Positions 1-64,000 of a stretch of DNA of 64,000 bases are shown here, one piece after another. The DNA comes from Agromyces ramosus (GTDB taxonomy: Bacteria > Actinomycetota > Actinomycetes > Actinomycetales > Microbacteriaceae). The stretch covers positions 534,685-598,684 of the forward strand of contig NZ_SGWY01000002.1 in assembly GCF_004216665.1 (NCBI RefSeq). The letters run 5' to 3'. A program made the translations under genes and the position numbers. The notes under the pieces are model-generated. The model had not been told where the DNA came from. It did no database searches and saw nothing but the letters and a program-made list of their open reading frames with translations. Position 1 is the first letter of the stretch; each line of letters begins with the position of its first letter.

Positions 1-1
1 C

Positions 2-829
2 CTCCCGATGCGGGTCGGGTTCGGCGTCTATCCGCAGCACGTCGACCGCGCCATCGCAGAGGGGCTGCGCACCGGTGACGTCGTGCCGGATACCGGAGGC
101 CTCGTCACGGTCGGCGGTGCCAAGGTCATCACCGACGGGTCGCTGAACACCCGCACCGCGTGGTGCTTCGACCCCTACCCGGGCCTCGAGGGCGGCGAGC
201 ATCCCTACGGGCTGGCCACCGTGACCTACGAGGAGCTCGTGCCGCTCATGCAACGCGCGCACTCCGGCGGTCTGGCACCGGCGGTGCACGCCATCGGCGA
301 TCACGCCAACGCGAGTGTGCTCGACGCGTTCGAGGCGGTCGGATGCTCCGGCTCCGTCGAGCACGCCCAGCTCCTGCGCCACGAGGACGTGGCCCGCTTC
401 GCCCGTCTCGGCATCGTGGCGAGCGTGCAGCCCGAACACGCGATGGATGATCGCGACATCGCGGATCGCTACTGGGCCGGACGCACCGACCGTGCCTTCA
501 TGCTCGCGGAGTTGCACACCGCCGGGGTCGAGCTCGCGCTCGGCTCCGATGCGCCCGTCGCCCCGCTCGACCCGTGGGTGGCGATCGCCGCGGCCGTCGG
601 CCGGACGCGCGACGGACGCGAGCCCTGGCATCCCGAGCAGGCGATCGACGTGCGCGCGGCGCTCGCCGCCTCGACGGGCGGAGCCGGTCCCGAGGTCCGG
701 GTCGGACGGCGAGCGGACCTCGCCGTCGTCGAGCGCGACCCGTACGCGGCATCCGTCGAGGAGCTGCGCACGATGCCCGTGGCGGCCACGCTCATCGCCG
801 GACGAATGACGCACGACGCGCTCCGTTGA
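2..829 (+). CDS. Amidohydrolase family protein (YtcJ-like), 5' end outside window
   Basis: This is the C-terminal part of a metal-dependent amidohydrolase. The frame is open from base 2 and the gene begins before the window, so the Met at position 8 is probably internal. Visible motifs of the amidohydrolase-3/YtcJ group are HAIGDHAN, EHAQLL and GSDAPVAPLDPW. In the family these supply metal-binding histidines and the catalytic Asp near the C-terminus. The substrate cannot be read; family members hydrolyse C-N bonds in small molecules or formylated compounds. The protein looks intact to its stop codon. It is followed by a 111-bp gap before the multicopper oxidase and no operon link is evident. 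Confidence 0.85.
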   Translation, partial: LPMRVGFGVYPQHVDRAIAEGLRTGDVVPDTGGLVTVGGAKVITDGSLNTRTAWCFDPYPGLEGGEHPYGLATVTYEELVPLMQRAHSGGLAPAVHAIGDHANASVLDAFEAVGCSGSVEHAQLLRHEDVARFARLGIVASVQPEHAMDDRDIADRYWAGRTDRAFMLAELHTAGVELALGSDAPVAPLDPWVAIAAAVGRTRDGREPWHPEQAIDVRAALAASTGGAGPEVRVGRRADLAVVERDPYAASVEELRTMPVAATLIAGRMTHDALR

Positions 830-940
830 CCCGACTGCCGCGGCACCCCGTCGGGCGGGAGGGAGTCGGGGGATAACCCCCGCGCCGATCCGGGCGCACG
901 CCGGCTGGGGCGGGAGGATCCCGCTCGCGAGGCTGGAACC

Positions 941-2485
941 ATGCCAACGACACGCCAGCTCCGCACCCCGATCCGCCGCCCGCGCGCCGCGCAGACCGCC
1001 CTCTCGGCGGTGGCGGCCGGCGCCCTCGTCGCCGTCGCGTTCGCCGGGTGCGGCCTCGGCGGGCCGGCGCCCGTCTCCACGGTCGGCGAGGTCGACTTCG
1101 ACACGCCGCTGGCGATCCCACCGCTCGCCGACTCGACCGTCGACGCCGCCGGCACCCGGGTCTTCGCGCTCGACGCGCGGGCGGGCATCACGGAGTTCGC
1201 ACCGGGCGTGACCAGCGACACGTGGGGCTTCAACGGCTCGTACCTCGGCCCGACGCTGGTCGCCGATCGCGGCGAGCGCGTGCGGGTCGACGTCACGAAC
1301 TCGCTCGACGAGCCGACGACCGTGCACTGGCACGGCATGCACCTCCCGGCCGAGATGGACGGCGGGCCCCACCAGATGGTGGAGCCGGATGCCACGTGGT
1401 CGCCCGAGTGGGACATCGACCAGCAGGCCGCCACCCTCTGGTACCACCCGCATCCGCACGGCGAGACCGAGGCGCACGTCACCCGCGGCCTCGCGGGCAT
1501 GTTCCTTGTGCACGACCCGGAGGAGCGTGCCCTCGGCCTGCCGTCGCAGTACGGCGTCGACGACGTGCCGGTGATCGTGCAGGACACGGGCTTCTCCGCC
1601 GATGGGCGTCGCGAGGCGCCGGCGCGGGGCTATGCGGGCGGGCTCGGCGACGAGCTCCTCGTGAACGGCACCCGGGGACCGTACCTCGAGGCGCACGACG
1701 AGCTGCTCCGGCTGCGACTCCTGAACGCGTCGACCGCGCGCACCTACGGCTTCACGTGGTCGGACGATCGCCCGATCGAGCTCATCGCGACCGACGGGGG
1801 CCTCCTCGAGGCATCCGTCGAGCTGGATCGCGTCGTGCTGTCGCCGGGCGAGCGAGCCGAGGTGCTCGTGCGCCTGACGCCGGGCGAGCGGGTCGTGCTG
1901 CGATCGGAGATGAGCGCCGAGGCCGCGGGCATGGTCGGCCCGGTCGCGGCGATGAACGGGAACACCGACGCGTTCGACGTGCTCGAGGTGCGCGCCACCG
2001 ACGAGCTCGAGGCCGCCGCGCCCGTGCCGGAGCGGCTCGCGACCATCACGCCGTACGACGCGGGCGAGGTGGCGACCACCCGCACGTTCCGCCTCGACGA
2101 CAGCTTCGAGATCAACGGCGAGGCCATGGACATGGGCCGCATCGACGAGACCGTGACGGTCGACACGCTCGAACGCTGGCTCGTCGAGAACGACACGGAG
2201 GTGCCCCACAGCTTCCACGTGCACGACGTGCAGTTCCGCGTCGCCTCGATCGACGGCGCCCCGCCGCCGCCCGAACTCGTGGGCTGGAAGGACACCATCC
2301 ACGCCGAACCGCAGCGGGAGTACGAGCTCCTCATGCGCTTCGAGGACTACGCGGATCCCGACACCCCGTACATGTACCACTGCCACCTGCTGTGGCACGA
2401 GGACCAGGGCATGATGGGCCAGTTCGCCGTCGTCGAACCGGGCCAGTCTGCAACGATGACAGGAGGAACCGACCATGAGCACTGA
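941..2485 (+). CDS. Multicopper oxidase, exported (probable lipoprotein)
   Basis: A 514-residue three-domain multicopper oxidase that oxidises a substrate (cuprous ion, phenol or similar) at a type 1 copper and reduces oxygen at a trinuclear cluster. All four copper motifs are present: HWHGMH (His129, 131, 134), WYHPHPHG (His169, 171, 173), HSFHVHD, and HCHLLWHEDQGMM near the C-terminus with the type 1 Cys and Met. The N-terminus has paired arginines (IRRPRA), a hydrophobic stretch and AFAGC at Cys37, suggesting Tat export and lipid attachment; Phe at -3 of the lipobox is atypical. The start codon is preceded by GAGGCT six bases upstream. The last 11 bp overlap the histidine kinase gene, so the two are translationally coupled. 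A role in copper tolerance is inferred only. Confidence 0.93.
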   Translation: MPTTRQLRTPIRRPRAAQTALSAVAAGALVAVAFAGCGLGGPAPVSTVGEVDFDTPLAIPPLADSTVDAAGTRVFALDARAGITEFAPGVTSDTWGFNGSYLGPTLVADRGERVRVDVTNSLDEPTTVHWHGMHLPAEMDGGPHQMVEPDATWSPEWDIDQQAATLWYHPHPHGETEAHVTRGLAGMFLVHDPEERALGLPSQYGVDDVPVIVQDTGFSADGRREAPARGYAGGLGDELLVNGTRGPYLEAHDELLRLRLLNASTARTYGFTWSDDRPIELIATDGGLLEASVELDRVVLSPGERAEVLVRLTPGERVVLRSEMSAEAAGMVGPVAAMNGNTDAFDVLEVRATDELEAAAPVPERLATITPYDAGEVATTRTFRLDDSFEINGEAMDMGRIDETVTVDTLERWLVENDTEVPHSFHVHDVQFRVASIDGAPPPPELVGWKDTIHAEPQREYELLMRFEDYADPDTPYMYHCHLLWHEDQGMMGQFAVVEPGQSATMTGGTDHEH

Positions 2486-3956
2486 CACCGTGCCCACCGA
2501 TCGACCGGATGACGCCACCGCGATCCTCCGGCCAGAGCTGCCAGGGAATGCGAGCTCCGCGAACATGACCACCACGACGACGGATGCCGCGCCGCTGCGC
2601 CGCGGGTACGGCGCCCTCTGGGCGAAGGTCCCGCGCGAGTTCGGCTTCCTCATCCTCACCATGCCGATCGCCATCATCGGCCTGGTCGTGCTCTCGACCG
2701 TGTTCTTCACCGGCCTCGGCCTGGTCACGATCTTCGTGGGCATCTTCCTCATGGTCGCGTCGTTCTACATCGCGCGCGGATTCGGCACGCTCGAGCTCAT
2801 CCGCCTGCGGTGGGCCGGGCGCCCCGAGATCCGCCGACCCGCCTGGGCCCGCGACGGCCGCGAGCAGGGCTTCTGGCGGTCGGCGTTCGCGCCGTTCATC
2901 GACGGCCACTACTGGCTGTACCTGCTGCACACGCTCGTCATCAACCCCATCGTCAGCATCGTCACGTGGAGCATCACCGTCGCGTGGACCTCGGTCGCGC
3001 TGGCCGGCACGACCGGCTGGATCTGGCAGCCGTTCATCCCCACCGGCGACCGCACGTTCTGGCTGAACGAATGGCTCGTCGACCGCTTCCTGCCCGGCAA
3101 CGAGCTCACGTACGACCCGGTGGTCGGCGAGCGGATCCTCGAGGTCATCCTCGGGCTGGTGTTCCTCGCCACCCTGCCGTTCGTGTTCCGCGGGCTCACC
3201 CTCCTGCACGACGTGGTCGCCCGGGGCGTGCTCGGCGCCTGGCGCTCGGAGGCGCTCGAGGTCGAGGTCGCCCAGCTCGCCGCGTCGCGCGGTGCCGCCG
3301 TACAGGCGGAGGACGCCTCGCTCCGGCGCCTCGAGCGCGACATCCACGACGGCCCGCAGCAGCGCCTGGTCCGCCTGCAGATGGACCTCGCGACGATCGA
3401 GCGCCGGCTGGAGCAGGACCCCGGCTCGGCGAAGGCACTCGTCGGCGAGGCTCGTGAGCAGGCCCGCGAGGCGCTCGACGAGCTGCGTGCGCTGTCGCGT
3501 GGATTCGCACCGCCGATCCTGCAGGATCGCGGGCTCGCGGCCGGCCTCGAGTCGCTCGCGTCTCGCAGTCCCGTGCCGGTGATCGTCGAGGTCGATCTCG
3601 CGGACGGCCTGCTGCCCGCGCCGATCGAGCGCAACGCGTACTTCATCGCCGCAGAGCTCCTCACGAACGCGGCGAAGCACGCCGAGGCGACCGCCATCCG
3701 GCTCCGCGTCGGAACGCGCGACGAGGGCCCGGCCGGCCACTGGGTCGACGTGTGGGTCACCGACAACGGTCACGGCGGCGCTGCGCCGACGCCCGGGCAC
3801 GGGCTGGCCGGGCTCGACGAGCGCGTTCGGGGACTTCGGGGGATGCTCGTGATCGACAGCCCCCCGGGCGGGCCGACCACGATCGGCGCGCACGTCCCGT
3901 ACGTGCCGCTCGGCGCATCCGGAACCGCGGCCGGCACGGTGCCGGGCGTGGTCTGA
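2475..3956 (+). CDS. Sensor histidine kinase (NarL-system type)
   Basis: A 493-residue membrane histidine kinase. Residues about 55-100 and 150-240 hold hydrophobic segments of a 'putative sensor' type domain with no large extracellular loop. The dimerisation region carries LRRLERDIHDGPQQRL with phospho-acceptor His291, typical of HisKA_3 kinases. The ATPase domain follows, with an N-box near AAELLTNAAKHAEAT and glycine motifs VTDNGHGG and GHGLAGLDER. The start codon lies inside the 3' end of the oxidase gene, so the kinase and the oxidase share a transcript. The cognate regulator is almost certainly the LuxR-type gene just downstream. The signal is unknown; the coupling suggests redox, copper or envelope stress. 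Confidence 0.93.
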   Translation: MSTDTVPTDRPDDATAILRPELPGNASSANMTTTTTDAAPLRRGYGALWAKVPREFGFLILTMPIAIIGLVVLSTVFFTGLGLVTIFVGIFLMVASFYIARGFGTLELIRLRWAGRPEIRRPAWARDGREQGFWRSAFAPFIDGHYWLYLLHTLVINPIVSIVTWSITVAWTSVALAGTTGWIWQPFIPTGDRTFWLNEWLVDRFLPGNELTYDPVVGERILEVILGLVFLATLPFVFRGLTLLHDVVARGVLGAWRSEALEVEVAQLAASRGAAVQAEDASLRRLERDIHDGPQQRLVRLQMDLATIERRLEQDPGSAKALVGEAREQAREALDELRALSRGFAPPILQDRGLAAGLESLASRSPVPVIVEVDLADGLLPAPIERNAYFIAAELLTNAAKHAEATAIRLRVGTRDEGPAGHWVDVWVTDNGHGGAAPTPGHGLAGLDERVRGLRGMLVIDSPPGGPTTIGAHVPYVPLGASGTAAGTVPGVV

Positions 3957-3970
3957 GCCCCGCCCGACCG

Positions 3971-4008
3971 ACGACGGCCCCGATGCGCACCGGCATCGGG
4001 GCCGTCGT
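3971..4008 (+). terminator. Intrinsic terminator after kinase gene
   Basis: Perfect inverted repeat: arm 3971-3986 pairs with 3993-4008 (16 bp, GC-rich) around a 6-base loop. It has no long T run, as is common in high-GC actinobacteria. It separates the kinase from the response regulator. Confidence 0.8.
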
Positions 4009-4039
4009 TCGCGCGCGCCGTCGGCGCGGCGGGCGCCGA

Positions 4040-4045
4040 TAGGGT
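4040..4045 (+). promoter_or_regulatory. -10 element TAGGGT for response regulator, probably leaderless
   Basis: TAGGGT ends 7 bases before the ATG at 4053, the spacing expected when transcription starts at the start codon. A possible GTG at 4044 lies inside this hexamer, which argues for the ATG start. Confidence 0.5.
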
Positions 4046-4052
4046 GAAGGTC

Positions 4053-4715
4053 ATGACGGATGCCGCCCGCCGCCCCCTGCGCATCGTGCTCGCCGAGGAC
4101 TCCGTGCTGCTGCGGGAGGGCCTCGTCCGGCTGTTCGACGAGGCCGGGTTCGAGACCGTCGGGTCCTACGGCGACGCCGAGGGCCTCCTCGCCGAGATCG
4201 AGCAGACCGCGCCCGACCTCGCCGTGCTCGACGTGCGGATGCCGCCCACGTTCCGCGACGAGGGCGTGCGGGCCGCGATCGAGCTGCGCCGACGCCGTCC
4301 GAAGCTCGGGGTGCTGCTGCTCAGCCAGTACGTCGAGGGCACCTACGCGCACGAACTCCTCTCGTCGGGCGAGGGCGGCATGGGCTACCTGCTGAAGGAC
4401 CGCGTCGCCTCGCTCGACGAGCTCGAGGACGCGGTGGAGCGCGTGAGCGAGGGCGGCACGGTGCTCGACCCCCAAGTCGTGCGCGAGCTGCTCTCCCGGC
4501 GCAGCGACCCGCTCGAGTCCCTCACGCCGCGGGAGCGCGAGGTCATGGCGCTCATGGCGGAGGGGCGCACGAACGCCGGCATCGCCAAGCAGCTCTTCAT
4601 CGGCGTCGGTGCCGTCGAGAAGAACGTGACGTCGATCTTCCAGAAGCTCGGACTCGAGGACTCGGGCACCGACCACCGGCGCGTGCTCGCCGTGCTCACC
4701 TGGCTGCAGCGCTGA
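4053..4715 (+). CDS. Response regulator, NarL/LuxR family
   Basis: A 220-residue two-component regulator. The receiver domain begins LRIVLAEDSVLLREGL with the acidic pocket, and the phospho-acceptor is Asp60 in DLAVLDVRMPP. The C-terminal LuxR helix-turn-helix is LTPREREVMALMAEGRTNAG followed by AIAKQLF and VEKNVTSIFQKLGL. I chose the ATG at 4053 rather than an in-frame GTG at 4044, because the GTG sits in a good -10 hexamer. It probably pairs with the kinase encoded upstream, although a strong terminator and its own promoter lie between them. Its targets are unknown; the oxidase gene is an obvious candidate. Confidence 0.92.
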   Translation: MTDAARRPLRIVLAEDSVLLREGLVRLFDEAGFETVGSYGDAEGLLAEIEQTAPDLAVLDVRMPPTFRDEGVRAAIELRRRRPKLGVLLLSQYVEGTYAHELLSSGEGGMGYLLKDRVASLDELEDAVERVSEGGTVLDPQVVRELLSRRSDPLESLTPREREVMALMAEGRTNAGIAKQLFIGVGAVEKNVTSIFQKLGLEDSGTDHRRVLAVLTWLQR

Positions 4716-4721
4716 CGCGGG

Positions 4722-5423
4722 TCACGCGTCGGGCATCGAGCGCAGCGGCTGGTGGAGCTGCCACACCGAGAAGTAGCCGCGGTAGCCCCAGGCCATCCAA
4801 CCGACGAACGCGGCCAGCGCGAGGATGACGCCCACGGTGATCGACCAGGCGACCGAGGCGGCGAGCGCGTAGGTCAGCGCTCCGCCGAAGAGGCCGACGA
4901 GCGCGGCGTGCACCACGAGGATGAGCATCATCGAGCTCGCGAACACCTGTGCGCGGTTCCGGGCTGCGAACGCGTAGTACGTCTGCTGCGTTCCCCGCAG
5001 GTCGTCGGTCGTGCCCATCATGAAGTACGGCTCGATCCCCGGATCGAGGTCGAGGTAGGCGGCGCGCAGGCGATTCATCGCGAGGACGTAGACGAGATCC
5101 TCGGTGGCGGTGTTGAACACCCGCAGCTGCGTGATCGTGCCGAGCACCACGAGCAGGAACAGCACCCCGAGCGCCGCCACGCCGAACCAGCCGCTGAACT
5201 GGGTCGCGTTCCCGAGCACGCCGAGCGTCACGAGCCCGGCCGAGACGAGCGTGAGGAAGATCGCGATGCGCGTGAGCACCTCGCTCTGCGTGGTGCTGCG
5301 GCTCGCGAGAAGGCTCCAGTGCTCGGTCGCGAGCATCTGCGCACGCAACGACTTCTGCGCGTCCGTGAGCCGCGCCGCGTCATCCCCCGGGGATGACACG
5401 GGCCCGGATGCATCGGCCGTCAT
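4722..5423 (-). CDS. Hypothetical membrane protein
   Basis: A 233-residue protein not recognised as a named family. The N-terminal ~50 residues are soluble and Ala/Ser/Arg-rich. Four hydrophobic segments lie around residues 55-75, 80-102, 160-185 and 188-212, with a polar central region containing TATEDLVYVLAMNRLRAAYL and RGTQQTYYAF. It may act as a small integral membrane protein of unknown role. The ATG at 5423 has no clear Shine-Dalgarno but has CAGAAT six bases upstream, so it may be leaderless; a GTG at 5438 is an alternative start. It ends 6 bp from the convergent response regulator gene. Two inverted repeats surround its first codons. Confidence 0.75.
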   Translation of the reverse strand: MTADASGPVSSPGDDAARLTDAQKSLRAQMLATEHWSLLASRSTTQSEVLTRIAIFLTLVSAGLVTLGVLGNATQFSGWFGVAALGVLFLLVVLGTITQLRVFNTATEDLVYVLAMNRLRAAYLDLDPGIEPYFMMGTTDDLRGTQQTYYAFAARNRAQVFASSMMLILVVHAALVGLFGGALTYALAASVAWSITVGVILALAAFVGWMAWGYRGYFSVWQLHQPLRSMPDA

Positions 5424-5465
5424 AGCGGCATTCTGCACCCGGGCCCGTCAGCCCGCCATCGTCGG

Positions 5466-5963
5466 CTACTTCACGGCGATGTGGGAGAAGAGGAACCAGC
5501 GGTCCTTGTCGAGGCCACGGCGGATCTCGATCACCACGTCCTGGCTGGCCGGGTCGAGCTCGTCGAGCCCCTCGATCGCCGCATCGACCTTCTCGATCGC
5601 GAGGTCGATCTGGGCGACGACGTCCGCGATCGCCTCCTCGTACGGCTGGAATCCGAGCTTCGGGTTCGCGGCGCCGCTCTTCGAGGCGACGGTGGCGAGA
5701 CGGCCGTCGATCGGCAGGCCCAGGGCGACGACCCGCTCCGCGGCGAGGTCGGCCCACTCCTGCGCGTGCGCCACGACGTCGTCGATCAGCTCGTGCACGG
5801 CGATGAAGTTGACGCCGCGCACATGCCAGTGCGCCTGCTTGCCGTTGACGACCAGCGCGACGAGCTCGTGCACGACGGGGGTCAGGTACTGCGCCACGCC
5901 GGCGGCGACGTCGGCGTGGTCTCCGGTCTTCGTGGTCTTCGGTGCGGTCTTCGTGTCGGTCAT
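5466..5963 (-). CDS. dps: Dps family DNA-protecting ferritin-like protein
   Basis: A 165-residue Dps/mini-ferritin. These assemble into dodecamers that oxidise and store iron with peroxide and shield DNA in stress. The ferroxidase region is visible in NGKQAHWHVRGVNFIAVHEL and DDVVAHAQEWADLAAERVVA, supplying the His, Asp and Glu ligands at the dimer interface. The length is typical. The start at 5963 is preceded by a good AAGGGTG ribosome site; an upstream in-frame extension of 59 residues is not plausible because it crosses the promoter. A clear -35/-10 pair lies at 6002-6029. Confidence 0.93.
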   Translation of the reverse strand: MTDTKTAPKTTKTGDHADVAAGVAQYLTPVVHELVALVVNGKQAHWHVRGVNFIAVHELIDDVVAHAQEWADLAAERVVALGLPIDGRLATVASKSGAANPKLGFQPYEEAIADVVAQIDLAIEKVDAAIEGLDELDPASQDVVIEIRRGLDKDRWFLFSHIAVK

Positions 5964-6001
5964 ACGTGTCACCCTTCCCGTTTCGGCGTCTGTCCCGTTC
6001 A

Positions 6002-6029
6002 ACGCTACGCGGCCGCCCGCGTATTTCAA
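6002..6029 (-). promoter_or_regulatory. dps promoter
   Basis: Reading the minus strand, TTGAAA (6029-6024) is followed after 16 bases by TAGCGT (6007-6002). This predicts a start near 5995 and a leader of about 30 nt containing the dps ribosome site. Confidence 0.55.
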
Positions 6030-6038
6030 GGAAGGGAA

Positions 6039-6056
6039 GGCTCGGCTGACCGAGCC
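6039..6056 (-). terminator. Probable terminator downstream of tRNA-Gly
   Basis: A 7-bp stem (6039-6045 with 6050-6056) and 4-base loop. On the minus strand it is followed by a pyrimidine-rich tract. It would stop tRNA-Gly transcripts before dps. Confidence 0.45.
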
Positions 6057-6198
6057 CGACGGGGTCGTCCGGATGCCGCGGTGCTCGTCGGCCCTGGTGG
6101 TCGTGGGCACCGCCGACGCGTCGACCATGAAGACCCGCACGGGTACCGGATGGCGGCGCTCTTCACGTGGGCGAAGACGGCCGGGGCAGGACCACTCG

Positions 6199-6272
6199 TG
6201 GAGCGGATGACGGGAATCGAACCCGCGTAATCAGTTTGGAAGACTGAGGCTCTACCATTGAGCTACATCCGC
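6199..6272 (-). tRNA. tRNA-Gly (anticodon TCC)
   Basis: A cloverleaf on the minus strand. The acceptor stem is GCGGATG/CATCCGC, the anticodon loop CTTCCAA has anticodon TCC, and the T-loop is GGTTCGATTCC. The discriminator is T and the 3' CCA is encoded (6201-6199). Confidence 0.96.
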
Positions 6273-6365
6273 GCGTGCCCGCTCGCGAGCACTGGATCAT
6301 CGTAGTACACGGCAGGAGCCGGTCCACGCACGCCCGCGCGCGCCATTCGTTCGAGGGAGCACGAG

Positions 6366-6737
6366 ATGGGCGGGCGAGAGACGGTCGAGGCGCTGATCGC
6401 GACGCTGAACGCCGGCGACGTCGACGGCATGGACGCCGTCTTCCACGAGGACGCGGTCATGGAGTGGCCGCAATCGGGTGAGCGCGTCGTCGGCGGCGAC
6501 AACCGACGAGCTGTCTATCGGTCCTTCCCGAAGCTGCCCAGCATCACGCCGCGCCGGATCCTCGGCGAGGGCGAGCTGTGGGTCGTCGAGGCGACCCTCG
6601 ATTACGGCGACGAGGTCGAGTACCAGGCCGTGTTCATCTTCGAGCTCCGCGACGGGAGGATCGCGAAGGAGACTGCGTACTGGTCGCTGCCGTTCGAGGC
6701 GCCGGAGTGGCGCGAGGAGTGGGTGGAGCGCATGTGA
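6366..6737 (+). CDS. SnoaL/NTF2-like domain protein
   Basis: A 123-residue single-domain protein starting MGGRETVEALIATLNAGDVD, the usual opening of the NTF2-like/SnoaL cone fold. It continues with DAVFHEDAVMEWPQSGERV and an acidic beta strand VFIFELRDGRIAKETAYW. Members bind small hydrophobic ligands or act as isomerases and cyclases, but no catalytic assignment is possible here. A GGGAG ribosome site precedes the ATG. It stands alone between tRNA-Gly and the convergent large membrane protein gene. Confidence 0.8.
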   Translation: MGGRETVEALIATLNAGDVDGMDAVFHEDAVMEWPQSGERVVGGDNRRAVYRSFPKLPSITPRRILGEGELWVVEATLDYGDEVEYQAVFIFELRDGRIAKETAYWSLPFEAPEWREEWVERM

Positions 6738-6768
6738 CGACGTCCGCCGAGCCCACCGCCGCCGACCG

Positions 6769-9700
6769 TCACCGCAGCGCGGCGATCGTGCGCGCGACTC
6801 CCCGGGCCAGGCGGAGCTGTCGTTCGTAGGTCGCTGCCAGGACGACCAGCAGCACACCCGCGATCCCCAGCCACAACCACCACCACACCGCCTCGTAGAG
6901 CTGCGTGATCCACGGCCACAGCTGCACGATGGCATGCGCCAGTAGGACGCCGCCGCCGAGCAGCAACGGGGCCTGCAGGCGCCGGACTGCCCCGATCACC
7001 ACGACCGCCACGGCCACCACGCCGAGCGCCACGTTGCGCCAGAGCTCGGGATCGAGGAAGTCCGCCACGAACGCGGGCAGCAGCAGCACCGCGAGCCCCG
7101 GACCGAGTTCGCGCCAGCTGCCGAGCTCGGCCTCGCGGCGCATCCGTACGGCGCCCGCGCCGATGAGGGCCGCCGCGATCGATGCCGTCACGATGTCGAA
7201 CGGGTCGACCCGCAAGGCCGCGAGGGCCGTGACACCGCCGATGACGAGCACACCGAGCGTCGTCCATCGGATCACCGGTCCCGTGAAGGGACGTCGTCGG
7301 GTCACCGTCGAGGCGATGTGCGCGGCGGCGAGCAGTGGGAACAGCGCGGCGGCGCGAGCGAGCGAGTCGATGCCGGCGAGGATCGCGAGCATCGTCGGCA
7401 CCGACGCCGCGACGACGGATGACGCGAGCAGCGCCTCGGCGATCCACGCCGGCTGCGACCCCGAACGCGTCCAGGTCACCGCGATGACCACGCCGGCCGC
7501 GAGCGCCAGCAGTGGCCAGAACTCGACGGGCAGCACGCTCGCCTCGCGGACCGCCACGGCCGAGCCCCGCACCAGCGCGGCGCCGGTGAGCGCAGTCCAG
7601 CCCGTCACGACGCCGAGGGTGCGGATCGGCACGCCTCGGGCCGTCTCGGGGAGGAACGCGGCGGCGATCGCCACCACGGCGCCCGCGGCGACGAGCACGA
7701 GCGTGCGGAGCTCCGACTCGGCACTCGATGCGATGCTCGGCAGCACGAGCACCGCGGCCGCGGAGGCGAACAGGCCGGTGCGGCCGGGGGAACGGGTCGA
7801 CGGCGCCGTTCGACGCCAGGTGATCATGCCTCCGGCCGTCAGGAGCGCGAGCGCCAACGGCACCGTGTAGGCCTCGACATCGTCGACGCCCTCGCCCGAG
7901 AGCCACGCCCACGCGGCTCCGACCGCGATCGGGAGGCTGAGCCACGAGAGGTGGCGGCTGGGCGAGTCGCCGGCGACGGGGTCGCCGTGGAGCGAGGCGA
8001 TGAGCACGGGCACCGGCGTGAGCAGGAGCAGGAGGAGCCACGCCTCGTCGCCGGCGAACGGCGCCGAGGCGAGCGCGATCGTGCCGGCGAGGCCGACCGA
8101 CAGACTCCACGCGAGCCGTGGGATGCTGGCGTCACGCGGCACGGCGACGTGGCCGGCCGCCGCCGCGAGGAGGACTCCGGCTGCGGTGCCGACGACGAAG
8201 GCGGGGGCATCCGGGATCGCGTCGAAGGCGGCGCCGAGTGCGAGCGCGACGAGGACGGGACCGGCGGCGGCGAGGGCGCTGCGCACCAGCGGCGACGCGG
8301 AGGGGCGGATGGCCGCGACCACGACGACGGCGCCGAGGGCGGCCGGAAGCCATCCGAGCGGTGCGTCGCCGAACGCGGTCGCCAGCGCACCCGCGGCCAC
8401 GCCGCCGAGCAGCGGCATCGCCAGGCTCGTTCGGTCGAGCGGGGGGACGCGCGGAACGAGGAGCGCGGCCGCGAGCAGCACCGCGGCGACCGTGCCCAGC
8501 CACATCCATGGCGACTGCCAGGGGTCGACCGGCGGAATGCCCGCCGCTTCGAGCCACGACGGGATCGAGAACGCGACGGCGCCGCCGAGCGCCGCGACCG
8601 TGGCGAGGTGGGCCGCGCCGATCCCGCGCGCAGCGCCGGCCGGCCACACCCGCCGGGCCAGCAGGCGCCCGGCGACGATCAGGGCGAGGAGCGCCGCGAC
8701 CGTCCACGGCCAGACGGGAGCGCTCGAGTACGCGGTGCTCCAGCCGATCCCGCCGGCCGAGATCCCCCCGACCGCGAAGACCGGCAGCAGGCCCGGGACG
8801 GCCGCGCGACCGGTCATGGCGGCCGCCGCGAGGCCGATCGCCGAGAGGAGCACGAGCGCTGCTGCGGCGAGCCACACCGTGGGTGCGATGCACGCCGCGA
8901 CCACGGCGCCTGCGGCGGCGAACGCGACCGGGATCGTCGAGAGGCGCCGGAGGCGTCCGAAGATCGCGGCCACGGCGGCGCTGCCCGCGGCCAGGATCAG
9001 CGGGACGAGCACCGCACCGAGCTCGACGTCGTCGACCGGCGAGGACACCTGCTCGGTCGGGCCGTGCGCCCATGGTTCGAGGCTCGACACCGCCCGGATG
9101 CCGATCGCCTGGAGCCCGGCCAAGCCGCCGGCGACCGCCGTGGCGGCCGCCACCGCTGCGGCGGCGGCGAACCCGGCGAGCAGCTCGCGACGGGCACGGA
9201 GGGCCCGCGCAGCTCCGGCGAGGAGGCACGCGGCGACGACCGCTCCCGCCGGTGCGATCCACAGCGCGTCGGGGCGGTCGAGCTCCTGCAGCGCGCCCAC
9301 CGCCGGGGCCAGCGCGACGCTCGCGCCGAGCGCCGGTGCCGCGATCCAGCTCCAGGTGGTGGTCGCGCCGGGCTCGCGGAGGGCGAGTACGACGACCGCC
9401 AGCAACCATGCGCCGGCGGCTGCGAGCAACGCCCACGACGCGCCCCAGGCGACGTCGGGGAGCGCCCACGGCGCATCGATCGTCGCGGCGGCGCCGCCGA
9501 CGAAACCGCCGGCGAGGAGGATGCCGCGCTCGGGTGAGGCACGCAGGGCGCCGGCGACGAGGGTGCCGACCACCGCGGCCGCGAGGCCGCCCAGCCAGAT
9601 GCCGGCGGCGGTCTCGGGGTCGACGGAGTACGCCAGCAGGAAGGCCGAGACCGGGGCGAGCCCGGCGGCCGCGAAGCCGGGCACGCGGATGCCGCTCACG

Positions 9701-10551
9701 GCTCGCGTGCCGGCGAGCAGGGCCGCGACGAGCGCGAGCGCCACCCCCGCGTAGGCCGAGGCGCCGAGCCGCTCGCTGCCGAACAGCTCGTTGGCCCGCA
9801 CGATCCACACGTCGAGCAGCAGCAGCACGACGGCGACGACGGCCACGCCCTCGGCGGTCCCGGGCAGTCGACGTGCGCGCAGCAGCCAGGCGAGTCCGAG
9901 CACGAGCACGCTCGCGCCTGCGATGATCACCGAGCGCACCTCGAGGCTCGCCACCAGGTAGGCGACGAAGAGGAACACGATCGCCGTGACCGAGATGAGC
10001 ACCACGCCGAGCGTGAGCAGGAGGACCTGCACGCCCGATCGGCCGCTCCGGCGCTCGCCGGCGGCGACGGAGCCGGCGGGCGCGACCGGGGGAGCCGGGG
10101 GAGCCGCGACGGCGGCCGCGGCCGCGGCATCCGTCGACTCGTGCTGCCGGGTCGGGACGGCGACCGTGGACCATTCGTCTCGCGTCGGCCCGGTGACGGA
10201 TGCCGCCTGCGCGCCGGCATCGGCATGGGTCGCCGTGGCCGGCGGCACGACCGCCACCTCGATGGGCACGCTCGTGGCGGGGATCTCGACCCACGCCTCG
10301 CGAGCCGCCTGCGCCGCGCGCATGCGCCCGATGAGCTCCTGACGCGCGAGCTCGCCCTGGTAGACCGCCGTGGAGCGCTGGAGCAGCTCGGCCGCCTCGG
10401 GGACGTCGAGATCGAGCCCGCACACACCGCATCGCGTCGCCGACAGCGTGCTGAAGCAGGCCGGGCAGCGCGTGGTGTCGACGAATTCGGCGGGATCGGC
10501 GGGCCAGCGGCGCAGCGCCGGCCCCCCGGCTGGGCTCGGGCGGTCGGTCAT
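6769..10551 (-). CDS. Very large polytopic membrane protein with N-terminal zinc ribbon (SCO7613-like)
   Basis: A 1260-residue protein. Residues 29-44 hold a zinc-ribbon CPAC...CGVC (Cys29, 32, 41, 44). A charged helix and an Ala/Pro/Thr-rich linker follow to about residue 170. The rest is almost continuous hydrophobic segments, by eye more than 30. Such zinc-ribbon plus many-TM proteins are known in actinobacteria as SCO7613 C-terminal domain proteins; their function is unknown. I chose the ATG at 10551 because the 56 residues upstream are not protein-like and overlap the next promoter region. No clear Shine-Dalgarno is present. It is monocistronic and convergent with the NTF2-like gene. Confidence 0.85.
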   Translation of the reverse strand: MTDRPSPAGGPALRRWPADPAEFVDTTRCPACFSTLSATRCGVCGLDLDVPEAAELLQRSTAVYQGELARQELIGRMRAAQAAREAWVEIPATSVPIEVAVVPPATATHADAGAQAASVTGPTRDEWSTVAVPTRQHESTDAAAAAAVAAPPAPPVAPAGSVAAGERRSGRSGVQVLLLTLGVVLISVTAIVFLFVAYLVASLEVRSVIIAGASVLVLGLAWLLRARRLPGTAEGVAVVAVVLLLLDVWIVRANELFGSERLGASAYAGVALALVAALLAGTRAVSGIRVPGFAAAGLAPVSAFLLAYSVDPETAAGIWLGGLAAAVVGTLVAGALRASPERGILLAGGFVGGAAATIDAPWALPDVAWGASWALLAAAGAWLLAVVVLALREPGATTTWSWIAAPALGASVALAPAVGALQELDRPDALWIAPAGAVVAACLLAGAARALRARRELLAGFAAAAAVAAATAVAGGLAGLQAIGIRAVSSLEPWAHGPTEQVSSPVDDVELGAVLVPLILAAGSAAVAAIFGRLRRLSTIPVAFAAAGAVVAACIAPTVWLAAAALVLLSAIGLAAAAMTGRAAVPGLLPVFAVGGISAGGIGWSTAYSSAPVWPWTVAALLALIVAGRLLARRVWPAGAARGIGAAHLATVAALGGAVAFSIPSWLEAAGIPPVDPWQSPWMWLGTVAAVLLAAALLVPRVPPLDRTSLAMPLLGGVAAGALATAFGDAPLGWLPAALGAVVVVAAIRPSASPLVRSALAAAGPVLVALALGAAFDAIPDAPAFVVGTAAGVLLAAAAGHVAVPRDASIPRLAWSLSVGLAGTIALASAPFAGDEAWLLLLLLTPVPVLIASLHGDPVAGDSPSRHLSWLSLPIAVGAAWAWLSGEGVDDVEAYTVPLALALLTAGGMITWRRTAPSTRSPGRTGLFASAAAVLVLPSIASSAESELRTLVLVAAGAVVAIAAAFLPETARGVPIRTLGVVTGWTALTGAALVRGSAVAVREASVLPVEFWPLLALAAGVVIAVTWTRSGSQPAWIAEALLASSVVAASVPTMLAILAGIDSLARAAALFPLLAAAHIASTVTRRRPFTGPVIRWTTLGVLVIGGVTALAALRVDPFDIVTASIAAALIGAGAVRMRREAELGSWRELGPGLAVLLLPAFVADFLDPELWRNVALGVVAVAVVVIGAVRRLQAPLLLGGGVLLAHAIVQLWPWITQLYEAVWWWLWLGIAGVLLVVLAATYERQLRLARGVARTIAALR

Positions 10552-10696
10552 GCGCACACTCTGCCACGCGGGATCGGCGTGTCGGCAGATCATCCACAGC
10601 GCCCGTTCGGGGGTCATTCCCGCGGTCGGGACGCCGCGCCGGAGTCGCCCCGAGATCACGCGCCGGGCGTCAGCAGCGGGCACCCGGCCCGTGCAG

Positions 10697-10702
10697 TAGA
10701 CT
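10697..10702 (+). promoter_or_regulatory. Candidate -10 element (TAGACT) for tRNA-Pro
   Basis: TAGACT lies 75 bases upstream of the tRNA-Pro gene, in the 225-bp gap after the divergent membrane protein gene. A short precursor leader would result. The -35 region is not convincing. Confidence 0.4.
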
Positions 10703-10776
10703 TTCGGGGGTCCATCCACGCTGCCGCATGCTTCGGCGTGCCCGTGCGGGTGAATCGACGAGTTGAGTCAGCGACT

Positions 10777-10851
10777 CGGGGCGTAGCTCAGCTTGGCTAG
10801 AGCGCCCGCTTTGGGAGCGGGAGGTCGCAGGTTCGAATCCTGTCGCCCCGA
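10777..10851 (+). tRNA. tRNA-Pro (anticodon TGG)
   Basis: The acceptor is CGGGGCG/CGCCCCG, the anticodon stem CCCGC/GCGGG has loop TTTGGGA (anticodon TGG), and the T-arm is GGTTCGAATCC. The discriminator is A and CCA is not encoded. It lies 52 bp before the trigger factor gene. Confidence 0.97.
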
Positions 10852-10903
10852 CGAGTCGCCCGAGGCTCGACACGAACTTCCACACAATCAGGAGATCTTC
10901 CAC

Positions 10904-12364
10904 ATGCCGACCACTTCGGTTGAGAAGCTGAGCCCGACGCGCGCCAAGCTCACCATCTCGGTGACGCCCGAGGAGCTGAAGCCCAGCATCGCCCACGCCT
11001 ACGAGCACATCGCCGAGCAGATCAACGTGCCGGGCTTCCGAAAGGGCAAGGTGCCGCCGCCCATCATCGACCAGCGGGTCGGCAAGGCCGCGGTGCTCGA
11101 GCACGCGGTCAACGAGGGCCTCGACGGCTTCTACCGCGCCGCGGTCTCCGAGCACGAGCTGCGCCCGCTCGGCCGTCCCGAGGCGGACATCGTCGAGTGG
11201 CCGAACGAGAAGGACTTCTCCGGCGACCTGCTGCTCGCGATCGAGGTCGACGTGCGCCCCGAGATCGAGCTGCCCGACTACGACGGCCTCGAGCTCACGG
11301 TCGACTCGGTCGAGATCGGCGACGACGAGGTCACCGAGGAGCTCGACCGCCTGCGCAGCCGCTTCGGCACGCTCATCACGGTCGACCGCCCGGCCACGAC
11401 CGGCGACTTCGTCACCCTCGACCTCGTCGCCGTCATCGACGACACCGAGGTCGACACCGCGAGCGGCATCTCCTACGAGCTCGGCTCGGGCGAACTCCTC
11501 GAGGGCATCGACGAGGCGCTCGACTCGCTCACCGCCGGCGAGACCACCACGTTCGAGTCGAAGCTCCTGGGCGGCGACCACGAGGGCGAGACCGCCGAGA
11601 TCACCGTGACCGTCACCGCCGTCAAGGAGCGCGAGCTCCCCGAGGCCGACGACGACTTCGCGCAGATCGCCAGCGAGTTCGACACGCTCGACGAGCTCAC
11701 CGCGAGCCTCAAGGAGCAGGTCGCCCGCAACAAGTCGTTCGGTCAGGGCACCCAGGCCCGCGACCTCCTCGTCGACAGGCTCGTGGAGCTCGCCGACGTG
11801 CCCGTCGCCGACAGCGTCATCGAGGACGAGGTGCACCGCCACCTCGAGTCCGAGGGTCGCCTCGAGGACGACGAGCACCGCGCCGAGGTCACCGAGTCCA
11901 GCACGAAGGCGTTCAAGACGCAGATCGTGCTCGACGCCATCGCCGAGGCCGAGAAGGTCCAGGTCAGCCAGGACGAGCTCACCCAGTACCTCGTGCAGGG
12001 CGCCGCGCAGTACGGCATGGACCCCAACGAGTTCGTGCAGGTCCTGAGCCAGAACGGCCAGATCCCCGCCATGGTCGGCGAGGTCGCGCGCAACAAGGCG
12101 CTCGCGATCGCGCTCGGCAAGGCGAAGGTCACGGATGCCGCGGGCAACGCCGTCGACCTCTCCGAGTTCACCGCCGTGGGCGACGCCGACGAGGCCGAGT
12201 CCGACGAGGCCGCCGAGACGCCCGCCGAGGAGGCGAAGCCCGCTCGCAAGCGTGCCGCCAAGACGGACGACGCCGACGCCGCGCCCGCCGACGGCGACGC
12301 CGACGCCGAGGAGCCCAAGAAGCCGGCGCGCAAGCGTGCGGCCAAGAAGGCCGACGCCGAGTAG
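10904..12364 (+). CDS. tig: Trigger factor, ribosome-associated chaperone and prolyl isomerase
   Basis: A 486-residue trigger factor that docks on the ribosome exit tunnel and folds nascent chains. The ribosome-binding domain contains [18 protein letters not shown] (the GFRxGK signature). The FKBP-type PPIase domain includes [18 protein letters not shown] and the substrate-cradling C-domain follows. The tail after about residue 425 is a low-complexity Ala/Glu/Asp/Lys extension with two copies of an ARKRAAK motif, unusual in length and charge pattern. The ATG at 10904 has an AGGAG site; an earlier start would translate through tRNA-Pro and is rejected. It lies upstream of the clp genes, the usual tig-clpP-clpX order. 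Confidence 0.97.
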
Positions 12365-12380
12365 TCGGTCGATCGATCAC

Positions 12381-12414
12381 GAGCGGGGCTGGGCGGATTC
12401 GTCCGGCCCCGCTC
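12381..12414 (+). terminator. Intrinsic terminator after tig
   Basis: Arms 12381-12389 and 12406-12414 (GAGCGGGGC/GCCCCGCTC) pair, and an inner CGGA-TTCG-TCCG stem continues the hairpin. Confidence 0.75.
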
Positions 12415-12431
12415 TCGTCTCCGGAGGAGCC

Positions 12432-12914
12432 ATGAGCGACTGGCAGGATCGCATCGACGCCGTCTGGTCGGCCGCCGAGCGCCTCGGCGACGACGAGGTG
12501 ATCCGTCGCATCGACGCACTCGCCGGCGAGCGTCCGACCGGCGACCCGATCGCGCTCTTCGAACGGGCCGGCGCGCGCGACGCCGCGGGGCTCGAGGCCG
12601 AGGCGGAGACCCTGTACCGGGAGGCGCTCTCGCGCGGCCTCGAGGGGTCGGAGCGCGTGCAGGCGCACATCCAGCTGGCGTCCACGATCCGCAACCTCGG
12701 GCGACCGCTGGAGGCCGTGCGCCTCCTCGACGCGATCGAGCCCGACGCGGGTGAGCTCCGCGACGCGGTCGTGGCGTTCCGGGCGCTCGCCCTCGTCGAT
12801 GCGGGCGACGCCCGCCGCGCGGCATCCGAGGCCCTCGAAGCCCTCGCCCGCCACTTGCCGAGGTACCGGGTGTCCGTCACGGAATACGCGCGGGAACTGC
12901 GGGCATCCGCCTAG
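12432..12914 (+). CDS. Tetratricopeptide repeat protein
   Basis: A 160-residue all-helical protein. Residues 45-130 form TPR-like helix pairs (AAGLEAEAETLYREALSRGL, SERVQAHIQLASTIRNLGRP, EAVRLLDAIE). Actinobacterial relatives are annotated as TPR-repeat proteins that mediate protein-protein contacts; the partner is unknown. GGAGGAG immediately precedes the ATG and decides the start. The gene sits between the tig terminator and the clpP promoter. Confidence 0.8.
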   Translation: MSDWQDRIDAVWSAAERLGDDEVIRRIDALAGERPTGDPIALFERAGARDAAGLEAEAETLYREALSRGLEGSERVQAHIQLASTIRNLGRPLEAVRLLDAIEPDAGELRDAVVAFRALALVDAGDARRAASEALEALARHLPRYRVSVTEYARELRASA

Positions 12915-12948
12915 GGCGAACAGCCCCGTTCGCGTGCGTTGCACCGGA

Positions 12949-12954
12949 TAGATT
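12949..12954 (+). promoter_or_regulatory. -10 element for clpP1
   Basis: TAGATT with a predicted start near A12961, giving a leader of about 27 nt with a GGAG ribosome site. It lies upstream of an in-frame GTG (12958) that would extend ClpP1 by ten residues, so the ATG at 12988 is preferred. Confidence 0.45.
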
Positions 12955-12987
12955 CGAGTGAACGCGACAACGGAAACGGAGCGACAC

Positions 12988-13572
12988 ATGGCCGAACCGA
13001 CACCCAGCCCCGGTGTTTTCGATCGACTGCTGAAGGACCGCATCATCTGGCTGGGCTCCGAGGTGCGCGACGACAACGCCAACGAGATCGCGGCGAAGCT
13101 GCTGCTCCTCGCCGCAGAGGATGCCAAGAAGGACATCTACCTCTACGTCAACTCGCCCGGCGGCTCCATCACGGCCGGCATGGCGATCTACGACACGATG
13201 CAGTTCGTTCCGAACGACATCGTCACGGTCGGCATCGGCATGGCGGCCTCGATGGGGCAGCTGCTCCTCACGGCCGGCACGAAGGGCAAGCGGTACATCA
13301 CGCCCAACGCTCGCGTGCTGCTGCACCAGCCGCACGGCGGGTTCGGCGGCACCGCGAGCGACATCCAGACGCAGGCGCAGCTCATCCTCGACATGAAGAA
13401 GCGCCTCGCCGAGATCACCGCGGCGCAGACCGGCAAGTCCGTCGAGCAGATCAATGCCGACGGCGACCGCGACCGCTGGTTCAACGCACAGGAGGCCCTC
13501 GAGTACGGCTTCGTCGACCACATCCGCGAGTCGGCGCTCGACGTGGCCGGCGGCGGCGGAACCCAGGCGTGA
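12988..13572 (+). CDS. clpP1: ATP-dependent Clp protease proteolytic subunit ClpP1
   Basis: A 194-residue serine peptidase. The catalytic triad is visible: Ser88 in [10 protein letters not shown], His113 in VLLHQPHGG and Asp162 in [11 protein letters not shown]. In actinobacteria ClpP1 forms a mixed tetradecamer with ClpP2 that is fed by ClpX or ClpC1. It starts with [20 protein letters not shown], and the short pro-region is normal. The clpP2 gene follows after 20 bp, so the two are co-transcribed and probably made in equal amounts. Confidence 0.96.
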
Positions 13573-13592
13573 GGAAGAGAGAGAACGAGCGA

Positions 13593-14261
13593 ATGAACAT
13601 CCCCCAGTTCGGCGGAACCGCCTTCAACGGCATCCAGGCCCCCGGCTCGCGGTACATCCTGCCGAGCTTCGAGGAGCGCACGGCCTACGGCTACAAGCGC
13701 CAGGACCCCTACGCGAAGCTCTTCGAGGACCGCATCATCTTCCTCGGCGTGCAGGTCGACGACGCGTCGGCCGACGACATCATGGCGCAGCTCCTGGTGC
13801 TCGAGTCGATGGATCCCGACCGCGACATCATCCTCTACATCAACTCGCCCGGCGGCTCGTTCACGGCCATGACCGCGATCTACGACACGATGCAGTACAT
13901 CCGTCCGCAGATCCAGACCGTCGTGCTCGGCCAGGCCGCCTCGGCCGCCGCCGTGATCGCGTCGGCCGGCACGCCCGGCAAGCGGCTCGCCCTGCCGAAC
14001 GCGCGCGTGCTCATCCACCAGCCCGCGATGGGCGAGGCCGGCCACGGCCAGGCGTCGGACATCGAGATCCAGGCCGCCGAGATCATGCGCATGCGCTCGT
14101 GGCTCGAGGAGACGCTCTCGCGTCACTCGAACCGCACGCAGGAGCAGGTCAACACCGACATCGACCGCGACAAGATCCTGTCGGCCGAGGAGGCCCTCGA
14201 GTACGGCCTCATCGACCAGGTGCTCACCTCGCGCAAGAGCCTGCCCGCGCTCACCCGATAG
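13593..14261 (+). CDS. clpP2: ATP-dependent Clp protease proteolytic subunit ClpP2
   Basis: A 222-residue paralogue of ClpP1 with its own triad: Ser117 in GQAASAAAVI, His142 in VLIHQPAMG and Asp193 in DRDKILSAEEA. The N-terminal ~35 residues (GSRYILPSFEERTAYGYK) form a longer pro-peptide, typical of the actinobacterial ClpP2, which is the docking partner for Clp ATPases. A purine-rich ribosome site GGAAGAGAGAG precedes the ATG. A strong terminator follows, so clpX is transcribed separately. Confidence 0.96.
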   Translation: MNIPQFGGTAFNGIQAPGSRYILPSFEERTAYGYKRQDPYAKLFEDRIIFLGVQVDDASADDIMAQLLVLESMDPDRDIILYINSPGGSFTAMTAIYDTMQYIRPQIQTVVLGQAASAAAVIASAGTPGKRLALPNARVLIHQPAMGEAGHGQASDIEIQAAEIMRMRSWLEETLSRHSNRTQEQVNTDIDRDKILSAEEALEYGLIDQVLTSRKSLPALTR

Positions 14262-14275
14262 CGCGACCCGTCCCG

Positions 14276-14319
14276 ACGCGGCGGATGACCGGCCACACGG
14301 CCGTGCGCATCCGCCGCGT
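14276..14319 (+). terminator. Intrinsic terminator after clpP2
   Basis: 12-bp arms 14276-14287 and 14308-14319. The loop itself contains a CGGCC-ACAC-GGCCG stem. Confidence 0.75.
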
Positions 14320-14419
14320 TCAGCGTGCCGTGGGGTGTGTTCGTCGCACAGTTCGCGGAGCGCGAACCGCGACCCGATCCAATCCGGGCGCGCCATGCCG
14401 CTCCGTCCCGATCTCGGGC

Positions 14420-14425
14420 TAGGCT
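14420..14425 (+). promoter_or_regulatory. -10 element for clpX
   Basis: TAGGCT with predicted start near A14432, about 24 nt before the ATG. A GGGAGGG ribosome site lies between. Confidence 0.45.
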
Positions 14426-14455
14426 CGGAGCAGACTCGTCGACAGGGAGGGTTCG

Positions 14456-15733
14456 ATGGCACGCATCGGGGAGAGCGCCGACCTGCTCAAGTGCTCCTTC
14501 TGCGGGAAGAGCCAGAAGCAGGTCCAGCAGCTCATCGCGGGGCCGGGCGTCTACATCTGCGACGAGTGCGTCGAACTCTGCAACGAGATCATCGAGGAGC
14601 GCCTGGCCGAGGCCGGCGAGACCGAGGCCGGCGAGTTCGAGCTGCCCAAGCCCAAGGAGATCTTCGCCTTCCTCGAGGAGTACGTGATCGGGCAGGACGC
14701 GGCGAAGAAGGCGCTCGCGGTCGCGGTGTACAACCACTACAAGCGAGTCCGCGCCCGCACGACGCTCACCTCTGCCGACCACGCCCGCGACGACGTCGAG
14801 ATCGCCAAGTCCAACATCCTCCTCATCGGCCCCACCGGCTGCGGCAAGACGTATCTGGCGCAGACCCTGGCCAAGCAGCTGAACGTGCCGTTCGCGGTCG
14901 CGGATGCCACGGCCCTGACCGAGGCGGGCTACGTCGGCGAGGACGTCGAGAACATCCTCCTCAAGCTGATCCAGGCCGCCGACTACGACGTCAAGCGCGC
15001 CGAGACCGGCATCATCTACATCGACGAGGTCGACAAGATCGCCCGAAAGGCCGAGAACCCGTCGATCACGAGGGATGTCTCCGGCGAAGGCGTGCAGCAG
15101 GCGCTCCTGAAGATCCTCGAGGGCACGGTGGCATCCGTGCCGCCCCAGGGCGGGCGGAAGCATCCGCACCAGGAGTTCATCCAGATCGACACGACGAACG
15201 TGCTGTTCATCGTGGCCGGGGCCTTCGCCGGCCTCGAGGACATCATCTCCTCGCGGGCGGGCAAGCGCGGGATCGGCTTCGGCGCCCCGCTGCACAACAA
15301 GGAAGACGAGGCCGACATCTTCAGCGAGGTGCTGCCCGAGGACCTCCACAAGTTCGGGCTGATCCCCGAGTTCATCGGCCGACTCCCCGTCGTGGCCACC
15401 GTCACCCCGCTCGACCGCGACGCGCTCATGGAGATCCTGACCGTGCCGCGCAACGCGCTGGTGCGGCAGTACCAGCGCATGTTCGAGCTCGACGACGTCG
15501 AGCTCGACTTCGAGGAGGCGGCGCTCCAGGCGATCGCCGACCTCGCGGTGCTGCGGCAGACGGGCGCCCGCGGACTCCGGGCGATCATGGAGGAGGTGCT
15601 CGGGCCGATCATGTTCGAGGTGCCATCGTCCACCGGTGTCGCGCGGGTCGTCGTCACCAGGGCCGCCGTGCTGGACAACGCCGCTCCGACGATCGTCCCG
15701 CACAAGCCGCGCCGCGCCGAGAAGTCGGCCTAG
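14456..15733 (+). CDS. clpX: ATP-dependent Clp protease ATP-binding subunit ClpX
   Basis: A 425-residue AAA+ unfoldase that selects tagged substrates and threads them into ClpP1P2. The N-terminal zinc-binding domain has Cys13, 16, 35 and 38. Walker A is [11 protein letters not shown] and Walker B is [10 protein letters not shown]. The ClpP-docking loop is RGIGFGAP (IGF-type). Sensor and arginine-finger regions follow, including [11 protein letters not shown]. Length and domain order are standard. It has its own promoter and a strong ribosome site. Confidence 0.98.
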
Positions 15734-15784
15734 CGTCGAACTCCGCGACCGGCGGTTCGCCGGCGCCCCACAGCGCGCGCCGGC

Positions 15785-16069
15785 TCAGTCGAAGACGCGC
15801 AGCAGGTTCCAGTGCACGCCGTCGTGCTCGACGTCGAACACGTGCGTCTCACCGTCGTCGGCACTCGCCTGGAACCGCCACCCCGAGATCGACAGTGGGA
15901 TGCGGCCGGGGGAGACGTCGTGGTCCGTGAACGGACTCCACCAGTCGCAGGGCCCGACCAGGGCGGTGGGCATGTCGGTGACGCGGAAGCGACGGGCTCG
16001 CCACACGAGTCGCTCGGGCTCGCCCGCCTCGCTCGTCCAGACCTCGACGAACTCCTGCACCCGGGGCAT
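15785..16069 (-). CDS. Small SOS-controlled protein (DUF6504-like)
   Basis: A 94-residue protein with the core ERLVWRARRFRVTDMPTALV followed by WWSPFTDH and SGWRFQASADDGETHVFDVE. This matches my recollection of the actinobacterial DUF6504 family, members of which are often found near translesion polymerase genes; that assignment is from memory and uncertain. The ATG at 16069 has a GGTGGAGG ribosome site. A perfect LexA-type box lies 19 bp upstream, so the gene is very likely induced by DNA damage. No imuB or dnaE2 is present in this window. Confidence 0.75.
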   Translation of the reverse strand: MPRVQEFVEVWTSEAGEPERLVWRARRFRVTDMPTALVGPCDWWSPFTDHDVSPGRIPLSISGWRFQASADDGETHVFDVEHDGVHWNLLRVFD

Positions 16070-16087
16070 GCGCACCTCCACCGACAT

Positions 16088-16103
16088 TCGAACGTGTGTT
16101 CGA
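16088..16103. promoter_or_regulatory. LexA/SOS box
   Basis: TCGAACGTGTGTTCGA, a perfect match to the actinobacterial consensus TCGAAC-N4-GTTCGA. It is placed directly upstream of the small gene at 15785-16069 and overlaps a TACCAT -10-like hexamer on the minus strand. Confidence 0.85.
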
Positions 16104-16221
16104 TGGTAGCACCGCATCCGGGCGCGCGGAACGGTGCTCGGGGCCATCCCGCCGCCGACGGCGCGGCTGGGGCATCCGGCCGGATCGATCCAGGCGGAGT
16201 GGAACGATCAGCCTGCTGGGA

Positions 16222-17316
16222 TCAGGCCAGGTCGTCGTCCGTGCGTGCGCCGAACACGATCTCGTCCCAGCTGGGCATCGCGGCGCGGCCCTTCTTCGTG
16301 GCACGCGGCGAACCGGCCGGCCCGGTGGCCGACTTGCCGCCCCAGAGGGCGCGAGCCGCCGTGCCCGGCTTCTCCTCGTTCGCCTTCGGACTCGGCTCGG
16401 GCGTCGTGGGCGGCGGCGTCTGCGCGACGGGGGTCGGAACCAGCGGGAGGGGCAGCTGCGGCTGCTCGGGCTCGACGATCGCGGCCTCGCGTTCGCCACG
16501 CCGGCGGCGGAGGGCCTCGAGCAGGTCGGCCGTCTCGCCGAGCGTCGGCGTCGGCTCCTCCGCGCGCTTGATCGCGGCGCGCGCGGCGGCCGGGCTCGAC
16601 GTGGCCGGTGCGGTGCGCGCGTAGGGGAGCGGCTCGAGGTGCGGCGCGGTGTCGAAGTCGCCGTGATCGGTCTCGTCGAAGGTGAACGCGCCGCTGTCGA
16701 ACCGCGACTCGTCGGACTCGGGGGAGACCGCGCGAAGGCGCGGGATGAGCCCGCCCTTCAACTCGCCCTGCTGCGACAGGGTGGTCGCCTCGGAGTTCAT
16801 CGGATGCAGCGACTGCTTGCGCGGCTCGAACCCCCAGCGGGCGTCGTGGTCGATGGTGTCGGCGGTGAACTCGAGCTTGACGATCCAGCCGTGCTCCTCG
16901 TCCTTCCAGCTCGCCCACCGCTCGCCGTGCGCCCCGAGCTTCGCGAGCCGGTCGCGGATGACGCTCCCGAACGTCGCGGGGTCGTCGGCTGGGTCGACCT
17001 CGACGGCCGGGTGCACGGGCACGGCGAGGGCCGAGGTGACGACGTGCTCGCGTTCGGCCAGGACCGGTCCCTCGAAGCGACGCACGAAGTCGACCGATGC
17101 GCCGGTGACCTGCGCCACGTCCTCCGCGGAGAGTCCCGAGCGGATCAGCGACTGCACCTCGCGGGGGGACGGCTTGGGGCCCGTGTGGACCTCGGGTTGC
17201 GCCTGGCGGATGCGGGACTGCAGCACTTCGTCGATCTCGATCCGGAAGCGCGCGCCATCGTCGGAGGCGGCGAGCAAGGCGCCGTTCTCGACACCTATTA
17301 CCTTCAGTTCCTGCAT
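16222..17316 (-). CDS. sepH: Septation protein SepH (DUF3071)
   Basis: A 364-residue actinobacterial cell-division protein. SepH binds FtsZ directly and promotes filament assembly. The conserved N-terminal DUF3071 domain (residues 1-190) starts MQELKVIGVENGALLAAS and contains a helix-turn-helix at LSAEDVAQVTGASVDFVRRF. The C-terminal half is Pro/Ala-rich and disordered, and ends with the conserved basic patch and PSWDEIVFGAR. The ATG at 17316 fits the family N-terminus; an extension of 15 residues to 17361 is unlikely. It is divergent from DUF4193. Confidence 0.95.
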   Translation of the reverse strand: MQELKVIGVENGALLAASDDGARFRIEIDEVLQSRIRQAQPEVHTGPKPSPREVQSLIRSGLSAEDVAQVTGASVDFVRRFEGPVLAEREHVVTSALAVPVHPAVEVDPADDPATFGSVIRDRLAKLGAHGERWASWKDEEHGWIVKLEFTADTIDHDARWGFEPRKQSLHPMNSEATTLSQQGELKGGLIPRLRAVSPESDESRFDSGAFTFDETDHGDFDTAPHLEPLPYARTAPATSSPAAARAAIKRAEEPTPTLGETADLLEALRRRRGEREAAIVEPEQPQLPLPLVPTPVAQTPPPTTPEPSPKANEEKPGTAARALWGGKSATGPAGSPRATKKGRAAMPSWDEIVFGARTDDDLA

Positions 17317-17510
17317 CGCGACAAGCCCTTCCGTGCCTTCGTCTCCGCCCAAGGATGCCACGACGACCGGGGTGCAGTCGGGAATAGCGCGGGCGCGGCG
17401 GAAGTTGAGCAGGTAGCGGTTCGCAACGGCCGTGCAAGTGGTTTGCTTACGTCACCGATTTGATGCAGACTATGGCCGCCGAATCTTCGGCGATGAGGAA
17501 ATGGATGGGA

Positions 17511-17804
17511 ATGGCAACGGATTACGACGCACCGCGGAAGACCGAGGACGACTCCGAGTCGATCGAGGCCCTCAAGGAGCGCGTCCCCGACAAGATGTCG
17601 GGAGTGGTGGATGTCGACGACGCCGACAACCCCGGAGGCTTCGACCTGCCCGGTGCCGACCTCTCCGACGTCGAACTCGACGTCGTGGTGCTGCCCCCGC
17701 AGGCCGACGAATTCACGTGCGTGAACTGCTTCCTCGTGAAGCACCGCTCGCAGATCGACCACGAGACCAAGCTCGGGCCGATCTGCCTGGAGTGCGCCTC
17801 CTAG
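17511..17804 (+). CDS. DUF4193 domain protein
   Basis: A 97-residue acidic protein, highly conserved in actinobacteria. It starts MATDYDAPRKTEDD and ends with a zinc-ribbon-like CVNC...CLEC pair around HRSQIDHETKLGPI. Such four-cysteine ends resemble RNA-polymerase-associated small zinc proteins, but the function is not established. The start is set by the family N-terminus; an upstream in-frame extension of 17 residues is less likely. The gene sits beside sepH and dut as in many relatives. The stop overlaps the convergent DUF3093 gene by 4 bp. Confidence 0.92.
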   Translation: MATDYDAPRKTEDDSESIEALKERVPDKMSGVVDVDDADNPGGFDLPGADLSDVELDVVVLPPQADEFTCVNCFLVKHRSQIDHETKLGPICLECAS

Positions 17805-18265
17805 AGGTCGCCTTCCGCAGGCTCAGGCCGTCGTGATCCGTTGATCGCGGCGGCCAGTTCTTTCGGCCGGCGGCTCGACAGCAGCCAGTACGGCGCCGGA
17901 TCGGACGGATCGGTGATCGGCACGCGAACCACGGGCTGCACCCATCCCCGGATGACGAGGAACGCCCGGGCATCGAGTCCGGTGCCGCGTTCCACCCGCG
18001 CGTCGGCGTCGAAGGCGGCGACCGCCTCGCCGGTCTGGTCGAGCGGGATCGCCGCACGACCCGCACGGAGCATCCCGTCGCGCACCTCGATGACCGGCGC
18101 CGAGAGCGTGAGCGAGCCCACCGCCGCCAGGTAGAGGATGATGCCCGTGGCGATGCCCGCGGGCAGCGAGACGGGCGCGAGCACGAGGATGCTCGCCGGG
18201 ACCAGGAGCAGCGTCGCGATGTAGATCCAGGGCGTCGGCCACAGTTTCTCGCGGTAGTCGGGCAT
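17801..18265 (-). CDS. DUF3093 membrane protein
   Basis: A 154-residue protein with two adjacent transmembrane helices near residues 14-33 and 36-55. A cytoplasmic or external beta-rich domain follows ([20 protein letters not shown]), then a conserved [20 protein letters not shown]. It matches the actinobacterial DUF3093 family, which is nearly always next to dut; function unknown. It is divergent from dut with 38 bp between start codons and convergent with DUF4193. Confidence 0.9.
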
Positions 18266-18291
18266 GGATCTATTCGATCAGACTTCTGCAC

Positions 18292-18297
18292 TACCCT
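18292..18297 (+). promoter_or_regulatory. -10 element TACCCT for dut, probably leaderless
   Basis: TACCCT ends six bases before the GTG at 18304. No Shine-Dalgarno lies between them. Confidence 0.5.
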
Positions 18298-18303
18298 CGA
18301 ACA

Positions 18304-18762
18304 GTGACCGATTCCGTCGATGTGCTGATCACGGCAGACCGCCTCCCGTCATACGCCCATCCGGGTGATGCGGGCGCCGACCTCCATGCCGCCGAATCCG
18401 TCGTGCTCGCCCCGGGGGAGCGTGCCACGGTGGGCACCGGCGTGGCGATCGCGCTGCCCGACGGGTACGTCGCGTTCGTCGTGCCGCGGTCGGGCCTCGC
18501 CTTCAAGCACGGCATCACGATCGTGAACGCGCCCGGCACGGTCGATGCCGGCTATCGCGGCGAGATCAAGGTCGCACTGCTCAACACCGATGCCCGCGAG
18601 CCGTACGCGATCGAGGCGGGCGACCGGATCGCCCAGCTCGTCGTCATGCCGGTGAGCCGAGCGCGGTTCGTCGAGGTCGAGCGGCTCCCCGGGAGCCTGC
18701 GCGGCGAGGGGGGATTCGGCTCCACGGGATTCCGGGAGCACAAGTCAGGAGTGAACGCGTGA
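18304..18762 (+). CDS. dut: dUTP diphosphatase
   Basis: A 152-residue homotrimeric dUTPase that hydrolyses dUTP to dUMP, keeping uracil out of DNA and feeding dTMP synthesis. The five motifs are visible: [37 protein letters not shown], a short [10 protein letters not shown], and the C-terminal Gly-rich [10 protein letters not shown] that closes over the nucleotide. The GTG start lies six bases after a -10 hexamer. The last four bases (GTGA) overlap the DUF3710 start, indicating an operon. Confidence 0.97.
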
Positions 18763-19379
18763 GCGACATCGAGAACGTCGGCGACATCCCCGTCGACCAG
18801 CCCAAGTCCGCACCCGACGATCGGCCCACCGCCGGTCCGTTCGACGAGTCCGAGGCGAACCCGGTCCGTCCGTACGTCGACCTCGGCGGCGTGAAGGTGC
18901 TGCCGCGCGAGGGACTCCACCTGCGGCTCGAGGTCGAGGAGGGCACGAAGCGCGTCGTCGCCATCGGCCTCGACTACGCGAACTCCACCCTCCAGGTGCA
19001 GCCGTTCGCGGCGCCGCGCACGAGCGGACTGTGGCACGAGATCCGCGCGCAGATCGCCGACCAGATCGCCCGCCAGGGCGGCACGACCACCGTGCGCGAG
19101 GGCGCGTTCGGACCCGAGCTGCTCGCACAGATCCCGGTCGCGGCCGCTGAGGGCCAGACCGGACACATGCGCCTCGCCCGCTTCATCGGCGTCGACGGCC
19201 CCCGATGGTTCCTCCGCGGCGTGATCGCCGGCGAGGCCGCGGTCGATCCCGCCGCCGCCGCGCAGGTCGAGGACCTCTTCCGTTCCATCGTCGTGGTGCG
19301 CGGCTCGACGCCGATGCCTCCCCGCGACCTCATCCCTCTCCGCATGCCCGCCGCGTCATCCGCCGCGCCCACCGTCTAG
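18759..19379 (+). CDS. DUF3710 domain protein
   Basis: A 206-residue soluble protein of the actinobacterial DUF3710 family, which almost always follows dut. Conserved stretches are [40 protein letters not shown] and [12 protein letters not shown]. No enzymatic motif is recognisable and the role is unknown. Translation is coupled to dut by a GTGA overlap and the DUF3159 gene follows after 2 bp. Confidence 0.93.
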
Positions 19380-19381
19380 CG

Positions 19382-20242
19382 ATGACCGAACCCGACGCCG
19401 AGCGCCGACCCGTTCGCGACGACCGGGCGGATGCCGCCGACGCTGTTCCGGCACCGTCCGACGAGGTCGGGGCCCGCGGCGCCTCCGGCGATATGGGCGC
19501 AGCGGATGCCGCGGCCGGCGCGTCGCCCGATTCGGCCGAGTTCGCGCGGCAGTTCGCCGCCGCAGCGGAGCGCAGCGGCCTCGGCGCCCTCGCGCGTGAC
19601 GAGCGCCTGACCGGGCGCGACCTGCTCGGCGCCGTCGGGGGAGTCCGGGGAATCCTCGAGGCGCTCCTGCCCGGACTCGTGTTCCTCGTCACCTACAGCG
19701 TGCTCACGAGCTTCGCCGGATGGGACGCGCAGGCCGCGCTCGTGCCGTCGCTCGCGGCATCCGTCGGTCTCGCGGTGGTGTTCACGATCGTCCGCATCGC
19801 GACGAAGGGCCAGCCGACCCAGGCCATCGCCGGCCTGGTCGGCGTGCTCGCGTCCGCGGCGCTCGCGCTGTGGACCGGCAACGCCCGGGACAACTACGTG
19901 CTCGGCTTCTTCACGAACGCGGCGTACGCGCTCGCCCTGTTCATCTCGCTCCTGGTGCGCTGGCCGGCGCTCGGCCTGATCGTGGGCTTCCTCATGGGCG
20001 ACGGACTCGCGTGGCGCGAGGACAAGCGCAAGTACCGTGCGGCCCAGTTCCTCACCCTCGTGTGGATCGGGCTGTTCGTGGCCCGGCTCGTGGTGCAGGT
20101 TCCCCTCTACCTGGTCGACAACGTCGAAGCGCTCGGGGCCACACGCCTCCTCATGGGCGTGCCGCTGTACGCGCTCGTGCTCGTGTTCTCCTGGCTCGTC
20201 GTGCGGGCGGTGTATCCGTCGTCCCGGCGCTCGGACGGATGA
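19382..20242 (+). CDS. DUF3159 membrane protein
   Basis: A 286-residue protein with a disordered, acidic N-terminal ~65 residues and five or six transmembrane segments from about residue 95. The GGVRGILEALLPGLVFLVTY stretch that opens the membrane domain is typical of DUF3159, a conserved actinobacterial family of unknown function that is part of the dut-DUF3710 operon. It starts 2 bp after the DUF3710 stop. A palindromic operator for aconitase lies just after its stop codon. Confidence 0.92.
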   Translation: MTEPDAERRPVRDDRADAADAVPAPSDEVGARGASGDMGAADAAAGASPDSAEFARQFAAAAERSGLGALARDERLTGRDLLGAVGGVRGILEALLPGLVFLVTYSVLTSFAGWDAQAALVPSLAASVGLAVVFTIVRIATKGQPTQAIAGLVGVLASAALALWTGNARDNYVLGFFTNAAYALALFISLLVRWPALGLIVGFLMGDGLAWREDKRKYRAAQFLTLVWIGLFVARLVVQVPLYLVDNVEALGATRLLMGVPLYALVLVFSWLVVRAVYPSSRRSDG

Positions 20243-20248
20243 TAGAGT
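20243..20248 (+). promoter_or_regulatory. -10 element for aconitase
   Basis: TAGAGT, with a predicted start near 20255 that falls inside the 20-bp palindrome. This gives an acn leader of about 140 nt. Confidence 0.45.
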
Positions 20249-20267
20249 TATCTCGACGTCAAGATAA
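20248..20267. promoter_or_regulatory. 20-bp palindromic operator upstream of acn (TamR/MarR-like)
   Basis: TTATCTCGACGTCAAGATAA is a palindrome with a single mismatched pair. It overlaps the predicted transcription start. From memory, it resembles sites for the MarR-family regulator TamR, which controls aconitase and other TCA genes in Streptomyces. That identity is inference. Confidence 0.6.
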
Positions 20268-20395
20268 ATCCGGCGCCACGACGGTGCCGGGCCGGGGGAC
20301 GCTTAGGTGAACCTTGCTGGATCAGCCCCCTGTCTGACAGAGAAGATGGAGCGTCGCGCGCATGTCCGCGCGGCATCCGCGAAGGAGAGGACATC

Positions 20396-23206
<2,811 letters not shown>

Positions 23207-23220
23207 GGCGACGCACGCGC

Positions 23221-23252
23221 TCGGGGCGGTCGGCATGAGCCGGCCGCCCCGA
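23221..23252 (+). terminator. Intrinsic terminator after acnA
   Basis: 14-bp arms 23221-23234 and 23239-23252 with one G-U pair and an ATGA loop. Confidence 0.8.
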
Positions 23253-23282
23253 ACTCTTCCCGGCCTCCCAGAGTGCCCGGCG

Positions 23283-23288
23283 TAGACT
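23283..23288 (+). promoter_or_regulatory. -10 element for dxs
   Basis: TAGACT. The predicted start is A23295, itself the A of an in-frame ATG. The mRNA is therefore either leaderless from 23295 or has a 39-nt leader to the ATG at 23334. Confidence 0.45.
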
Positions 23289-23333
23289 CGATTGATGCGC
23301 GGCCGATGCCGCACTGGACCCGGAGGCACGCAC

Positions 23334-25280
23334 ATGACCCTGCTCGAGACGATCTCGGGACCGCGCGACCTCGATGCGCTGAGTTCCGAGCAGCTCGAGC
23401 AGCTCGCGATCGAGATCCGCGAGTACCTCGTCGCATCGGTGTCGAAGACGGGCGGTCACCTCGGGCCGAACCTCGGCGTCGTCGAGATGACCATCGCGAT
23501 CCACCGGGTGTTCGACTCGCCGCGCGACGCGATCGTGTTCGACACCGGGCACCAGTCGTACGTCCACAAGCTCCTCACGGGCCGCAAGGACCTGTCGACG
23601 CTGCGGAAGACGGGCGGCCTCGCCGGGTACCCGCAGCGCTCGGAGTCCGAGCACGACATCGTCGAGAGCTCGCACGCGTCCAGCTCGCTCTCGTGGGCCG
23701 ACGGCATCTCGAAGGCGTTCGAGATGACCGGCCAGCACGACCGCCATGTCGTCGCCGTCGTCGGCGACGGCGCGCTCACGGGCGGCATGACGTGGGAGGC
23801 GTTGAACAACATCTCCGACGACAACACCCGCAAGCTCATCGTCGTCGTGAACGACAACGGCCGCTCCTACGCCCCGACGATCGGCGGCATGGCGCGGTTC
23901 CTCAACTCGGTGCGCACGAACCAGTCGTACCGGAACCTGCACCTCTCGAGCAGCCGGGCGTTCGACCGGCTCGGCGGGCCGGCGCGTGCCTTCTACCGGG
24001 GGGTTCGCGGCGGGCTGCACGGATTCCTCAGCCGCTTCACGGGCAACGAGGCGCTCTACTCGAACCTCGACATCAAGTACGTCGGCCCGGTCGACGGCCA
24101 CGACGAGCGAGCCATGGAGGCGGCGCTCCGCCAGGCGAAGGCCTACGGCGCGCCGGTCATCGTGCACACGATCACCGACAAGGGCCGGGGCTACGAGCCC
24201 GCCCGACTCGACGTCGCCGACCAGTTCCACGCCGTCGGGCAGATCGATCCCGAGACGGGCGAGTCGCTCGAGGCCGCGTCCGCCCCCTCGTGGACCAGCG
24301 TGTTCGCCGACGAGCTCGTGCGCCAGGCGGAGCGGAACGAGCGCCTGGTCGGCATCACCGCGGCGATGCTGCGGCCGACGGGCCTCCACCGCATGGCGGA
24401 GCGGTTCCCGAACCGGGTCTTCGACGTCGGCATCGCCGAGCAGCATGCCGCGACCTCGGCCGCCGGCCTGGCGTTCGGCGGGCTGCATCCGGTGGTCGCG
24501 GTCTACGCCACGTTCATCAACCGCGCCTTCGACCAGGTCCTCATGGATGTCGCGCTGCACAAGGCCGGCGTCACGTTCGTGCTCGACCGCGCCGGCGTCA
24601 CCGGCCCCGACGGGCCGAGCCATCACGGGGTCTGGGACCTCTCGATCCTGCAGGTCGTGCCGGGGATCCGGATCGCGGCCCCGCGCGACTCGGTCCGGCT
24701 GGCCGAGGAGCTCGGCGAGGCGGTGGCCGTCGACGACGCCCCCACGGTGCTGCGCTTCCCGAAGGGGACGGTGGGCGTCGACTACGACGCCGTGCGACGC
24801 ACGGAGGACGGCGTCGACGTGCTGGCCGAATCTGCCCGCAAGGACGTGCTGCTCGTCACGGTCGGCCCGATGGCCGGACTCGGGCTCGAGGTCGCCGAGC
24901 GCCTCGAGGCACAGGGCATCGGGGCGACCGTCGTCGACCCGCGCTGGGTCGTGCCCGTCCCCGCGAGCGTCATCGGCCTGGCTCGCGAACACCGCATCGT
25001 CGTGAGCATCGAGGACGGCATCCGTGTCGGCGGCATCGGCACGCGCATCCGCCAGGACCTCCGCGAGGCCGACGTCGACACCGCCGTCACCGAGATCGGA
25101 CTGCCCGACGAGTTCCTCGAGCACGGGTCGCGCGGGGACATCCTCGAGCGCGTCGGTCTCACGCCCCAGCACATCGCGCGCGACGTGACCGCCATGGTGC
25201 TCGGCTCGAAGCTGCCGCATGCGCGCGGCGCCGGGCTCGAGAGCGTCTCGAGCGATACCCGCCCGCAGCCGCGGTTCTGA
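23334..25280 (+). CDS. dxs: 1-deoxy-D-xylulose-5-phosphate synthase
   Basis: A 648-residue thiamine-diphosphate enzyme that condenses pyruvate and glyceraldehyde 3-phosphate, the first step of the MEP isoprenoid pathway. The TPP motif is [16 protein letters not shown] and the transketolase pyrimidine domain contains [15 protein letters not shown]. The N-terminal [15 protein letters not shown] is typical. The ATG at 23334 has a GGAGG site and matches the family start; an ATG at 23295 would add 13 residues. A bidirectional terminator separates it from the convergent fatty-acid genes. Confidence 0.97.
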
Positions 25281-25351
25281 CCGCGCGGTCGCCGTGGCGG
25301 CATCCGTCGTCGACGCATCGAGCGGATGCCGCGGCGAACGCCGTACGGACG

Positions 25352-25387
25352 GCGACGGCCCTCCGGCATGCACCGGAGGGCCGTCGC
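25352..25387. terminator. Bidirectional terminator between dxs and the fatty-acid genes
   Basis: Perfect 15-bp inverted repeat: arms 25352-25366 and 25373-25387, loop CATGCA. It serves convergent transcripts. Confidence 0.85.
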
Positions 25388-25397
25388 GTTCCGGCGG

Positions 25398-27539
25398 CTA
25401 CGCGCCGGTGCCGCGAACCGGCGGGTGGTGGAACGTGTCCCCGAAGACGCGCTCCGAGGCTCCGACCCGGTCGAGGTACGGCGTCACTCCGCCCATCTGG
25501 AACGGGAAGCCGGCGCCGAGGATCATGCAGAGGTCGATGTCCTCGGGCGCGGCGACCACCTGGTCGTCGAGCATGAGCCTGACCTCACGCGCGAGGCCGT
25601 CCTGCAGCGCGAGGAGGATGTCGTCGGCGCTGCGCGGGTGCTTCCCGCCCGACACGATCTTCATGGCGCCCTTGTCGAACCCCTTGACCTTGCCCTTGTC
25701 GTCCTTGTCGAGGAGCTTGCCGTATTCGGCGAGGCGGTGCAGGTTCTCGCTGCGGTAGAACCGATCGGGGAACGCGGCGTGATGGGTGTCGAGCACGTGG
25801 GCGCCCACCTTCAGGCCCACCAGGTCGAGCAGCGTCGAGGGCGCCATCGGCAGTCCGAGCGGCGCGATCGCCGTGTCGACGGTCTCGAAGGAGGTGCCCT
25901 CGTCGACCGCGCGCATCGCCGCGCCGAGCAGCACGGCGAGCAGGCGGTTGACCACGAAACCGGGGGTGTCGGCCGTGATCACCGCGTTCTTCTTCAGGTT
26001 CTTCGCGGTGACCATCGCGGTCGAGAGCGTGGCGTCGTCGGTGTGCGGCGTCTTCACGACCTCGATGAGCGGCATCACCGCGACGGGGGTGAAGAAGTGG
26101 AAGCCGACGAGGCGCTCGGGGTGCGCCAGCTTCGATCCGATCTGCTCGACCGAGAGCGACGAGGTGTTCGTGGCGAGCACGGCCTCGGAGGAGACGAACT
26201 GCTCGATCTCGGCGAAGACGTCCTGCTTGATCTGGAGCTCCTCGAAGACGGCTTCGATGACCCAGTCGCAGTCGGCGAAGTCCGCCTTGTCGGTGGTGCC
26301 GGTGACGAGCGCCTTCAGCCGGTTCGACTCGTCGGGGGAGATGCGGCCCTTGCCGAGCAGTGCGTCGATCTCACCCGTGATGTACGCCACGCCCTTGTCG
26401 ACGCGCTCCTGGTCGATGTCGGTGATGACCACCGGCACCCGAAGGCGGCGGACGAAGAGCAGCGCGAGCTGGCCGGCCATGTAGCCCGCACCGACCACGC
26501 CCACCTTCGTGACCTTCTTCGCGAGGTCCTTGTCGGGTGCGCCGGCCGGGCGCTTGGTGCGCTTCTGCACCAGGTTGAACGCGTAGACGGATGCCTGGAG
26601 CTGATCGCCCGCGATGAGGTCGGCGAGCACCTCGTCCTCACGCTGGAACCCCTCGGCACGCGTGCCGCTCCTGGCCGCCTTCATGAGGTCGAGCGCCGCG
26701 TACGGGGACTGCGGGATCGAGCCGATGCGGCTCTTCAGCATCTTCGTCGCGATGCCGATCGCGGCGTCCCACTTGACCAGGCGCTCCACCTTGCCGGGCT
26801 CGTTCGGGCGCTTGACCTTGACGCGACCCGAGATCACGTCGTCGGCCCACCGGAGCGAGTCCTCGAGATAACTCACCGAGGGGAAGATCGCGTCGGCGAT
26901 GCCGAGGTCGAACGCGTCCTGGCCCGTGAGCGTGCGGTTCTGCTTCAGCGGGTTCTCGATGACGACCTTCAGGGCGTTCTCGATTCCGATGAGGTTGGGC
27001 AGGATCGTCGCGCCGCCCCAACCGGGGATCAGGCCGAGGAACACCTCGGGCAGAGCGAGCGCCGGGGCGGAGGCATCCACCGTGCGGTAGTCCGCGTGCA
27101 GGCCGATCTCGAGGCCGCCGCCGAGCGCGAGGCCGTTGTAGAACACGAACGTGGGCACGCCCACATGGGTGAGCTTGCCGAGCGCGTAGTGGCCGAGCTG
27201 CACGAACTTCTTCGCGGTCTCCGTGTCGGGGATCTCGGCGACCTTCGAGAGATCCGCGCCCGCGGCGAGGATGAACGCCTTGCCCGTCACCGCGACCGCG
27301 TCGATCTCACCCGCGGCGGCGCGCGCGGTGAGCTCGTCGAGCGTCTTCGCGTACTCCAGCAGCGTGGCGGCGCCGAGGGTGTTCGGGCGCGTGTGGTCGC
27401 GTCCGTTGTCGAGGGTGATCAGCGCGAGCGTCTTGCCCGACGCCAGGGGGATGTCGCGCACGTAGGAGTGCGTGACGACCTCGTCGTCGCCCGCGAGGGC
27501 CACCAGGGAGTCGAAGTCGATGGTCGAGTAGTCGGTCAT
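25398..27539 (-). CDS. Bifunctional enoyl-CoA hydratase / 3-hydroxyacyl-CoA dehydrogenase
   Basis: A 713-residue beta-oxidation multifunctional alpha subunit. Residues 1-260 are a crotonase domain with GLALGGGLEIGL and LPEVFLGLIPGWGG supplying the two catalytic glutamates. From about residue 340 a Rossmann NAD-binding domain starts VGVVGAGYMAG, and the hydroxyacyl-CoA dehydrogenase catalytic His lies in HFFTPVAVMPLIEV. It hydrates 2-enoyl-CoA and oxidises the 3-hydroxyacyl-CoA. The ATG at 27539 is 2 bp after the thiolase stop, a fadBA-like operon in thiolase-first order. Confidence 0.95.
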   Translation of the reverse strand: MTDYSTIDFDSLVALAGDDEVVTHSYVRDIPLASGKTLALITLDNGRDHTRPNTLGAATLLEYAKTLDELTARAAAGEIDAVAVTGKAFILAAGADLSKVAEIPDTETAKKFVQLGHYALGKLTHVGVPTFVFYNGLALGGGLEIGLHADYRTVDASAPALALPEVFLGLIPGWGGATILPNLIGIENALKVVIENPLKQNRTLTGQDAFDLGIADAIFPSVSYLEDSLRWADDVISGRVKVKRPNEPGKVERLVKWDAAIGIATKMLKSRIGSIPQSPYAALDLMKAARSGTRAEGFQREDEVLADLIAGDQLQASVYAFNLVQKRTKRPAGAPDKDLAKKVTKVGVVGAGYMAGQLALLFVRRLRVPVVITDIDQERVDKGVAYITGEIDALLGKGRISPDESNRLKALVTGTTDKADFADCDWVIEAVFEELQIKQDVFAEIEQFVSSEAVLATNTSSLSVEQIGSKLAHPERLVGFHFFTPVAVMPLIEVVKTPHTDDATLSTAMVTAKNLKKNAVITADTPGFVVNRLLAVLLGAAMRAVDEGTSFETVDTAIAPLGLPMAPSTLLDLVGLKVGAHVLDTHHAAFPDRFYRSENLHRLAEYGKLLDKDDKGKVKGFDKGAMKIVSGGKHPRSADDILLALQDGLAREVRLMLDDQVVAAPEDIDLCMILGAGFPFQMGGVTPYLDRVGASERVFGDTFHHPPVRGTGA

Positions 27540-27541
27540 CC

Positions 27542-28747
27542 TCAGGCCTTCTTCGCCTTCTTGTTGAAGTTCGGGTTCTCCCAGATCATCGTGCCGCCCT
27601 GTCCGAGGCCGACGCACATGCTGGTGATGCCGTAGCGCACGTCGGGGCGCTCGGTGAACTGGCTCGCGAGCTGGTTCATGAGGCGCACGCCCGAGGACGC
27701 GAGCGGGTGGCCGACCGCGATCGCGCCGCCCCACGGGTTGATCCGCGGGTCGTCGTCGGCGATGCCGTAGTGGTCCATGAACGAGAGCACCTGCACGGCG
27801 AACGCCTCGTTCATCTCGAACAGGTCGATGTCGTCGATCGTGAGGCCGGCCTTGCGGAGGGCCTTCTCGGTCGCCGGGATCGGTCCGATCCCCATGATCT
27901 CGGGGTCCACGCCCGCGAACGCGAAGCTGACGAGCTTCATCTTCGGGGTGAGGCCGAGCTCCTTGGCCGCGGCGCCCGACGCCAGGATGGCCGCCGTCGC
28001 GCCGTCGTTCAAGCCGGACGCGTTGCCCGCGGTGATCCGGCCGTGCGGGCGGAACGGCGTCTTCAGCGTCGCGAGGCCCTCGAGCGTGGTCTCGGGACGC
28101 ATCACCTCGTCGCGCGTGGCGAGTCCCCATCCCTCCTCGGTCCGAACGGCGACGGGCACGAGGTCCTGCTGGATCTTCCCGGCGTCGTAGGCCGCGGCGG
28201 TCTTCTGCTGGCTGGCGAGGGCGAAGCGGTCGCTGCGCTCCTTGGTCAGCTGCGGGAAGCGGTCGTGGATGCGCTCGGCGGTCGCGCCCATGACGAGGGC
28301 GTCCTCGCCGACGAGGCGCTCGCTGAGGAAGCGGGGGTTGGGGTCGACGCCGGAGCCCATCGGGTGGTGGCCCATGTGCTCGACGCCGCCGGCGATGGCC
28401 ACGTCGTACATGCCGAATCCGATCGAGCCCGACATCATCGCCGCGGCGGTCATGGCGCCGGCGCACATGCGGTCGATCGAGAACCCCGGCACGGTCTTCG
28501 GGAGCCCCGCCAGGATGGCGGCCGTGCGCCCGAGCGTGAGGCCCTGGTCCCCGGTCTGGGTGGTGGCCGCGATCGCCACGTCGTCGATGCGGTCCTTCGG
28601 CACGTTCGGATTGCGTTCGAGCAGTGCGACGATCGCCTTGACGACGAGGTCGTCGGCTCTCGTGTTCCAGTACATGCCCTTTTCACCGGCTCGCCCGAAC
28701 GGGGTTCGGACCCCGTCGACGAACACGACTTCAGCTCGTTCAGCCAC
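27542..28747 (-). CDS. Acetyl-CoA C-acyltransferase (thiolase)
   Basis: A 401-residue thiolase that cleaves 3-ketoacyl-CoA in the last step of beta-oxidation. The nucleophile is Cys95 in DRMCAGAM, the catalytic His lies in GGAIAVGHPLASSG, and the second Cys in SMCVGLGQGG. I chose the GTG at 28747, which has AAAGTGAG seven bases upstream and gives the family N-terminus MAERAEVVFVDGVRTPFG. A GTG at 28759 would add four residues. It is the first gene of a two-gene operon with the hydratase/dehydrogenase; a -10 element lies at 28779-28784. Confidence 0.95.
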   Translation of the reverse strand: MAERAEVVFVDGVRTPFGRAGEKGMYWNTRADDLVVKAIVALLERNPNVPKDRIDDVAIAATTQTGDQGLTLGRTAAILAGLPKTVPGFSIDRMCAGAMTAAAMMSGSIGFGMYDVAIAGGVEHMGHHPMGSGVDPNPRFLSERLVGEDALVMGATAERIHDRFPQLTKERSDRFALASQQKTAAAYDAGKIQQDLVPVAVRTEEGWGLATRDEVMRPETTLEGLATLKTPFRPHGRITAGNASGLNDGATAAILASGAAAKELGLTPKMKLVSFAFAGVDPEIMGIGPIPATEKALRKAGLTIDDIDLFEMNEAFAVQVLSFMDHYGIADDDPRINPWGGAIAVGHPLASSGVRLMNQLASQFTERPDVRYGITSMCVGLGQGGTMIWENPNFNKKAKKA

Positions 28748-28778
28748 GCTGCAGCTCACTTTCGATCAGGATGCTTCG

Positions 28779-28784
28779 ATCCTA
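28779..28784 (-). promoter_or_regulatory. -10 element for the thiolase operon
   Basis: TAGGAT on the minus strand. Predicted start near 28772, with a leader of about 25 nt. Confidence 0.45.
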
Positions 28785-28822
28785 CGAACGCGATCCGAGG
28801 GCGCTGAATCGCTTGACGGAAC

Positions 28823-30019
28823 CTACGAACCGCCCGTCGCGGCATCCTGAACAGATTGTGCTGCCTCGACAAAGGCATCCGCGATTATCTGTGCGGTTGC
28901 CGCAACCTGCCACGGGCGAGCGCCGAGGGACGCCAGCGCCGATGCGATGGACTCCTCGGTGGGCTCGGCCGGCGGGTTCCACGCCACGCGACGCAGGTGG
29001 TCGGGCGTGAGCAGGTTCTCGACGGGCATGTCGACCTGCTCGGCGACCTCGACGATCCCCGCCCTCGCCAGTCGCAGCCGGGCGTCCGCCTCGGGATTGC
29101 GCATCGACCAGGCGCGGGGCGGCGGCGGCGAGTCGCTCGGCACGCGCACGGCCGGGAGCTCGTCGGTGGCGAGTCCGCGCTCGATCGCCGACCACCATCG
29201 ATCGAGTTCGGATCGGCTCGCCCGACCGGTGAACTCGCGCAGGTCGGCGAGGGCCCGCCGGGTCCGGGGGAGCGCCTTCGCGACGGCGAGGATCGACGAG
29301 TCGGGCACCATGCGCCCCGGTGCGATGTCGAGTTCCGAGGCGCGTGCGTCTCGAGCGAGCCACAGCTCGCGCGCGACCGCGAGGTTGCGGGGATTGCGCA
29401 CGGCGTGGATGCCCGAGAGCCGTCGCCACGGCTCGGCGGCCGGCGGCTTCGCCTCCTTGTGCAGCACCGCCTCGAACTCCTCGGCCGCGAGGTCGGCCTT
29501 GCCCGTCTCGGCGAGGCGCTCGGCGAGGCGGTCGCGCACGTCGACGAGGAGTTCCACGTCGAGGGCGGCGTACTTCAACCAGGCCTGAGGCAGCGGACGG
29601 GTCGACCAGTCGGCCGCCGAGTGCTCCTTCGCGAGCTTGATGTCGAGCAGCTCCTCCACGACCGAGGCGAGCCCGACGCGGGGCATCCCGAGCAGCCGGG
29701 CGGCGAGCTCGGTGTCGAAGATCCGGTCGGGGTCGAGTCCGACCTCGCGGAGGCAGGCGAGGTCCTGGCTCGCGGCGTGGAGCACCCACTCCTCGGCGTG
29801 GATCGCCTCCTCGAGCGGGGAGAAGTCGGGGATCTCGGGCGGGTCGAAGAGGAACGTGCCCGCGCCCCGCCGGTACATCTGGATGAGGTAGGCGCGCTGC
29901 GAGTACCGGAATCCGCTCGCTCGCTCCGCGTCCACCGCGATCGGGCCCTCACCGTCTGCCAGCTTCCGAACCGCGTCGCCGAAGTCGGCGGGCGACTCGA
30001 TCACCCGGAATTCATCCAC
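28823..30019 (-). CDS. rnd: Ribonuclease D (HRDC-containing 3'-5' exonuclease)
   Basis: A 398-residue DEDDy exonuclease with roles in tRNA 3' maturation and RNA decay. Metal ligands are Asp30 and Glu32 (VDAERASGF), Asp86 (HAASQDLACL), and Tyr150/Asp154 (KYAALDVELL). An HRDC domain follows at about residues 205-285 (RNPRNLAVARELWLARDARA). Length and order are normal for the actinobacterial enzyme. The GTG at 30019 has a GGAGG site and overlaps the DUF3000 gene by 8 bp, so the two are coupled. Confidence 0.95.
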   Translation of the reverse strand: MDEFRVIESPADFGDAVRKLADGEGPIAVDAERASGFRYSQRAYLIQMYRRGAGTFLFDPPEIPDFSPLEEAIHAEEWVLHAASQDLACLREVGLDPDRIFDTELAARLLGMPRVGLASVVEELLDIKLAKEHSAADWSTRPLPQAWLKYAALDVELLVDVRDRLAERLAETGKADLAAEEFEAVLHKEAKPPAAEPWRRLSGIHAVRNPRNLAVARELWLARDARASELDIAPGRMVPDSSILAVAKALPRTRRALADLREFTGRASRSELDRWWSAIERGLATDELPAVRVPSDSPPPPRAWSMRNPEADARLRLARAGIVEVAEQVDMPVENLLTPDHLRRVAWNPPAEPTEESIASALASLGARPWQVAATAQIIADAFVEAAQSVQDAATGGS

Positions 30020-30602
30020 GGTCGGTCCTCCGTCGGGGCAGGGCGGTCACCCCCTCTGAACGAGGCGGCAGCCCCGCGAGCATGCACAACAACTCTCCCC
30101 AGCCTTCCACATGCGGGCCGACGGCTGCGTCGAGGGGGGTCCACGACGCCCGGACCTCGATCTGCGCGCCGTCGCCCTGCCGGGCCAGCTCGCCGAATCC
30201 CGTCGAGAGGATCTTGGTCGCGGTGCCGGATGCCGCGATGTACCGTGCACCCCGGGCGTCGAGCGCGTCGACGAGCCAGGACCACGCGACATCCGCGAGG
30301 AACGGGTCGAGGCCGATGTCCGTCTCGAGGGGTGCCTGGGCGAAGCAGACCACGCGGAAGCGGCCGCCCCAGGCCTCGGGCTCGTCGGGGTCGTAGAGGA
30401 GTACGAACCGACCGGTGCCCAGGTCGGAGTCGTCGCCGTGACGCGTGGGCGCGACATCCGCCGACAGTGCGACCGCGAACGGGGCCAGCGAGCCGGGCGC
30501 GGGGATCTCCGAGATACGCAGTTCCGCACGCGGCGAGGCCGCACGCAGGGCTTCGAGTGCGGCCTCGAACTCTGGTGGCTGATGCGTCGCGGAGTCGGGC
30601 AC
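30012..30602 (-). CDS. DUF3000 domain protein
   Basis: A 196-residue soluble protein of the actinobacterial DUF3000 family. Conserved elements are APFAVALSADV, GTGRFVLLYDPDEPEAWGGR and LADVAWSWLVDALDARGARY. No catalytic motif is recognised. It is constantly found upstream of rnd in relatives; here it overlaps rnd by 8 bp. The GTG start at 30602 has a -10 hexamer ending six bases upstream and no ribosome site, suggesting a leaderless mRNA. Confidence 0.9.
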   Translation of the reverse strand: MPDSATHQPPEFEAALEALRAASPRAELRISEIPAPGSLAPFAVALSADVAPTRHGDDSDLGTGRFVLLYDPDEPEAWGGRFRVVCFAQAPLETDIGLDPFLADVAWSWLVDALDARGARYIAASGTATKILSTGFGELARQGDGAQIEVRASWTPLDAAVGPHVEGWGELLCMLAGLPPRSEGVTALPRRRTDRG

Positions 30603-30608
30603 GAGTGC

Positions 30609-30618
30609 AGACTAGAGT
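30609..30618. promoter_or_regulatory. Overlapping divergent -10 elements
   Basis: The palindrome AGACTAGAGTCT (30609-30620) holds TAGTCT on the minus strand, six bases before the DUF3000 GTG. It also holds TAGAGT on the plus strand (30613-30618) for the hydrolase gene at 30694. The two polymerases could not bind at once. Confidence 0.5.
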
Positions 30619-30693
30619 CTCGGGTGGAGCGGATGTCGGCGGCACGCCGCACCGCCGCCCACACGGACGACGGCTTCGCGAGGGAGGGCACGG

Positions 30694-31908
30694 ATGGGCC
30701 GACGGACAGGCGCTGCAGGCACGATCGGGATCGCCGCCACGGCGATCGGGCTGCTCGCGGCGGTCGCCGGAACCGTCGCGGCGGTGATCACCGTCACGAT
30801 GGCGCGGCGGGTCGTCACGCCGCAGGCGACCAGGCCCGAGGAGGAGCGCATCGTCGCGGTCGACCTCGCCAGCAGGGAGGTCGTGCTCGCGGCATCCGAT
30901 GAGACGCGGATGCGCGGCCGGTACGGTCTCTGGTTCGACCACGAGTCGGGCCACGCACGGCTCGGCGACGTGATCGACGAGGACGACCGGTTCGTGCGAC
31001 GGCACCTCGACGCGGTCGACTTCGGTCGCCTCGAGCGCGCCGATCGCGGGCGGATCAACGGCTGGTACCACCTCGGCCCGTGGGAGCTCGGTCACGAGTA
31101 CGACAACGTCGTGGTCGAGACGCCGCTCGGCCCCGCACCGGCGTGGGTGGTCCCGACGGCGGAACCGTCGACCCGCTGGGTCATCCAGGTGCACGGGCGG
31201 GGCGCGAAGCGCCAGGAGGGGCTGCGCGCCGTGGACCCGGCGCGCGCGGCCGGCTGGAACACGCTGCTCATCTCGTACCGCAACGACGGCGAGGCCCCCG
31301 AGAGCGAGGATCGCCGCTACGGGCTCGGCGGAACCGAATGGGCCGACGTCGTGGCCGCCGTGCGCTACGCGGAGGAGCACGGGGCGGAGCGCATCGTGCT
31401 GATGGGCTGGTCGATGGGCGGCGCCATCGTGCTGCAGGCGATCCTGCGCTCGGCCGCGGTGCGCGAGCGCCTCGTGGGCGTGATCCTCGACTCGCCCGCC
31501 ATCGACTGGGTGGACATCCTCCGCTTCCAGGGCCAGGCGCTCGGGATGCCCAAGGAGCTCGGCGACGTGGTGGTCCGCCTCCTCGGCGGTCCGTTCAGCG
31601 GCGGCCTGACGGGTGTCGCCGCCCCGATCGACGTGGAGGACCTCGACCCGGTCGCCCGTGCCGACGAGCTCGACGCGCCGATCCTCCTCATGCACAGCGT
31701 CGACGACGGGTTCGTGCCCATCGACGGCTCCCGCCGGCTCGCCGCGGCCCGCCCCGACCTCATCGAGTTCGAGGTGTTCGAGGGCGCGCGCCACACCAAG
31801 CTCTGGAACCACGACCCCGAGCGCTGGACCGCCCTCGTCGGCGGCTGGCTCGAGCGCAGCGCAGTCGACGTGGACCGGCTGGGCGACGAAGCCGAGATCG
31901 CGGGCTGA
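30694..31908 (+). CDS. Alpha/beta hydrolase with N-terminal membrane anchor
   Basis: A 404-residue protein. Residues 7-35 form one hydrophobic segment that is likely an anchor or uncleaved signal. The hydrolase core from about residue 160 has WVIQVHGRG, the nucleophile elbow GWSMGG, the acid in HSVDDGF and the His in ARHTKLW. This is an intact catalytic triad of the serine hydrolase fold. The substrate is unknown; related actinobacterial proteins are annotated as prolyl-oligopeptidase-like or lysophospholipase-like. The ATG has a GGGAGG site. It is divergent from the DUF3000-rnd operon. Confidence 0.88.
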   Translation: MGRRTGAAGTIGIAATAIGLLAAVAGTVAAVITVTMARRVVTPQATRPEEERIVAVDLASREVVLAASDETRMRGRYGLWFDHESGHARLGDVIDEDDRFVRRHLDAVDFGRLERADRGRINGWYHLGPWELGHEYDNVVVETPLGPAPAWVVPTAEPSTRWVIQVHGRGAKRQEGLRAVDPARAAGWNTLLISYRNDGEAPESEDRRYGLGGTEWADVVAAVRYAEEHGAERIVLMGWSMGGAIVLQAILRSAAVRERLVGVILDSPAIDWVDILRFQGQALGMPKELGDVVVRLLGGPFSGGLTGVAAPIDVEDLDPVARADELDAPILLMHSVDDGFVPIDGSRRLAAARPDLIEFEVFEGARHTKLWNHDPERWTALVGGWLERSAVDVDRLGDEAEIAG

Positions 31909-31969
31909 GCGTCGACCGCGTCCGCCCTGCGCGACGCCGCGAACGTCGCCGGCGATGCCGTGCCGCCGG

Positions 31970-32407
31970 TCAGGCGGCGACGCGCTCCCGCACCTGGCGC
32001 TTGACCCGGCCGAGCATGCCGGTCATGCCGCGCACCCGCAGGGGCGACACCGCCTCGGAGAGGCCGAGCGACTGCGGGTAGTCGGCGGGCACGTCGAGCA
32101 CCTCGTCGATCGACAGTCCGTCGAGGCCCTGGACGAGGATGGACGCGAACCCTCGCGTCGTCGGCGACTCGGCCGGTGCGGTCGCATGCAGGTGGACCCG
32201 GCCGTGCTCGACCTCCACGAAGATGAAGACCGGCGACTGGCACTCCTCGACCTTCTCGAAGAGGTCGGGGTGGTCGGCGTAGCGCTCGGGCAGCTCGGGC
32301 AGCTCGTTGGAGAACTCGAGCAGGAGCTGAAGTCGGTCGCGAACGCCGAGCGCGAGGAAGTCCTCGCGGGTCTCGGCGAGTCGGGCGGGCAGGGTCGTGG
32401 CGTCCAT
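31970..32407 (-). CDS. sufE: SufE family sulfur-acceptor protein
   Basis: A 145-residue SufE. It accepts persulfide sulfur from a cysteine desulfurase for Fe-S assembly. The acceptor Cys lies in VEECQSPVFIF and the C-terminal STTRGFASI-like segment reads SPTTRGFASILV. The ATG at 32407 has GGGAG ten bases upstream; an ATG at 32416 is also possible but has almost no spacer from that site. It follows the sulfurtransferase gene after about 50 bp on the same strand, a common pairing in actinobacteria. Confidence 0.92.
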   Translation of the reverse strand: MDATTLPARLAETREDFLALGVRDRLQLLLEFSNELPELPERYADHPDLFEKVEECQSPVFIFVEVEHGRVHLHATAPAESPTTRGFASILVQGLDGLSIDEVLDVPADYPQSLGLSEAVSPLRVRGMTGMLGRVKRQVRERVAA

Positions 32408-32456
32408 CGGTTCCATTCTCCCACCACGGGCGATCGACTCGGCCCGCCCGGCGCGT

Positions 32457-33356
32457 CTAGCGGGTGGGCGCCTCGCCGCGCTCGGTGCCGGTGGTGATCG
32501 GCACGCGCACGGCGGAGCCCCACTCGGTCCACGAGCCGTCGTAGTTGCGCACCTGCTCGAATCCGAGCAGGTGGGTGAGCACGAACCACGTGTGGCTCGA
32601 GCGCTCGCCGATGCGGCAGTACGCGATCACGTCGTCGCCGTCCTGCAGGCCGGCCTCGTCGCGGTAGATCGCGTCGAGCTCGGCGCGCGACTTGAAGGTG
32701 CCGTCGCCGGCGGCGGCACGCGCCCAGGGCACGGATGCCGCGGTCGGGATGTGGCCGGCGCGCAGCGCGCCCTCCTCGGGATAGGCGGGGGCGCTGGTGC
32801 GCTCGCCGTTGTACTCCTCGGGGGAGCGGACGTCGATGAGCGGGTTGCCGAAGTGGGCGAGCACGTCCTCCTTGAAGGCGCGGACCACGGAGTCGTCGCG
32901 CTCCACCACGGGGTACTCGACGAGCGTCACCTCGGGCGCGTCGGTGGTGAGCGGGCGGCCCTCGGCGATCCACAGGTCGCGGCCGCCGTCGAGCAGGCGC
33001 ACGTCCTCGTGGCCGAAGAGCGTGAACACCCACAGGGCGTAGGCGGCCCACCAGTTGTTCTTGTCGCCGTAGATCACGACGGTCGTGTCGCGGGCGATGC
33101 CCTTCGAACCGAGGAGAGCGGCGAACTGCTCGCCGTCGAGGTAGTCGCGCACGACGGGGTCGTTGAGGTCGGTGTGCCAGTCGATCTTGACGGCCCCGGG
33201 GATGTGTCCCGTCTCGTACAGCAGCACGTCCTCGTCGGACTCGACGACGACCAGGCCCGGTTGACCGAGGTGCTCGGCAAGCCAGTCGGTGGTGACGAGA
33301 CGCTCGGGATGCGCGTACTCGGCGAACTTGGCGGCGGAGTCGAACTCGGCGGACAT
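32457..33356 (-). CDS. sseA: Sulfurtransferase (thiosulfate/3-mercaptopyruvate type)
   Basis: A 299-residue tandem-rhodanese enzyme. The N-terminal domain lacks the catalytic Cys, having [12 protein letters not shown] and [15 protein letters not shown]. The C-terminal domain carries the active-site loop [13 protein letters not shown]. It transfers sulfane sulfur to thiol acceptors, probably the neighbouring SufE or cyanide in vitro. GGAGG precedes the ATG. It is divergent from zapE and upstream of sufE. Confidence 0.95.
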
Positions 33357-33407
33357 GCGGAACCTCCAGGGATCGTCCGGTCGGACGGGGTGTGCAGGGG
33401 AGCGGAC

Positions 33408-33413
33408 TAGGCT
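33408..33413 (+). promoter_or_regulatory. Candidate -10 element for zapE
   Basis: TAGGCT with a predicted start near 33420 and a leader of about 80 nt. On the opposite strand TAGTCC may serve the sulfurtransferase. Confidence 0.35.
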
Positions 33414-33499
33414 GTTGACCTGTCCACCTCGAATCTACGCGGCGTGCGGGTGGAAGTCAGCATGCCCGTCATCCGGTGCAATACGGGAGACCCTCCAGC

Positions 33500-34555
33500 A
33501 TGACCACGGCCGCGAGCCATGCCCTCATCCGACTCGTCGAGCGGAACCCGTCGATCTCCGCCGCCGAGATCGCGTCGGAGCTCGTTCCGCCGCCGCAGTT
33601 CGAGCACGCCTCCTTCGAATCGTATCGGCCCGACCCCGACTTCCCGTCGCAGCAGGCGGCGCTCGACCGCCTCAACGAGTTCGCCGGCGCCTGGCGGGCG
33701 GCCCAGCGCCCGGGCGGGTTCTTCTCCCGGAAGCGGCCCGCACGCATCGAGCTGCCGGGCGTCTACCTCGACGGCGGGTTCGGCGTCGGCAAGACCCACC
33801 TCCTCGCCGCCCTCTGGCACGTCGCGCACGGCCCGAAGTACTTCGGCACGTTCATCGAGTACACGGCGCTCGTCGGTGCACTCGGTTATGCGCAGGCGGT
33901 GGAGCTCCTCCGGGGGGCCCGCCTCGTCTGCATCGACGAGTTCGAGCTCGATGACCCGGGCGACACCATGCTCATGACCCGCTTCCTCGGCGAGCTCATG
34001 GGGGGCGGCACGCGCGTCGCGGCCACGTCGAACACGCCGCCGAACGCGCTCGGCGAGGGCCGGTTCGCCGCGTCCGACTTCCTGCGCGAGATCCACGCCC
34101 TCTCCGCGAACTTCGAGACACTGCGGATCGACGGGCTCGACTACCGCCGTCGCGATACGGAGGGCCACGCCGAGTCGGTCGGCGACGCTGCCGCGGCGGC
34201 GCACACCGCGGAGGCGCTCGCCGCCCGCGGCCACCAGGTCTCGCTCGACGGCTTCGACGAGCTCATCGCCCACCTCGCCACGGTGCACCCCTCGAAGTAC
34301 ATCAAGCTGATCCAGAGCGTGGAGTTCATCGCCCTGGAGGGCGTGCACGAGCTCTCCAACCAGAACGCCGCCCTCCGCCTGGTCGCCTTCATCGACCGCG
34401 TCTACGACGCCGAGGTGCCGATCATCGCGAGCGGGCTCCCGCTCGACCGGGTGTTCGACGACGAGATGATGGCGGGCGGCTACCGCAAGAAGTACCTGCG
34501 AGCGATGAGCCGCATGATCGCGCTCACCACGGGCGAACTGCCCCCGCACGAGTAG
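33500..34555 (+). CDS. zapE: Cell division protein ZapE (AFG1-like ATPase)
   Basis: A 351-residue P-loop ATPase of the AFG1/ZapE family. ZapE acts at the Z-ring in proteobacteria; the actinobacterial role is inferred. The P-loop is GGFGVGKTHLLAAL and Walker B is LVCIDEFELDDPGD. The sensor region is RVAATSNTPPNAL and the C-terminus has the conserved YRKKYLRAMSRM. The ATG at 33500 has a GGGAG site; an in-frame start at 33476 would add eight residues. Two tandem hairpins lie after the stop. Confidence 0.93.
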   Translation: MTTAASHALIRLVERNPSISAAEIASELVPPPQFEHASFESYRPDPDFPSQQAALDRLNEFAGAWRAAQRPGGFFSRKRPARIELPGVYLDGGFGVGKTHLLAALWHVAHGPKYFGTFIEYTALVGALGYAQAVELLRGARLVCIDEFELDDPGDTMLMTRFLGELMGGGTRVAATSNTPPNALGEGRFAASDFLREIHALSANFETLRIDGLDYRRRDTEGHAESVGDAAAAAHTAEALAARGHQVSLDGFDELIAHLATVHPSKYIKLIQSVEFIALEGVHELSNQNAALRLVAFIDRVYDAEVPIIASGLPLDRVFDDEMMAGGYRKKYLRAMSRMIALTTGELPPHE

Positions 34556-34567
34556 GCCGCATCGGCG

Positions 34568-34617
34568 GCATCCGCTCGGGTGGCCGGATGCCGCATCCGC
34601 TCGGGTGGCCGGATGCC
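34568..34617 (+). repeat. Two perfect 25-bp tandem repeats, each a hairpin
   Basis: Copies 34568-34592 and 34593-34617 are identical. Each begins GCATCCG and ends CGGATGC, so each can fold into a 7-bp stem. They lie 12 bp after the zapE stop and probably act as a doubled terminator. Confidence 0.85.
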
Positions 34618-34697
34618 GCCCGCATTCCGCGACCGCCCGGATTCACATCGACCGCCCGGGGCCGCGAAACCTGCTGTTTACGTGGAAGGGTGATCCC

Positions 34698-34735
34698 GTA
34701 ACCAACGCGAAACACAACACGATCCCTCTCGAAAC
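34698..34735 (+). promoter_or_regulatory. GlnR-type nitrogen regulatory box
   Basis: GTAAC (34698), six bases, GAAAC (34709), six bases, CGATC (34720), six bases, GAAAC (34731). This is the actinobacterial GlnR a1-b1-a2-b2 spacing, with only the third half-site degenerate. It lies about 60 bp upstream of amtB. Confidence 0.75.
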
Positions 34736-34795
34736 GTCCCGTCATGAGACTGGACCGCACCAGGTTCCCCACCCCTGCACTGAGAGAGGTTCGAG

Positions 34796-36058
34796 ATGGA
34801 TCAAGGCAATACCGCGTTCCTACTGATATCGGCGGCACTCGTGCTGCTGATGACGCCTGGACTCGCATTCTTCTACGGCGGTCTCGTGAAGGCGAAGAGC
34901 GTCATCAGCATGATGATGCTGAGCTTCGGCGCGATGGGCCTCATCGGCGTGCTCTGGGTCGTGTACGGCTACGCCATCGCGTTCCCCTCCGCCGACGGCC
35001 TTGCCGCACCGTGGTCCATCGACTGGTCGGCGATCGGCCTGACCAGCCTCCTCGAGACGCCCGAGGGCGCGGCCTACCCGCCGCTCGCGTTCGTGGGCTT
35101 CCAGGCGACCTTCGCGATCATCACGGTCGCGCTCGTCTCGGGCGCCATCGCGGACCGCGCGAAGTTCGGCGCCTGGATGGTCTTCGCGGCGGTGTGGGCG
35201 ACGGTCGTCTACTTCCCCGTCGCCAGCTGGGTGTTCAACTTCGGCCTCGCCGACGACGGCAGCTTCGCGTACGGCGGCTGGATCACCTACGGCATGCAGG
35301 AGTTCTTCGGCGTCGGCGCGCTCGACTTCGCCGGCGGCACGGCGGTGCACATCAACGCCGGTGCGGCGGCGCTCGCCCTGGCGCTCGTGCTCGGCAAGCG
35401 CGTCGGCTTCTCGAAGGGCGCGCACGTGCCCCACAACCCGCCGTTCGTGCTCCTCGGCGCCGGCCTCCTGTGGTTCGGATGGTTCGGCTTCAACGCCGGT
35501 TCCGAGCTCGCCGCCGACGGCACCGCGGCGCTGGCCTGGATCAACACGCTGGCCGCTCCGGCCGCGGCGCTGCTCGCCTGGCTCGTCGTCGAGAAGATCA
35601 AGGACGGCAAGCCGACCTCGGTCGGAGCCGCGTCGGGCGCCGTCGCCGGCCTCGTCGCGATCACCCCGGCGTGTGCGTTCCTCACGCCCGGCTGGGCGAT
35701 CGTCCTCGGCCTGCTCGCTGGCGCCATCTGCGCGCTCGCGGTCGACCTGAAGTTCCGCTGGGGCTTCGACGACTCGCTCGACGTGGTGGGCATCCACCTC
35801 GTCGGCGGCCTCATCGGCACGCTGTACCTCGGCTTCTTCGCCAACGGCACCGGCCTCATCTACAGCGGCAACCTCACGCAGCTGCTGGTGCAGGCGATCG
35901 CGGCCTTCTCGGTCCTGGTCTACTCCTTCGTGCTCGCCTACGTCATCGGCTTCATCATCCAGAAGACCATGGGCTTCCGGGTGAAGAACGAGGACGAGAT
36001 CGCCGGAATCGACACCGTCGTGCACGGCGAGGACGCGTACAAGCTCGAGACCGTCTGA
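34796..36058 (+). CDS. amtB: Ammonium transporter (Amt family)
   Basis: A 420-residue Amt/Rh channel with about eleven transmembrane helices. The pore's twin histidines are in AVHINAGAAALALAL and GIHLVGGLIGTLYLG, and the family signature is DFAGGTAVHINAGAAALALA. The N-terminal helix DQGNTAFLLISAALVLLMTP is standard. It imports ammonium when nitrogen is scarce. The GlnR-type box upstream fits that. No glnK/glnD follows, unlike many actinobacteria; the next gene is a PemK-like protein behind a terminator. Confidence 0.97.
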   Translation: MDQGNTAFLLISAALVLLMTPGLAFFYGGLVKAKSVISMMMLSFGAMGLIGVLWVVYGYAIAFPSADGLAAPWSIDWSAIGLTSLLETPEGAAYPPLAFVGFQATFAIITVALVSGAIADRAKFGAWMVFAAVWATVVYFPVASWVFNFGLADDGSFAYGGWITYGMQEFFGVGALDFAGGTAVHINAGAAALALALVLGKRVGFSKGAHVPHNPPFVLLGAGLLWFGWFGFNAGSELAADGTAALAWINTLAAPAAALLAWLVVEKIKDGKPTSVGAASGAVAGLVAITPACAFLTPGWAIVLGLLAGAICALAVDLKFRWGFDDSLDVVGIHLVGGLIGTLYLGFFANGTGLIYSGNLTQLLVQAIAAFSVLVYSFVLAYVIGFIIQKTMGFRVKNEDEIAGIDTVVHGEDAYKLETV

Positions 36059-36066
36059 CGACCGAT

Positions 36067-36084
36067 CCACCGCGAGGGCGGTGG
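36067..36084 (+). terminator. Terminator after amtB
   Basis: 7-bp stem (36067-36073 with 36078-36084) and 4-base loop. It ends 3 bp before the next -10 hexamer. Confidence 0.5.
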
Positions 36085-36086
36085 GG

Positions 36087-36092
36087 TAGTGT
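36087..36092 (+). promoter_or_regulatory. -10 element TAGTGT, leaderless PemK-like gene
   Basis: TAGTGT ends six bases before the GTG at 36099, with no ribosome site. Confidence 0.5.
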
Positions 36093-36098
36093 GCGGGT

Positions 36099-36656
36099 GT
36101 GCCAGACACCAGCCGCTTCCTCACCGCCCTCGGGCGTGTCATCCGGTCGCTCGCCGGGGGCCGCTCGACCGGCGCGACGACCGGTGAAGCAGATGCCGCG
36201 GCGGCACGCGCCTCGGCGAACGCGGGCCCGGTGTCACCCGGCCGGGCGGGCCCCTCGGCCACGGTCGAGATCGACCCGCGGCGGCTCCGCGACGTGCGCC
36301 TCGCCTATACGCCGTCTCGCGACGGGGAACCCGACCCCGGCGAGATCGTGTGGACCTGGGTGCCCTACGAGGAGCGCGACGGGCGGGGCAAGGACCGCCC
36401 GGTGGCCATCGTCGCCGCGTCCGGATCCGGGGACTACCTGGCGGTGCAGCTCACGAGCAGGGCCCACGACGGCGACCACGACTTCGTCGCCCTCGGCGAC
36501 GGCGCATGGGATGCGTCCGGGCGCCCCAGCTGGGCGCGGATCGACCGGGTCTTCCGGGTGCGCGCCGACGGCATGCGCCGCGAGGCGGCGTCCCTCGACG
36601 CGCGGCGGTACGCGCGCATCACGGCGGCGCTCGGCGAGCGGTACGGCTGGCGCTGA
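36099..36656 (+). CDS. PemK/MazF-like toxin-family protein, solitary
   Basis: A 185-residue protein. Residues 1-75 are an Ala/Arg/Ser-rich extension. The rest resembles the PemK/MazF fold: PGEIVWTWVPYEERDGRGKD and RPVAIVAASG, then strands YLAVQLTSRAHD and ARIDRVFRVRADGM. Classical MazF enzymes are about 110 residues and cleave RNA; here no partner antitoxin gene is adjacent and the extension is unusual. It may be a chromosomal homologue with a different job. It is transcribed alone and convergent with the VOC gene. Confidence 0.75.
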   Translation: MPDTSRFLTALGRVIRSLAGGRSTGATTGEADAAAARASANAGPVSPGRAGPSATVEIDPRRLRDVRLAYTPSRDGEPDPGEIVWTWVPYEERDGRGKDRPVAIVAASGSGDYLAVQLTSRAHDGDHDFVALGDGAWDASGRPSWARIDRVFRVRADGMRREAASLDARRYARITAALGERYGWR

Positions 36657-36677
36657 GGCTGCGCTCGTCCGCCGTGC

Positions 36678-37037
36678 TCAGTGCTGCGGTGGGCGGTGCA
36701 GGCCGAACGGCGACCCCTGGTCGTCGCGGCACAGGCGGAACTCGCCGAAGCGGGCGACGGACTCCTCGTCGTCGCCACCCGGCATGACCTCCACGGTGCC
36801 GCCGAGGCGCTCGACGTCCGCGGCCGCGGCCTCGAGGTCGTCGACCTGGAAGAACACGTACGGCGAGGCTCCCTCGTCGCCGCCGTGGACCCCGGCCGGC
36901 ACGCCGACCCCCTCGATCGCGTAGCCGTCGCCGCCCGGACCGGATTCGAACGACCACCCGAACAGCTTCCCGTAGAAGCTGCGTGCGGTCATGGCGTCAC
37001 GGCCGCCGAACTCGATGAACGACACCTGTCCGGTCAT
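36678..37037 (-). CDS. VOC family protein (glyoxalase/bleomycin-resistance fold)
   Basis: A 119-residue single-domain VOC protein. It starts TGQVSFIEFGGRDAMTARSF, the usual beta-alpha-beta opening, continues YVFFQVDDLEAAAADVERLG, and ends with a typical DDQGSPFGLHRPP. VOC proteins bind metal and small molecules in dioxygenase, isomerase or resistance roles; the specific function is not readable. GAGGGGG precedes the ATG. Confidence 0.9.
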   Translation of the reverse strand: MTGQVSFIEFGGRDAMTARSFYGKLFGWSFESGPGGDGYAIEGVGVPAGVHGGDEGASPYVFFQVDDLEAAAADVERLGGTVEVMPGGDDEESVARFGEFRLCRDDQGSPFGLHRPPQH

Positions 37038-37117
37038 GGTTCCCCCTCGCGTCGGTGCGTGTGCGCGCCACGGTAGGCGCGGGGAACGGATGCCGCAACG
37101 GGTTGCCGAGCAACGAA

Positions 37118-37145
37118 GAACGCCCCCAGTGGAGTGGGGGCGTTC
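37118..37145 (-). terminator. Terminator for tRNA-Val(CAC)
   Basis: Perfect 11-bp stem (37118-37128 with 37135-37145), 6-base loop, and a T-rich tail on the minus strand. It is directly downstream of the tRNA 3' end. Confidence 0.85.
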
Positions 37146-37146
37146 G

Positions 37147-37219
37147 TGGGCGATGCCGGGCTCGAACCGACGACCTCTTCCGTGTGAAGGAAGCGCGCTA
37201 CCAGCTGCGCCAATCGCCC
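37147..37219 (-). tRNA. tRNA-Val (anticodon CAC)
   Basis: Minus-strand cloverleaf. The acceptor is GGGCGAT/ATCGCCC, the anticodon stem CTTCC/GGAAG has loop TTCACAC (anticodon CAC), and the T-arm is GGTTCGAGCCC. The discriminator is A and CCA is not encoded. Confidence 0.96.
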
Positions 37220-37257
37220 ATCTTCGATCGCGGTGCACCGTGGTGACCGCGGACTCG

Positions 37258-37263
37258 ATACTA
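37258..37263 (-). promoter_or_regulatory. Candidate -10 element for tRNA-Val(CAC)
   Basis: TAGTAT on the minus strand, about 38 bases upstream of the tRNA 5' end. Confidence 0.4.
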
Positions 37264-37400
37264 GCCGACGGAGGCTGGCGAATGCACATCGAGCCGCCCG
37301 GCGGGAGAGGAGGATGGCGACTCTCGGGGCTGACACGCCCGGGATCCCGTCGCGGATTCCGGGAATGACCGGGAGGAACGTGCCACGCGGTCCGCTCGGT

Positions 37401-37430
37401 TTGTGAATCGATCGGGGAATCCGTTAGAGT
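37401..37430 (+). promoter_or_regulatory. Promoter of the tRNA Gly-Cys-Val cluster
   Basis: TTGTGA (37401-37406), 18 bases, TAGAGT (37425-37430). Predicted start near 37437, about 21 nt before tRNA-Gly. Confidence 0.6.
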
Positions 37431-37457
37431 CTCTCTGCACGCAGAAATGCGGGCAAC

Positions 37458-37529
37458 GCGGATGTGGCGCAGTGGTAGCGCATCACCTTGCCAAGGTGAG
37501 GGTCGCGAGTTCGAATCTCGTCATCCGCT
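37458..37529 (+). tRNA. tRNA-Gly (anticodon GCC)
   Basis: The acceptor is GCGGATG/CATCCGC, the anticodon loop TTGCCAA lies in stem CACC/GGTG, and the T-arm is AGTTCGAATCT. The discriminator is T and CCA is not encoded. First gene of a three-tRNA transcript. Confidence 0.97.
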
Positions 37530-37585
37530 CTGATCAGGAATGAGCATACGTTCGTTCCTGTTCTTTTGGTGGTGAACCCATACAC

Positions 37586-37659
37586 GGTGGATTGGCCGAG
37601 AGGCGAGGCAGCGGCCTGCAAAGCCGTATACACGGGTTCGAATCCCGTATCCACCTCCA
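37586..37659 (+). tRNA. tRNA-Cys (anticodon GCA)
   Basis: The acceptor is GGTGGAT/ATCCACC, the anticodon loop CTGCAAA, and the T-arm is GGTTCGAATCC. The discriminator is T followed by an encoded CCA. Confidence 0.97.
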
Positions 37660-37684
37660 AGCCTGAGAAGCTGCTTCTCGACTT

Positions 37685-37759
37685 GGGCGATTGGCGCAGC
37701 GGTAGCGCGCTTCCCTGACACGGAAGAGGTCACTGGTTCGATCCCAGTATCGCCCACCA
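37685..37759 (+). tRNA. tRNA-Val (anticodon GAC)
   Basis: The acceptor is GGGCGAT/ATCGCCC, the anticodon loop CTGACAC, and the T-arm is GGTTCGATCCC. The discriminator is A followed by an encoded CCA. The 5' half is nearly identical to tRNA-Val(CAC). Confidence 0.97.
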
Positions 37760-37760
37760 C

Positions 37761-37789
37761 GAAGGCCCCGGCATCCGCCGGGGCCTTTC
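37761..37789 (+). terminator. Terminator after the tRNA cluster
   Basis: 10-11 bp stem (37761-37771 with 37778-37788), 6-base loop, TTTC tail. Confidence 0.8.
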
Positions 37790-37804
37790 GCGTTCACGGC
37801 CGCA

Positions 37805-39874
37805 TCACCATGGAGACGGCGCCGGGGGCGCCACGACCGGCGGGCGGTCGTCGCACGTGATCGTGTTCGGCAGCTCCCACGGTGCGAGCCACGGGCCGGT
37901 CGTGTTCACGCCGCTCGAGTCGTTGCCGCCGAGGTCGACGAGCGAGAACTCCGAGCCCGCCGGCGTGAAGTGGAAGGTGCCGCAGTTGTTGACGCCCACG
38001 GCGCCGACGTTGCGCGCGTCGACGTTCTCGAACGAGGCCGAGCCCGCGACGCGGGCGCTGACCACCGAGGTCCCCGTGCCGTCGATCCGCAGGTCCTCGA
38101 AGTGCACGCCCGAGATCGAGTACAGGTCCTTCACGGGCCAGTCCGACACCAGCATGATCGCGTTGTAGGTGTTGTCGAGGAGGTGGTCGCCGGTCACCCG
38201 GATGTCGGCCTGGTCGATCGATCGGTCGAGCGCGTAGAACCAGATCGCGCCGAGCCCGATGTTCCAGTTGAGCTCGTACGTGCCCGCGCGCACGGTGGTG
38301 TTGTCGGCGATCGAGAGCGTGCCCGTGAAGGGCTCGGCGCCGAAGCGCGACCCCACGTGGATGCCGCTGCCCTCGCGGATCGGGTCGGCGACGAGGTTGC
38401 CGGACACGGTCGTGTCGGTGCCCCCGTAGATCGCGATGCCGTTGGCCAGCGTGGGCGTCTGCACGGTGTTGCGATCGAACGTGTTGCCGGCGTTCGCGAG
38501 CCGCTCGGACCACATCGCCAGCCCGTCGTCCCCGGTGTTGCGGACGAACGTGTTCGACACGGACGACGCCGTCACGCCGGTGTGGAAGTTCACGGCGTCG
38601 GCGACCTGGTCGACGATGATGGTGTCCGTCACCGTCAGGTCGTGCATCGGGCCGTCGAACCAGAGCCCGACCTTCGTGTGGCGGATGTGCAGTCCGTCGA
38701 TGGTGGAATCGCTCATCGCTCCGCCGACGCCGTTGACCTGGTCGGTGTCGATGCGCTCGCGCACGTCGCCCTCGATCGCGAAGTCCGACAGGTGCACGTT
38801 CGAGCTGCCACCGGCCGTGGCGTCCTTGCCGTAGAAGCCGACGCCCGTGTGCACCGAGCCGTCGGCCGTCGGCTTCTTCAGTGCGACCTCCTCGCCGCGC
38901 ACGATCGAGTGCCAGTTGCCCGCACCCCGGATCGTGATGTCGTCGACGATGAGATGCTCGTTCACCTGGAAGGTGCCCGCGGGGATGAACACCGTGAGGT
39001 CGTGGCGCTGGGCGTACCGGATCGCCGTGCGGAACGCCGGGGCGGCGTCTCGTCCGCCCGTCGGATCGGCTCCGAACGTCGTCACGCTCACGGAGCCGTC
39101 GGGCTGCGCCGTCGGCGGTGCCACGAGCTCGGAGTCGAGCAGGTCGATCACCGTCCACGCGGCATCCGTGCCCTGCGGGGCGGTGAGGCGGACGACGGAT
39201 CCGGCCGCGTACGTCGAGCCCAGGAGCATCCGCTGCTCGTCGTAGAAGTGCATCGGGCGGAACGGCTTCTGCACCTCGAACCCCGCGCCGGGCACGCATC
39301 CGCACTCGGTGATCCACCAGTCGGGGTGCAGGAGTCCGGCGTTCGGGTCGTTCGTGAACGGGTACTGGTTGTACAGCCACGCGTACTCCGACGTGAGGGT
39401 CATCGTGGCGGCGGGACCGCCGTCGACGCTCACCTCGAGCGGCGCGGTGATGCCGCCGCCCCCCGGGGAGTCGGGGATGCTGTACCGCACGGTGATCGCG
39501 TTGGCGGTCGCGGGCAGCGTGAACTCGACGTGCTCGCCCGGGTCGAGTCGCACGGCGGTGCGACCGGATGCCTCGGCGGGCAGCGTGTACGCCGTGCGGT
39601 CGGGCCCGATCACCTCCCCGTTCGTCGCGGCGTTCTCGGCCTCCTGCTCGAGGAACCCGACGTCCGCGCCGCGGCCGGCGACGAGGGCGGGGTCGAGTGC
39701 CGCGCGGGTGACGACCGGAGCCGGTGCCGCGGGAGCCGCGGACGCTGCGGCGGGGCCGGCGAGGGCGCCGCCGGCGAGGATCGCGACGGCGGCGGCCGCG
39801 ACGAGCGCGGGATGCGCCGCTCGCGCCCGTGCGCGGCGAGAGGGCGGCGGGAAGGGGCTGGTGGGACGCGTCAT
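37805..39874 (-). CDS. Secreted right-handed beta-helix glycan-active protein (GH87-like)
   Basis: A 689-residue exported protein. Residues 18-47 form a signal peptide with an Ala-rich cleavage region. Residues 70-240 look like a carbohydrate-binding beta-sandwich (VRYSIPDSPGGGGITAPLEV). From about residue 265 (VSVTTFGADPTGGRDAAPAF) a parallel beta-helix starts, as in pectate-lyase-fold hydrolases. NTGDDGLAMWSE is reminiscent of the Asp-rich catalytic site of GH87 alpha-1,3-glucanases/mycodextranases; this is a resemblance, not a proven assignment. GAGAGGAAA precedes the ATG. The promoter and a possible operator are upstream. The gene faces the tRNA cluster and may be a lineage-specific insertion. 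Confidence 0.8.
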   Translation of the reverse strand: MTRPTSPFPPPSRRARARAAHPALVAAAAVAILAGGALAGPAAASAAPAAPAPVVTRAALDPALVAGRGADVGFLEQEAENAATNGEVIGPDRTAYTLPAEASGRTAVRLDPGEHVEFTLPATANAITVRYSIPDSPGGGGITAPLEVSVDGGPAATMTLTSEYAWLYNQYPFTNDPNAGLLHPDWWITECGCVPGAGFEVQKPFRPMHFYDEQRMLLGSTYAAGSVVRLTAPQGTDAAWTVIDLLDSELVAPPTAQPDGSVSVTTFGADPTGGRDAAPAFRTAIRYAQRHDLTVFIPAGTFQVNEHLIVDDITIRGAGNWHSIVRGEEVALKKPTADGSVHTGVGFYGKDATAGGSSNVHLSDFAIEGDVRERIDTDQVNGVGGAMSDSTIDGLHIRHTKVGLWFDGPMHDLTVTDTIIVDQVADAVNFHTGVTASSVSNTFVRNTGDDGLAMWSERLANAGNTFDRNTVQTPTLANGIAIYGGTDTTVSGNLVADPIREGSGIHVGSRFGAEPFTGTLSIADNTTVRAGTYELNWNIGLGAIWFYALDRSIDQADIRVTGDHLLDNTYNAIMLVSDWPVKDLYSISGVHFEDLRIDGTGTSVVSARVAGSASFENVDARNVGAVGVNNCGTFHFTPAGSEFSLVDLGGNDSSGVNTTGPWLAPWELPNTITCDDRPPVVAPPAPSPW

Positions 39875-39943
39875 CGTCGACTCGTTTCCTCTCGGTGTAC
39901 GCCATCGGACACGGCGGGCACGTCGACGCCCGCGAGTGAGGCG

Positions 39944-39973
39944 ACTGTATGCCCCGGGTGCGCGGCATCACAA
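39944..39973 (-). promoter_or_regulatory. Promoter of the beta-helix enzyme gene
   Basis: On the minus strand TTGTGA (39973-39968), 18 bases, TACAGT (39949-39944). The leader is about 60 nt. Confidence 0.55.
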
Positions 39974-40009
39974 GGGGATGCGAGGGAATGTCGACGTAAA
40001 GTCGAGATC

Positions 40010-40037
40010 TTGCGAGAACGAGCGCAAACGGGCGCAA
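40010..40037. promoter_or_regulatory. Candidate sugar-regulator operator
   Basis: TTGCG (40010-40014), eight bases, CGCAA (40023-40027), then a second CGCAA (40033-40037). Inverted TTGCG/CGCAA elements are typical of LacI/ROK-type operators. It lies about 40 bp upstream of the -35 hexamer. Confidence 0.35.
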
Positions 40038-40091
40038 GTCGTGACGGCCCGGGCGCGCTGCTTGCGCGCGCCGGGTGCAAGGGTCGCCGGT

Positions 40092-40691
40092 TCAGCCGAT
40101 CGGCAGCGGGTCGAAGACGAGCGGCGGGTGGCTGATCCGGGTGGTGAACCACGACCAGGTCTCACCCGACGTCTGCTCGATCGCCGCGAAGGTGTCCTGG
40201 GCCGGCGGCACGTCGCGGAGGACGACCGTGATCACGCGGCGTCCGCTGAAGCGGATGGAGCCCGGCGCGTCGACCGTGCCGCTGCCGGCGAACCCGCTGG
40301 GCGTGAACGCCGCGCGGGTCGGCGCATCCACCGCGAACGTGAACACGTACGTGCCGAGGCCGGTGGCGCCGTACGCACCGGGGTTGAAGTGCACCGAGAC
40401 GGCCGGATTCCGGTTCGGCGTGGTCCGGAGGTCGAAGCCCGCGAACGGCTCGGGAGTGTCGGTCTGCACGATGGTCGGCCGGATGAGCGTGAGGTTCGTG
40501 CGGCCGCGTCCGACCGTGGTCGTGGGGGAGAGCACCTGGATCGGTGCCCAGAAGATCGGGCCGGACCCGAGCTCGCCGGCTCGGCGCTTCGCGACCCAGT
40601 CCTCCGCGGTGAGGTCGCTCTCGAACTCGGCGGCCTCGGTCGTCTCGACCGCGGTGCCGCGGTCCTCGTCGTCCTGGTCTGAACTGAACAT
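40092..40691 (-). CDS. Hypothetical protein
   Basis: A 199-residue soluble protein that I do not recognise. The first 45 residues are acidic ([20 protein letters not shown]). A beta-rich body follows with [50 protein letters not shown] and [17 protein letters not shown]. It has no signal peptide or membrane segment. The start is supported by a TAGAGT hexamer seven bases before the ATG, so it may be leaderless. Its neighbours are the beta-helix gene (same strand, 217 bp downstream) and divergent thrS. Confidence 0.75.
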
Positions 40692-40698
40692 GAGCAGA

Positions 40699-40704
40699 AC
40701 TCTA
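40699..40704 (-). promoter_or_regulatory. -10 element TAGAGT, leaderless hypothetical gene
   Basis: TAGAGT on the minus strand ends seven bases before the ATG at 40691. Confidence 0.45.
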
Positions 40705-40774
40705 GAACTCGGATGCGGCGCCGTCATCAGTGTGCGCACCGACCGCCCCGGGCGGGCCCGCCGCCCCGTCGCAC

Positions 40775-40780
40775 TACAGT
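40775..40780 (+). promoter_or_regulatory. -10 element for thrS
   Basis: TACAGT. Predicted start near 40787, with a leader of about 31 nt containing GGGAG. There is no room for a T-box. Confidence 0.45.
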
Positions 40781-40817
40781 TGAAGGGTTCGTTTCGACTC
40801 AGAGGGAGTGGTACACA

Positions 40818-42755
40818 GTGGCCGACGGCTTCGAGCTCTTCACCGATCGGTCCGTCGTCGCGATGCGCGTCAACGGCGAGCTCAAGGACCTCGCCACGAC
40901 GGTCACCGAGTCCGACGACGTCCAACCGGTCACCATCGATTCGCCCGACGGCCTCGACATCCTCCGGCACTCGACCGCGCACGTGCTCGCACAGGCCGTG
41001 CAGGCCGTGAACCCCGAGGCGAAGCTCGGCATCGGGCCGCCCGTGACCGACGGCTTCTACTACGACTTCGACGTGGCCGAGCCGTTCACCCCCGACGACC
41101 TCAAGGCGCTCGACAAGGAGATGGCCCGCATCGTCCGCCAGGGGCAGCGTTTCGTGCGGCGCGTCGTGACCGACGACGAGGCCCGCATCGAGCTCGCCGA
41201 CGAGCCCTACAAGCTCGAGCTCATCGGGCTCAAGGGCGGCGCGGGCCAAGGCGACGAGAACGAGAGCGTCGAGGTCGGCGGCGCCGAGCTGACGATCTAC
41301 GACAACGTCGACCCGAAGACAGGAGAGACGGTCTGGAAGGACCTCTGCCGCGGGCCGCACCTGCCCAGCACCCGCCTGATCGGCAACGGCTGGGCGCTCT
41401 CCCGGGTCGCGGCCGCGTACTGGCGTGGTTCGGAGAAGAACCCGCAGCTGCAGCGCGTGTACGGCACCGCATGGCCGAGCAAGGACGAGTTGCGCGCCTA
41501 CCAGCATCGCCTCGAGGAGGCCGCCCGGCGCGACCACCGCAAGCTGGGCGCCGAGCTCGACCTCTTCTCGTTCCCCGAGGAGATCGGCAGCGGCCTGCCC
41601 GTGTTCCACCCCAAGGGCGGCATCATCAAGCGCGAGATGGAGGACTACGTCCGCCGCCGCCACATCGAGGAGGGCTTCCAGTACGTCTCGACCCCGCACA
41701 TCACGAAGTCGCACGTCTTCGAGCTGTCGGGCCACCTCCCGTACTACGCCGACACCATGTTCCCGCCGATGGAGCTCGAGAACAGCGAGTACTACCTGAA
41801 GGCCATGAACTGCCCCATGCAGAACCTGATCTTCCGGTCGCGGGGCCGGTCGTACCGCGAGCTGCCGCTGCGGTTCTTCGAGTTCGGCACGGTGTACCGC
41901 TACGAGAAGTCGGGCGTCGTGCAGGGGCTCACGCGCGTGCGCGGTCTCACCCAGGACGACTCGCACAGCTACGTCACCCCCGAGCAGGCGCCGGGCGAGA
42001 TCAAGCACCTGCTCGACTTCATCCTCGGCCTGCTGCGCGACTTCGGGCTGGACGACTTCTACCTCGAGCTGTCCACCCGCGACGCGGCATCCGACAAGTT
42101 CAAGGGCACCGACGAGCAGTGGGCGGTCGCGACCGACGTGCTGCGCGAAGTGGCCGAGGGCTCCGGCCTGGAGCTCGTTCCCGACCCGGGCGGCGCCGCC
42201 TTCTACGGGCCCAAGATCTCGGTGCAGGCGCGCGACGCGATCGGCCGCACGTGGCAGATGTCGACCATCCAGTACGACTTCAACCAGCCGGCCGGCTTCG
42301 GGCTCGAGTACACGGCGGCCGACGGCTCCCACCAGCAGCCCGTGATGATCCACTCGGCGAAGTTCGGCTCGATCGAGCGGTTCTTCGGGGTGCTCATCGA
42401 GCATTACGCGGGCGCCTTCCCCGTGTGGCTCTCGCCCGTGCAGGTCGTGGGCATCCCGGTCGCCGACGAGTACTCCGAGTACCTCGGCGGCGTGATCGAC
42501 CAGCTCCGACGGGCCGGCGTGCGCGCCGAGCTCGACACGAGCGACGACCGCATGCAGAAGAAGATCCGCACGCACACCACCCAGAAGGTGCCCTTCCAGC
42601 TCATCGCGGGCGAGAACGACCGCGCAGGCGAGACGGTCAGCTTCCGGTTCCGCGACGGCAGCCAGGAGAACAGCGTGCCCATCGCCGACGCCGTGGCGCG
42701 CATCCGTGCGGCCATCGACGACCGCCGCCAGGTGATGACGAAGGACGACCTCTGA
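40818..42755 (+). CDS. thrS: Threonyl-tRNA synthetase
   Basis: A 645-residue class II synthetase. The N-terminal TGS-like domain is short. The editing domain follows with [12 protein letters not shown] (HxxxH) and [11 protein letters not shown]. The catalytic core has the zinc ligands Cys in MNCPMQN, His in QDDSHSYV and His in MIHSAKFGS. The C-terminal anticodon domain begins [13 protein letters not shown]. The GTG at 40818 has a GGGAG site and fits the family; an extension to 40713 is not supported. The HIT gene starts 1 bp after its stop. Confidence 0.98.
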
Positions 42756-42756
42756 C

Positions 42757-43320
42757 GTGGGCGCCTACGAGACCGACGAGTTCGATGGCGTGCCGACGGA
42801 TGCCGCGGCCGACCTCGCCGGAGTGCCCGACGCCTTCCAGCGGCTGTGGACGCCGCACCGCCTCGTCTACATCCAGCACGGCCAGCAGCCCGACGAGCAC
42901 ACCTGCCCGTTCTGCCGCGCGCCCGAGATGAGCGACGAGCAGTCGCTCATCGTCGCCCGCGGCACCCACGCCTACGCCCTGCTCAACCTGTACCCCTACA
43001 ACAGCGGTCACCTCCTCGTGTGCCCGTACCGCCACATCGCCACGTACGACGAGGCGAGCCCAGAGGAGGTCGCCGAGATCGGCGAGCTCACGCAGGTGGC
43101 GATGCGGGTGGTGAAGCAGGTCTCGCGGTGCGACGGATTCAACATCGGCATGAACCAGGGCCGCATCGCCGGTGCCGGGATCGCCGAGCACCTCCACCAG
43201 CACATCGTGCCGAGGTGGGCGCTCGACGCCAACTTCTTCCCGATCATCGCGGGCACGAAGGCGCTCCCACGCCTGCTCGGCGAGGTGCGGCAGGAGATCG
43301 CCGACGCCTGGCCGGCGTAG
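42757..43320 (+). CDS. HIT domain protein (Ap4A phosphorylase-like)
   Basis: A 187-residue histidine-triad hydrolase. The catalytic motif is HLHQHIVPRW (H-x-H-x-H). A possible metal site CPFC lies at about residues 49-52. The Tyr-rich LLNLYPYNSGHLLVCPYRHI is typical of the actinobacterial AP4A phosphorylase/hydrolase group. It probably removes dinucleoside polyphosphates made by synthetases; co-transcription with thrS supports this. The GTG start is 1 bp from the thrS stop. Confidence 0.94.
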   Translation: MGAYETDEFDGVPTDAAADLAGVPDAFQRLWTPHRLVYIQHGQQPDEHTCPFCRAPEMSDEQSLIVARGTHAYALLNLYPYNSGHLLVCPYRHIATYDEASPEEVAEIGELTQVAMRVVKQVSRCDGFNIGMNQGRIAGAGIAEHLHQHIVPRWALDANFFPIIAGTKALPRLLGEVRQEIADAWPA

Positions 43321-43409
43321 ACCCGAGCGCACGGCGCGGGCTGGACATGGCGTCCACTGAACGCGTGCGCGACCTCCATCGTGGCGCAAGCCGCATCCGT
43401 TCCGACGAC

Positions 43410-43415
43410 TAGGAT
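43410..43415 (+). promoter_or_regulatory. -10 element TAGGAT, leaderless pdxS
   Basis: TAGGAT ends six bases before the ATG at 43422. There is no ribosome site. Confidence 0.55.
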
Positions 43416-43421
43416 TGACCC

Positions 43422-44339
43422 ATGACCGAGAGCTCCATGCCCGCGCCCGCCGCGACCTCGCTGACCGGTTCGAGCCGCGTCAAGCGCGGCCTCGCCGAGA
43501 TGCTGAAGGGCGGCGTCATCATGGACGTCGTGACGCCCGAGCAGGCGCGCATCGCCGAGGACGCCGGCGCCGTGGCGGTCATGGCGCTCGAGCGCGTGCC
43601 CGCCGACATCCGTGCGCAGGGCGGCGTGGCCCGCATGAGCGACCCCGACCTCATCGAGGCCATCATCGCCGAGGTGTCGATTCCGGTCATGGCGAAGGCC
43701 CGCATCGGCCACTTCGTCGAGGCGCAGGTGCTGCAGGCGCTCGACGTCGACTACATCGACGAGTCCGAGGTGCTCTCCCCGGCCGACTACGTGAACCACA
43801 TCGACAAGTGGGCGTTCAACACGCCGTTCGTCTGCGGTGCGACGAACCTCGGCGAGGCGCTCCGCCGCATCAACGAGGGCGCGGCGATGATCCGCTCGAA
43901 GGGCGAGGCCGGCACCGGCGACGTGTCGGAGGCGACGAAGCACATCCGCAAGATCACGTCCGAGATCAACCAGCTGAAGTCCATGACGCGCGACGAGCTC
44001 TACGTCGCCGCGAAGGACCTGCAGGCGCCGTACGACCTGGTGCTCGAGATCGCGGAGACCGGCAAGCTGCCGGTGGTGCTCTTCACGGCCGGCGGCGTCG
44101 CCACCCCGGCGGATGCCGCGATGATGATGCAGCTCGGCGCCGACGGCGTGTTCGTGGGCTCCGGCATCTTCAAGTCCGGCAACCCCGAGGCCCGGGCGGC
44201 CGCGGTCGTGAAGGCGACCACGTTCTACGACGACCCCTCCGTCATCGCGGATGTCTCCCGTGGCCTCGGCGAGGCGATGGTCGGCATCAACGTCGGCGAC
44301 CTGGCCGCGCCGCACCGCCTCGCCGAGCGCGGCTGGTGA
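43422..44339 (+). CDS. pdxS: Pyridoxal 5'-phosphate synthase, synthase subunit
   Basis: A 305-residue TIM-barrel enzyme that builds PLP from ribose 5-phosphate, glyceraldehyde 3-phosphate and ammonia. Signatures are [20 protein letters not shown], the active-site Lys in [14 protein letters not shown], and [19 protein letters not shown]. It forms a dodecamer with PdxT. The stop overlaps the pdxT GTG (GTGA). It is probably leaderless. Confidence 0.98.
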
Positions 44340-44992
44340 CCGCGAACCTCCGCAGCGAATCGCTCGGCGTGGGGGACTCGGCCGCGGCCGGACCACACGT
44401 CGGCGTCCTGGCCCTGCAGGGCGACTTCCGGGAGCACGCGCACGTGCTGACGCGCCTCGGCGCGCACGTGTCCCTCGTCCGCCGGCCCGAGGAGCTCGAC
44501 GCGGTCGACGGCCTGGTCATCCCCGGCGGCGAGTCGAGCGTCATGGACAAGCTGTCGCGCACGTTCGGCCTCGCCGAGCCGCTGCAGGCCGCGATCGCCG
44601 ACGGGCTGCCGGTGTACGGCACGTGCGCCGGGCTCATCATGCTCGCCGACACCGTGCTCGACGCGATCGCCGGCCAGCAGAGCCTCGGCGGACTCGACGT
44701 GGTCGTTCGCCGCAACGCCTTCGGGTCGCAGAACCAGTCGTTCGAGACCGACCTCGACATCCCCGCGCTCGGCGAGGAGCCGATGCACGCGGTGTTCATC
44801 CGCGGCCCGGTGGTCGAATCGGTCGGAGCGGCGGCGACGCCGCTCGCGGCGCTGGCCGATGGACGCGTCGTCGCGGTGGAGCAGGGCAACCTGCTCGGCA
44901 CGAGCTTCCACCCCGAGATCACGGGGGAGTACCGCTTCCACGAGTACTTCCTCGGCAAGGTCCGCGCGCGGACCGCCAGCGCCGTCGAATAG
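44336..44992 (+). CDS. pdxT: Pyridoxal 5'-phosphate synthase, glutaminase subunit
   Basis: A 218-residue class I glutaminase that delivers ammonia to PdxS. Catalytic Cys is in [10 protein letters not shown], His/Glu in [17 protein letters not shown], and the oxyanion motif is [12 protein letters not shown]. The N-terminal ~20 residues before [14 protein letters not shown] are extra. Start GTG at 44336 overlaps the pdxS stop by 4 bp; a start a few codons later is possible. Confidence 0.96.
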
Positions 44993-45084
44993 CACCGGGC
45001 GTCCCGCGTCGGCGTGGTGCTCCGCAACCGAATGCCTCCCGTTCACGGGGTGCCGACACCGGTGCGGAAGGTGTCCCCGAGGTC

Positions 45085-45090
45085 TAGGCT
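45085..45090 (+). promoter_or_regulatory. Candidate -10 element for the hemerythrin-like gene
   Basis: TAGGCT, predicted start near 45097, leader of about 72 nt. Confidence 0.4.
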
Positions 45091-45168
45091 TCCGCTCAAC
45101 GGCTGCCCCGGCGCGCGCCGCACCGGCCGCAGCAGGGTGTCCTGGGCGGCGCGGGAGCGAGGTGCAAC

Positions 45169-45906
45169 GTGGTCACGAGGCTGCCGAGTTCGTCGGAACC
45201 CCGACCGGACGGAGAGGCCGTCGGGTGCGACACCACCGACCTCATCCAGGTCCACCGGATATTCCGCTGGCTGTACCGTGAGCTCCCGGGTCGCATCCGG
45301 AGCGTCGACGACGGCGACGTCGGCCGGGCCGCGATCATCGCCGACTACGCGTCGATGGACTTCTCCGCCCTCCACCTGCACCACGAGACCGAGGACCTGG
45401 TGCTGTGGGACCGACTCGTCGATCGATCGCCGGGATGCGCTCCGCACGTCGAGTTGATGAAGGCCCAGCACGCCGAGGTGGCCGCGGAGCTCGCGGAGGT
45501 CGAGCCCCTCGTCGATCCGTGGCGTGCCAACGCGGATGCCGCGAGCCGCGACCGGCTGGCCACGGGCGTCGAACGCATCCGGGACACGCTGATCGTGCAC
45601 CTCGGGCGCGAGGAGGAGGAGATCGTGCCGGTCGCCGGCGCGGTCCTGACCCAATCGGAGTGGGACGAGATGGGCGAGCACGCCCGCACGGGCATCCAGC
45701 AGTCGAAGCGGAACATGCCGCGGGACGTCATGGCGATCCAGCTCGGCCTGATGGTCGCGACCGTGCCACCGGACGAGCGCCCGGAGTGGATCAAGGAGAA
45801 CCTCCCGGCGCCGATCCGGGTCCTCTACGCACTGCTGCTGAAGCGGAGGTACGAGCGCGCCATGCGCGAGCTGTACCCCGACGGCGTCGTCCCCGCGATT
45901 CCGTGA
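45169..45906 (+). CDS. Hemerythrin-like domain protein
   Basis: A 245-residue helical protein. Histidines and acids typical of the hemerythrin HHE fold are spaced as TTDLIQVHRIFRWLYREL, FSALHLHHETEDLVLWDRL, LMKAQHAEVAAEL and TLIVHLGREEEEIVPV. It could bind a non-heme di-iron centre and sense oxygen, NO or redox state. The C-terminal third (from about residue 170) is extra helical sequence ending in a basic stretch and YPDGVVPAIP. The GTG has an upstream GGGAG/CGAGG site. Neither neighbour helps define its role. Confidence 0.85.
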   Translation: MVTRLPSSSEPRPDGEAVGCDTTDLIQVHRIFRWLYRELPGRIRSVDDGDVGRAAIIADYASMDFSALHLHHETEDLVLWDRLVDRSPGCAPHVELMKAQHAEVAAELAEVEPLVDPWRANADAASRDRLATGVERIRDTLIVHLGREEEEIVPVAGAVLTQSEWDEMGEHARTGIQQSKRNMPRDVMAIQLGLMVATVPPDERPEWIKENLPAPIRVLYALLLKRRYERAMRELYPDGVVPAIP

Positions 45907-45958
45907 GGGTGGTGCCCGGCGGTCGCGCGCGGCGGTGCGCCGTGTCGGTCGCCCTCGG

Positions 45959-45964
45959 TAGGGT
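45959..45964 (+). promoter_or_regulatory. -10 element TAGGGT, leaderless DUF1697 gene
   Basis: TAGGGT ends six bases before the ATG at 45971. Confidence 0.55.
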
Positions 45965-45970
45965 CGCGTC

Positions 45971-46501
45971 ATGACCCAGTTCGTCGCCCTGCTCCGCGGC
46001 GTGAACGTCGGCGGGATCACCGTCACGTCGGCCGACCTCCGCACCCTGTTCGACGAGCTCGGATTCACCGACGTTCGCACGGTGCTCGCCAGCGGCAATG
46101 TCACGTTCGCGTCGGCGAAGCGGGAATCGCACGCGGCGCTGAAGGGCCGCATCGAGCGGGCGCTCCGCGATCGGTTCGGCTACGACGCGTGGATCGTGCT
46201 CGTCACGCGCGCGGAGCTCGAGCGCGCCGTCGACGCGTTCCCCTTCGAGGCCGACGACGCGAAGCGGCAACCCTGGGTGATCTTCACCTCGGAGGCCGGG
46301 GTCGTCGACGAGCTCATGCGCTTCGCAGACGAGGCGGATGCCGACGTCGACCCCCTCGCCGCCGGCGAGGGCGTCGTGTACTGGAACCCGGTGAAGGGCA
46401 CCACGGTCGGCACCCCGTTCGCCAAGCTGCTCGCGAAGCCCAAGTACAAGCCGCTCACGACGAACCGCAACCTCAGGACCCTCCGGAAGATCCTCGGCTG
46501 A
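45971..46501 (+). CDS. DUF1697 domain protein
   Basis: A 176-residue protein of the DUF1697 family: N-terminal FVALLRGVNVGGITVTSADL, VRTVLASGNVTFAS, and a C-terminal TPFAKLLAKPKYKPLTTNRN followed by LRTLRKIL. The fold is alpha/beta with a ferredoxin-like core; the function is unknown. It probably has a leaderless transcript of its own. Together with the hemerythrin-like gene it separates pdxT from yebC. Confidence 0.92.
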   Translation: MTQFVALLRGVNVGGITVTSADLRTLFDELGFTDVRTVLASGNVTFASAKRESHAALKGRIERALRDRFGYDAWIVLVTRAELERAVDAFPFEADDAKRQPWVIFTSEAGVVDELMRFADEADADVDPLAAGEGVVYWNPVKGTTVGTPFAKLLAKPKYKPLTTNRNLRTLRKILG

Positions 46502-46624
46502 GGCCGGCTGCGGCCCCGGGCCGGCTGTGCACGGAGCCGGGTGCGGGGGCGCCGCGGCATCCGGGCGCTCGCTCCGGCTGCGATCGCGCCAGCACGGCGG
46601 CCGGGCGCGGTGCGCACGCTGCCA

Positions 46625-46630
46625 TACAAT
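46625..46630 (+). promoter_or_regulatory. -10 element for the yebC-ruv operon
   Basis: TACAAT, predicted start near 46637, leader of about 39 nt with AGGAG before yebC. Confidence 0.5.
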
Positions 46631-46675
46631 GGTCTGTCGGCGGATGCACCCGCCGAGGAGCGATTCAGGAGCATC

Positions 46676-47431
46676 ATGTCCGGGCATTCCAAGTGGGCGA
46701 CGACCAAGCACAAGAAGGCCGTCATCGACGCGCGCCGTGCGAAGTCGTTCGCCAAGCTCATCAAGAACATCGAGGTCGCCGCCAAGATGGGCGGAGCCGA
46801 CCTCTCGGGCAACCCCACACTGGTCGACGCCGTGCAGAAGGCGAAGAAGACCTCGGTCCCGAACGACAACATCGACCGCGCCATCAAGCGCGGCGCCGGT
46901 CTCACCGGCGAGTCGATCGAGTACACGACCATCATGTACGAGGGCTATGGCCCGAACGGCGTGGCCCTCCTCATCGAGTGCCTCACCGACAACAAGAACC
47001 GCGCGGCCGCGGAGGTGCGCACGCTCATGAGCCGCAACGGCGGCACCATGGCCGACCCCGGCAGCGTGGCGTACAACTTCGCACGCAAGGGCGTCATCGT
47101 GGTCCCCGCCGAGGGCACGACGGAGGACGACGTGCTCGCCGCCGTGCTCGACGCCGGCGCCGAGGAGGTCACCGACGAGGGCGAAACGTTCGAGGTGATC
47201 ACCGAGGCATCCGACATGGTCGCCGCACGCACCGCGCTGCAGGAGGCCGGCATCGACTACGACTCCGCCGACGCCGCGTTCGTGCCGAATCTCAAGGTCG
47301 AGATCGACGCAGAGACCGCGCGCAAGGTGTTCCGCCTCATCGACGCACTGGAGGACAGCGACGACGTGCAGAACATCTACAGCAACTTCGACCTCTCGGC
47401 AGAGGTGCAGGCCGAGCTCGAGGCGGAGTAG
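46676..47431 (+). CDS. yebC: YebC/PmpR family regulatory/translation factor
   Basis: A 251-residue YebC family protein. It starts [20 protein letters not shown] and has [19 protein letters not shown] and [19 protein letters not shown], all diagnostic. Members are DNA-binding regulators or, as shown more recently for some, help ribosomes through proline stretches. The ATG has an AGGAG site. It heads the yebC-ruvC-ruvA-ruvB cluster; ruvC starts 10 bp after its stop. Confidence 0.97.
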
Positions 47432-47441
47432 GCCGATCGCC

Positions 47442-48050
47442 GTGCGCGTGCTCGGCATCGACCCGGGGCTCACGCGCTGCGGCGTGGGCGTCGTCGACGT
47501 CGATCCGAACCGCACCGCCCGGCTCGTCGACGTGGTCGTGCTGCGATCGCCGGCGGACCTCGACACCCCGCGCCGGCTCGCGAGGATCGCCGACGGGATC
47601 GAGGCGATCATCGAGGAGCACCGGCCGCAGGCCGTCGCGCTCGAGCGCGTCTTCGCCAGGAGCGACGTGTCGACCATCATGGGCACCGCCCAGATCTCGG
47701 GCGTCGCCATGCTCATCGCCGCCCGCCGGGAGCTGCCGGTCGCGCTGCACACGCCGAGCGAGGTCAAGGCCGCGATCACCGGCTACGGCCGTGCCGACAA
47801 GGCCCAGGTTGGTGCGATGGTCGCGCGCATCCTGGGACTCGAGGCCGTGCCGAAGCCGGCGGATGCCGCGGACGCGCTCGCGCTGGCGATCTGCCACGCC
47901 TGGCGCACCGGGGGAGTCGCCGGCGCGGCGGTGCTCGACGCGGCCGCGCCGCCCGTCGAGGGCGCGGCGCTCACGCCGGCCCAGCGCGCATGGATCGCCG
48001 CGGAGCGTTCCGCGGCCGTGTCGGGGGCGGCCCGTAGGGTGAAGGAGTGA
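47442..48050 (+). CDS. ruvC: Holliday junction endonuclease RuvC
   Basis: A 202-residue resolvase that nicks Holliday junctions symmetrically. Acidic catalytic residues are in [14 protein letters not shown] (Asp7), [13 protein letters not shown] (Glu), and [14 protein letters not shown] (two Asp). The GTG start is 10 bp after yebC. The last 4 bases overlap the ruvA GTG. The C-terminal ~35 residues are longer and Ala-rich than in E. coli. A TAGGGT hexamer inside the 3' end may drive ruvA separately. Confidence 0.97.
48035..48040 (+). promoter_or_regulatory. Internal -10 element before ruvA
   Basis: TAGGGT inside the end of ruvC, six bases before the ruvA GTG at 48047. It could permit leaderless ruvAB transcripts; GAAGGA may instead serve as a ribosome site. 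Confidence 0.4.
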
Positions 48051-48667
48051 TCTCCTCTCTCCGCGGCCGCGTGCTCACGGCGGCCGGCAACTCGGTCGTG
48101 ATCGAGGTCGGCGGCGTGGGGTTCCATGTGAACGCCACACCCGCGCTCGCCCTCGCCAGCCGCCCGGGTGAAGAGATCACGGTGCACACGAGCCTCATCG
48201 TGCGCGAGGACGCGCTGACCCTGTTCGGGTTCGCCTCGCGCGACGAGCTCGACGTCTTCGAACTGCTCATCGGCGTCACCGGCGTCGGCCCGAAGTCGGC
48301 GCTCGGCGTGCTCTCCGCGCTCTCGCCCGAGCAGGTGGCCGCGGCCGTGCAGGGCGACGACGACGCCGTGTTCCGCAAGGTGAGCGGCATCGGGCCGAAG
48401 ACCGCCAAGCTGATCACGGTGTCGCTGGCGGGCAAGCTCGTCGCGACCACGACGAGGCCGGCTCCCGCCGCCGTCGTCACGGGCGGCGTCGCCGAGAGCG
48501 TCCTCGCCGCGCTCACCGGGCTCGGCTGGTCGGAGCGCGTCGCCGCCGACGCGGTCGACGAGACGATGGCCGCGGCATCCGAGGTCGAGGCGGCATCCGT
48601 TCCCGCGGTGCTCCGCCTGACCCTTTCGCGCCTGGGTCCCGCCCAGCAGACCGGGAGGGCGAGATGA
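48047..48667 (+). CDS. ruvA: Holliday junction branch migration protein RuvA
   Basis: A 206-residue RuvA that tetramerises on the junction and recruits RuvB. The N-terminal OB fold is [20 protein letters not shown]. Helix-hairpin-helix motifs are [19 protein letters not shown] and [20 protein letters not shown]. The C-terminal domain contacts RuvB. GTG start, 4-bp overlaps with both ruvC and ruvB. Confidence 0.98.
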
Positions 48668-49725
48668 GCCGCGGCCTCGACGACGACGACCTCGACGTCG
48701 ATCTCACCGATCCGGTGCTCGCCTCCGAGGCCGAGCTCGCGTTCGAGGGCGCCCTGCGGCCGCGCAGCCTCGCGGAGTTCGTCGGGCAGACCCGCGTGCG
48801 CGGGCAGCTGCAGCTGCTGCTCACGGCCGCCACACTGCAGCAGCGCACGCCCGACCACATCCTGCTCGCCGGCCCGCCCGGGCTCGGCAAGACGACGCTG
48901 GCCATGATCGTGGCCCACGAAGGAGGCCGGCCGCTGCGCATGTCGAGTGGCCCCGCCATCCAGCACGCGGGCGACCTGGCCGCCATCCTCAGCTCGCTCG
49001 TGCCCGGCGAGGTCCTGTTCATCGACGAGATCCACCGCATGGCGAGGTCGGCCGAGGAGATGCTCTACCTCGCGATGGAGGACTTCCGCATCGACATCAT
49101 GGTGGGCAAGGGCGCGGGGGCCACGTCGGTTCCGCTCGACCTCGCGCCGTTCACCCTCGTCGGCGCCACGACTCGTTCGGGCCTGCTGCCGAACCCACTG
49201 CGCGACCGCTTCGGGTTCACCGCGCACCTCGAGTTCTACGACGAGGCCGAGCTCGAGCAGGTGCTGTCGAGGGCGGCCAGGATGCTCGGGCTCGCCGTCG
49301 ACGGGGAGGCGCTCGCCGAGATCGCCGGGCGCTGCCGTGGAACGCCCCGCATCGCCAACCGGCTGCTGCGCCGCGTGCGCGACTACGCGCTCGTGCACGG
49401 ACGCGACGCCGACGTGGAGGCCGTGCGAGCGGCTCTCGACCTCTACGACGTCGATGCGCTCGGCCTCGACCGACTCGACCGGGCCGTGATGCAGACGATC
49501 CTCACGAGGTTCGGTGGAGGGCCGGTCGGACTCAACACCCTCGCCGTCTCCGTGGGCGAGGAGTCGGAGACCATCGAGGCCGTCGTGGAGCCCTTCCTGG
49601 TGCGCATCGGGCTCATCACGCGCACGCCTCGCGGCAGGGTCGCGACCCCTGCGGCGTGGCGCCACTTCGGGCTCGCGGAGCGGGCCCCCGAGGGCGCAGC
49701 GACCCTTCCCATCGATGACCTATAA
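48664..49725 (+). CDS. ruvB: Holliday junction branch migration helicase RuvB
   Basis: A 353-residue AAA+ motor. Walker A is [15 protein letters not shown], Walker [18 protein letters not shown], sensor 1 [19 protein letters not shown], and the winged-helix C-domain contains [21 protein letters not shown] overlaps ruvA by 4 bp. The stop overlaps a TATAAT -10 for yajC. Confidence 0.98.
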
Positions 49726-49726
49726 T
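49721..49726 (+). promoter_or_regulatory. Consensus -10 (TATAAT) for yajC-secDF
   Basis: A perfect TATAAT overlapping the ruvB stop codon. Predicted start near 49733, leader about 65 nt. I see no good -35. Confidence 0.5.
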
Positions 49727-49797
49727 CCATTGAGGCTTCGTCCTCAACGCCGTCGACTTCGTGCGGCACGCCGCACACCGGAAGGTACCTCCCCCTC

Positions 49798-50178
49798 ATG
49801 ACGTTCGATCCGTTCACTATCATCATGCTCGCCGTCCTGGCGGTGCTGATCTTCTTCATGTTCCGCAACTCGCGCAAGCGTCAGGCCGACGCGCGTGAGC
49901 TGCAGTCGAAGGTCCAGCCGGGCGCGAAGGTGATGACCAACTTCGGCGTCTTCGGCACCATCCTCTCCATGGACGAGGAGGAGAACCAGGTCCTCCTCGA
50001 GACCTCGCCCGGCACGGTGCTCACGGTGCACCGGCAGACCATCGCCCGGGTCGTGGAGCCGGCCGAGGTCGAGGCCGTGACCGAGGTCGGCCCGGCAAAC
50101 GGCGAGCCCGAGTTCGGCGAGCGCGTCGACGACACCCCCAACGACGAGGCGCCCGAGACCAAGAAGTCGGACGACTAA
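49798..50178 (+). CDS. yajC: Preprotein translocase accessory subunit YajC
   Basis: A 126-residue membrane protein. A single N-terminal helix (residues 6-21, TIIMLAVLAVLIFFMF) is followed by basic RNSRKRQ and the conserved cytoplasmic QPGAKVMTNFGVFGTILSMD. It associates with SecDF at the Sec channel. The acidic tail (DDTPNDEAPETKKSDD) is typical of actinobacteria. secD follows after 67 bp. Confidence 0.95.
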   Translation: MTFDPFTIIMLAVLAVLIFFMFRNSRKRQADARELQSKVQPGAKVMTNFGVFGTILSMDEEENQVLLETSPGTVLTVHRQTIARVVEPAEVEAVTEVGPANGEPEFGERVDDTPNDEAPETKKSDD

Positions 50179-50245
50179 GGCTCCCCAACCCCCGTGGCTC
50201 GGCCCGCGCGATGTCGCGCGGGCTCCAGCAGAGAAAGCAGAACCA

Positions 50246-51979
50246 GTGGCTGCACCATCCAAGCGGTCATCCCGGCCGACCCCCGTTCGCAAGGCCTGGC
50301 GATCGCTCACCTGGCTCGGCGTCATCATCGTCGGCCTGTTCGCGATCAACGCGGCCGGAGTGATCTGGGGCGGCGGCTCGTGGACGCCCAAGCTCGCCCT
50401 CGACCTCGAGGGCGGCACGCAGATCATCCTCGAGCCGAAGGTCGAGACCGGCCAGTCGGTCTCGCAGGAGCAGCTCGACCAGGCGGTCTCGATCATCCGG
50501 CAGCGCGTCGACGCGTCGGGCGTCGCCGAGGCCGAGATCAACACCGAGGGATCGAACGTCGTCGTCCGCATCCCCGGTGAGCTCGACGACCAGACCCGCG
50601 ACCGCATCGAGTCGTCGGCCAAGCTCGAGCTGCGGGCGGTGCTGCTCGCGGATGCCGCGACGACGCAGTCGGTCGACCCCACCGAGAGCCCCGCGCCGAC
50701 CGAGCCCGCAGAGGAGCTCGAGTCGACCCCTACCACCGAGCCGACCGACGGCAGCGACCCGGCGTGGATCACCCCCGCCCTGCAGGACGAGTTCGACAAC
50801 TTCGACTGCGCGACCCTCGACGAGGCCGACACCAACGTCGCGCCCGCCGACGAGCCGCTCGTCACCTGCGACGTCAGCCGCACCGCGAAGTACCTGCTCG
50901 GCCCGGTCGAGGCCAGCGGCGAGAACATCGTGAACGCGACCAACGGCATGGTCACCACCCAGACCGGCGCCAGCACCGGCCAGTGGGCCGTGAACATCCA
51001 GTTCGACGAGCAGGGCACCGAGGACTTCGGCGAGGTCAGCACGCGCCTGTTCGGCCTCAACGGCCAGACGCCGCGCGACCAGTTCGCATTCGTGCTCGAC
51101 GGAGCCGTGCTGACGGCGCCCCAGATGAACGGGGCGATCACCGACGGGCGCCCGCAGATCACCGGCAACTTCACGCAGGAGTCGTCGAAGTCGCTCGCCG
51201 ACCAGCTCAAGTTCGGCGCCCTGCCGATCAGCTTCACCGTGCAGTCCTCCGACACGATCTCGGCGACGCTCGGCACCTCGCAGCTCCAGTCCGGCCTCAT
51301 CGCCGGCCTCATCGGCCTCATCCTGGTCGTGATCTACACGCTCTTCCAGTACCGGGCGCTCGGGTCCGTCACGATCGCGTCGCTCGCGATCGTGGGCCTG
51401 GTCACCTACCTCATGATCACGATCCTGTCGTGGCGGGAGGGTTACCGCCTCTCGCTGGCGGGCATCGCGGGCCTCATCGTGGCGATCGGCTTCACGGCGG
51501 ACTCGTTCATCGTGTACTTCGAACGCGTACGCGACGAGCTCCGCGACGGCCGGCCGCTCGTCGGCGCCGTCGAGGCCGGATGGAAGCGCGCCTTCCGCAC
51601 GATCCTCGCCTCGAAGGGCGTCAACCTGCTCGCGGCGGTGGTGCTCTTCATCCTCGCGGTCGGCAGCGTGAAGGGCTTCGCGTACACGCTCGGTCTCACG
51701 ACGATCATCGACGTGGTCGTGGTGATCCTGTTCACCCACCCGATGCTGCAGCTGCTCGCGCAGACCAGGTTCTTCTCGAGCGGCAACCCATGGTCGGGGC
51801 TCGACCCCAATGCTCTGGGTGCCGTCTACCGTGGCCGCGCCGAGTTCCGCAAGCCCGTCGCAGTGCCCGCGAGCAAGGTCGCCTCGAGCTCGAAGGAGGC
51901 GCAGAAGCGCCAGACCATCGCAGAACGCAAGGCCACCGCGAGCGTCGGCAGTGGGACGAGCGAAGGCAAGGAGTCCTGA
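50246..51979 (+). CDS. secD: Protein translocase subunit SecD
   Basis: A 577-residue RND-type membrane protein that uses proton motive force to help proteins leave the Sec channel. TM1 is followed by KLALDLEGGTQIILEPKVE (the D1 motif) and a periplasmic P1 domain. An 85-150 base segment there encodes a Pro/Glu/Thr-rich insert (50669-50760). The C-terminal bundle has five helices with VAIGFTADSFIVYFERVRDE. GTG start with a weak purine-rich site. The stop overlaps the secF ATG. Confidence 0.97.
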   Translation: MAAPSKRSSRPTPVRKAWRSLTWLGVIIVGLFAINAAGVIWGGGSWTPKLALDLEGGTQIILEPKVETGQSVSQEQLDQAVSIIRQRVDASGVAEAEINTEGSNVVVRIPGELDDQTRDRIESSAKLELRAVLLADAATTQSVDPTESPAPTEPAEELESTPTTEPTDGSDPAWITPALQDEFDNFDCATLDEADTNVAPADEPLVTCDVSRTAKYLLGPVEASGENIVNATNGMVTTQTGASTGQWAVNIQFDEQGTEDFGEVSTRLFGLNGQTPRDQFAFVLDGAVLTAPQMNGAITDGRPQITGNFTQESSKSLADQLKFGALPISFTVQSSDTISATLGTSQLQSGLIAGLIGLILVVIYTLFQYRALGSVTIASLAIVGLVTYLMITILSWREGYRLSLAGIAGLIVAIGFTADSFIVYFERVRDELRDGRPLVGAVEAGWKRAFRTILASKGVNLLAAVVLFILAVGSVKGFAYTLGLTTIIDVVVVILFTHPMLQLLAQTRFFSSGNPWSGLDPNALGAVYRGRAEFRKPVAVPASKVASSSKEAQKRQTIAERKATASVGSGTSEGKES

Positions 51980-52998
51980 TGGCCAACCGGCTCACCACAT
52001 TCGGCAACGACCTCTACACGGGCAAGCGCTCGTTCAACTTCGTCGGCGGCCGCAAGAAGTGGTACGCGATCGCGGGCGTGCTGATCATCCTCACGGTCCT
52101 GATCCCCGTGCTGCGCGGGATCAACTTCAGCATCGAGTTCCGCGGCGGTTCGCAGTTCCAGATCGCGGGCATCGAGAACGCCACGCCCGAGCCCGCGATC
52201 GACGCGGTGGCGTCGGTCGTGCCCGAGGCCGACTCGCACGTCACGATCGTCGGCGGCGACGGGGTGCGGGTGCAGACCGACCAACTCGAGCAGGCCGACT
52301 CGCGGGCGGTCACGACCGCCCTCGCCGAGGCGTACGGCGTCCCCGAGTCGGAGGTCACGTCGTCGTTCATCGGCCCGAGCTGGGGTGCGGATGTCACGAG
52401 GCAGGCGCTCGTCGGTCTCGTCGCGTTCCTCCTGCTCGCGGGCGTCATCATGGCGATCTACTTCCGCACCTGGAAGATGTCGCTGGCGGCGATCCTCGCG
52501 CTCATCGGCGACCTCATCGTCACGGTCGGCATCTACGCCGCGGTCGGCTTCGAGATCAGCCCCGCGGCCACGATCGGCATCCTGACGATCCTCAGCTACT
52601 CGCTCTACGACACGGTGGTGGTGTTCGACAAGATCCGCGAGAACACCGCGGAAGACGGCCAGGAGTCGCGCCGCACGTTCGCCGAGTCGGTGAACCTCGC
52701 CGTGAACCAGACCCTCGTGCGCTCCATCAACACGAGTGTCGTGGCGGCGCTGCCGGTCGCGGCGATCCTCTTCATCGGCGCCGGGGTGCTCGGGGCCGAC
52801 ACCCTGCGCGACATCTCCCTCGCACTGCTGATCGGCATCATCGTGGGAACGTGGTCGACCGTCTTCATCGCCGCGCCGCTGTACTCGCAGCTGCGCGAGG
52901 GCGAGCCGGCCATCCATCGCCACGACCAGAAGGTGCTGAAGGAGCGCGAGCGCGCGGCATCCGCGACGAGCAACGCCGAGGCGCTGCCGACCGTGTGA
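51979..52998 (+). CDS. secF: Protein translocase subunit SecF
   Basis: A 339-residue partner of SecD with six transmembrane helices. Motifs are INFSIEFRGGSQFQI after TM1 and ILSYSLYDTVVVFDKIREN in the C-terminal bundle (the conserved proton-relay Asp and Arg). ATG at 51979 shares one base with the secD stop (TGATG), so the two are coupled. Hydrophilic tail KVLKERERAASATSN. Confidence 0.97.
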   Translation: MANRLTTFGNDLYTGKRSFNFVGGRKKWYAIAGVLIILTVLIPVLRGINFSIEFRGGSQFQIAGIENATPEPAIDAVASVVPEADSHVTIVGGDGVRVQTDQLEQADSRAVTTALAEAYGVPESEVTSSFIGPSWGADVTRQALVGLVAFLLLAGVIMAIYFRTWKMSLAAILALIGDLIVTVGIYAAVGFEISPAATIGILTILSYSLYDTVVVFDKIRENTAEDGQESRRTFAESVNLAVNQTLVRSINTSVVAALPVAAILFIGAGVLGADTLRDISLALLIGIIVGTWSTVFIAAPLYSQLREGEPAIHRHDQKVLKERERAASATSNAEALPTV

Positions 52999-53043
52999 TG
53001 TTCGCCTCGGGCGAGAGTGGCACGGAGCACGCCCCGGAACGGC

Positions 53044-53049
53044 GATAAT
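53044..53049 (+). promoter_or_regulatory. -10 element for the (p)ppGpp synthetase gene
   Basis: GATAAT, 20 bases before the start codon. A GGAGG ribosome site lies between. The -35 is not evident. Confidence 0.35.
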
Positions 53050-53069
53050 TGAGTTCTGGAGGTGGGCGT

Positions 53070-55322
53070 ATGACCGAGGCGGGAGTCAACTCGACCGCTT
53101 CGCTGCGCCGCCTGGTGCCACGGATCTTCTCGAAGGCCCAGCCCTCGGGTGCCGTGGACACCCTCATGCGAACGGTTCGGATGCATCATCCGAAGGCCGA
53201 CCTCGGGCTCATCGAGCGCGCCTACACCGTCGCCGAACGCGCCCACGAGGGCCAGAAGCGCAAGAGCGGCGAGCCGTACATCACGCACCCGATCGCGGTC
53301 GCGCAGATCCTCGCCGACCTCGGGATCGGGCCCAAGACGGTCGCCGCGGCGCTCCTGCACGACACCGTCGAGGACACGGCGTACACGCTCGACCAGGTGC
53401 GCGCCGACTTCGGCGACGAGATCGCGATGCTCGTCGACGGCGTCACGAAGCTCGACAAGGTCAAGTACGGCGACTCTACCCAGGCCGAGACCGTGCGCAA
53501 GATGATCGTCGCGATGTCGAAGGACATCCGGGTGCTCATCATCAAGCTCGCCGACCGCCTGCACAACGCCCGCACCTGGGGCTTCGTGCCGGCCGAGTCC
53601 GCGGCGCGCAAGGCCACCGAGACCCTCGAGATCTACGCGCCGCTCGCGCACCGACTCGGTATCCAGGCGATCAAGCTGGAGCTCGAGGACCTCTCGTTCG
53701 CCGTGCTCTACCCGAAGCTGTACGCCGAGATCGAGAGCCTCGTGAAGCAGCGCACCCCGCAGCGCGAGGAGTTCGTGCAGACGGTCATCGACATGGTCGG
53801 CGAGGACCTCAAGACCGCGAAGATCCGTGGCAAGGTCATGGGCCGCCCCAAGCAGTACTACTCGATCTACCAGAAGATGATCGTGCGCGGGCGCGACTTC
53901 GACGAGATCTACGACCTCGTCGGCATCCGCGTGCTCGTCAACTCGGTGCGCGACTGCTACGCGATCCTCGGCTCGATCCACGCGCGGTGGACGCCGCTGC
54001 CCGGCCGGTTCAAGGACTACATCGCCACGCCGAAGTTCAACCTCTACCAGTCCCTCCACACGACGGTGATCGGCCCGAAGGGCCGCGCCGTCGAGATCCA
54101 GATCCGCACCCACGACATGCACCAACGCGCCGAATTCGGCGTCGCCGCGCACTGGAAGTACAAGGAGCGGATGAACTCCGGTCGTGCGACGGACGCCGCG
54201 AGCGCCCACGACACCGACATGGCGTGGCTCGCCCACATCTCCGACTGGCAGGCCGAGACGGCCGACCCGGGGGAGTTCCTCGACTCGCTGCGGTTCGAGA
54301 TCGGCGCGAAGGAGGTCTACGTCTTCACGCCGAAGGGTCGCGTGATCGGCCTGCCCTCTGGTGCGACCCCGGTCGACTTCGCGTATGCGGTGCATACCGA
54401 GGTGGGCCACCGCACCATGGGCGCGAAGGTCAACGGCCGTCTGGTGCCGCTCGAGAGCGAGCTGTCCAGTGGCGACGTGGTCGAGGTGTTCACGTCGAAG
54501 AACCCCGACTCCGGACCGAGCAAGGACTGGCTCACGTTCGTGAAGAGCCCCCGGGCGCGGAACAAGATCCGGCAGTGGTTCACCAAGGAGCGTCGCGACG
54601 AGGCGATCGAGCAGGGCCGCGACGCCATCGCCCGGGCGATGCGCAAGCAGAACCTGCCGCTCCAGAAGCTCATGAGCCAGGAGTCGTTCGCCGAGGTCGC
54701 CGCGCAGCTGCGCTACGACGACGTGTCGTCGCTGTACGCCGCGGTCGGCGAGGGCCATGTCTCGACCCAGTCGGTGCTCGAGAAGGTCGTGGCGCTCGTC
54801 CGCGACGTCGACGAGGGCGACGAGCCCGACCTGCCGATCCCGGTGCGCTCTCGCCCTCTGCCCCGGAACTCGGACTCCGGCGTGCTCGTTCGCGGGGCTC
54901 CCGACATCCTCGTGAAGCTCGCCCGATGCTGCACCCCGGTGCCGGGCGACGAGATCATCGGCTTCATCACGCGCGGTGCCGGGGTGTCGGTGCACCAGGC
55001 CAATTGCCACAACGTGCAGTCGCTGATGCGGGAGCCCGAGCGGATGATCGACGTCGAGTGGGCACCGAGCTCCAAGAGCGTGTTCCTCGTGCAGATCCAG
55101 ATCGAGGCGCTCGACCGGGCCGGACTGCTCTCCGACGTCACGCGCGTGCTCTCGGAGCACCACGTGAACATCCTGTCTGCGAACGTGTCGACCTCGACCG
55201 ATCGCCTGGCCCTCAGCCGGTTCGTCTTCGAGATGGGCGATACCACGCACCTCGATCGCGTGCTCAACGCCGTGCGACGGATCGACGCCGTCTACGACGT
55301 CTACCGCGTGAGCGACGGCTGA
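53070..55322 (+). CDS. rsh: Bifunctional (p)ppGpp synthetase/hydrolase (RSH)
   Basis: A 750-residue RelA/SpoT homologue. The HD hydrolase domain has THPIAVAQILADLG, ALLHDTVEDTAYTL and IKLADRLHNARTW. The synthetase domain has GRPKQYYSIYQKM, YDLVGIRVLVNS and RFKDYIATPKFNLYQSLHTT. TGS (VYVFTPKGRVIGLPSGATPV), a cysteine-containing conserved region (LARCCTPVPGDEIIGF) and a C-terminal ACT domain follow. Both activities should be intact. It senses starvation at the ribosome. The ATG has TCTGGAGG upstream. Its 3' end overlaps a convergent gene by 22 bp. No apt precedes it. Confidence 0.97.
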   Translation: MTEAGVNSTASLRRLVPRIFSKAQPSGAVDTLMRTVRMHHPKADLGLIERAYTVAERAHEGQKRKSGEPYITHPIAVAQILADLGIGPKTVAAALLHDTVEDTAYTLDQVRADFGDEIAMLVDGVTKLDKVKYGDSTQAETVRKMIVAMSKDIRVLIIKLADRLHNARTWGFVPAESAARKATETLEIYAPLAHRLGIQAIKLELEDLSFAVLYPKLYAEIESLVKQRTPQREEFVQTVIDMVGEDLKTAKIRGKVMGRPKQYYSIYQKMIVRGRDFDEIYDLVGIRVLVNSVRDCYAILGSIHARWTPLPGRFKDYIATPKFNLYQSLHTTVIGPKGRAVEIQIRTHDMHQRAEFGVAAHWKYKERMNSGRATDAASAHDTDMAWLAHISDWQAETADPGEFLDSLRFEIGAKEVYVFTPKGRVIGLPSGATPVDFAYAVHTEVGHRTMGAKVNGRLVPLESELSSGDVVEVFTSKNPDSGPSKDWLTFVKSPRARNKIRQWFTKERRDEAIEQGRDAIARAMRKQNLPLQKLMSQESFAEVAAQLRYDDVSSLYAAVGEGHVSTQSVLEKVVALVRDVDEGDEPDLPIPVRSRPLPRNSDSGVLVRGAPDILVKLARCCTPVPGDEIIGFITRGAGVSVHQANCHNVQSLMREPERMIDVEWAPSSKSVFLVQIQIEALDRAGLLSDVTRVLSEHHVNILSANVSTSTDRLALSRFVFEMGDTTHLDRVLNAVRRIDAVYDVYRVSDG

Positions 55323-55909
55323 TCGCCATCGCGCGCTGAACGCCGCCCGGATTCCGCCAGCTCGAGCCGCCTGCGGGCCGCCGCCCGGTGCGGCATCCGG
55401 ACGGCGGCATCGAGTCGCTCGTGCAGTGCCGTCGCGAGCGCGGGCCGCTCGACCTGCAGGGCGCCGACCACGCCCACGACCACGTCGTCGTCGAGGCTCG
55501 GATCGCGAAGCAGGTCGAACGCGGTGCGCGTCGGCGAGGTGCACCGGTGGTCGCCGAACCGCACGATGTCGTCGTCGTCGATGCGGACCTCGCGGACGAG
55601 CGTTCGAGGGCGGTCGACGACGGCGATCCTGGCATCGAGCGGCACGCAGAACTGCGCGACCGTCGGGGCATCGTCGATCGCCCCGTGCACCCACGCCGCC
55701 GACATCCGCTCGATGATGAGCGAGCGGGGCGATCGCATGGACAGGACCATGGCTCGGAATGCCGGGTGGTCGGGTTCGTCGACCGGTGCCCAGGCATGGT
55801 CGATCACGAAGAGCTCGCCGTCGAGTCGCGCGGCGCAGAGCTCGGCGAGCGGAAGGTGATCGGTGCCGAGCACCGCGGGAAGCCGGGCCATGAGGTCATG
55901 CTGCGGCAT
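55301..55909 (-). CDS. Hypothetical protein, AbiEi-antitoxin-like
   Basis: A 202-residue protein. The middle has MSAAWVHGAI and the conserved CTSPTRTAFDLLRD, reminiscent of the AbiEi-type (type IV antitoxin-like) and DUF559-linked proteins common in actinobacteria. No AbiEii toxin or nuclease neighbour is present. The N-terminal winged-helix part is weakly conserved by eye. The start at 55909 is an ATG without an obvious ribosome site. Its stop codon lies inside the end of rsh (22 bp overlap, convergent). Confidence 0.65.
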   Translation of the reverse strand: MPQHDLMARLPAVLGTDHLPLAELCAARLDGELFVIDHAWAPVDEPDHPAFRAMVLSMRSPRSLIIERMSAAWVHGAIDDAPTVAQFCVPLDARIAVVDRPRTLVREVRIDDDDIVRFGDHRCTSPTRTAFDLLRDPSLDDDVVVGVVGALQVERPALATALHERLDAAVRMPHRAAARRRLELAESGRRSARDGDQPSLTR

Positions 55910-56011
55910 CCGGCCGTCTGCGCACCGCGTGACGATCGAACTGTGGAGAACGTCGGTCGTCGTCGGAGGGCGCGGTCGAGTGGGCCGCGTCGCCTCGGTG
56001 GTGTCGGCCGG

Positions 56012-57244
56012 TCAGCCGCCGACGGCCTTCAGCCACGCACGACGCGCCTCGAGGGCCTCGCGCGCCGACGCGATCGCCTTCTGGTCGCCCGCCGCCTCGG
56101 CCGCGGCGAGCTCGGCCTCGAGCTTCGCGATCGCGTCCTGCAGCTGGCCGAGCATGCCCTCGGAGCGCGCCTTCTTCTCGGGGTCCTCCCGCTGCCAGCG
56201 CTCGTCCTCGAGCGAGCGCACGTGCGTCTCGACCTTGCGCAGGCGGTCCTCGACCGGCCGCACCTGGTCGCGCGGCACCCGGCCGATCTCGTCCCAGCTG
56301 CGCTGGACGCGGTTCAGTGCGTTGCGCGCCTGCTTGGGATCGGTGACCGTGAGGAGCTTCTCGGCCTCGTCGAGCAGTGCGAGCTTCTCGGTGAGGTTGG
56401 CGCGGTACGCCTCGTCCTCCTGCGCGTCGACCTCGGCCTTGGCCTGGAAGAGCACGTCTCCCGCCGCCTTGAACTTCGCCCACAGGGCGTCGTCGAGCTT
56501 CTTGCCGGCGCGGCCGGCCTGCTTCCATTCGTCGAGCAGGGCACGGTAGTCGGCGACCGCGTCGCCACCACGCGGGGCGAGCGCCTCGGCGCGCTCGATG
56601 AGCGCCTGCTTGCGGGCCCGCACGTCGCGATGTGCGGCGTCGAGCTCGGCGAAGAACGCCTTGCGGTGCTGCTCGATGGTGGAGCGCGCGGTGCGGAAGC
56701 GCTTCCAGAGCTCGTTCGCCTCGTTCTTCGGCAGGCGCGGGCCGTCCTGCTGGTGCTGCTGCCAGCTCGCGAAGAGGGCGTCGAGCTCGGCGGTCGCCTG
56801 CTTCCACTGGGTCTTGGCGGGGTCCTGCGCCGCGAGCGCCTCGGCCTGCTCGACGATCCGGGTGCGCTCGGCGATCGCCTCGTCGAGCGCGGCCTTCGAC
56901 TCGGCCTGCTGCTGCTCGGTGAGCTCCTTGGCCGTGCCGGAGAGCGCCTCGAGACGGCGGGCGAGGGCGTCGAGGTCGCCGACCGCGTGCGCCCCGGCGA
57001 CGGACTCGCGGAGGTTGGTCACGGCCTTGGCGACATCCGCTGCCGGTGCGCCCCGACGCGCGCGCTGCTCGAGGAGGCCGACCTGGCCCGCGAGGTCGGC
57101 GTACTTCCGCTCGAAGTAGGCGAGGGCCTCCTCAGGCGTGGCGTCGGGGTACTGGCCGACCTCTCGCTCGCCGTCGGCGGTGCGTACGAAGACGGTGCCC
57201 GTCTCGTCGACGCGGCCCCACGGTTGCTGCTCTGAATCGGTCAC
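56012..57244 (-). CDS. DUF349 domain protein
   Basis: A 410-residue, almost entirely helical, highly charged protein. It contains repeated DUF349-type units: QWKQATAELDALFASWQQH, ELWKRFRTARSTIEQHRKAF, EWKQAGRAGKKLDDALWAKF, KAAGDVLFQAKAEVDAQEDE. Coiled-coil heptads extend to the C-terminus. The family is widespread in actinobacteria; its role is unknown. The GTG start at 57244 has CAGGGT six bases upstream, a -10-like hexamer. It follows the cyclophilin gene on the same strand after 87 bp. Confidence 0.9.
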   Translation of the reverse strand: MTDSEQQPWGRVDETGTVFVRTADGEREVGQYPDATPEEALAYFERKYADLAGQVGLLEQRARRGAPAADVAKAVTNLRESVAGAHAVGDLDALARRLEALSGTAKELTEQQQAESKAALDEAIAERTRIVEQAEALAAQDPAKTQWKQATAELDALFASWQQHQQDGPRLPKNEANELWKRFRTARSTIEQHRKAFFAELDAAHRDVRARKQALIERAEALAPRGGDAVADYRALLDEWKQAGRAGKKLDDALWAKFKAAGDVLFQAKAEVDAQEDEAYRANLTEKLALLDEAEKLLTVTDPKQARNALNRVQRSWDEIGRVPRDQVRPVEDRLRKVETHVRSLEDERWQREDPEKKARSEGMLGQLQDAIAKLEAELAAAEAAGDQKAIASAREALEARRAWLKAVGG

Positions 57245-57331
57245 GGCCTCACCCTGTCGTGGTCGGATGCCGCCCCACGGGCGGCGTTGACGGCATCAAG
57301 CCTATTGCACCGCCCGAGGGCGGGACCGTCG

Positions 57332-58117
57332 TCACTCGATCGTGAACCCCGTGATCGCCACGGGCACGGCGGGCGCGCCATCGGTGCCGCCGTCGGCCGT
57401 TCCGGCGTCGGTGACGGCCGACTTGAGGTCGTCGAGGCCGCTCGTGACACGGCCGACGACGGTGTAGCCGCCGGCCTGGTCGGGGGAGAGCGTCGTGTCC
57501 TCGTAGACGATGAAGAACTGGCTGCCATGGCTGTAGCCGTCCAGCTGCTGGCGCGCCATCGCGATCGTGCCGGCCGGGTAGGCGTTGTCGGCCGGCGCGT
57601 TCTCGACGGGTCCGTAGCTGTACCCGGGGCCTCCCGTGCCGTCGCCGGCGGGATCGCCGCACTGCAGGACCCAGATGTTCTCCCGCGTGAGGCGGTGGCA
57701 GCTCGTGCCGTCGTAGAAGCCGTACTGGATGAGGCTGATCTCGCTGGAGACCGCCTGGGGGGCGGCCGCGCCGTCGAGCTCGATGCCGAGCGGGATGTCG
57801 TTGAGCGTGAGCGTGCCGGTCCAGGTGCGATCCTCGGCGATGTCCGCGGAGGGCACGTCGCCCTCGTTCTCGCCGGCGGGAGGAGTCGCGGTCGGCGTCG
57901 GCGTGGCCGTGGGCTCCGCCTCGGGCGTGCCGGGTCCGCCCCCGAAGTAGAACAGCTGGGCGGCGGTCGCGAGCGCGAGCACGACCACGAGGGCGATGAC
58001 GGCGATGACGTTGTCGCGCGAGCGGCGGCGCTGCTTGCGGACGTGCACCTCCTGGCGAGCCTGGTACGTGCGGAGGCGGGCGCGTTCCTCACGCGCCTGA
58101 CGGTCGTTCGATGCCAC
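57332..58117 (-). CDS. Membrane-anchored cyclophilin-type peptidylprolyl isomerase
   Basis: A 261-residue protein. A basic cytoplasmic N-terminus ([13 protein letters not shown]) leads to one membrane helix at residues 36-58, a Pro/Thr-rich linker ([15 protein letters not shown]) and an extracytoplasmic cyclophilin domain with [40 protein letters not shown] and [12 protein letters not shown]. It probably helps fold exported proteins. The GTG at 58117 has AAGGAG and fits; an upstream extension to 58159 crosses the promoter. Divergent from rarA. Confidence 0.93.
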
Positions 58118-58148
58118 GCATGCTCCTTCTCGGGACTCCTGCGTGCCG

Positions 58149-58178
58149 ACTCTACGCAAGGCCGGTGGTCGGCACCAA
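58149..58178 (-). promoter_or_regulatory. Promoter of the cyclophilin gene
   Basis: On the minus strand TTGGTG (58178-58173), 18 bases, TAGAGT (58154-58149). The leader is about 25 nt with AAGGAG. The 10-bp repeats lie immediately upstream. Confidence 0.5.
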
Positions 58179-58180
58179 TC

Positions 58181-58210
58181 GCGTGCGCCCGCGTGCGCCC
58201 GCGTGCGCCC
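58181..58210. repeat. Three perfect tandem copies of a 10-bp unit
   Basis: GCGTGCGCCC repeated at 58181, 58191 and 58201, in the divergent region between the cyclophilin and rarA genes. A period of 10 bp is about one helical turn. Confidence 0.95.
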
Positions 58211-58250
58211 GCGGGTCGTCGGGGTCGGCCGGGGTGTCGGATGCCGCGGC

Positions 58251-58256
58251 TACGCT
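58251..58256 (+). promoter_or_regulatory. -10 element TACGCT, leaderless rarA
   Basis: TACGCT ends seven bases before the ATG at 58264. No ribosome site is present. Confidence 0.5.
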
Positions 58257-58263
58257 GGACGTC

Positions 58264-59691
58264 ATGGTGGACTCCAGCCCGGGGCTGCGTTCCGGCGCGA
58301 CGCCGCTCGCCGTGCGCATGCGCCCGACGAGTCTCGACGAGGTCGCCGGCCAGCGGCACCTGCTCACCCCGGGATCGCCGCTCGTCGCACTGGCGGGCGA
58401 TCGCACGGGCGAATCGGGCTCGGTCTCGGTCATCCTCTGGGGTCCGCCCGGCACGGGCAAGACCACGCTCGCGCAGGCGATCGCCCGCTCCTCGGGCCGC
58501 AAGTTCGTCGAGCTCTCCGCCGTCACGGCCGGCGTGCGCGACGTGCGCCAGGTGATGGAGGAGGCGCGCGCCAGCCGCGACCTCTACGGACTCTCCACGG
58601 TCCTCTTCCTCGACGAGATCCACCGCTTCACGAAGGCCCAGCAGGACGCGCTGCTCCCCGGCGTCGAGAACGGGTGGGTCATCCTCGTCGCCGCCACCAC
58701 CGAGAACCCCTCGTTCTCCGTCATCTCGCCGCTGCTCTCACGGTCGCTCCTGCTCACGCTCGAGCTCCTCACCGACGACGACCTCGGCGTCCTCGTCGAC
58801 CGTGCGGTCGCCGACCCGCGCGGGCTCGCCGGAGCGGTCGACCTCGAACCCGAGGCGCGCGCCGCGATCATCCGACTCGCCTCGGGCGACGCGCGGCGGG
58901 CCCTCACGGCGCTCGAGGCGGCGTCGGTCGCCGCGTCGCAGGTCGCCGCGGCCGCCGCCGCCGGCGACGGCGAGCCCGCGGCATCCGACGCCGGAGATGC
59001 CGACGACGGCGCCGACGACGGTCGTGCAGCGGATGCCGCCGTCCCGCCCCGACCCGTCGTGACCGCCGAGGTGGTGGCCCGCGCCGTCGATCGTGCGCTG
59101 CTGCGGTACGACCGCAACGGCGACGAGCACTACGACGTCATCAGCGCCTTCATCAAGTCGGTGCGCGGGAGCGACGTCGACGCCGCGCTGCACTACCTGG
59201 CGCGCATGATCGAGGCGGGTGAGGATCCGCGCTTCATCGCCCGGCGCATCATCGTGCTCGCGTCCGAGGACATCGGCATGGCCGACCCGACGGCGCTCGG
59301 CGTTGCCGTGGCCGCGGCCGACGCCGTGCAGTACATCGGCATGCCAGAGGGGCGCATCCCACTGGCCCAGGCGGTCGTGCACCTCGCGACCGCCCCGAAG
59401 TCGAACGCCGCGTACCTGGGCATCGACCGTGCGATCGCCGACGTCCGCGAGGGCCGGGCCGGTCGGGTGCCGAAGCACCTGCGCGATGCCCACTACCCCG
59501 GCGCGAAGCGGCTCGGCCACGGCAAGGGCTACAAGTACCCCCACGACGACGAGATCGGCGTGGTGCAGCAGGAGTACCTTCCCACCGAGCTTCGCGGCGC
59601 GACGTACTACCAGCCCACCGAGCACGGCAATGAACGCGAGGTGTCGGCGAGGCTCGCGAAGCTGCGACGCATCGTGCGGGGCGGACCCTGA
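58264..59691 (+). CDS. rarA: Replication-associated recombination protein A (RarA/MgsA)
   Basis: A 475-residue AAA+ ATPase related to clamp loaders and RuvB, acting at stalled forks. Walker A is [17 protein letters not shown], Walker [18 protein letters not shown], sensor 1 [20 protein letters not shown], and the C-terminal tetramerisation domain contains [20 protein letters not shown]. About 40 residues of Ala/Asp-rich low-complexity sequence (near 58930-59050) interrupt the lid region. The ATG at 58264 is the family start, so no extension upstream is supported. Confidence 0.96.
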
Positions 59692-59741
59692 CGCCTGCGC
59701 GGCCGGCTCGCCGTCCGATGAACGGCGGCGCGGCTCCGTGA

Positions 59742-59747
59742 TATCAT
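59742..59747 (+). promoter_or_regulatory. -10 element for rpsD
   Basis: TATCAT, predicted start near 59754 and a leader of about 155 nt, long for this window. Confidence 0.45.
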
Positions 59748-59835
59748 CTTCTCTGGCCTGAAGCCTGACCCTCGAGCGCGGCTGCGAGAGGATCACTGGC
59801 GAACGGGTGCGATCTGTAGCCGATCCACCCTTGGC

Positions 59836-59882
59836 GAATCCCTCTGACACAGATTCCCGGCGCACGATCGCGCCGCGAATTC
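59836..59882 (+). promoter_or_regulatory. Candidate structured RNA leader of rpsD
   Basis: GATTC (59852-59856) can pair upstream with GAATC (59836-59840) or join a hairpin CGGCGC-ACGATC-GCGCCG (59858-59875) whose outer pairs use GAAT (59877-59880). The two pairings exclude each other, as in an autoregulatory switch. No rpsD leader family is claimed. Confidence 0.4.
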
Positions 59883-59909
59883 ACTTGAGATTCTTCCGAA
59901 AGGACATTC

Positions 59910-60533
59910 GTGTCGAACCAGTCACGCAGCAAGACCCGCCTCTCCCGTGCGCTCGGCGTCGCCCTCACCCCGAAGGCCGCCAAGTACATGGAGAAGCGCC
60001 CGTACGCCCCCGGCGAGCACGGTCGCACCAAGCGCAAGCAGGACTCCGACTACGCCGTGCGTCTTCGCGAGAAGCAGCGCCTGCGCGCCCAGTACGGCAT
60101 CCGCGAGAAGCAGCTCCGCATCGCGTTCAACGAGGCTCGCCGCACCGACGGCCTGACCGGTGAGAACCTGGTCGAGCTGCTCGAGATGCGCCTTGACGCC
60201 CTGGTGCTCCGCGCCGGCTTCGCCCGCACGATCTCGCAGGCCCGCCAGTTCGTGGTGCACCGCCACATCCTCGTCGACGGCCAGATCGTCGACCGACCCT
60301 CGTTCCGCGTGAAGCCCGGCCAGCTCATCGGCGTCAAGCAGCGCTCCGAGGGCACCGAGCCGTTCCAGGTCGCCGCGGCCGGCGGCCACGTCGACGTGCT
60401 CCCGAAGCTCCCCGCCTACCTCGACGTGGAGCTCGACAAGCTCCACGCGACGCTCGTCCGTCGCCCGAAGCGCGCCGAGGTCCCCGTGACCTGTGACGTG
60501 CAGCTCGTCGTCGAGTACTACGCGGCTCGCTGA
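59910..60533 (+). CDS. rpsD: 30S ribosomal protein S4
   Basis: A 207-residue primary 16S rRNA binder. Its S4 RNA-binding domain spans LEMRLDALVLRAGFARTISQ and ARQFVVHRHILVDGQIVDRP. The N-terminal KRPYAPGEHGRTKRKQDSDY lacks the zinc Cys motif, so it is a C-minus S4. It lies alone outside the alpha operon, as in many Micrococcales. The GTG has a GAAAGGA site. A terminator follows. Confidence 0.98.
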   Translation: MSNQSRSKTRLSRALGVALTPKAAKYMEKRPYAPGEHGRTKRKQDSDYAVRLREKQRLRAQYGIREKQLRIAFNEARRTDGLTGENLVELLEMRLDALVLRAGFARTISQARQFVVHRHILVDGQIVDRPSFRVKPGQLIGVKQRSEGTEPFQVAAAGGHVDVLPKLPAYLDVELDKLHATLVRRPKRAEVPVTCDVQLVVEYYAAR

Positions 60534-60550
60534 CGCGACCACGCACTGGC

Positions 60551-60581
60551 CAGGGGCCGCGGGGCTTTCCCGCGGCCCCTG
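60551..60581 (+). terminator. Intrinsic terminator after rpsD
   Basis: Perfect 13-bp stem, arms 60551-60563 and 60569-60581, loop GCTTT, TTCC tail. Confidence 0.85.
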
Positions 60582-60693
60582 TTCCGTGCCTGCGGCATCT
60601 GCCTCCGCGGCATCCGTCGCCGCTAGACTGTCGAGCGCGGCGCGGCGGCCTCCGCAGGGCGCTGCTCGCGGGCGCTCGGCCATGACCGGCGCC

Positions 60694-60699
60694 TAGACT
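60694..60699 (+). promoter_or_regulatory. Candidate -10 element for the small gene/alaS
   Basis: TAGACT with predicted start near 60706. A second TAGACT lies at 60624-60629 and could form a tandem promoter. Confidence 0.4.
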
Positions 60700-60755
60700 A
60701 GCTGCAGGCGTGCCGAGCGGGACTCGTGCCGCGAATCGGTCAGAGGGAGCACTTC

Positions 60756-60959
60756 GTGAAGAGCATCGTGTGGTTCGCCGTGGGCGTCGCTGCAGGCTTC
60801 GTCGCCGCGCACCAGCTCAACCAGACCCAGCAGGGCCGGGAGTTCTTCTCGTCGGTCGATGCGAAGGCGCGGGCCTTCGGCAAGGCCATCGCCGAGGGCT
60901 ACCACGAGCGCGACGCCGAGCTCCGCGCCGAGGGCCTCGCGCCCGACGCCGCGCGCTGA
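60756..60959 (+). CDS. Small membrane-associated protein
   Basis: A 67-residue protein. An N-terminal hydrophobic helix (KSIVWFAVGVAAGFVAAHQL) is followed by an amphipathic helix (TQQGREFFSSVDAKARAFGK) and an acidic tail (EGLAPDAAR). It resembles the small helical proteins found between rpsD and alaS in Microbacteriaceae; function unknown. GGGAG precedes the GTG. alaS follows after 55 bp, so the two probably share a transcript. Confidence 0.75.
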   Translation: MKSIVWFAVGVAAGFVAAHQLNQTQQGREFFSSVDAKARAFGKAIAEGYHERDAELRAEGLAPDAAR

Positions 60960-61014
60960 CGCCGGCACCCCGACTCCGCCCGGTCGCACCGGGCCGCTGA
61001 ACCAGAACGGAATC

Positions 61015-63672
61015 ATGCAGACTGCAGACATCCGCCAGCGCTGGCTGGACTTCTTCGCCGCGCGCGGCCACACCGTCGTGCCCTCGGCCTCCCTCGTCTC
61101 CGACGACCCGACGCTGCTCTTCACCGTGGCCGGCATGGTGCCGTTCGTCCCGTACCTCACGGGCCTCGTGCCGCCGCCGTACCCGCGCGCCACGAGCGTG
61201 CAGAAGTGTATCCGGACGAACGACATCGAAGAGGTCGGCAAGACGCCGCGCCACGGCACGTTCTTCCAGATGAACGGCAACTTCTCCTTCGGCGACTACT
61301 TCAAGGAGGGCGCCATCAGCATGGCGTGGGAGCTGCTCACCACGCCCGAGGCCGACGGCGGGTACGGCTTCGAGCCGAAGGACCTCTGGGTGACCGTCTA
61401 CAAGGACGACGACGAGGCCATCGAGCTGTGGAAGCGGATCGCAGGGCTGCCCGAGGAGCGCATCCAGCGACTCGACAAGGACACGAACTACTGGCACACC
61501 GGCCAGCCCGGACCCGCGGGTCCGTGCTCCGAGATCTTCTTCGACCGCGGCCCCGCCTACGGCATCGACGGGGGACCGGCGACGGACGACGACCGCTACG
61601 TCGAGATCTGGAACCTCGTCTTCATGCAGTACCTCATCGACGACGTGAAGTCCAAGACCGACTTCCGCATCGTGCGGGAACTGCCGAAGAAGAACATCGA
61701 CACCGGCATGGGCCTCGAGCGCGTCGCGTTCATCAAGCAGGGCGTCGAGAACATGTACGAGATCGACCAGGTGCGCCCGGTGCTCGACCGCGCCGCGGAG
61801 ATCTCGGGCCGGCGGTACGGCGCGGTGCACGACGACGACGTGCGCATGCGCGTGATCGCCGACCACGTCCGCTCCTCGCTCATGCTGATGAGCGACGGCG
61901 TGACCCCGTCGAACGAGGGTCGCGGGTACATCCTCCGTCGGCTCCTGCGTCGCACCATCCGCGCGATGCGGCTGCTCGGCGTCGAGGGGCCGACCTTCCG
62001 CGAGCTGTTCGCCGCCTCGCGCGATGCCATGAAGGCGGCGTATCCCGAGGTCGCGCGCGACTACGCCCACATCGAGCAGCTCGCCCTCGGCGAGGAGGAG
62101 ACGTTCCTGCGCACGCTCGCGGCGGGCACCTCGATCCTCGACGGCGCCGTCGCGACGACCAAGGCCGCCGGACAGGCGGAGCTCGCCGGCGACACGGCGT
62201 TCCTCCTGCACGACACCTACGGCTTCCCGATCGAGCTGACCCTCGAGATGGCCGACGAGGCGGGCCTCGCGGTCGATCGCGGCGCGTTCGACGAGCTGAT
62301 GACCGCCCAGCGTACGCGCGCGAAGGCGGACGCGAAGTCGAAGAAGAAGGTGCTCGCCGACCTGTCCGTGTACGGCGACTTCCGCGCCAAGGGCGAGACG
62401 ATCTTCACCGGGTACACCGACCTCACGACCGAGTCGACCGTGCTCGGGCTCATCGTCGACGGCCGGCCGGTGCCGGTCGCCACCGCGGGGCAGACCGCTG
62501 AGGTCATCCTCGCGGAGACCTCCCTGTACGCGGAATCCGGCGGCCAGGCGCCCGACCAGGGCCGCATCGTGGGCAACGGGTTCGAGCTGGAGGTCATCGA
62601 CGTCCAGAAGCCCGTGAAGGGCCTGATCAGCCACACCGCCAAGGTGGTGTCCGGCGAGGTCGGCGTGGGCGTGCCCGCGACGACGCTCGTGGACGAGGAC
62701 TACCGGCGCGGCGCGACGCAGGCGCACTCCGGCACGCACCTCGTGCACGCGGCGCTCCGCCAGGTGCTCGGGCCGAACGCGCACCAGTCCGGGTCGTTCA
62801 ACAAGGCCGGGTACCTGCGCCTCGACTACGGGTGGAACTCCGCGCTGTCGCCCGAGACCCGCAGCGAGATCGAGGAGATCTCGAACAACGCCATCCGCGA
62901 CAACCTGCAGGTCGTCACCCGCGAGATGCCGCTCGACGAGGCGAAGGCCCTCGGCGCGATGGCGCTCTTCGGCGAGAAGTACGGCGACGTCGTGCGCGTC
63001 GTCGACATCGGCGGCCCGTGGTCGCGCGAACTCTGCGCCGGCACCCACGTCTCGACGAGCGCCGAGGTCGGCATGATCAACATCGTCGGCGAGTCGTCGG
63101 TCGGCGCCTCCAACCGGCGCGTCGAGTCGCTCGTCGGCATGGACGCCTTCCGCCGGTTCGCGGCCGAGCGGGCGCTCGTCTCCGAGCTGAGCACGAGCCT
63201 GAAGACCCGTCCCGAGCAGCTCGTCGACCGCGTCGGCGAGCTCGTGACCAGCCTGAAGTCGGCGGAGAAGCGGATCGCCCAGTTCGAGGCGCGGGCCCTC
63301 GCCGATCGCGTTCCGGCGCTCGCGGCGAACGCGACGCGCGTCGGCGACGTGCTCCTCGTCGCCGAGGCCGTCGGCTCGCTGGGTTCGGGCGATGAGCTGC
63401 GATCGCTCGCGACCGCCGTGCGCGGGAAGCTCGGCGACGCGGCATCCGTGGTGGCGCTCGCAGCCGAGGTCGGCGGCAAGCCGATCGCGATCGTCGCGAC
63501 GTCGCCCGCGGCCCGCGACGCGGGCGCGAATGCCGGCGCACTCGCGAAGACGATGGCGTCCGTGCTCGGAGGGGGCGGAGGCGGCAAGCCCGACCTCGCG
63601 CAGGGCGGTGGCAGCGACACGTCGGCGATCCCCGCGGCCCTCGACGCGGTGCGCCGCGAGCTCCACCGGTAG
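61015..63672 (+). CDS. alaS: Alanyl-tRNA synthetase
   Basis: An 885-residue class II synthetase. Motif 1-3 elements include RATSVQKCIRTNDIEEVGKT and GNFSFGDYFKEGAISMAWEL. The editing domain contains the zinc ligands of HSGTHLVHAALRQ and CAGTHVSTSAE. The C-terminal oligomerisation/DHH-A1 domain ends VLGGGGGGKPDLAQGGGSDT. Length is standard. The ATG at 61015 fits the family N-terminus ADIRQRWLDFFAARGHTVVP. ruvX starts 5 bp after its stop. Confidence 0.98.
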   Translation: MQTADIRQRWLDFFAARGHTVVPSASLVSDDPTLLFTVAGMVPFVPYLTGLVPPPYPRATSVQKCIRTNDIEEVGKTPRHGTFFQMNGNFSFGDYFKEGAISMAWELLTTPEADGGYGFEPKDLWVTVYKDDDEAIELWKRIAGLPEERIQRLDKDTNYWHTGQPGPAGPCSEIFFDRGPAYGIDGGPATDDDRYVEIWNLVFMQYLIDDVKSKTDFRIVRELPKKNIDTGMGLERVAFIKQGVENMYEIDQVRPVLDRAAEISGRRYGAVHDDDVRMRVIADHVRSSLMLMSDGVTPSNEGRGYILRRLLRRTIRAMRLLGVEGPTFRELFAASRDAMKAAYPEVARDYAHIEQLALGEEETFLRTLAAGTSILDGAVATTKAAGQAELAGDTAFLLHDTYGFPIELTLEMADEAGLAVDRGAFDELMTAQRTRAKADAKSKKKVLADLSVYGDFRAKGETIFTGYTDLTTESTVLGLIVDGRPVPVATAGQTAEVILAETSLYAESGGQAPDQGRIVGNGFELEVIDVQKPVKGLISHTAKVVSGEVGVGVPATTLVDEDYRRGATQAHSGTHLVHAALRQVLGPNAHQSGSFNKAGYLRLDYGWNSALSPETRSEIEEISNNAIRDNLQVVTREMPLDEAKALGAMALFGEKYGDVVRVVDIGGPWSRELCAGTHVSTSAEVGMINIVGESSVGASNRRVESLVGMDAFRRFAAERALVSELSTSLKTRPEQLVDRVGELVTSLKSAEKRIAQFEARALADRVPALAANATRVGDVLLVAEAVGSLGSGDELRSLATAVRGKLGDAASVVALAAEVGGKPIAIVATSPAARDAGANAGALAKTMASVLGGGGGGKPDLAQGGGSDTSAIPAALDAVRRELHR

Positions 63673-63677
63673 GCCGG

Positions 63678-64000
63678 ATGCGCCAGGGAGCGAGACTCGG
63701 CATCGACGTGGGGCGGGCGCGCATCGGCGTCGCCCGGTGCGACGCCGGCGGACTCCTCGCGGTTCCCGTGGAGACCGTGCCGCGTGCGCAGGAGGGTGAT
63801 GCGGACATCCGCCGGATCCTCGAGCTCGCCGACGAGTACGGGGCCATCGAGCTCGTGGTGGGTCATCCGCTCTCGTTGTCGGGGGCTCCGACGCCGTCGA
63901 CCGACGATGCGATCGCCTTCGCCGCTCGCCTCGCCGCGGCCGGATCCACCGTGCGGCTGGTGGACGAGCGGCTCTCGACCGTGAGCGCCCAACAGGCCCT
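63678..64000 (+). CDS. ruvX: Putative pre-16S rRNA nuclease/Holliday junction resolvase RuvX (YqgF), 3' end outside window
   Basis: The first 107 residues of a YqgF/RuvX nuclease, open to the end of the window. Visible motifs are LGIDVGRARIGVARCD (first catalytic Asp), IELVVGHPLSLSG (substrate loop), and LVDERLSTVSAQQA (Glu and the start of the ERLST motif). The last conserved Asp lies beyond the window. In E. coli YqgF processes the 5' end of pre-16S rRNA. It follows alaS by 5 bp, the common alaS-ruvX-mltG order. Confidence 0.95.
   Translation, partial: MRQGARLGIDVGRARIGVARCDAGGLLAVPVETVPRAQEGDADIRRILELADEYGAIELVVGHPLSLSGAPTPSTDDAIAFAARLAAAGSTVRLVDERLSTVSAQQA

What the first reader, a model, noticed from the sequence alone, without database searches (positions are those of the whole stretch)
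748..63448. Strongly over-represented 8-mer CGGATGCC / GGCATCCG
Reading by eye I found 45 copies of CGGATGCC or its complement, for example at 748, 1386, 2581, 4057, 6070, 10126, 10197, 12132, 12821, 14901, 19428, 19503, 25299, 25323, 30227, 30891, 42086, 44110, 47860, 48574, 48592, 58980, 59030 and 63441. A simple composition model (about 70% GC) predicts about five in 64 kb on both strands. Copies occur in genes in several frames, in intergenic gaps and in the tandem hairpins near 34.6 kb. In genes it often appears as GCG-GCA-TCC-G or GCG-GAT-GCC, using the locally rare codons GCA, TCC and GAT where GCG, TCG and GAC dominate. It could be a chromosome-organising, recombination, uptake or modification motif.
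Basis: partly seen in the sequence, partly recalled or inferred. Interest (0 to 1): 0.72.

Follow-up and report, generated by a model that had tools for sequence, protein, structure and literature searches.

The report
Candidate DNA-uptake tag of Microbacteriaceae
A ten-letter DNA word occurs about 2,800 times or more in this soil bacterium (Agromyces) and, in lineage-specific spellings, is abundant in most sampled genomes of its Gram-positive family; it is likely a self-recognition tag for taking up DNA, a device so far reported in only two unrelated Gram-negative families.

Summary
The unit is CGGATGCCNC, about 0.85 per kb, equal on both strands, mostly inside genes. Codon use does not explain it: 302 copies in CDS against 26 (synonymous shuffle) and 44-68 (codon-pair nulls). 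The host is an Agromyces (Microbacteriaceae). In the order, 32 of 34 family genomes have 184 or more exact 10-mers; the maximum in 362 other genomes is 152. The family shows dialects around a CGGATGC core, with CGGATCC in one Microbacterium and two Clavibacter loci. The word forms inverted pairs just after stop codons, is rarer in prophages and has no strand bias. This is the anatomy of Neisseriaceae DNA uptake sequences, and comEA, comEC and Tad-type loci are present. Uptake itself is untested and no receptor is known. Rivals: a HIP1-like word tied to a conserved methyltransferase, or a Chi-like site. Probability of uptake function about 0.5; if true, a third, Gram-positive family with uptake tags.

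The parts
746..755 (-). CGGATGCCNC site
   Evidence: inside called gene 8-829+
1386..1395 (+). CGGATGCCNC site
   Evidence: in gene 941-2485+
1808..1817 (-). CGGATGCCNC site
   Evidence: in gene 941-2485+
2581..2590 (+). CGGATGCCNC site
   Evidence: in gene 2565-3956+
4057..4066 (+). CGGATGCCNC site
   Evidence: in gene 4044-4715+
4236..4245 (+). CGGATGCCNC site
   Evidence: in gene 4044-4715+
6070..6079 (+). CGGATGCCNC site
   Evidence: between called genes
8204..8213 (-). CGGATGCCNC site
   Evidence: in gene 6769-10425-
9686..9695 (+). CGGATGCCNC site
   Evidence: in gene 6769-10425-
10124..10133 (-). CGGATGCCNC site
   Evidence: in gene 6769-10425-, inverted pair with 10197
10197..10206 (+). 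CGGATGCCNC site
   Evidence: in gene 6769-10425-
12132..12141 (+). CGGATGCCNC site
   Evidence: in gene 10904-12364+ (looks like trigger factor, by eye)
12819..12828 (-). CGGATGCCNC site
   Evidence: in gene 12432-12914+
14901..14910 (+). CGGATGCCNC site
   Evidence: in gene 14456-15733+ (looks like clpX, by eye)
15128..15137 (-). CGGATGCCNC site
   Evidence: in gene 14456-15733+
16169..16178 (-). CGGATGCCNC site
   Evidence: between called genes
19428..19437 (+). CGGATGCCNC site
   Evidence: between called genes
19503..19512 (+). CGGATGCCNC site
   Evidence: in gene 19493-20242+
19754..19763 (-). CGGATGCCNC site
   Evidence: in gene 19493-20242+
20370..20379 (-). CGGATGCCNC site
   Evidence: between called genes
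25297..25332 (.). inverted pair of CGGATGCCNC sites (25297-25306 -, 25323-25332 +), hairpin between convergent genes, 16 bp after the gene end at 25280
   Evidence: fold z = -2.89; 2 of 200 shuffles fold as well
30227..30236 (+). CGGATGCCNC site
   Evidence: in gene 30012-30602-
30889..30898 (-). CGGATGCCNC site
   Evidence: in gene 30694-31908+
32732..32741 (+). CGGATGCCNC site
   Evidence: in gene 32457-33356-
34565..34619 (.). three CGGATGCCNC sites (34565-34574 -, 34585-34594 +, 34610-34619 +), predicted hairpin 9 bp after the gene end at 34555
   Evidence: fold -42.5 kcal/mol but z only -0.95; 36 of 200 shuffles fold as well
37087..37096 (+). CGGATGCCNC site
   Evidence: between called genes
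39159..39168 (-). CGGATGCCNC site
   Evidence: in gene 37805-39874-
39565..39574 (+). CGGATGCCNC site
   Evidence: in gene 37805-39874-
42084..42093 (-). CGGATGCCNC site
   Evidence: in gene 40818-42755+
42797..42806 (+). CGGATGCCNC site
   Evidence: in gene 42757-43320+
44110..44119 (+). CGGATGCCNC site
   Evidence: in gene 43422-44339+
45533..45542 (+). CGGATGCCNC site
   Evidence: in gene 45169-45906+
46554..46563 (-). CGGATGCCNC site
   Evidence: between called genes
47204..47213 (-). CGGATGCCNC site
   Evidence: in gene 46676-47431+
47860..47869 (+). CGGATGCCNC site
   Evidence: in gene 47442-48050+ (looks like ruvC, by eye)
48572..48581 (-). CGGATGCCNC site
   Evidence: in gene 48047-48667+ (looks like ruvA, by eye)
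48590..48599 (-). CGGATGCCNC site
   Evidence: in gene 48047-48667+
50649..50658 (+). CGGATGCCNC site
   Evidence: in gene 50246-51979+ (looks like secD, by eye)
52954..52963 (-). CGGATGCCNC site
   Evidence: in gene 51979-52998+ (looks like secF, by eye)
55390..55399 (-). CGGATGCCNC site
   Evidence: in gene 55301-55909-
55903..55912 (-). CGGATGCCNC site
   Evidence: across a called gene end at 55909
57264..57273 (+). CGGATGCCNC site
   Evidence: between called genes
58238..58247 (+). CGGATGCCNC site
   Evidence: just upstream of called gene 58264-59691+
58978..58987 (-). CGGATGCCNC site
   Evidence: in gene 58264-59691+, inverted pair with 59030
59030..59039 (+). CGGATGCCNC site
   Evidence: in gene 58264-59691+
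60607..60616 (-). CGGATGCCNC site
   Evidence: between called genes
63439..63448 (-). CGGATGCCNC site
   Evidence: in gene 61015-63672+ (looks like alaS, by eye)

Best explanation
CGGATGCCNC is a genome-wide DNA word with clade-specific dialects in Microbacteriaceae that likely works as a DNA uptake sequence: a predicted surface receptor on the competence (Tad/Flp-type) pilus would prefer DNA carrying the local dialect, so that the cell takes up DNA of its own kind. Shown: the word, its consensus, its dialects, its abundance in this family and not in 362 other sampled genomes of the order, its effect on codon choice and peptides, its lack of strand bias, its inverted pairs after stop codons, its lower density in prophages, and the presence of comEA, comEC and Tad-type ATPase loci. 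Inferred: that the cells are competent, that a receptor reads the word, that imported tagged DNA recombines via ComEA/ComEC, and that biased uptake plus recombination spread and maintain thousands of copies and let the dialect drift between clades.
For: Density 392 copies in 464 kb with near-Poisson spacing (5-kb bins: mean 4.24, variance 4.83), the same order as the 943-5918 copies per genome of Neisseriaceae DUS. Sharp consensus: 21-fold for CGGATGCCGC, 10-17-fold for the other bases at position 9, 0-3.9-fold for all other single substitutions except one rare word at 5.6-fold (4 against 0.7). Dialects with a shared core: CGGATGCCGC in the host, CGGATGCCTC among the top 10-mers of three low-count Agromyces, GCGGATGCGT, AGCGGATGCC, GCGGATGC[T/G]G, AACGGATGCC in other genomes, CGGATCC in one Microbacterium and two Clavibacter loci; the CTC/CGC balance is clade-structured on the AlaS tree, judged by eye. 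Strands equal: 198/194, heterogeneity p = 0.72 over 21 stretches. Inverted pairs within 40 bp 18 against 6.7 (0 of 500 randomisations), direct pairs 11 against 6.9 (57 of 500); 8 of 11 intergenic inverted pairs begin 0-19 bp from the stop of a gene reading into them. Five overlapping palindromic pairs CGGATGCCGCGGCATCCG in 464 kb; overlapping dyad pairs are also reported for S. muelleri DUS. Prophage stretches 17 in 140 kb against 129 in 260 kb of other chromosome. Peptides paid for the word: [APST]DAA 139 against 59 and 51 for its permutations, 97 of the 139 encoded by the word. comEA-comEC pair and three Tad-type ATPase loci; Tad genes are required for transformation in the actinobacterium Micrococcus luteus (abstract).
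Against: No uptake, binding or transformation data; two searches for uptake sequences in Actinobacteria or Microbacteriaceae held no paper and a third listed one review that I did not read. ComEC is present in 17 of 17 genomes tested, including two from families where the word is not abundant, so com genes do not explain the distribution. No receptor identified; the host has no PilB-type ATPase hit. A raw link between reduced Tad ATPase sets and low word counts (p = 1.8e-4, 7 against 30 genomes) is not borne out in most sister comparisons on the AlaS tree: G013 1081 / G029 1068, G019 1435 / G032 1341, G022 550 / G017 665; only G014 1439 / G011 1962 goes the expected way, and G014 is an 840-contig assembly. 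The restriction is not absolute: G267, of another family, has 152 copies against 52 for the reversed word and a weak GGATGCCG excess. After composition is allowed for, prophage depletion is milder (CGGATGC observed/expected 1.61 against 2.61). Prophage depletion would also fit other chromosomal signals.
Confidence: 0.5

Rival explanations
1. A HIP1-like word: the predicted target (or remnant) of a conserved orphan N6-adenine methyltransferase, accumulated through biased repair or a methylation-dependent signal.
For: At least one PF01555 methyltransferase in 12 of 12 motif-bearing family genomes, a single one in 11; 76-95% identity among the 120 listed of 8000 scored relatives, including Cryobacterium, Leifsonia, Glaciibacter and Rathayibacter; no restriction gene recognised by eye in the 5 kb around it. 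HIP1 in cyanobacteria is tied to orphan methyltransferases (start of abstract, passages).
Against: The word has nine fixed bases, is not palindromic and has a free position; the related solved enzymes RsrI and CcrM recognise short palindromes (recalled). The enzyme stays 82% identical in the record whose contig length equals that of G270, a CTC-dialect genome. m5C methylases (PF00145) are in only 4 of 12. Whether the enzyme also occurs in families without the word was not tested.
Confidence: 0.17
2. A Chi-like recombination site for the RecBCD/AdnAB-type end-processing enzyme.
For: Chi words are also short, frequent and species-specific (asymmetry recalled). The word is conserved at aligned sites more than control words (79 of 277, 0.285, against 0.165).
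Against: No strand bias beyond chance; about 2,800 copies or more is above the ~1,000 of E. coli Chi (recalled); hairpin pairs after stop codons and palindromic overlaps are not a Chi feature (recalled).
Confidence: 0.12
3. A binding site for a nucleoid-organising or segregation protein (bulk chromosome architecture).
For: Genome-wide, near-Poisson distribution, rarer in prophages.
Against: Known segregation-type signals are few or strand-polar (recalled); this word is neither. Twofold higher density outside genes and terminator-like pairs are unexplained.
Confidence: 0.1
4. By-product of codon-pair or dipeptide preference.
For: 260 of 308 coding copies fall in two frames giving Ala-rich peptides.
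Against: 302 copies in CDS against 26 (synonymous shuffle) and 44-68 (codon-pair nulls); density twice as high outside genes; peptides themselves are in excess because of the word.
Confidence: 0.01

Closest known systems
DNA uptake sequences (DUS) of Neisseriaceae, read by the minor pilin ComP
   Same: 10-12 nt non-palindromic word in 943-5918 copies; dialects around a fixed core that follow the phylogeny; inside genes and between them; inverted pairs at terminators; overlapping dyad pairs in one species; under-represented in the accessory genome.
   Different: Gram-positive Actinomycetota; different core (CGGATG[C] instead of CTG; the shared string ATGCCG is probably chance); no PilB-type pilus ATPase in the host, so a Tad/Flp system would have to carry the receptor; no experiment.
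Uptake signal sequences (USS) of Pasteurellaceae
   Same: Short genome-wide word with two dialects used for self-DNA uptake (passages).
   Different: Unrelated sequence, organism and envelope.
HIP1 of cyanobacteria
   Same: Very frequent octamer; some lineages with a replaced word; orphan methyltransferases.
   Different: HIP1 is palindromic; this word is not.
Chi sites
   Same: Short, frequent, lineage-specific.
   Different: No strand bias here; more copies than E. coli Chi (recalled); hairpin pairs.
Flp/Tad-dependent natural transformation of Micrococcus luteus
   Same: Same phylum; Tad loci needed for transformation (abstract).
   Different: Five search terms for uptake words or specificity gave no occurrence in that paper's text.

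Membership tests
DNA uptake sequence (DUS/USS class) | 9-12 nt word, hundreds to thousands of copies, the top over-represented word | tested here: met
DNA uptake sequence (DUS/USS class) | dialects with an invariant core, distributed along the phylogeny | tested here: met
   tree fit judged by eye; the core base changes to CGGATCC in one Microbacterium and two Clavibacter loci; weak or unseen in some members (G022; G292 at 20 kb; Marisediminicola and Pseudoclavibacter loci)
DNA uptake sequence (DUS/USS class) | both orientations, no replication-strand bias | tested here: met
DNA uptake sequence (DUS/USS class) | inverted pairs at transcription terminators | tested here: met
   8 of 11 intergenic inverted pairs begin 0-19 bp from a stop codon; termination itself not shown
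DNA uptake sequence (DUS/USS class) | scarce in mobile or accessory DNA | tested here: met
   7 prophage stretches 0.12/kb against 0.50/kb in 13 other stretches; core word observed/expected 1.61 against 2.61; phage Min1 3 in 46 kb
DNA uptake sequence (DUS/USS class) | competence machinery present | tested here: met
   comEA, comEC; PF03772 and the ComEC N-terminal model over cut-off, the full-length comE and ComEC_Rec2 models below theirs; Tad-type ATPases
DNA uptake sequence (DUS/USS class) | dedicated word-binding receptor (ComP-type minor pilin) | tested here: inconclusive
   only pilus ATPases were searched; no PilB-type hit in the host
DNA uptake sequence (DUS/USS class) | word raises DNA uptake or transformation | not testable with these tools
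   needs experiment
Neisseriaceae DUS proper | CTG core and DUS-like sequence | tested here: not met
   consensus CGGATGCCNC lacks CTG
Chi site | orientation bias along the replichore (recalled) | tested here: not met
   chi2 16.8 on 21 df
HIP1 | palindromic word GCGATCGC | tested here: not met
HIP1 | conserved orphan methyltransferase whose site lies in the word | tested here: inconclusive
   enzyme present in 12 of 12; its target is unknown
FtsK guiding sequence (KOPS) | strong leading-strand polarity (recalled) | tested here: not met

The most novel reading that the evidence does not exclude
Microbacteriaceae have independently evolved DNA uptake sequences, the first in a Gram-positive phylum, with at least six dialects and even a core-base switch (CGGATGC to CGGATCC), read by a Tad/Flp-pilus-borne receptor, so that species recognition of DNA works as a language that drifts between clades.
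Probability: 0.45. Interest if true: 0.9.

Novelty: new variant of a known kind. Interest (0 to 1): 0.76.

Why it matters
[quoted passage not shown] A third, unrelated family in the Actinomycetota, with several dialects and thousands of copies, would show that self-tagging of DNA also arose behind a Gram-positive envelope and possibly with a Tad pilus. It would give a predicted handle for transforming hard-to-engineer soil actinobacteria: put the local dialect on the donor DNA. If the function turns out to be something else, a nine-base asymmetric word that occupies about 0.8% of the sampled genome and changes peptides still needs a cause.

Tried and rejected
Codon or codon-pair bias: rejected by three nulls. 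Strand-polar signals (KOPS, strongly polar Chi): no strand heterogeneity. Link between Tad ATPase loss and low copy number: significant raw, but three of four sister comparisons show little or no difference, so not used as support. PilB-type pilus as the uptake machine: present in some and absent in other word-rich genomes, including the host. Even spacing: no, near-Poisson. m5C methylase as universal partner: 4 of 12. A thin single-mismatch cloud as a difference from DUS: dropped, because raw counts (273 for 289 perfect copies, 182 expected by chance) lie within the range given by Frye et al. (21% extra in K. oralis to 1.45 per perfect copy). Outgroup families: two sampled at 80 kb; f18 genome G267 shows a weak GGATGCCG excess and f7 genome G361 a different word. 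G292 gave only 20 kb with unrelated top words although its whole genome has 613 copies. Orders other than the host's were not searched for the word, apart from two Streptomyces loci and one Collinsella locus. Literature: ten searches used; the motif-string search matched 965 papers, 20 were listed, none was read, and the listed titles look incidental; the methylome search listed 8 papers, none read.

Rows dropped before counts: in the codon nulls and peptide counts genes with a caller score under 25 were left out (414 kept); the gene caller is my own and names of window genes are by eye. In one search one locus of another lineage (L118) slipped into the Agromyces list; one search repeats the pooled test with the 16 Agromyces loci only. 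G014 (840 contigs) was kept in the Tad comparison although its gene set may be broken by assembly. Tad types were assigned by me from match ranges and scores.


Full report
Observation. By excess over an order-3 Markov model it ranks first among 8-mers, and CGGATGCCGC first among 10-mers (42 against 1.5). In the whole 3.84-Mb genome CGGATGCCGC is found 1198 + 1189 times and the same letters read backwards 28 + 19 times.

The unit. In 464 kb of this genome (the window plus 20 stretches) a substitution scan gives CGGATGCCNC: at position 9 the four bases are 10-21 times enriched, while the 27 other single substitutions are 0-3.9 times expectation except one rare word at 5.6 (4 against 0.7); in sum 273 observed against 182 expected. 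An R before and a G after are favoured. There are 392 copies in 464 kb. CGGATGCCTC alone occurs 401 times in the genome against 4 for its reverse, so CGC plus CTC make 2788 copies. 50 of the 59 window copies have the full form.

Not codon use. 308 copies lie fully in called genes and 84 do not; density is 0.75 per kb in genes and 1.54 per kb elsewhere. Two frames hold 260 of the 308: xCG-GAT-GCC-NCx and GNG-GCA-TCC-Gxx. In 414 CDS there are 302 copies; shuffling synonymous codons within genes leaves 26, a codon-pair chain trained on all codons 68, one trained without the word 44. The word also buys its own peptides: [APST]DAA occurs 139 times against 59 and 51 for [APST]ADA and [APST]AAD, and 97 of the 139 are the exact 10-mer; AAS[AGVDE] occurs 140 times against 67 and 65 for ASA and SAA, and 87 are the exact 10-mer.

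Distribution. ComEC relatives name the organism: the nearest are Agromyces (up to 73% identity), then other Microbacteriaceae. The 10-mer is at 279-2784 copies in 36 of 36 other Agromyces genomes, and at 6-77 in 23 of 23 genomes of other families. In a sample of 396 genomes of the order, 32 of 34 family members have 184 or more copies (the others 58 and 114) and none of 362 non-members has more than 152. The highest non-member, G267, has 152 against 52 for the reversed word and a weak GGATGCCG excess in 80 kb, so the boundary is not perfectly sharp. Other orders were not searched.

Dialects. Most genomes with few exact copies spell the word differently. In 80-100 kb each: three low-count Agromyces (G270, G032, G013) have CGGATGCCTC among their top three 10-mers (42 copies against 0.9 in G270); G281 has GCGGATGCGT; G312 AACGGATGCC; G159 AGCGGATGCC; G237 GCGGATGC followed by TG or GG; G117 and G331 the host's form. 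In 40-80 kb, G131 and G199 have the host's form, G073 GGATGCCG, G248 GCGGATGCCG; G292, with 20 kb, showed none among its top words. G103, without CGGATGC excess (28 against 36), has CGGATCC at 124 against 36, and two Clavibacter loci show a CGGATCC excess too (44 against 12.5 and 26 against 10.4). G022 is weak (CGGATGC 63 against 33). Among ComEC loci, 14 of 16 Agromyces and 24 of 26 Microbacterium loci have CGGATGC above 1.5 times expectation; the Streptomyces, Collinsella, Pseudoclavibacter, Clavibacter, Zimmermannella, Marisediminicola and two unnamed actinobacterial MAG loci do not. On an AlaS tree of 30 Agromyces the CTC/CGC balance looks clade-structured, by eye.

Conservation. At 277 aligned host sites in 16 Agromyces loci the nine fixed bases are all kept in 79 (0.285), against 0.165 for control words of the same AT count; at kept sites the N position varies.

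Arrangement. Strands are equal (198/194) with no stretch-wise bias (chi2 16.8, 21 df, p = 0.72). By my own estimate, not computed in a call, a consistent 60:40 bias over 392 sites would probably have shown. Inverted pairs within 40 bp are in excess (18 against 6.7; 0 of 500 randomisations), direct pairs hardly (11 against 6.9; 57 of 500). Of 11 intergenic inverted pairs 8 begin 0-19 bp from the stop of a gene reading into them. Two of three folded examples are more stable than shuffles (z -5.96 and -2.89); the 34.6-kb cluster is not (z -0.95). Five perfect palindromes CGGATGCCGCGGCATCCG (spacing 8) occur in the 464 kb. Intergenic density is 1.86 per kb between tandem, 1.06 between divergent and 1.16 between convergent genes, so convergent gaps are not preferred.

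Mobile DNA. Seven Agromyces stretches around phage portal genes (7 of 60 genomes) hold 17 copies in 140 kb; 13 other stretches of the same genomes hold 129 in 260 kb. Allowing for composition, CGGATGC is at 1.61 times expectation in the former and 2.61 in the latter. The stretches may include some chromosome beyond the prophage ends. Phage Min1 of Microbacterium has 3 in 46 kb and CGGATGC 22 against 18.

Machinery. The host has an adjacent comEA-comEC pair. PF03772 and the NCBI ComEC N-terminal model are over their cut-offs; the full-length comE and ComEC_Rec2 models match below theirs. Three ATPase loci match T2SSE at 135-224 bits, none at the 450+ bits of PilB-type hits in other genomes; by eye from the translations they look like Tad clusters, one with an Flp-like pilin. 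ComEC is in 17 of 17 genomes, outgroups included. In Micrococcus luteus Tad genes are needed for transformation (abstract). I tested whether Tad loss goes with low word counts: 7 of 37 Agromyces with fewer than two of the two lower-scoring Tad-type ATPases have 550-1439 copies (CGC + CTC) against 546-3185 in the 30 others (p = 1.8e-4). On the AlaS tree three of four sister pairs show little difference (1081/1068, 1435/1341, 550/665) and one does (G014 1439 / G011 1962; its next neighbour G010 has 1476). So this is mostly clade structure and not counted as support.

Methyltransferase rival. A PF01555 enzyme is present in each of 12 word-bearing genomes, as a single match in 11. The host's copy lies beside what looks like an lplA gene, with no restriction gene recognised in 5 kb, is 76-95% identical to the 120 relatives listed, and is distantly similar to RsrI and CcrM methylases. 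Its site is unknown.

Comparison with the known. Frye et al. 2013 (abstract and two sections read) describe eight DUS dialects sharing CTG, 943-5918 copies per genome, inverted pairs at terminators and overlapping dyad pairs. DUS are under-represented in the accessory genome (passage), and their atypical distribution has been used to find mobile elements (abstract). A 2025 paper calls Neisseriaceae and Pasteurellaceae the only families with such discrimination (passage). Searches in the held library for uptake sequences with Actinobacteria or Microbacteriaceae found no paper; a third listed one review, not read. The library lacks most subscription journals. The Agromyces word has the sequence-level features of a DUS that I could test, but not the DUS sequence, and none of the functional features has been tested.

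Verdict. A real, unexplained family-wide word with dialects, for which I found no description. The most likely role is a DNA uptake tag (about 0.5), ahead of a HIP1-like methyltransferase word (0.17), a Chi-like site (0.12) and a nucleoid site (0.1).

Noticed in passing
L293:2173-3060 (host contig C1 near 1.2877 Mb): Conserved N6/N4 DNA methyltransferase with no restriction partner recognised nearby; PF01555 found in 12 of 12 family genomes tested; target unknown.
   Followed up: partly
window, whole: Other over-represented words: GAGCGCCT/AGGCGCTC (36 against 7.0) and CGGACTC/GAGTCCG (33 against 9.0); GAGTCCGA also in G270 (19 against 2.1).
   Followed up: no
window; G032 and G013 stretches: The cyanobacterial HIP1 octamer GCGATCGC is mildly in excess (25 in the window, z 7.8) and CGATCGCG is high in G032 and G013.
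   Followed up: no
host stretches L040-L059 and window: GCACAACCGCAC 20 copies against 0.1 expected in 464 kb, perhaps a repeat array.
   Followed up: no
L222-L225 (G361, another family of the order): A different over-represented word, CGCCGAGGCC (22 against 3.1 in 80 kb); other actinobacterial families may have their own words.
   Followed up: no
L102, L111: Public records titled Planococcus and Acidobacteria carry a Microbacteriaceae-like ComEC and the CGGATGC excess; probably mislabelled.
   Followed up: no
L256-L259 (G248): C-homopolymer runs: CCCCCCCC 76 against 5.6 in 80 kb.
   Followed up: no
window 748-63448: The Neisseria DUS ATGCCGTCTGAA and this word share the string ATGCCG; the essential CTG core is absent, so probably chance.
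   Followed up: no
G003:C1:1372996-1373817, G022:C111:28004-28447, G025:C11:446851-447246, G030:C1:2226363-2226728: Broken or truncated-looking Tad-type ATPase genes in four Agromyces genomes.
   Followed up: partly
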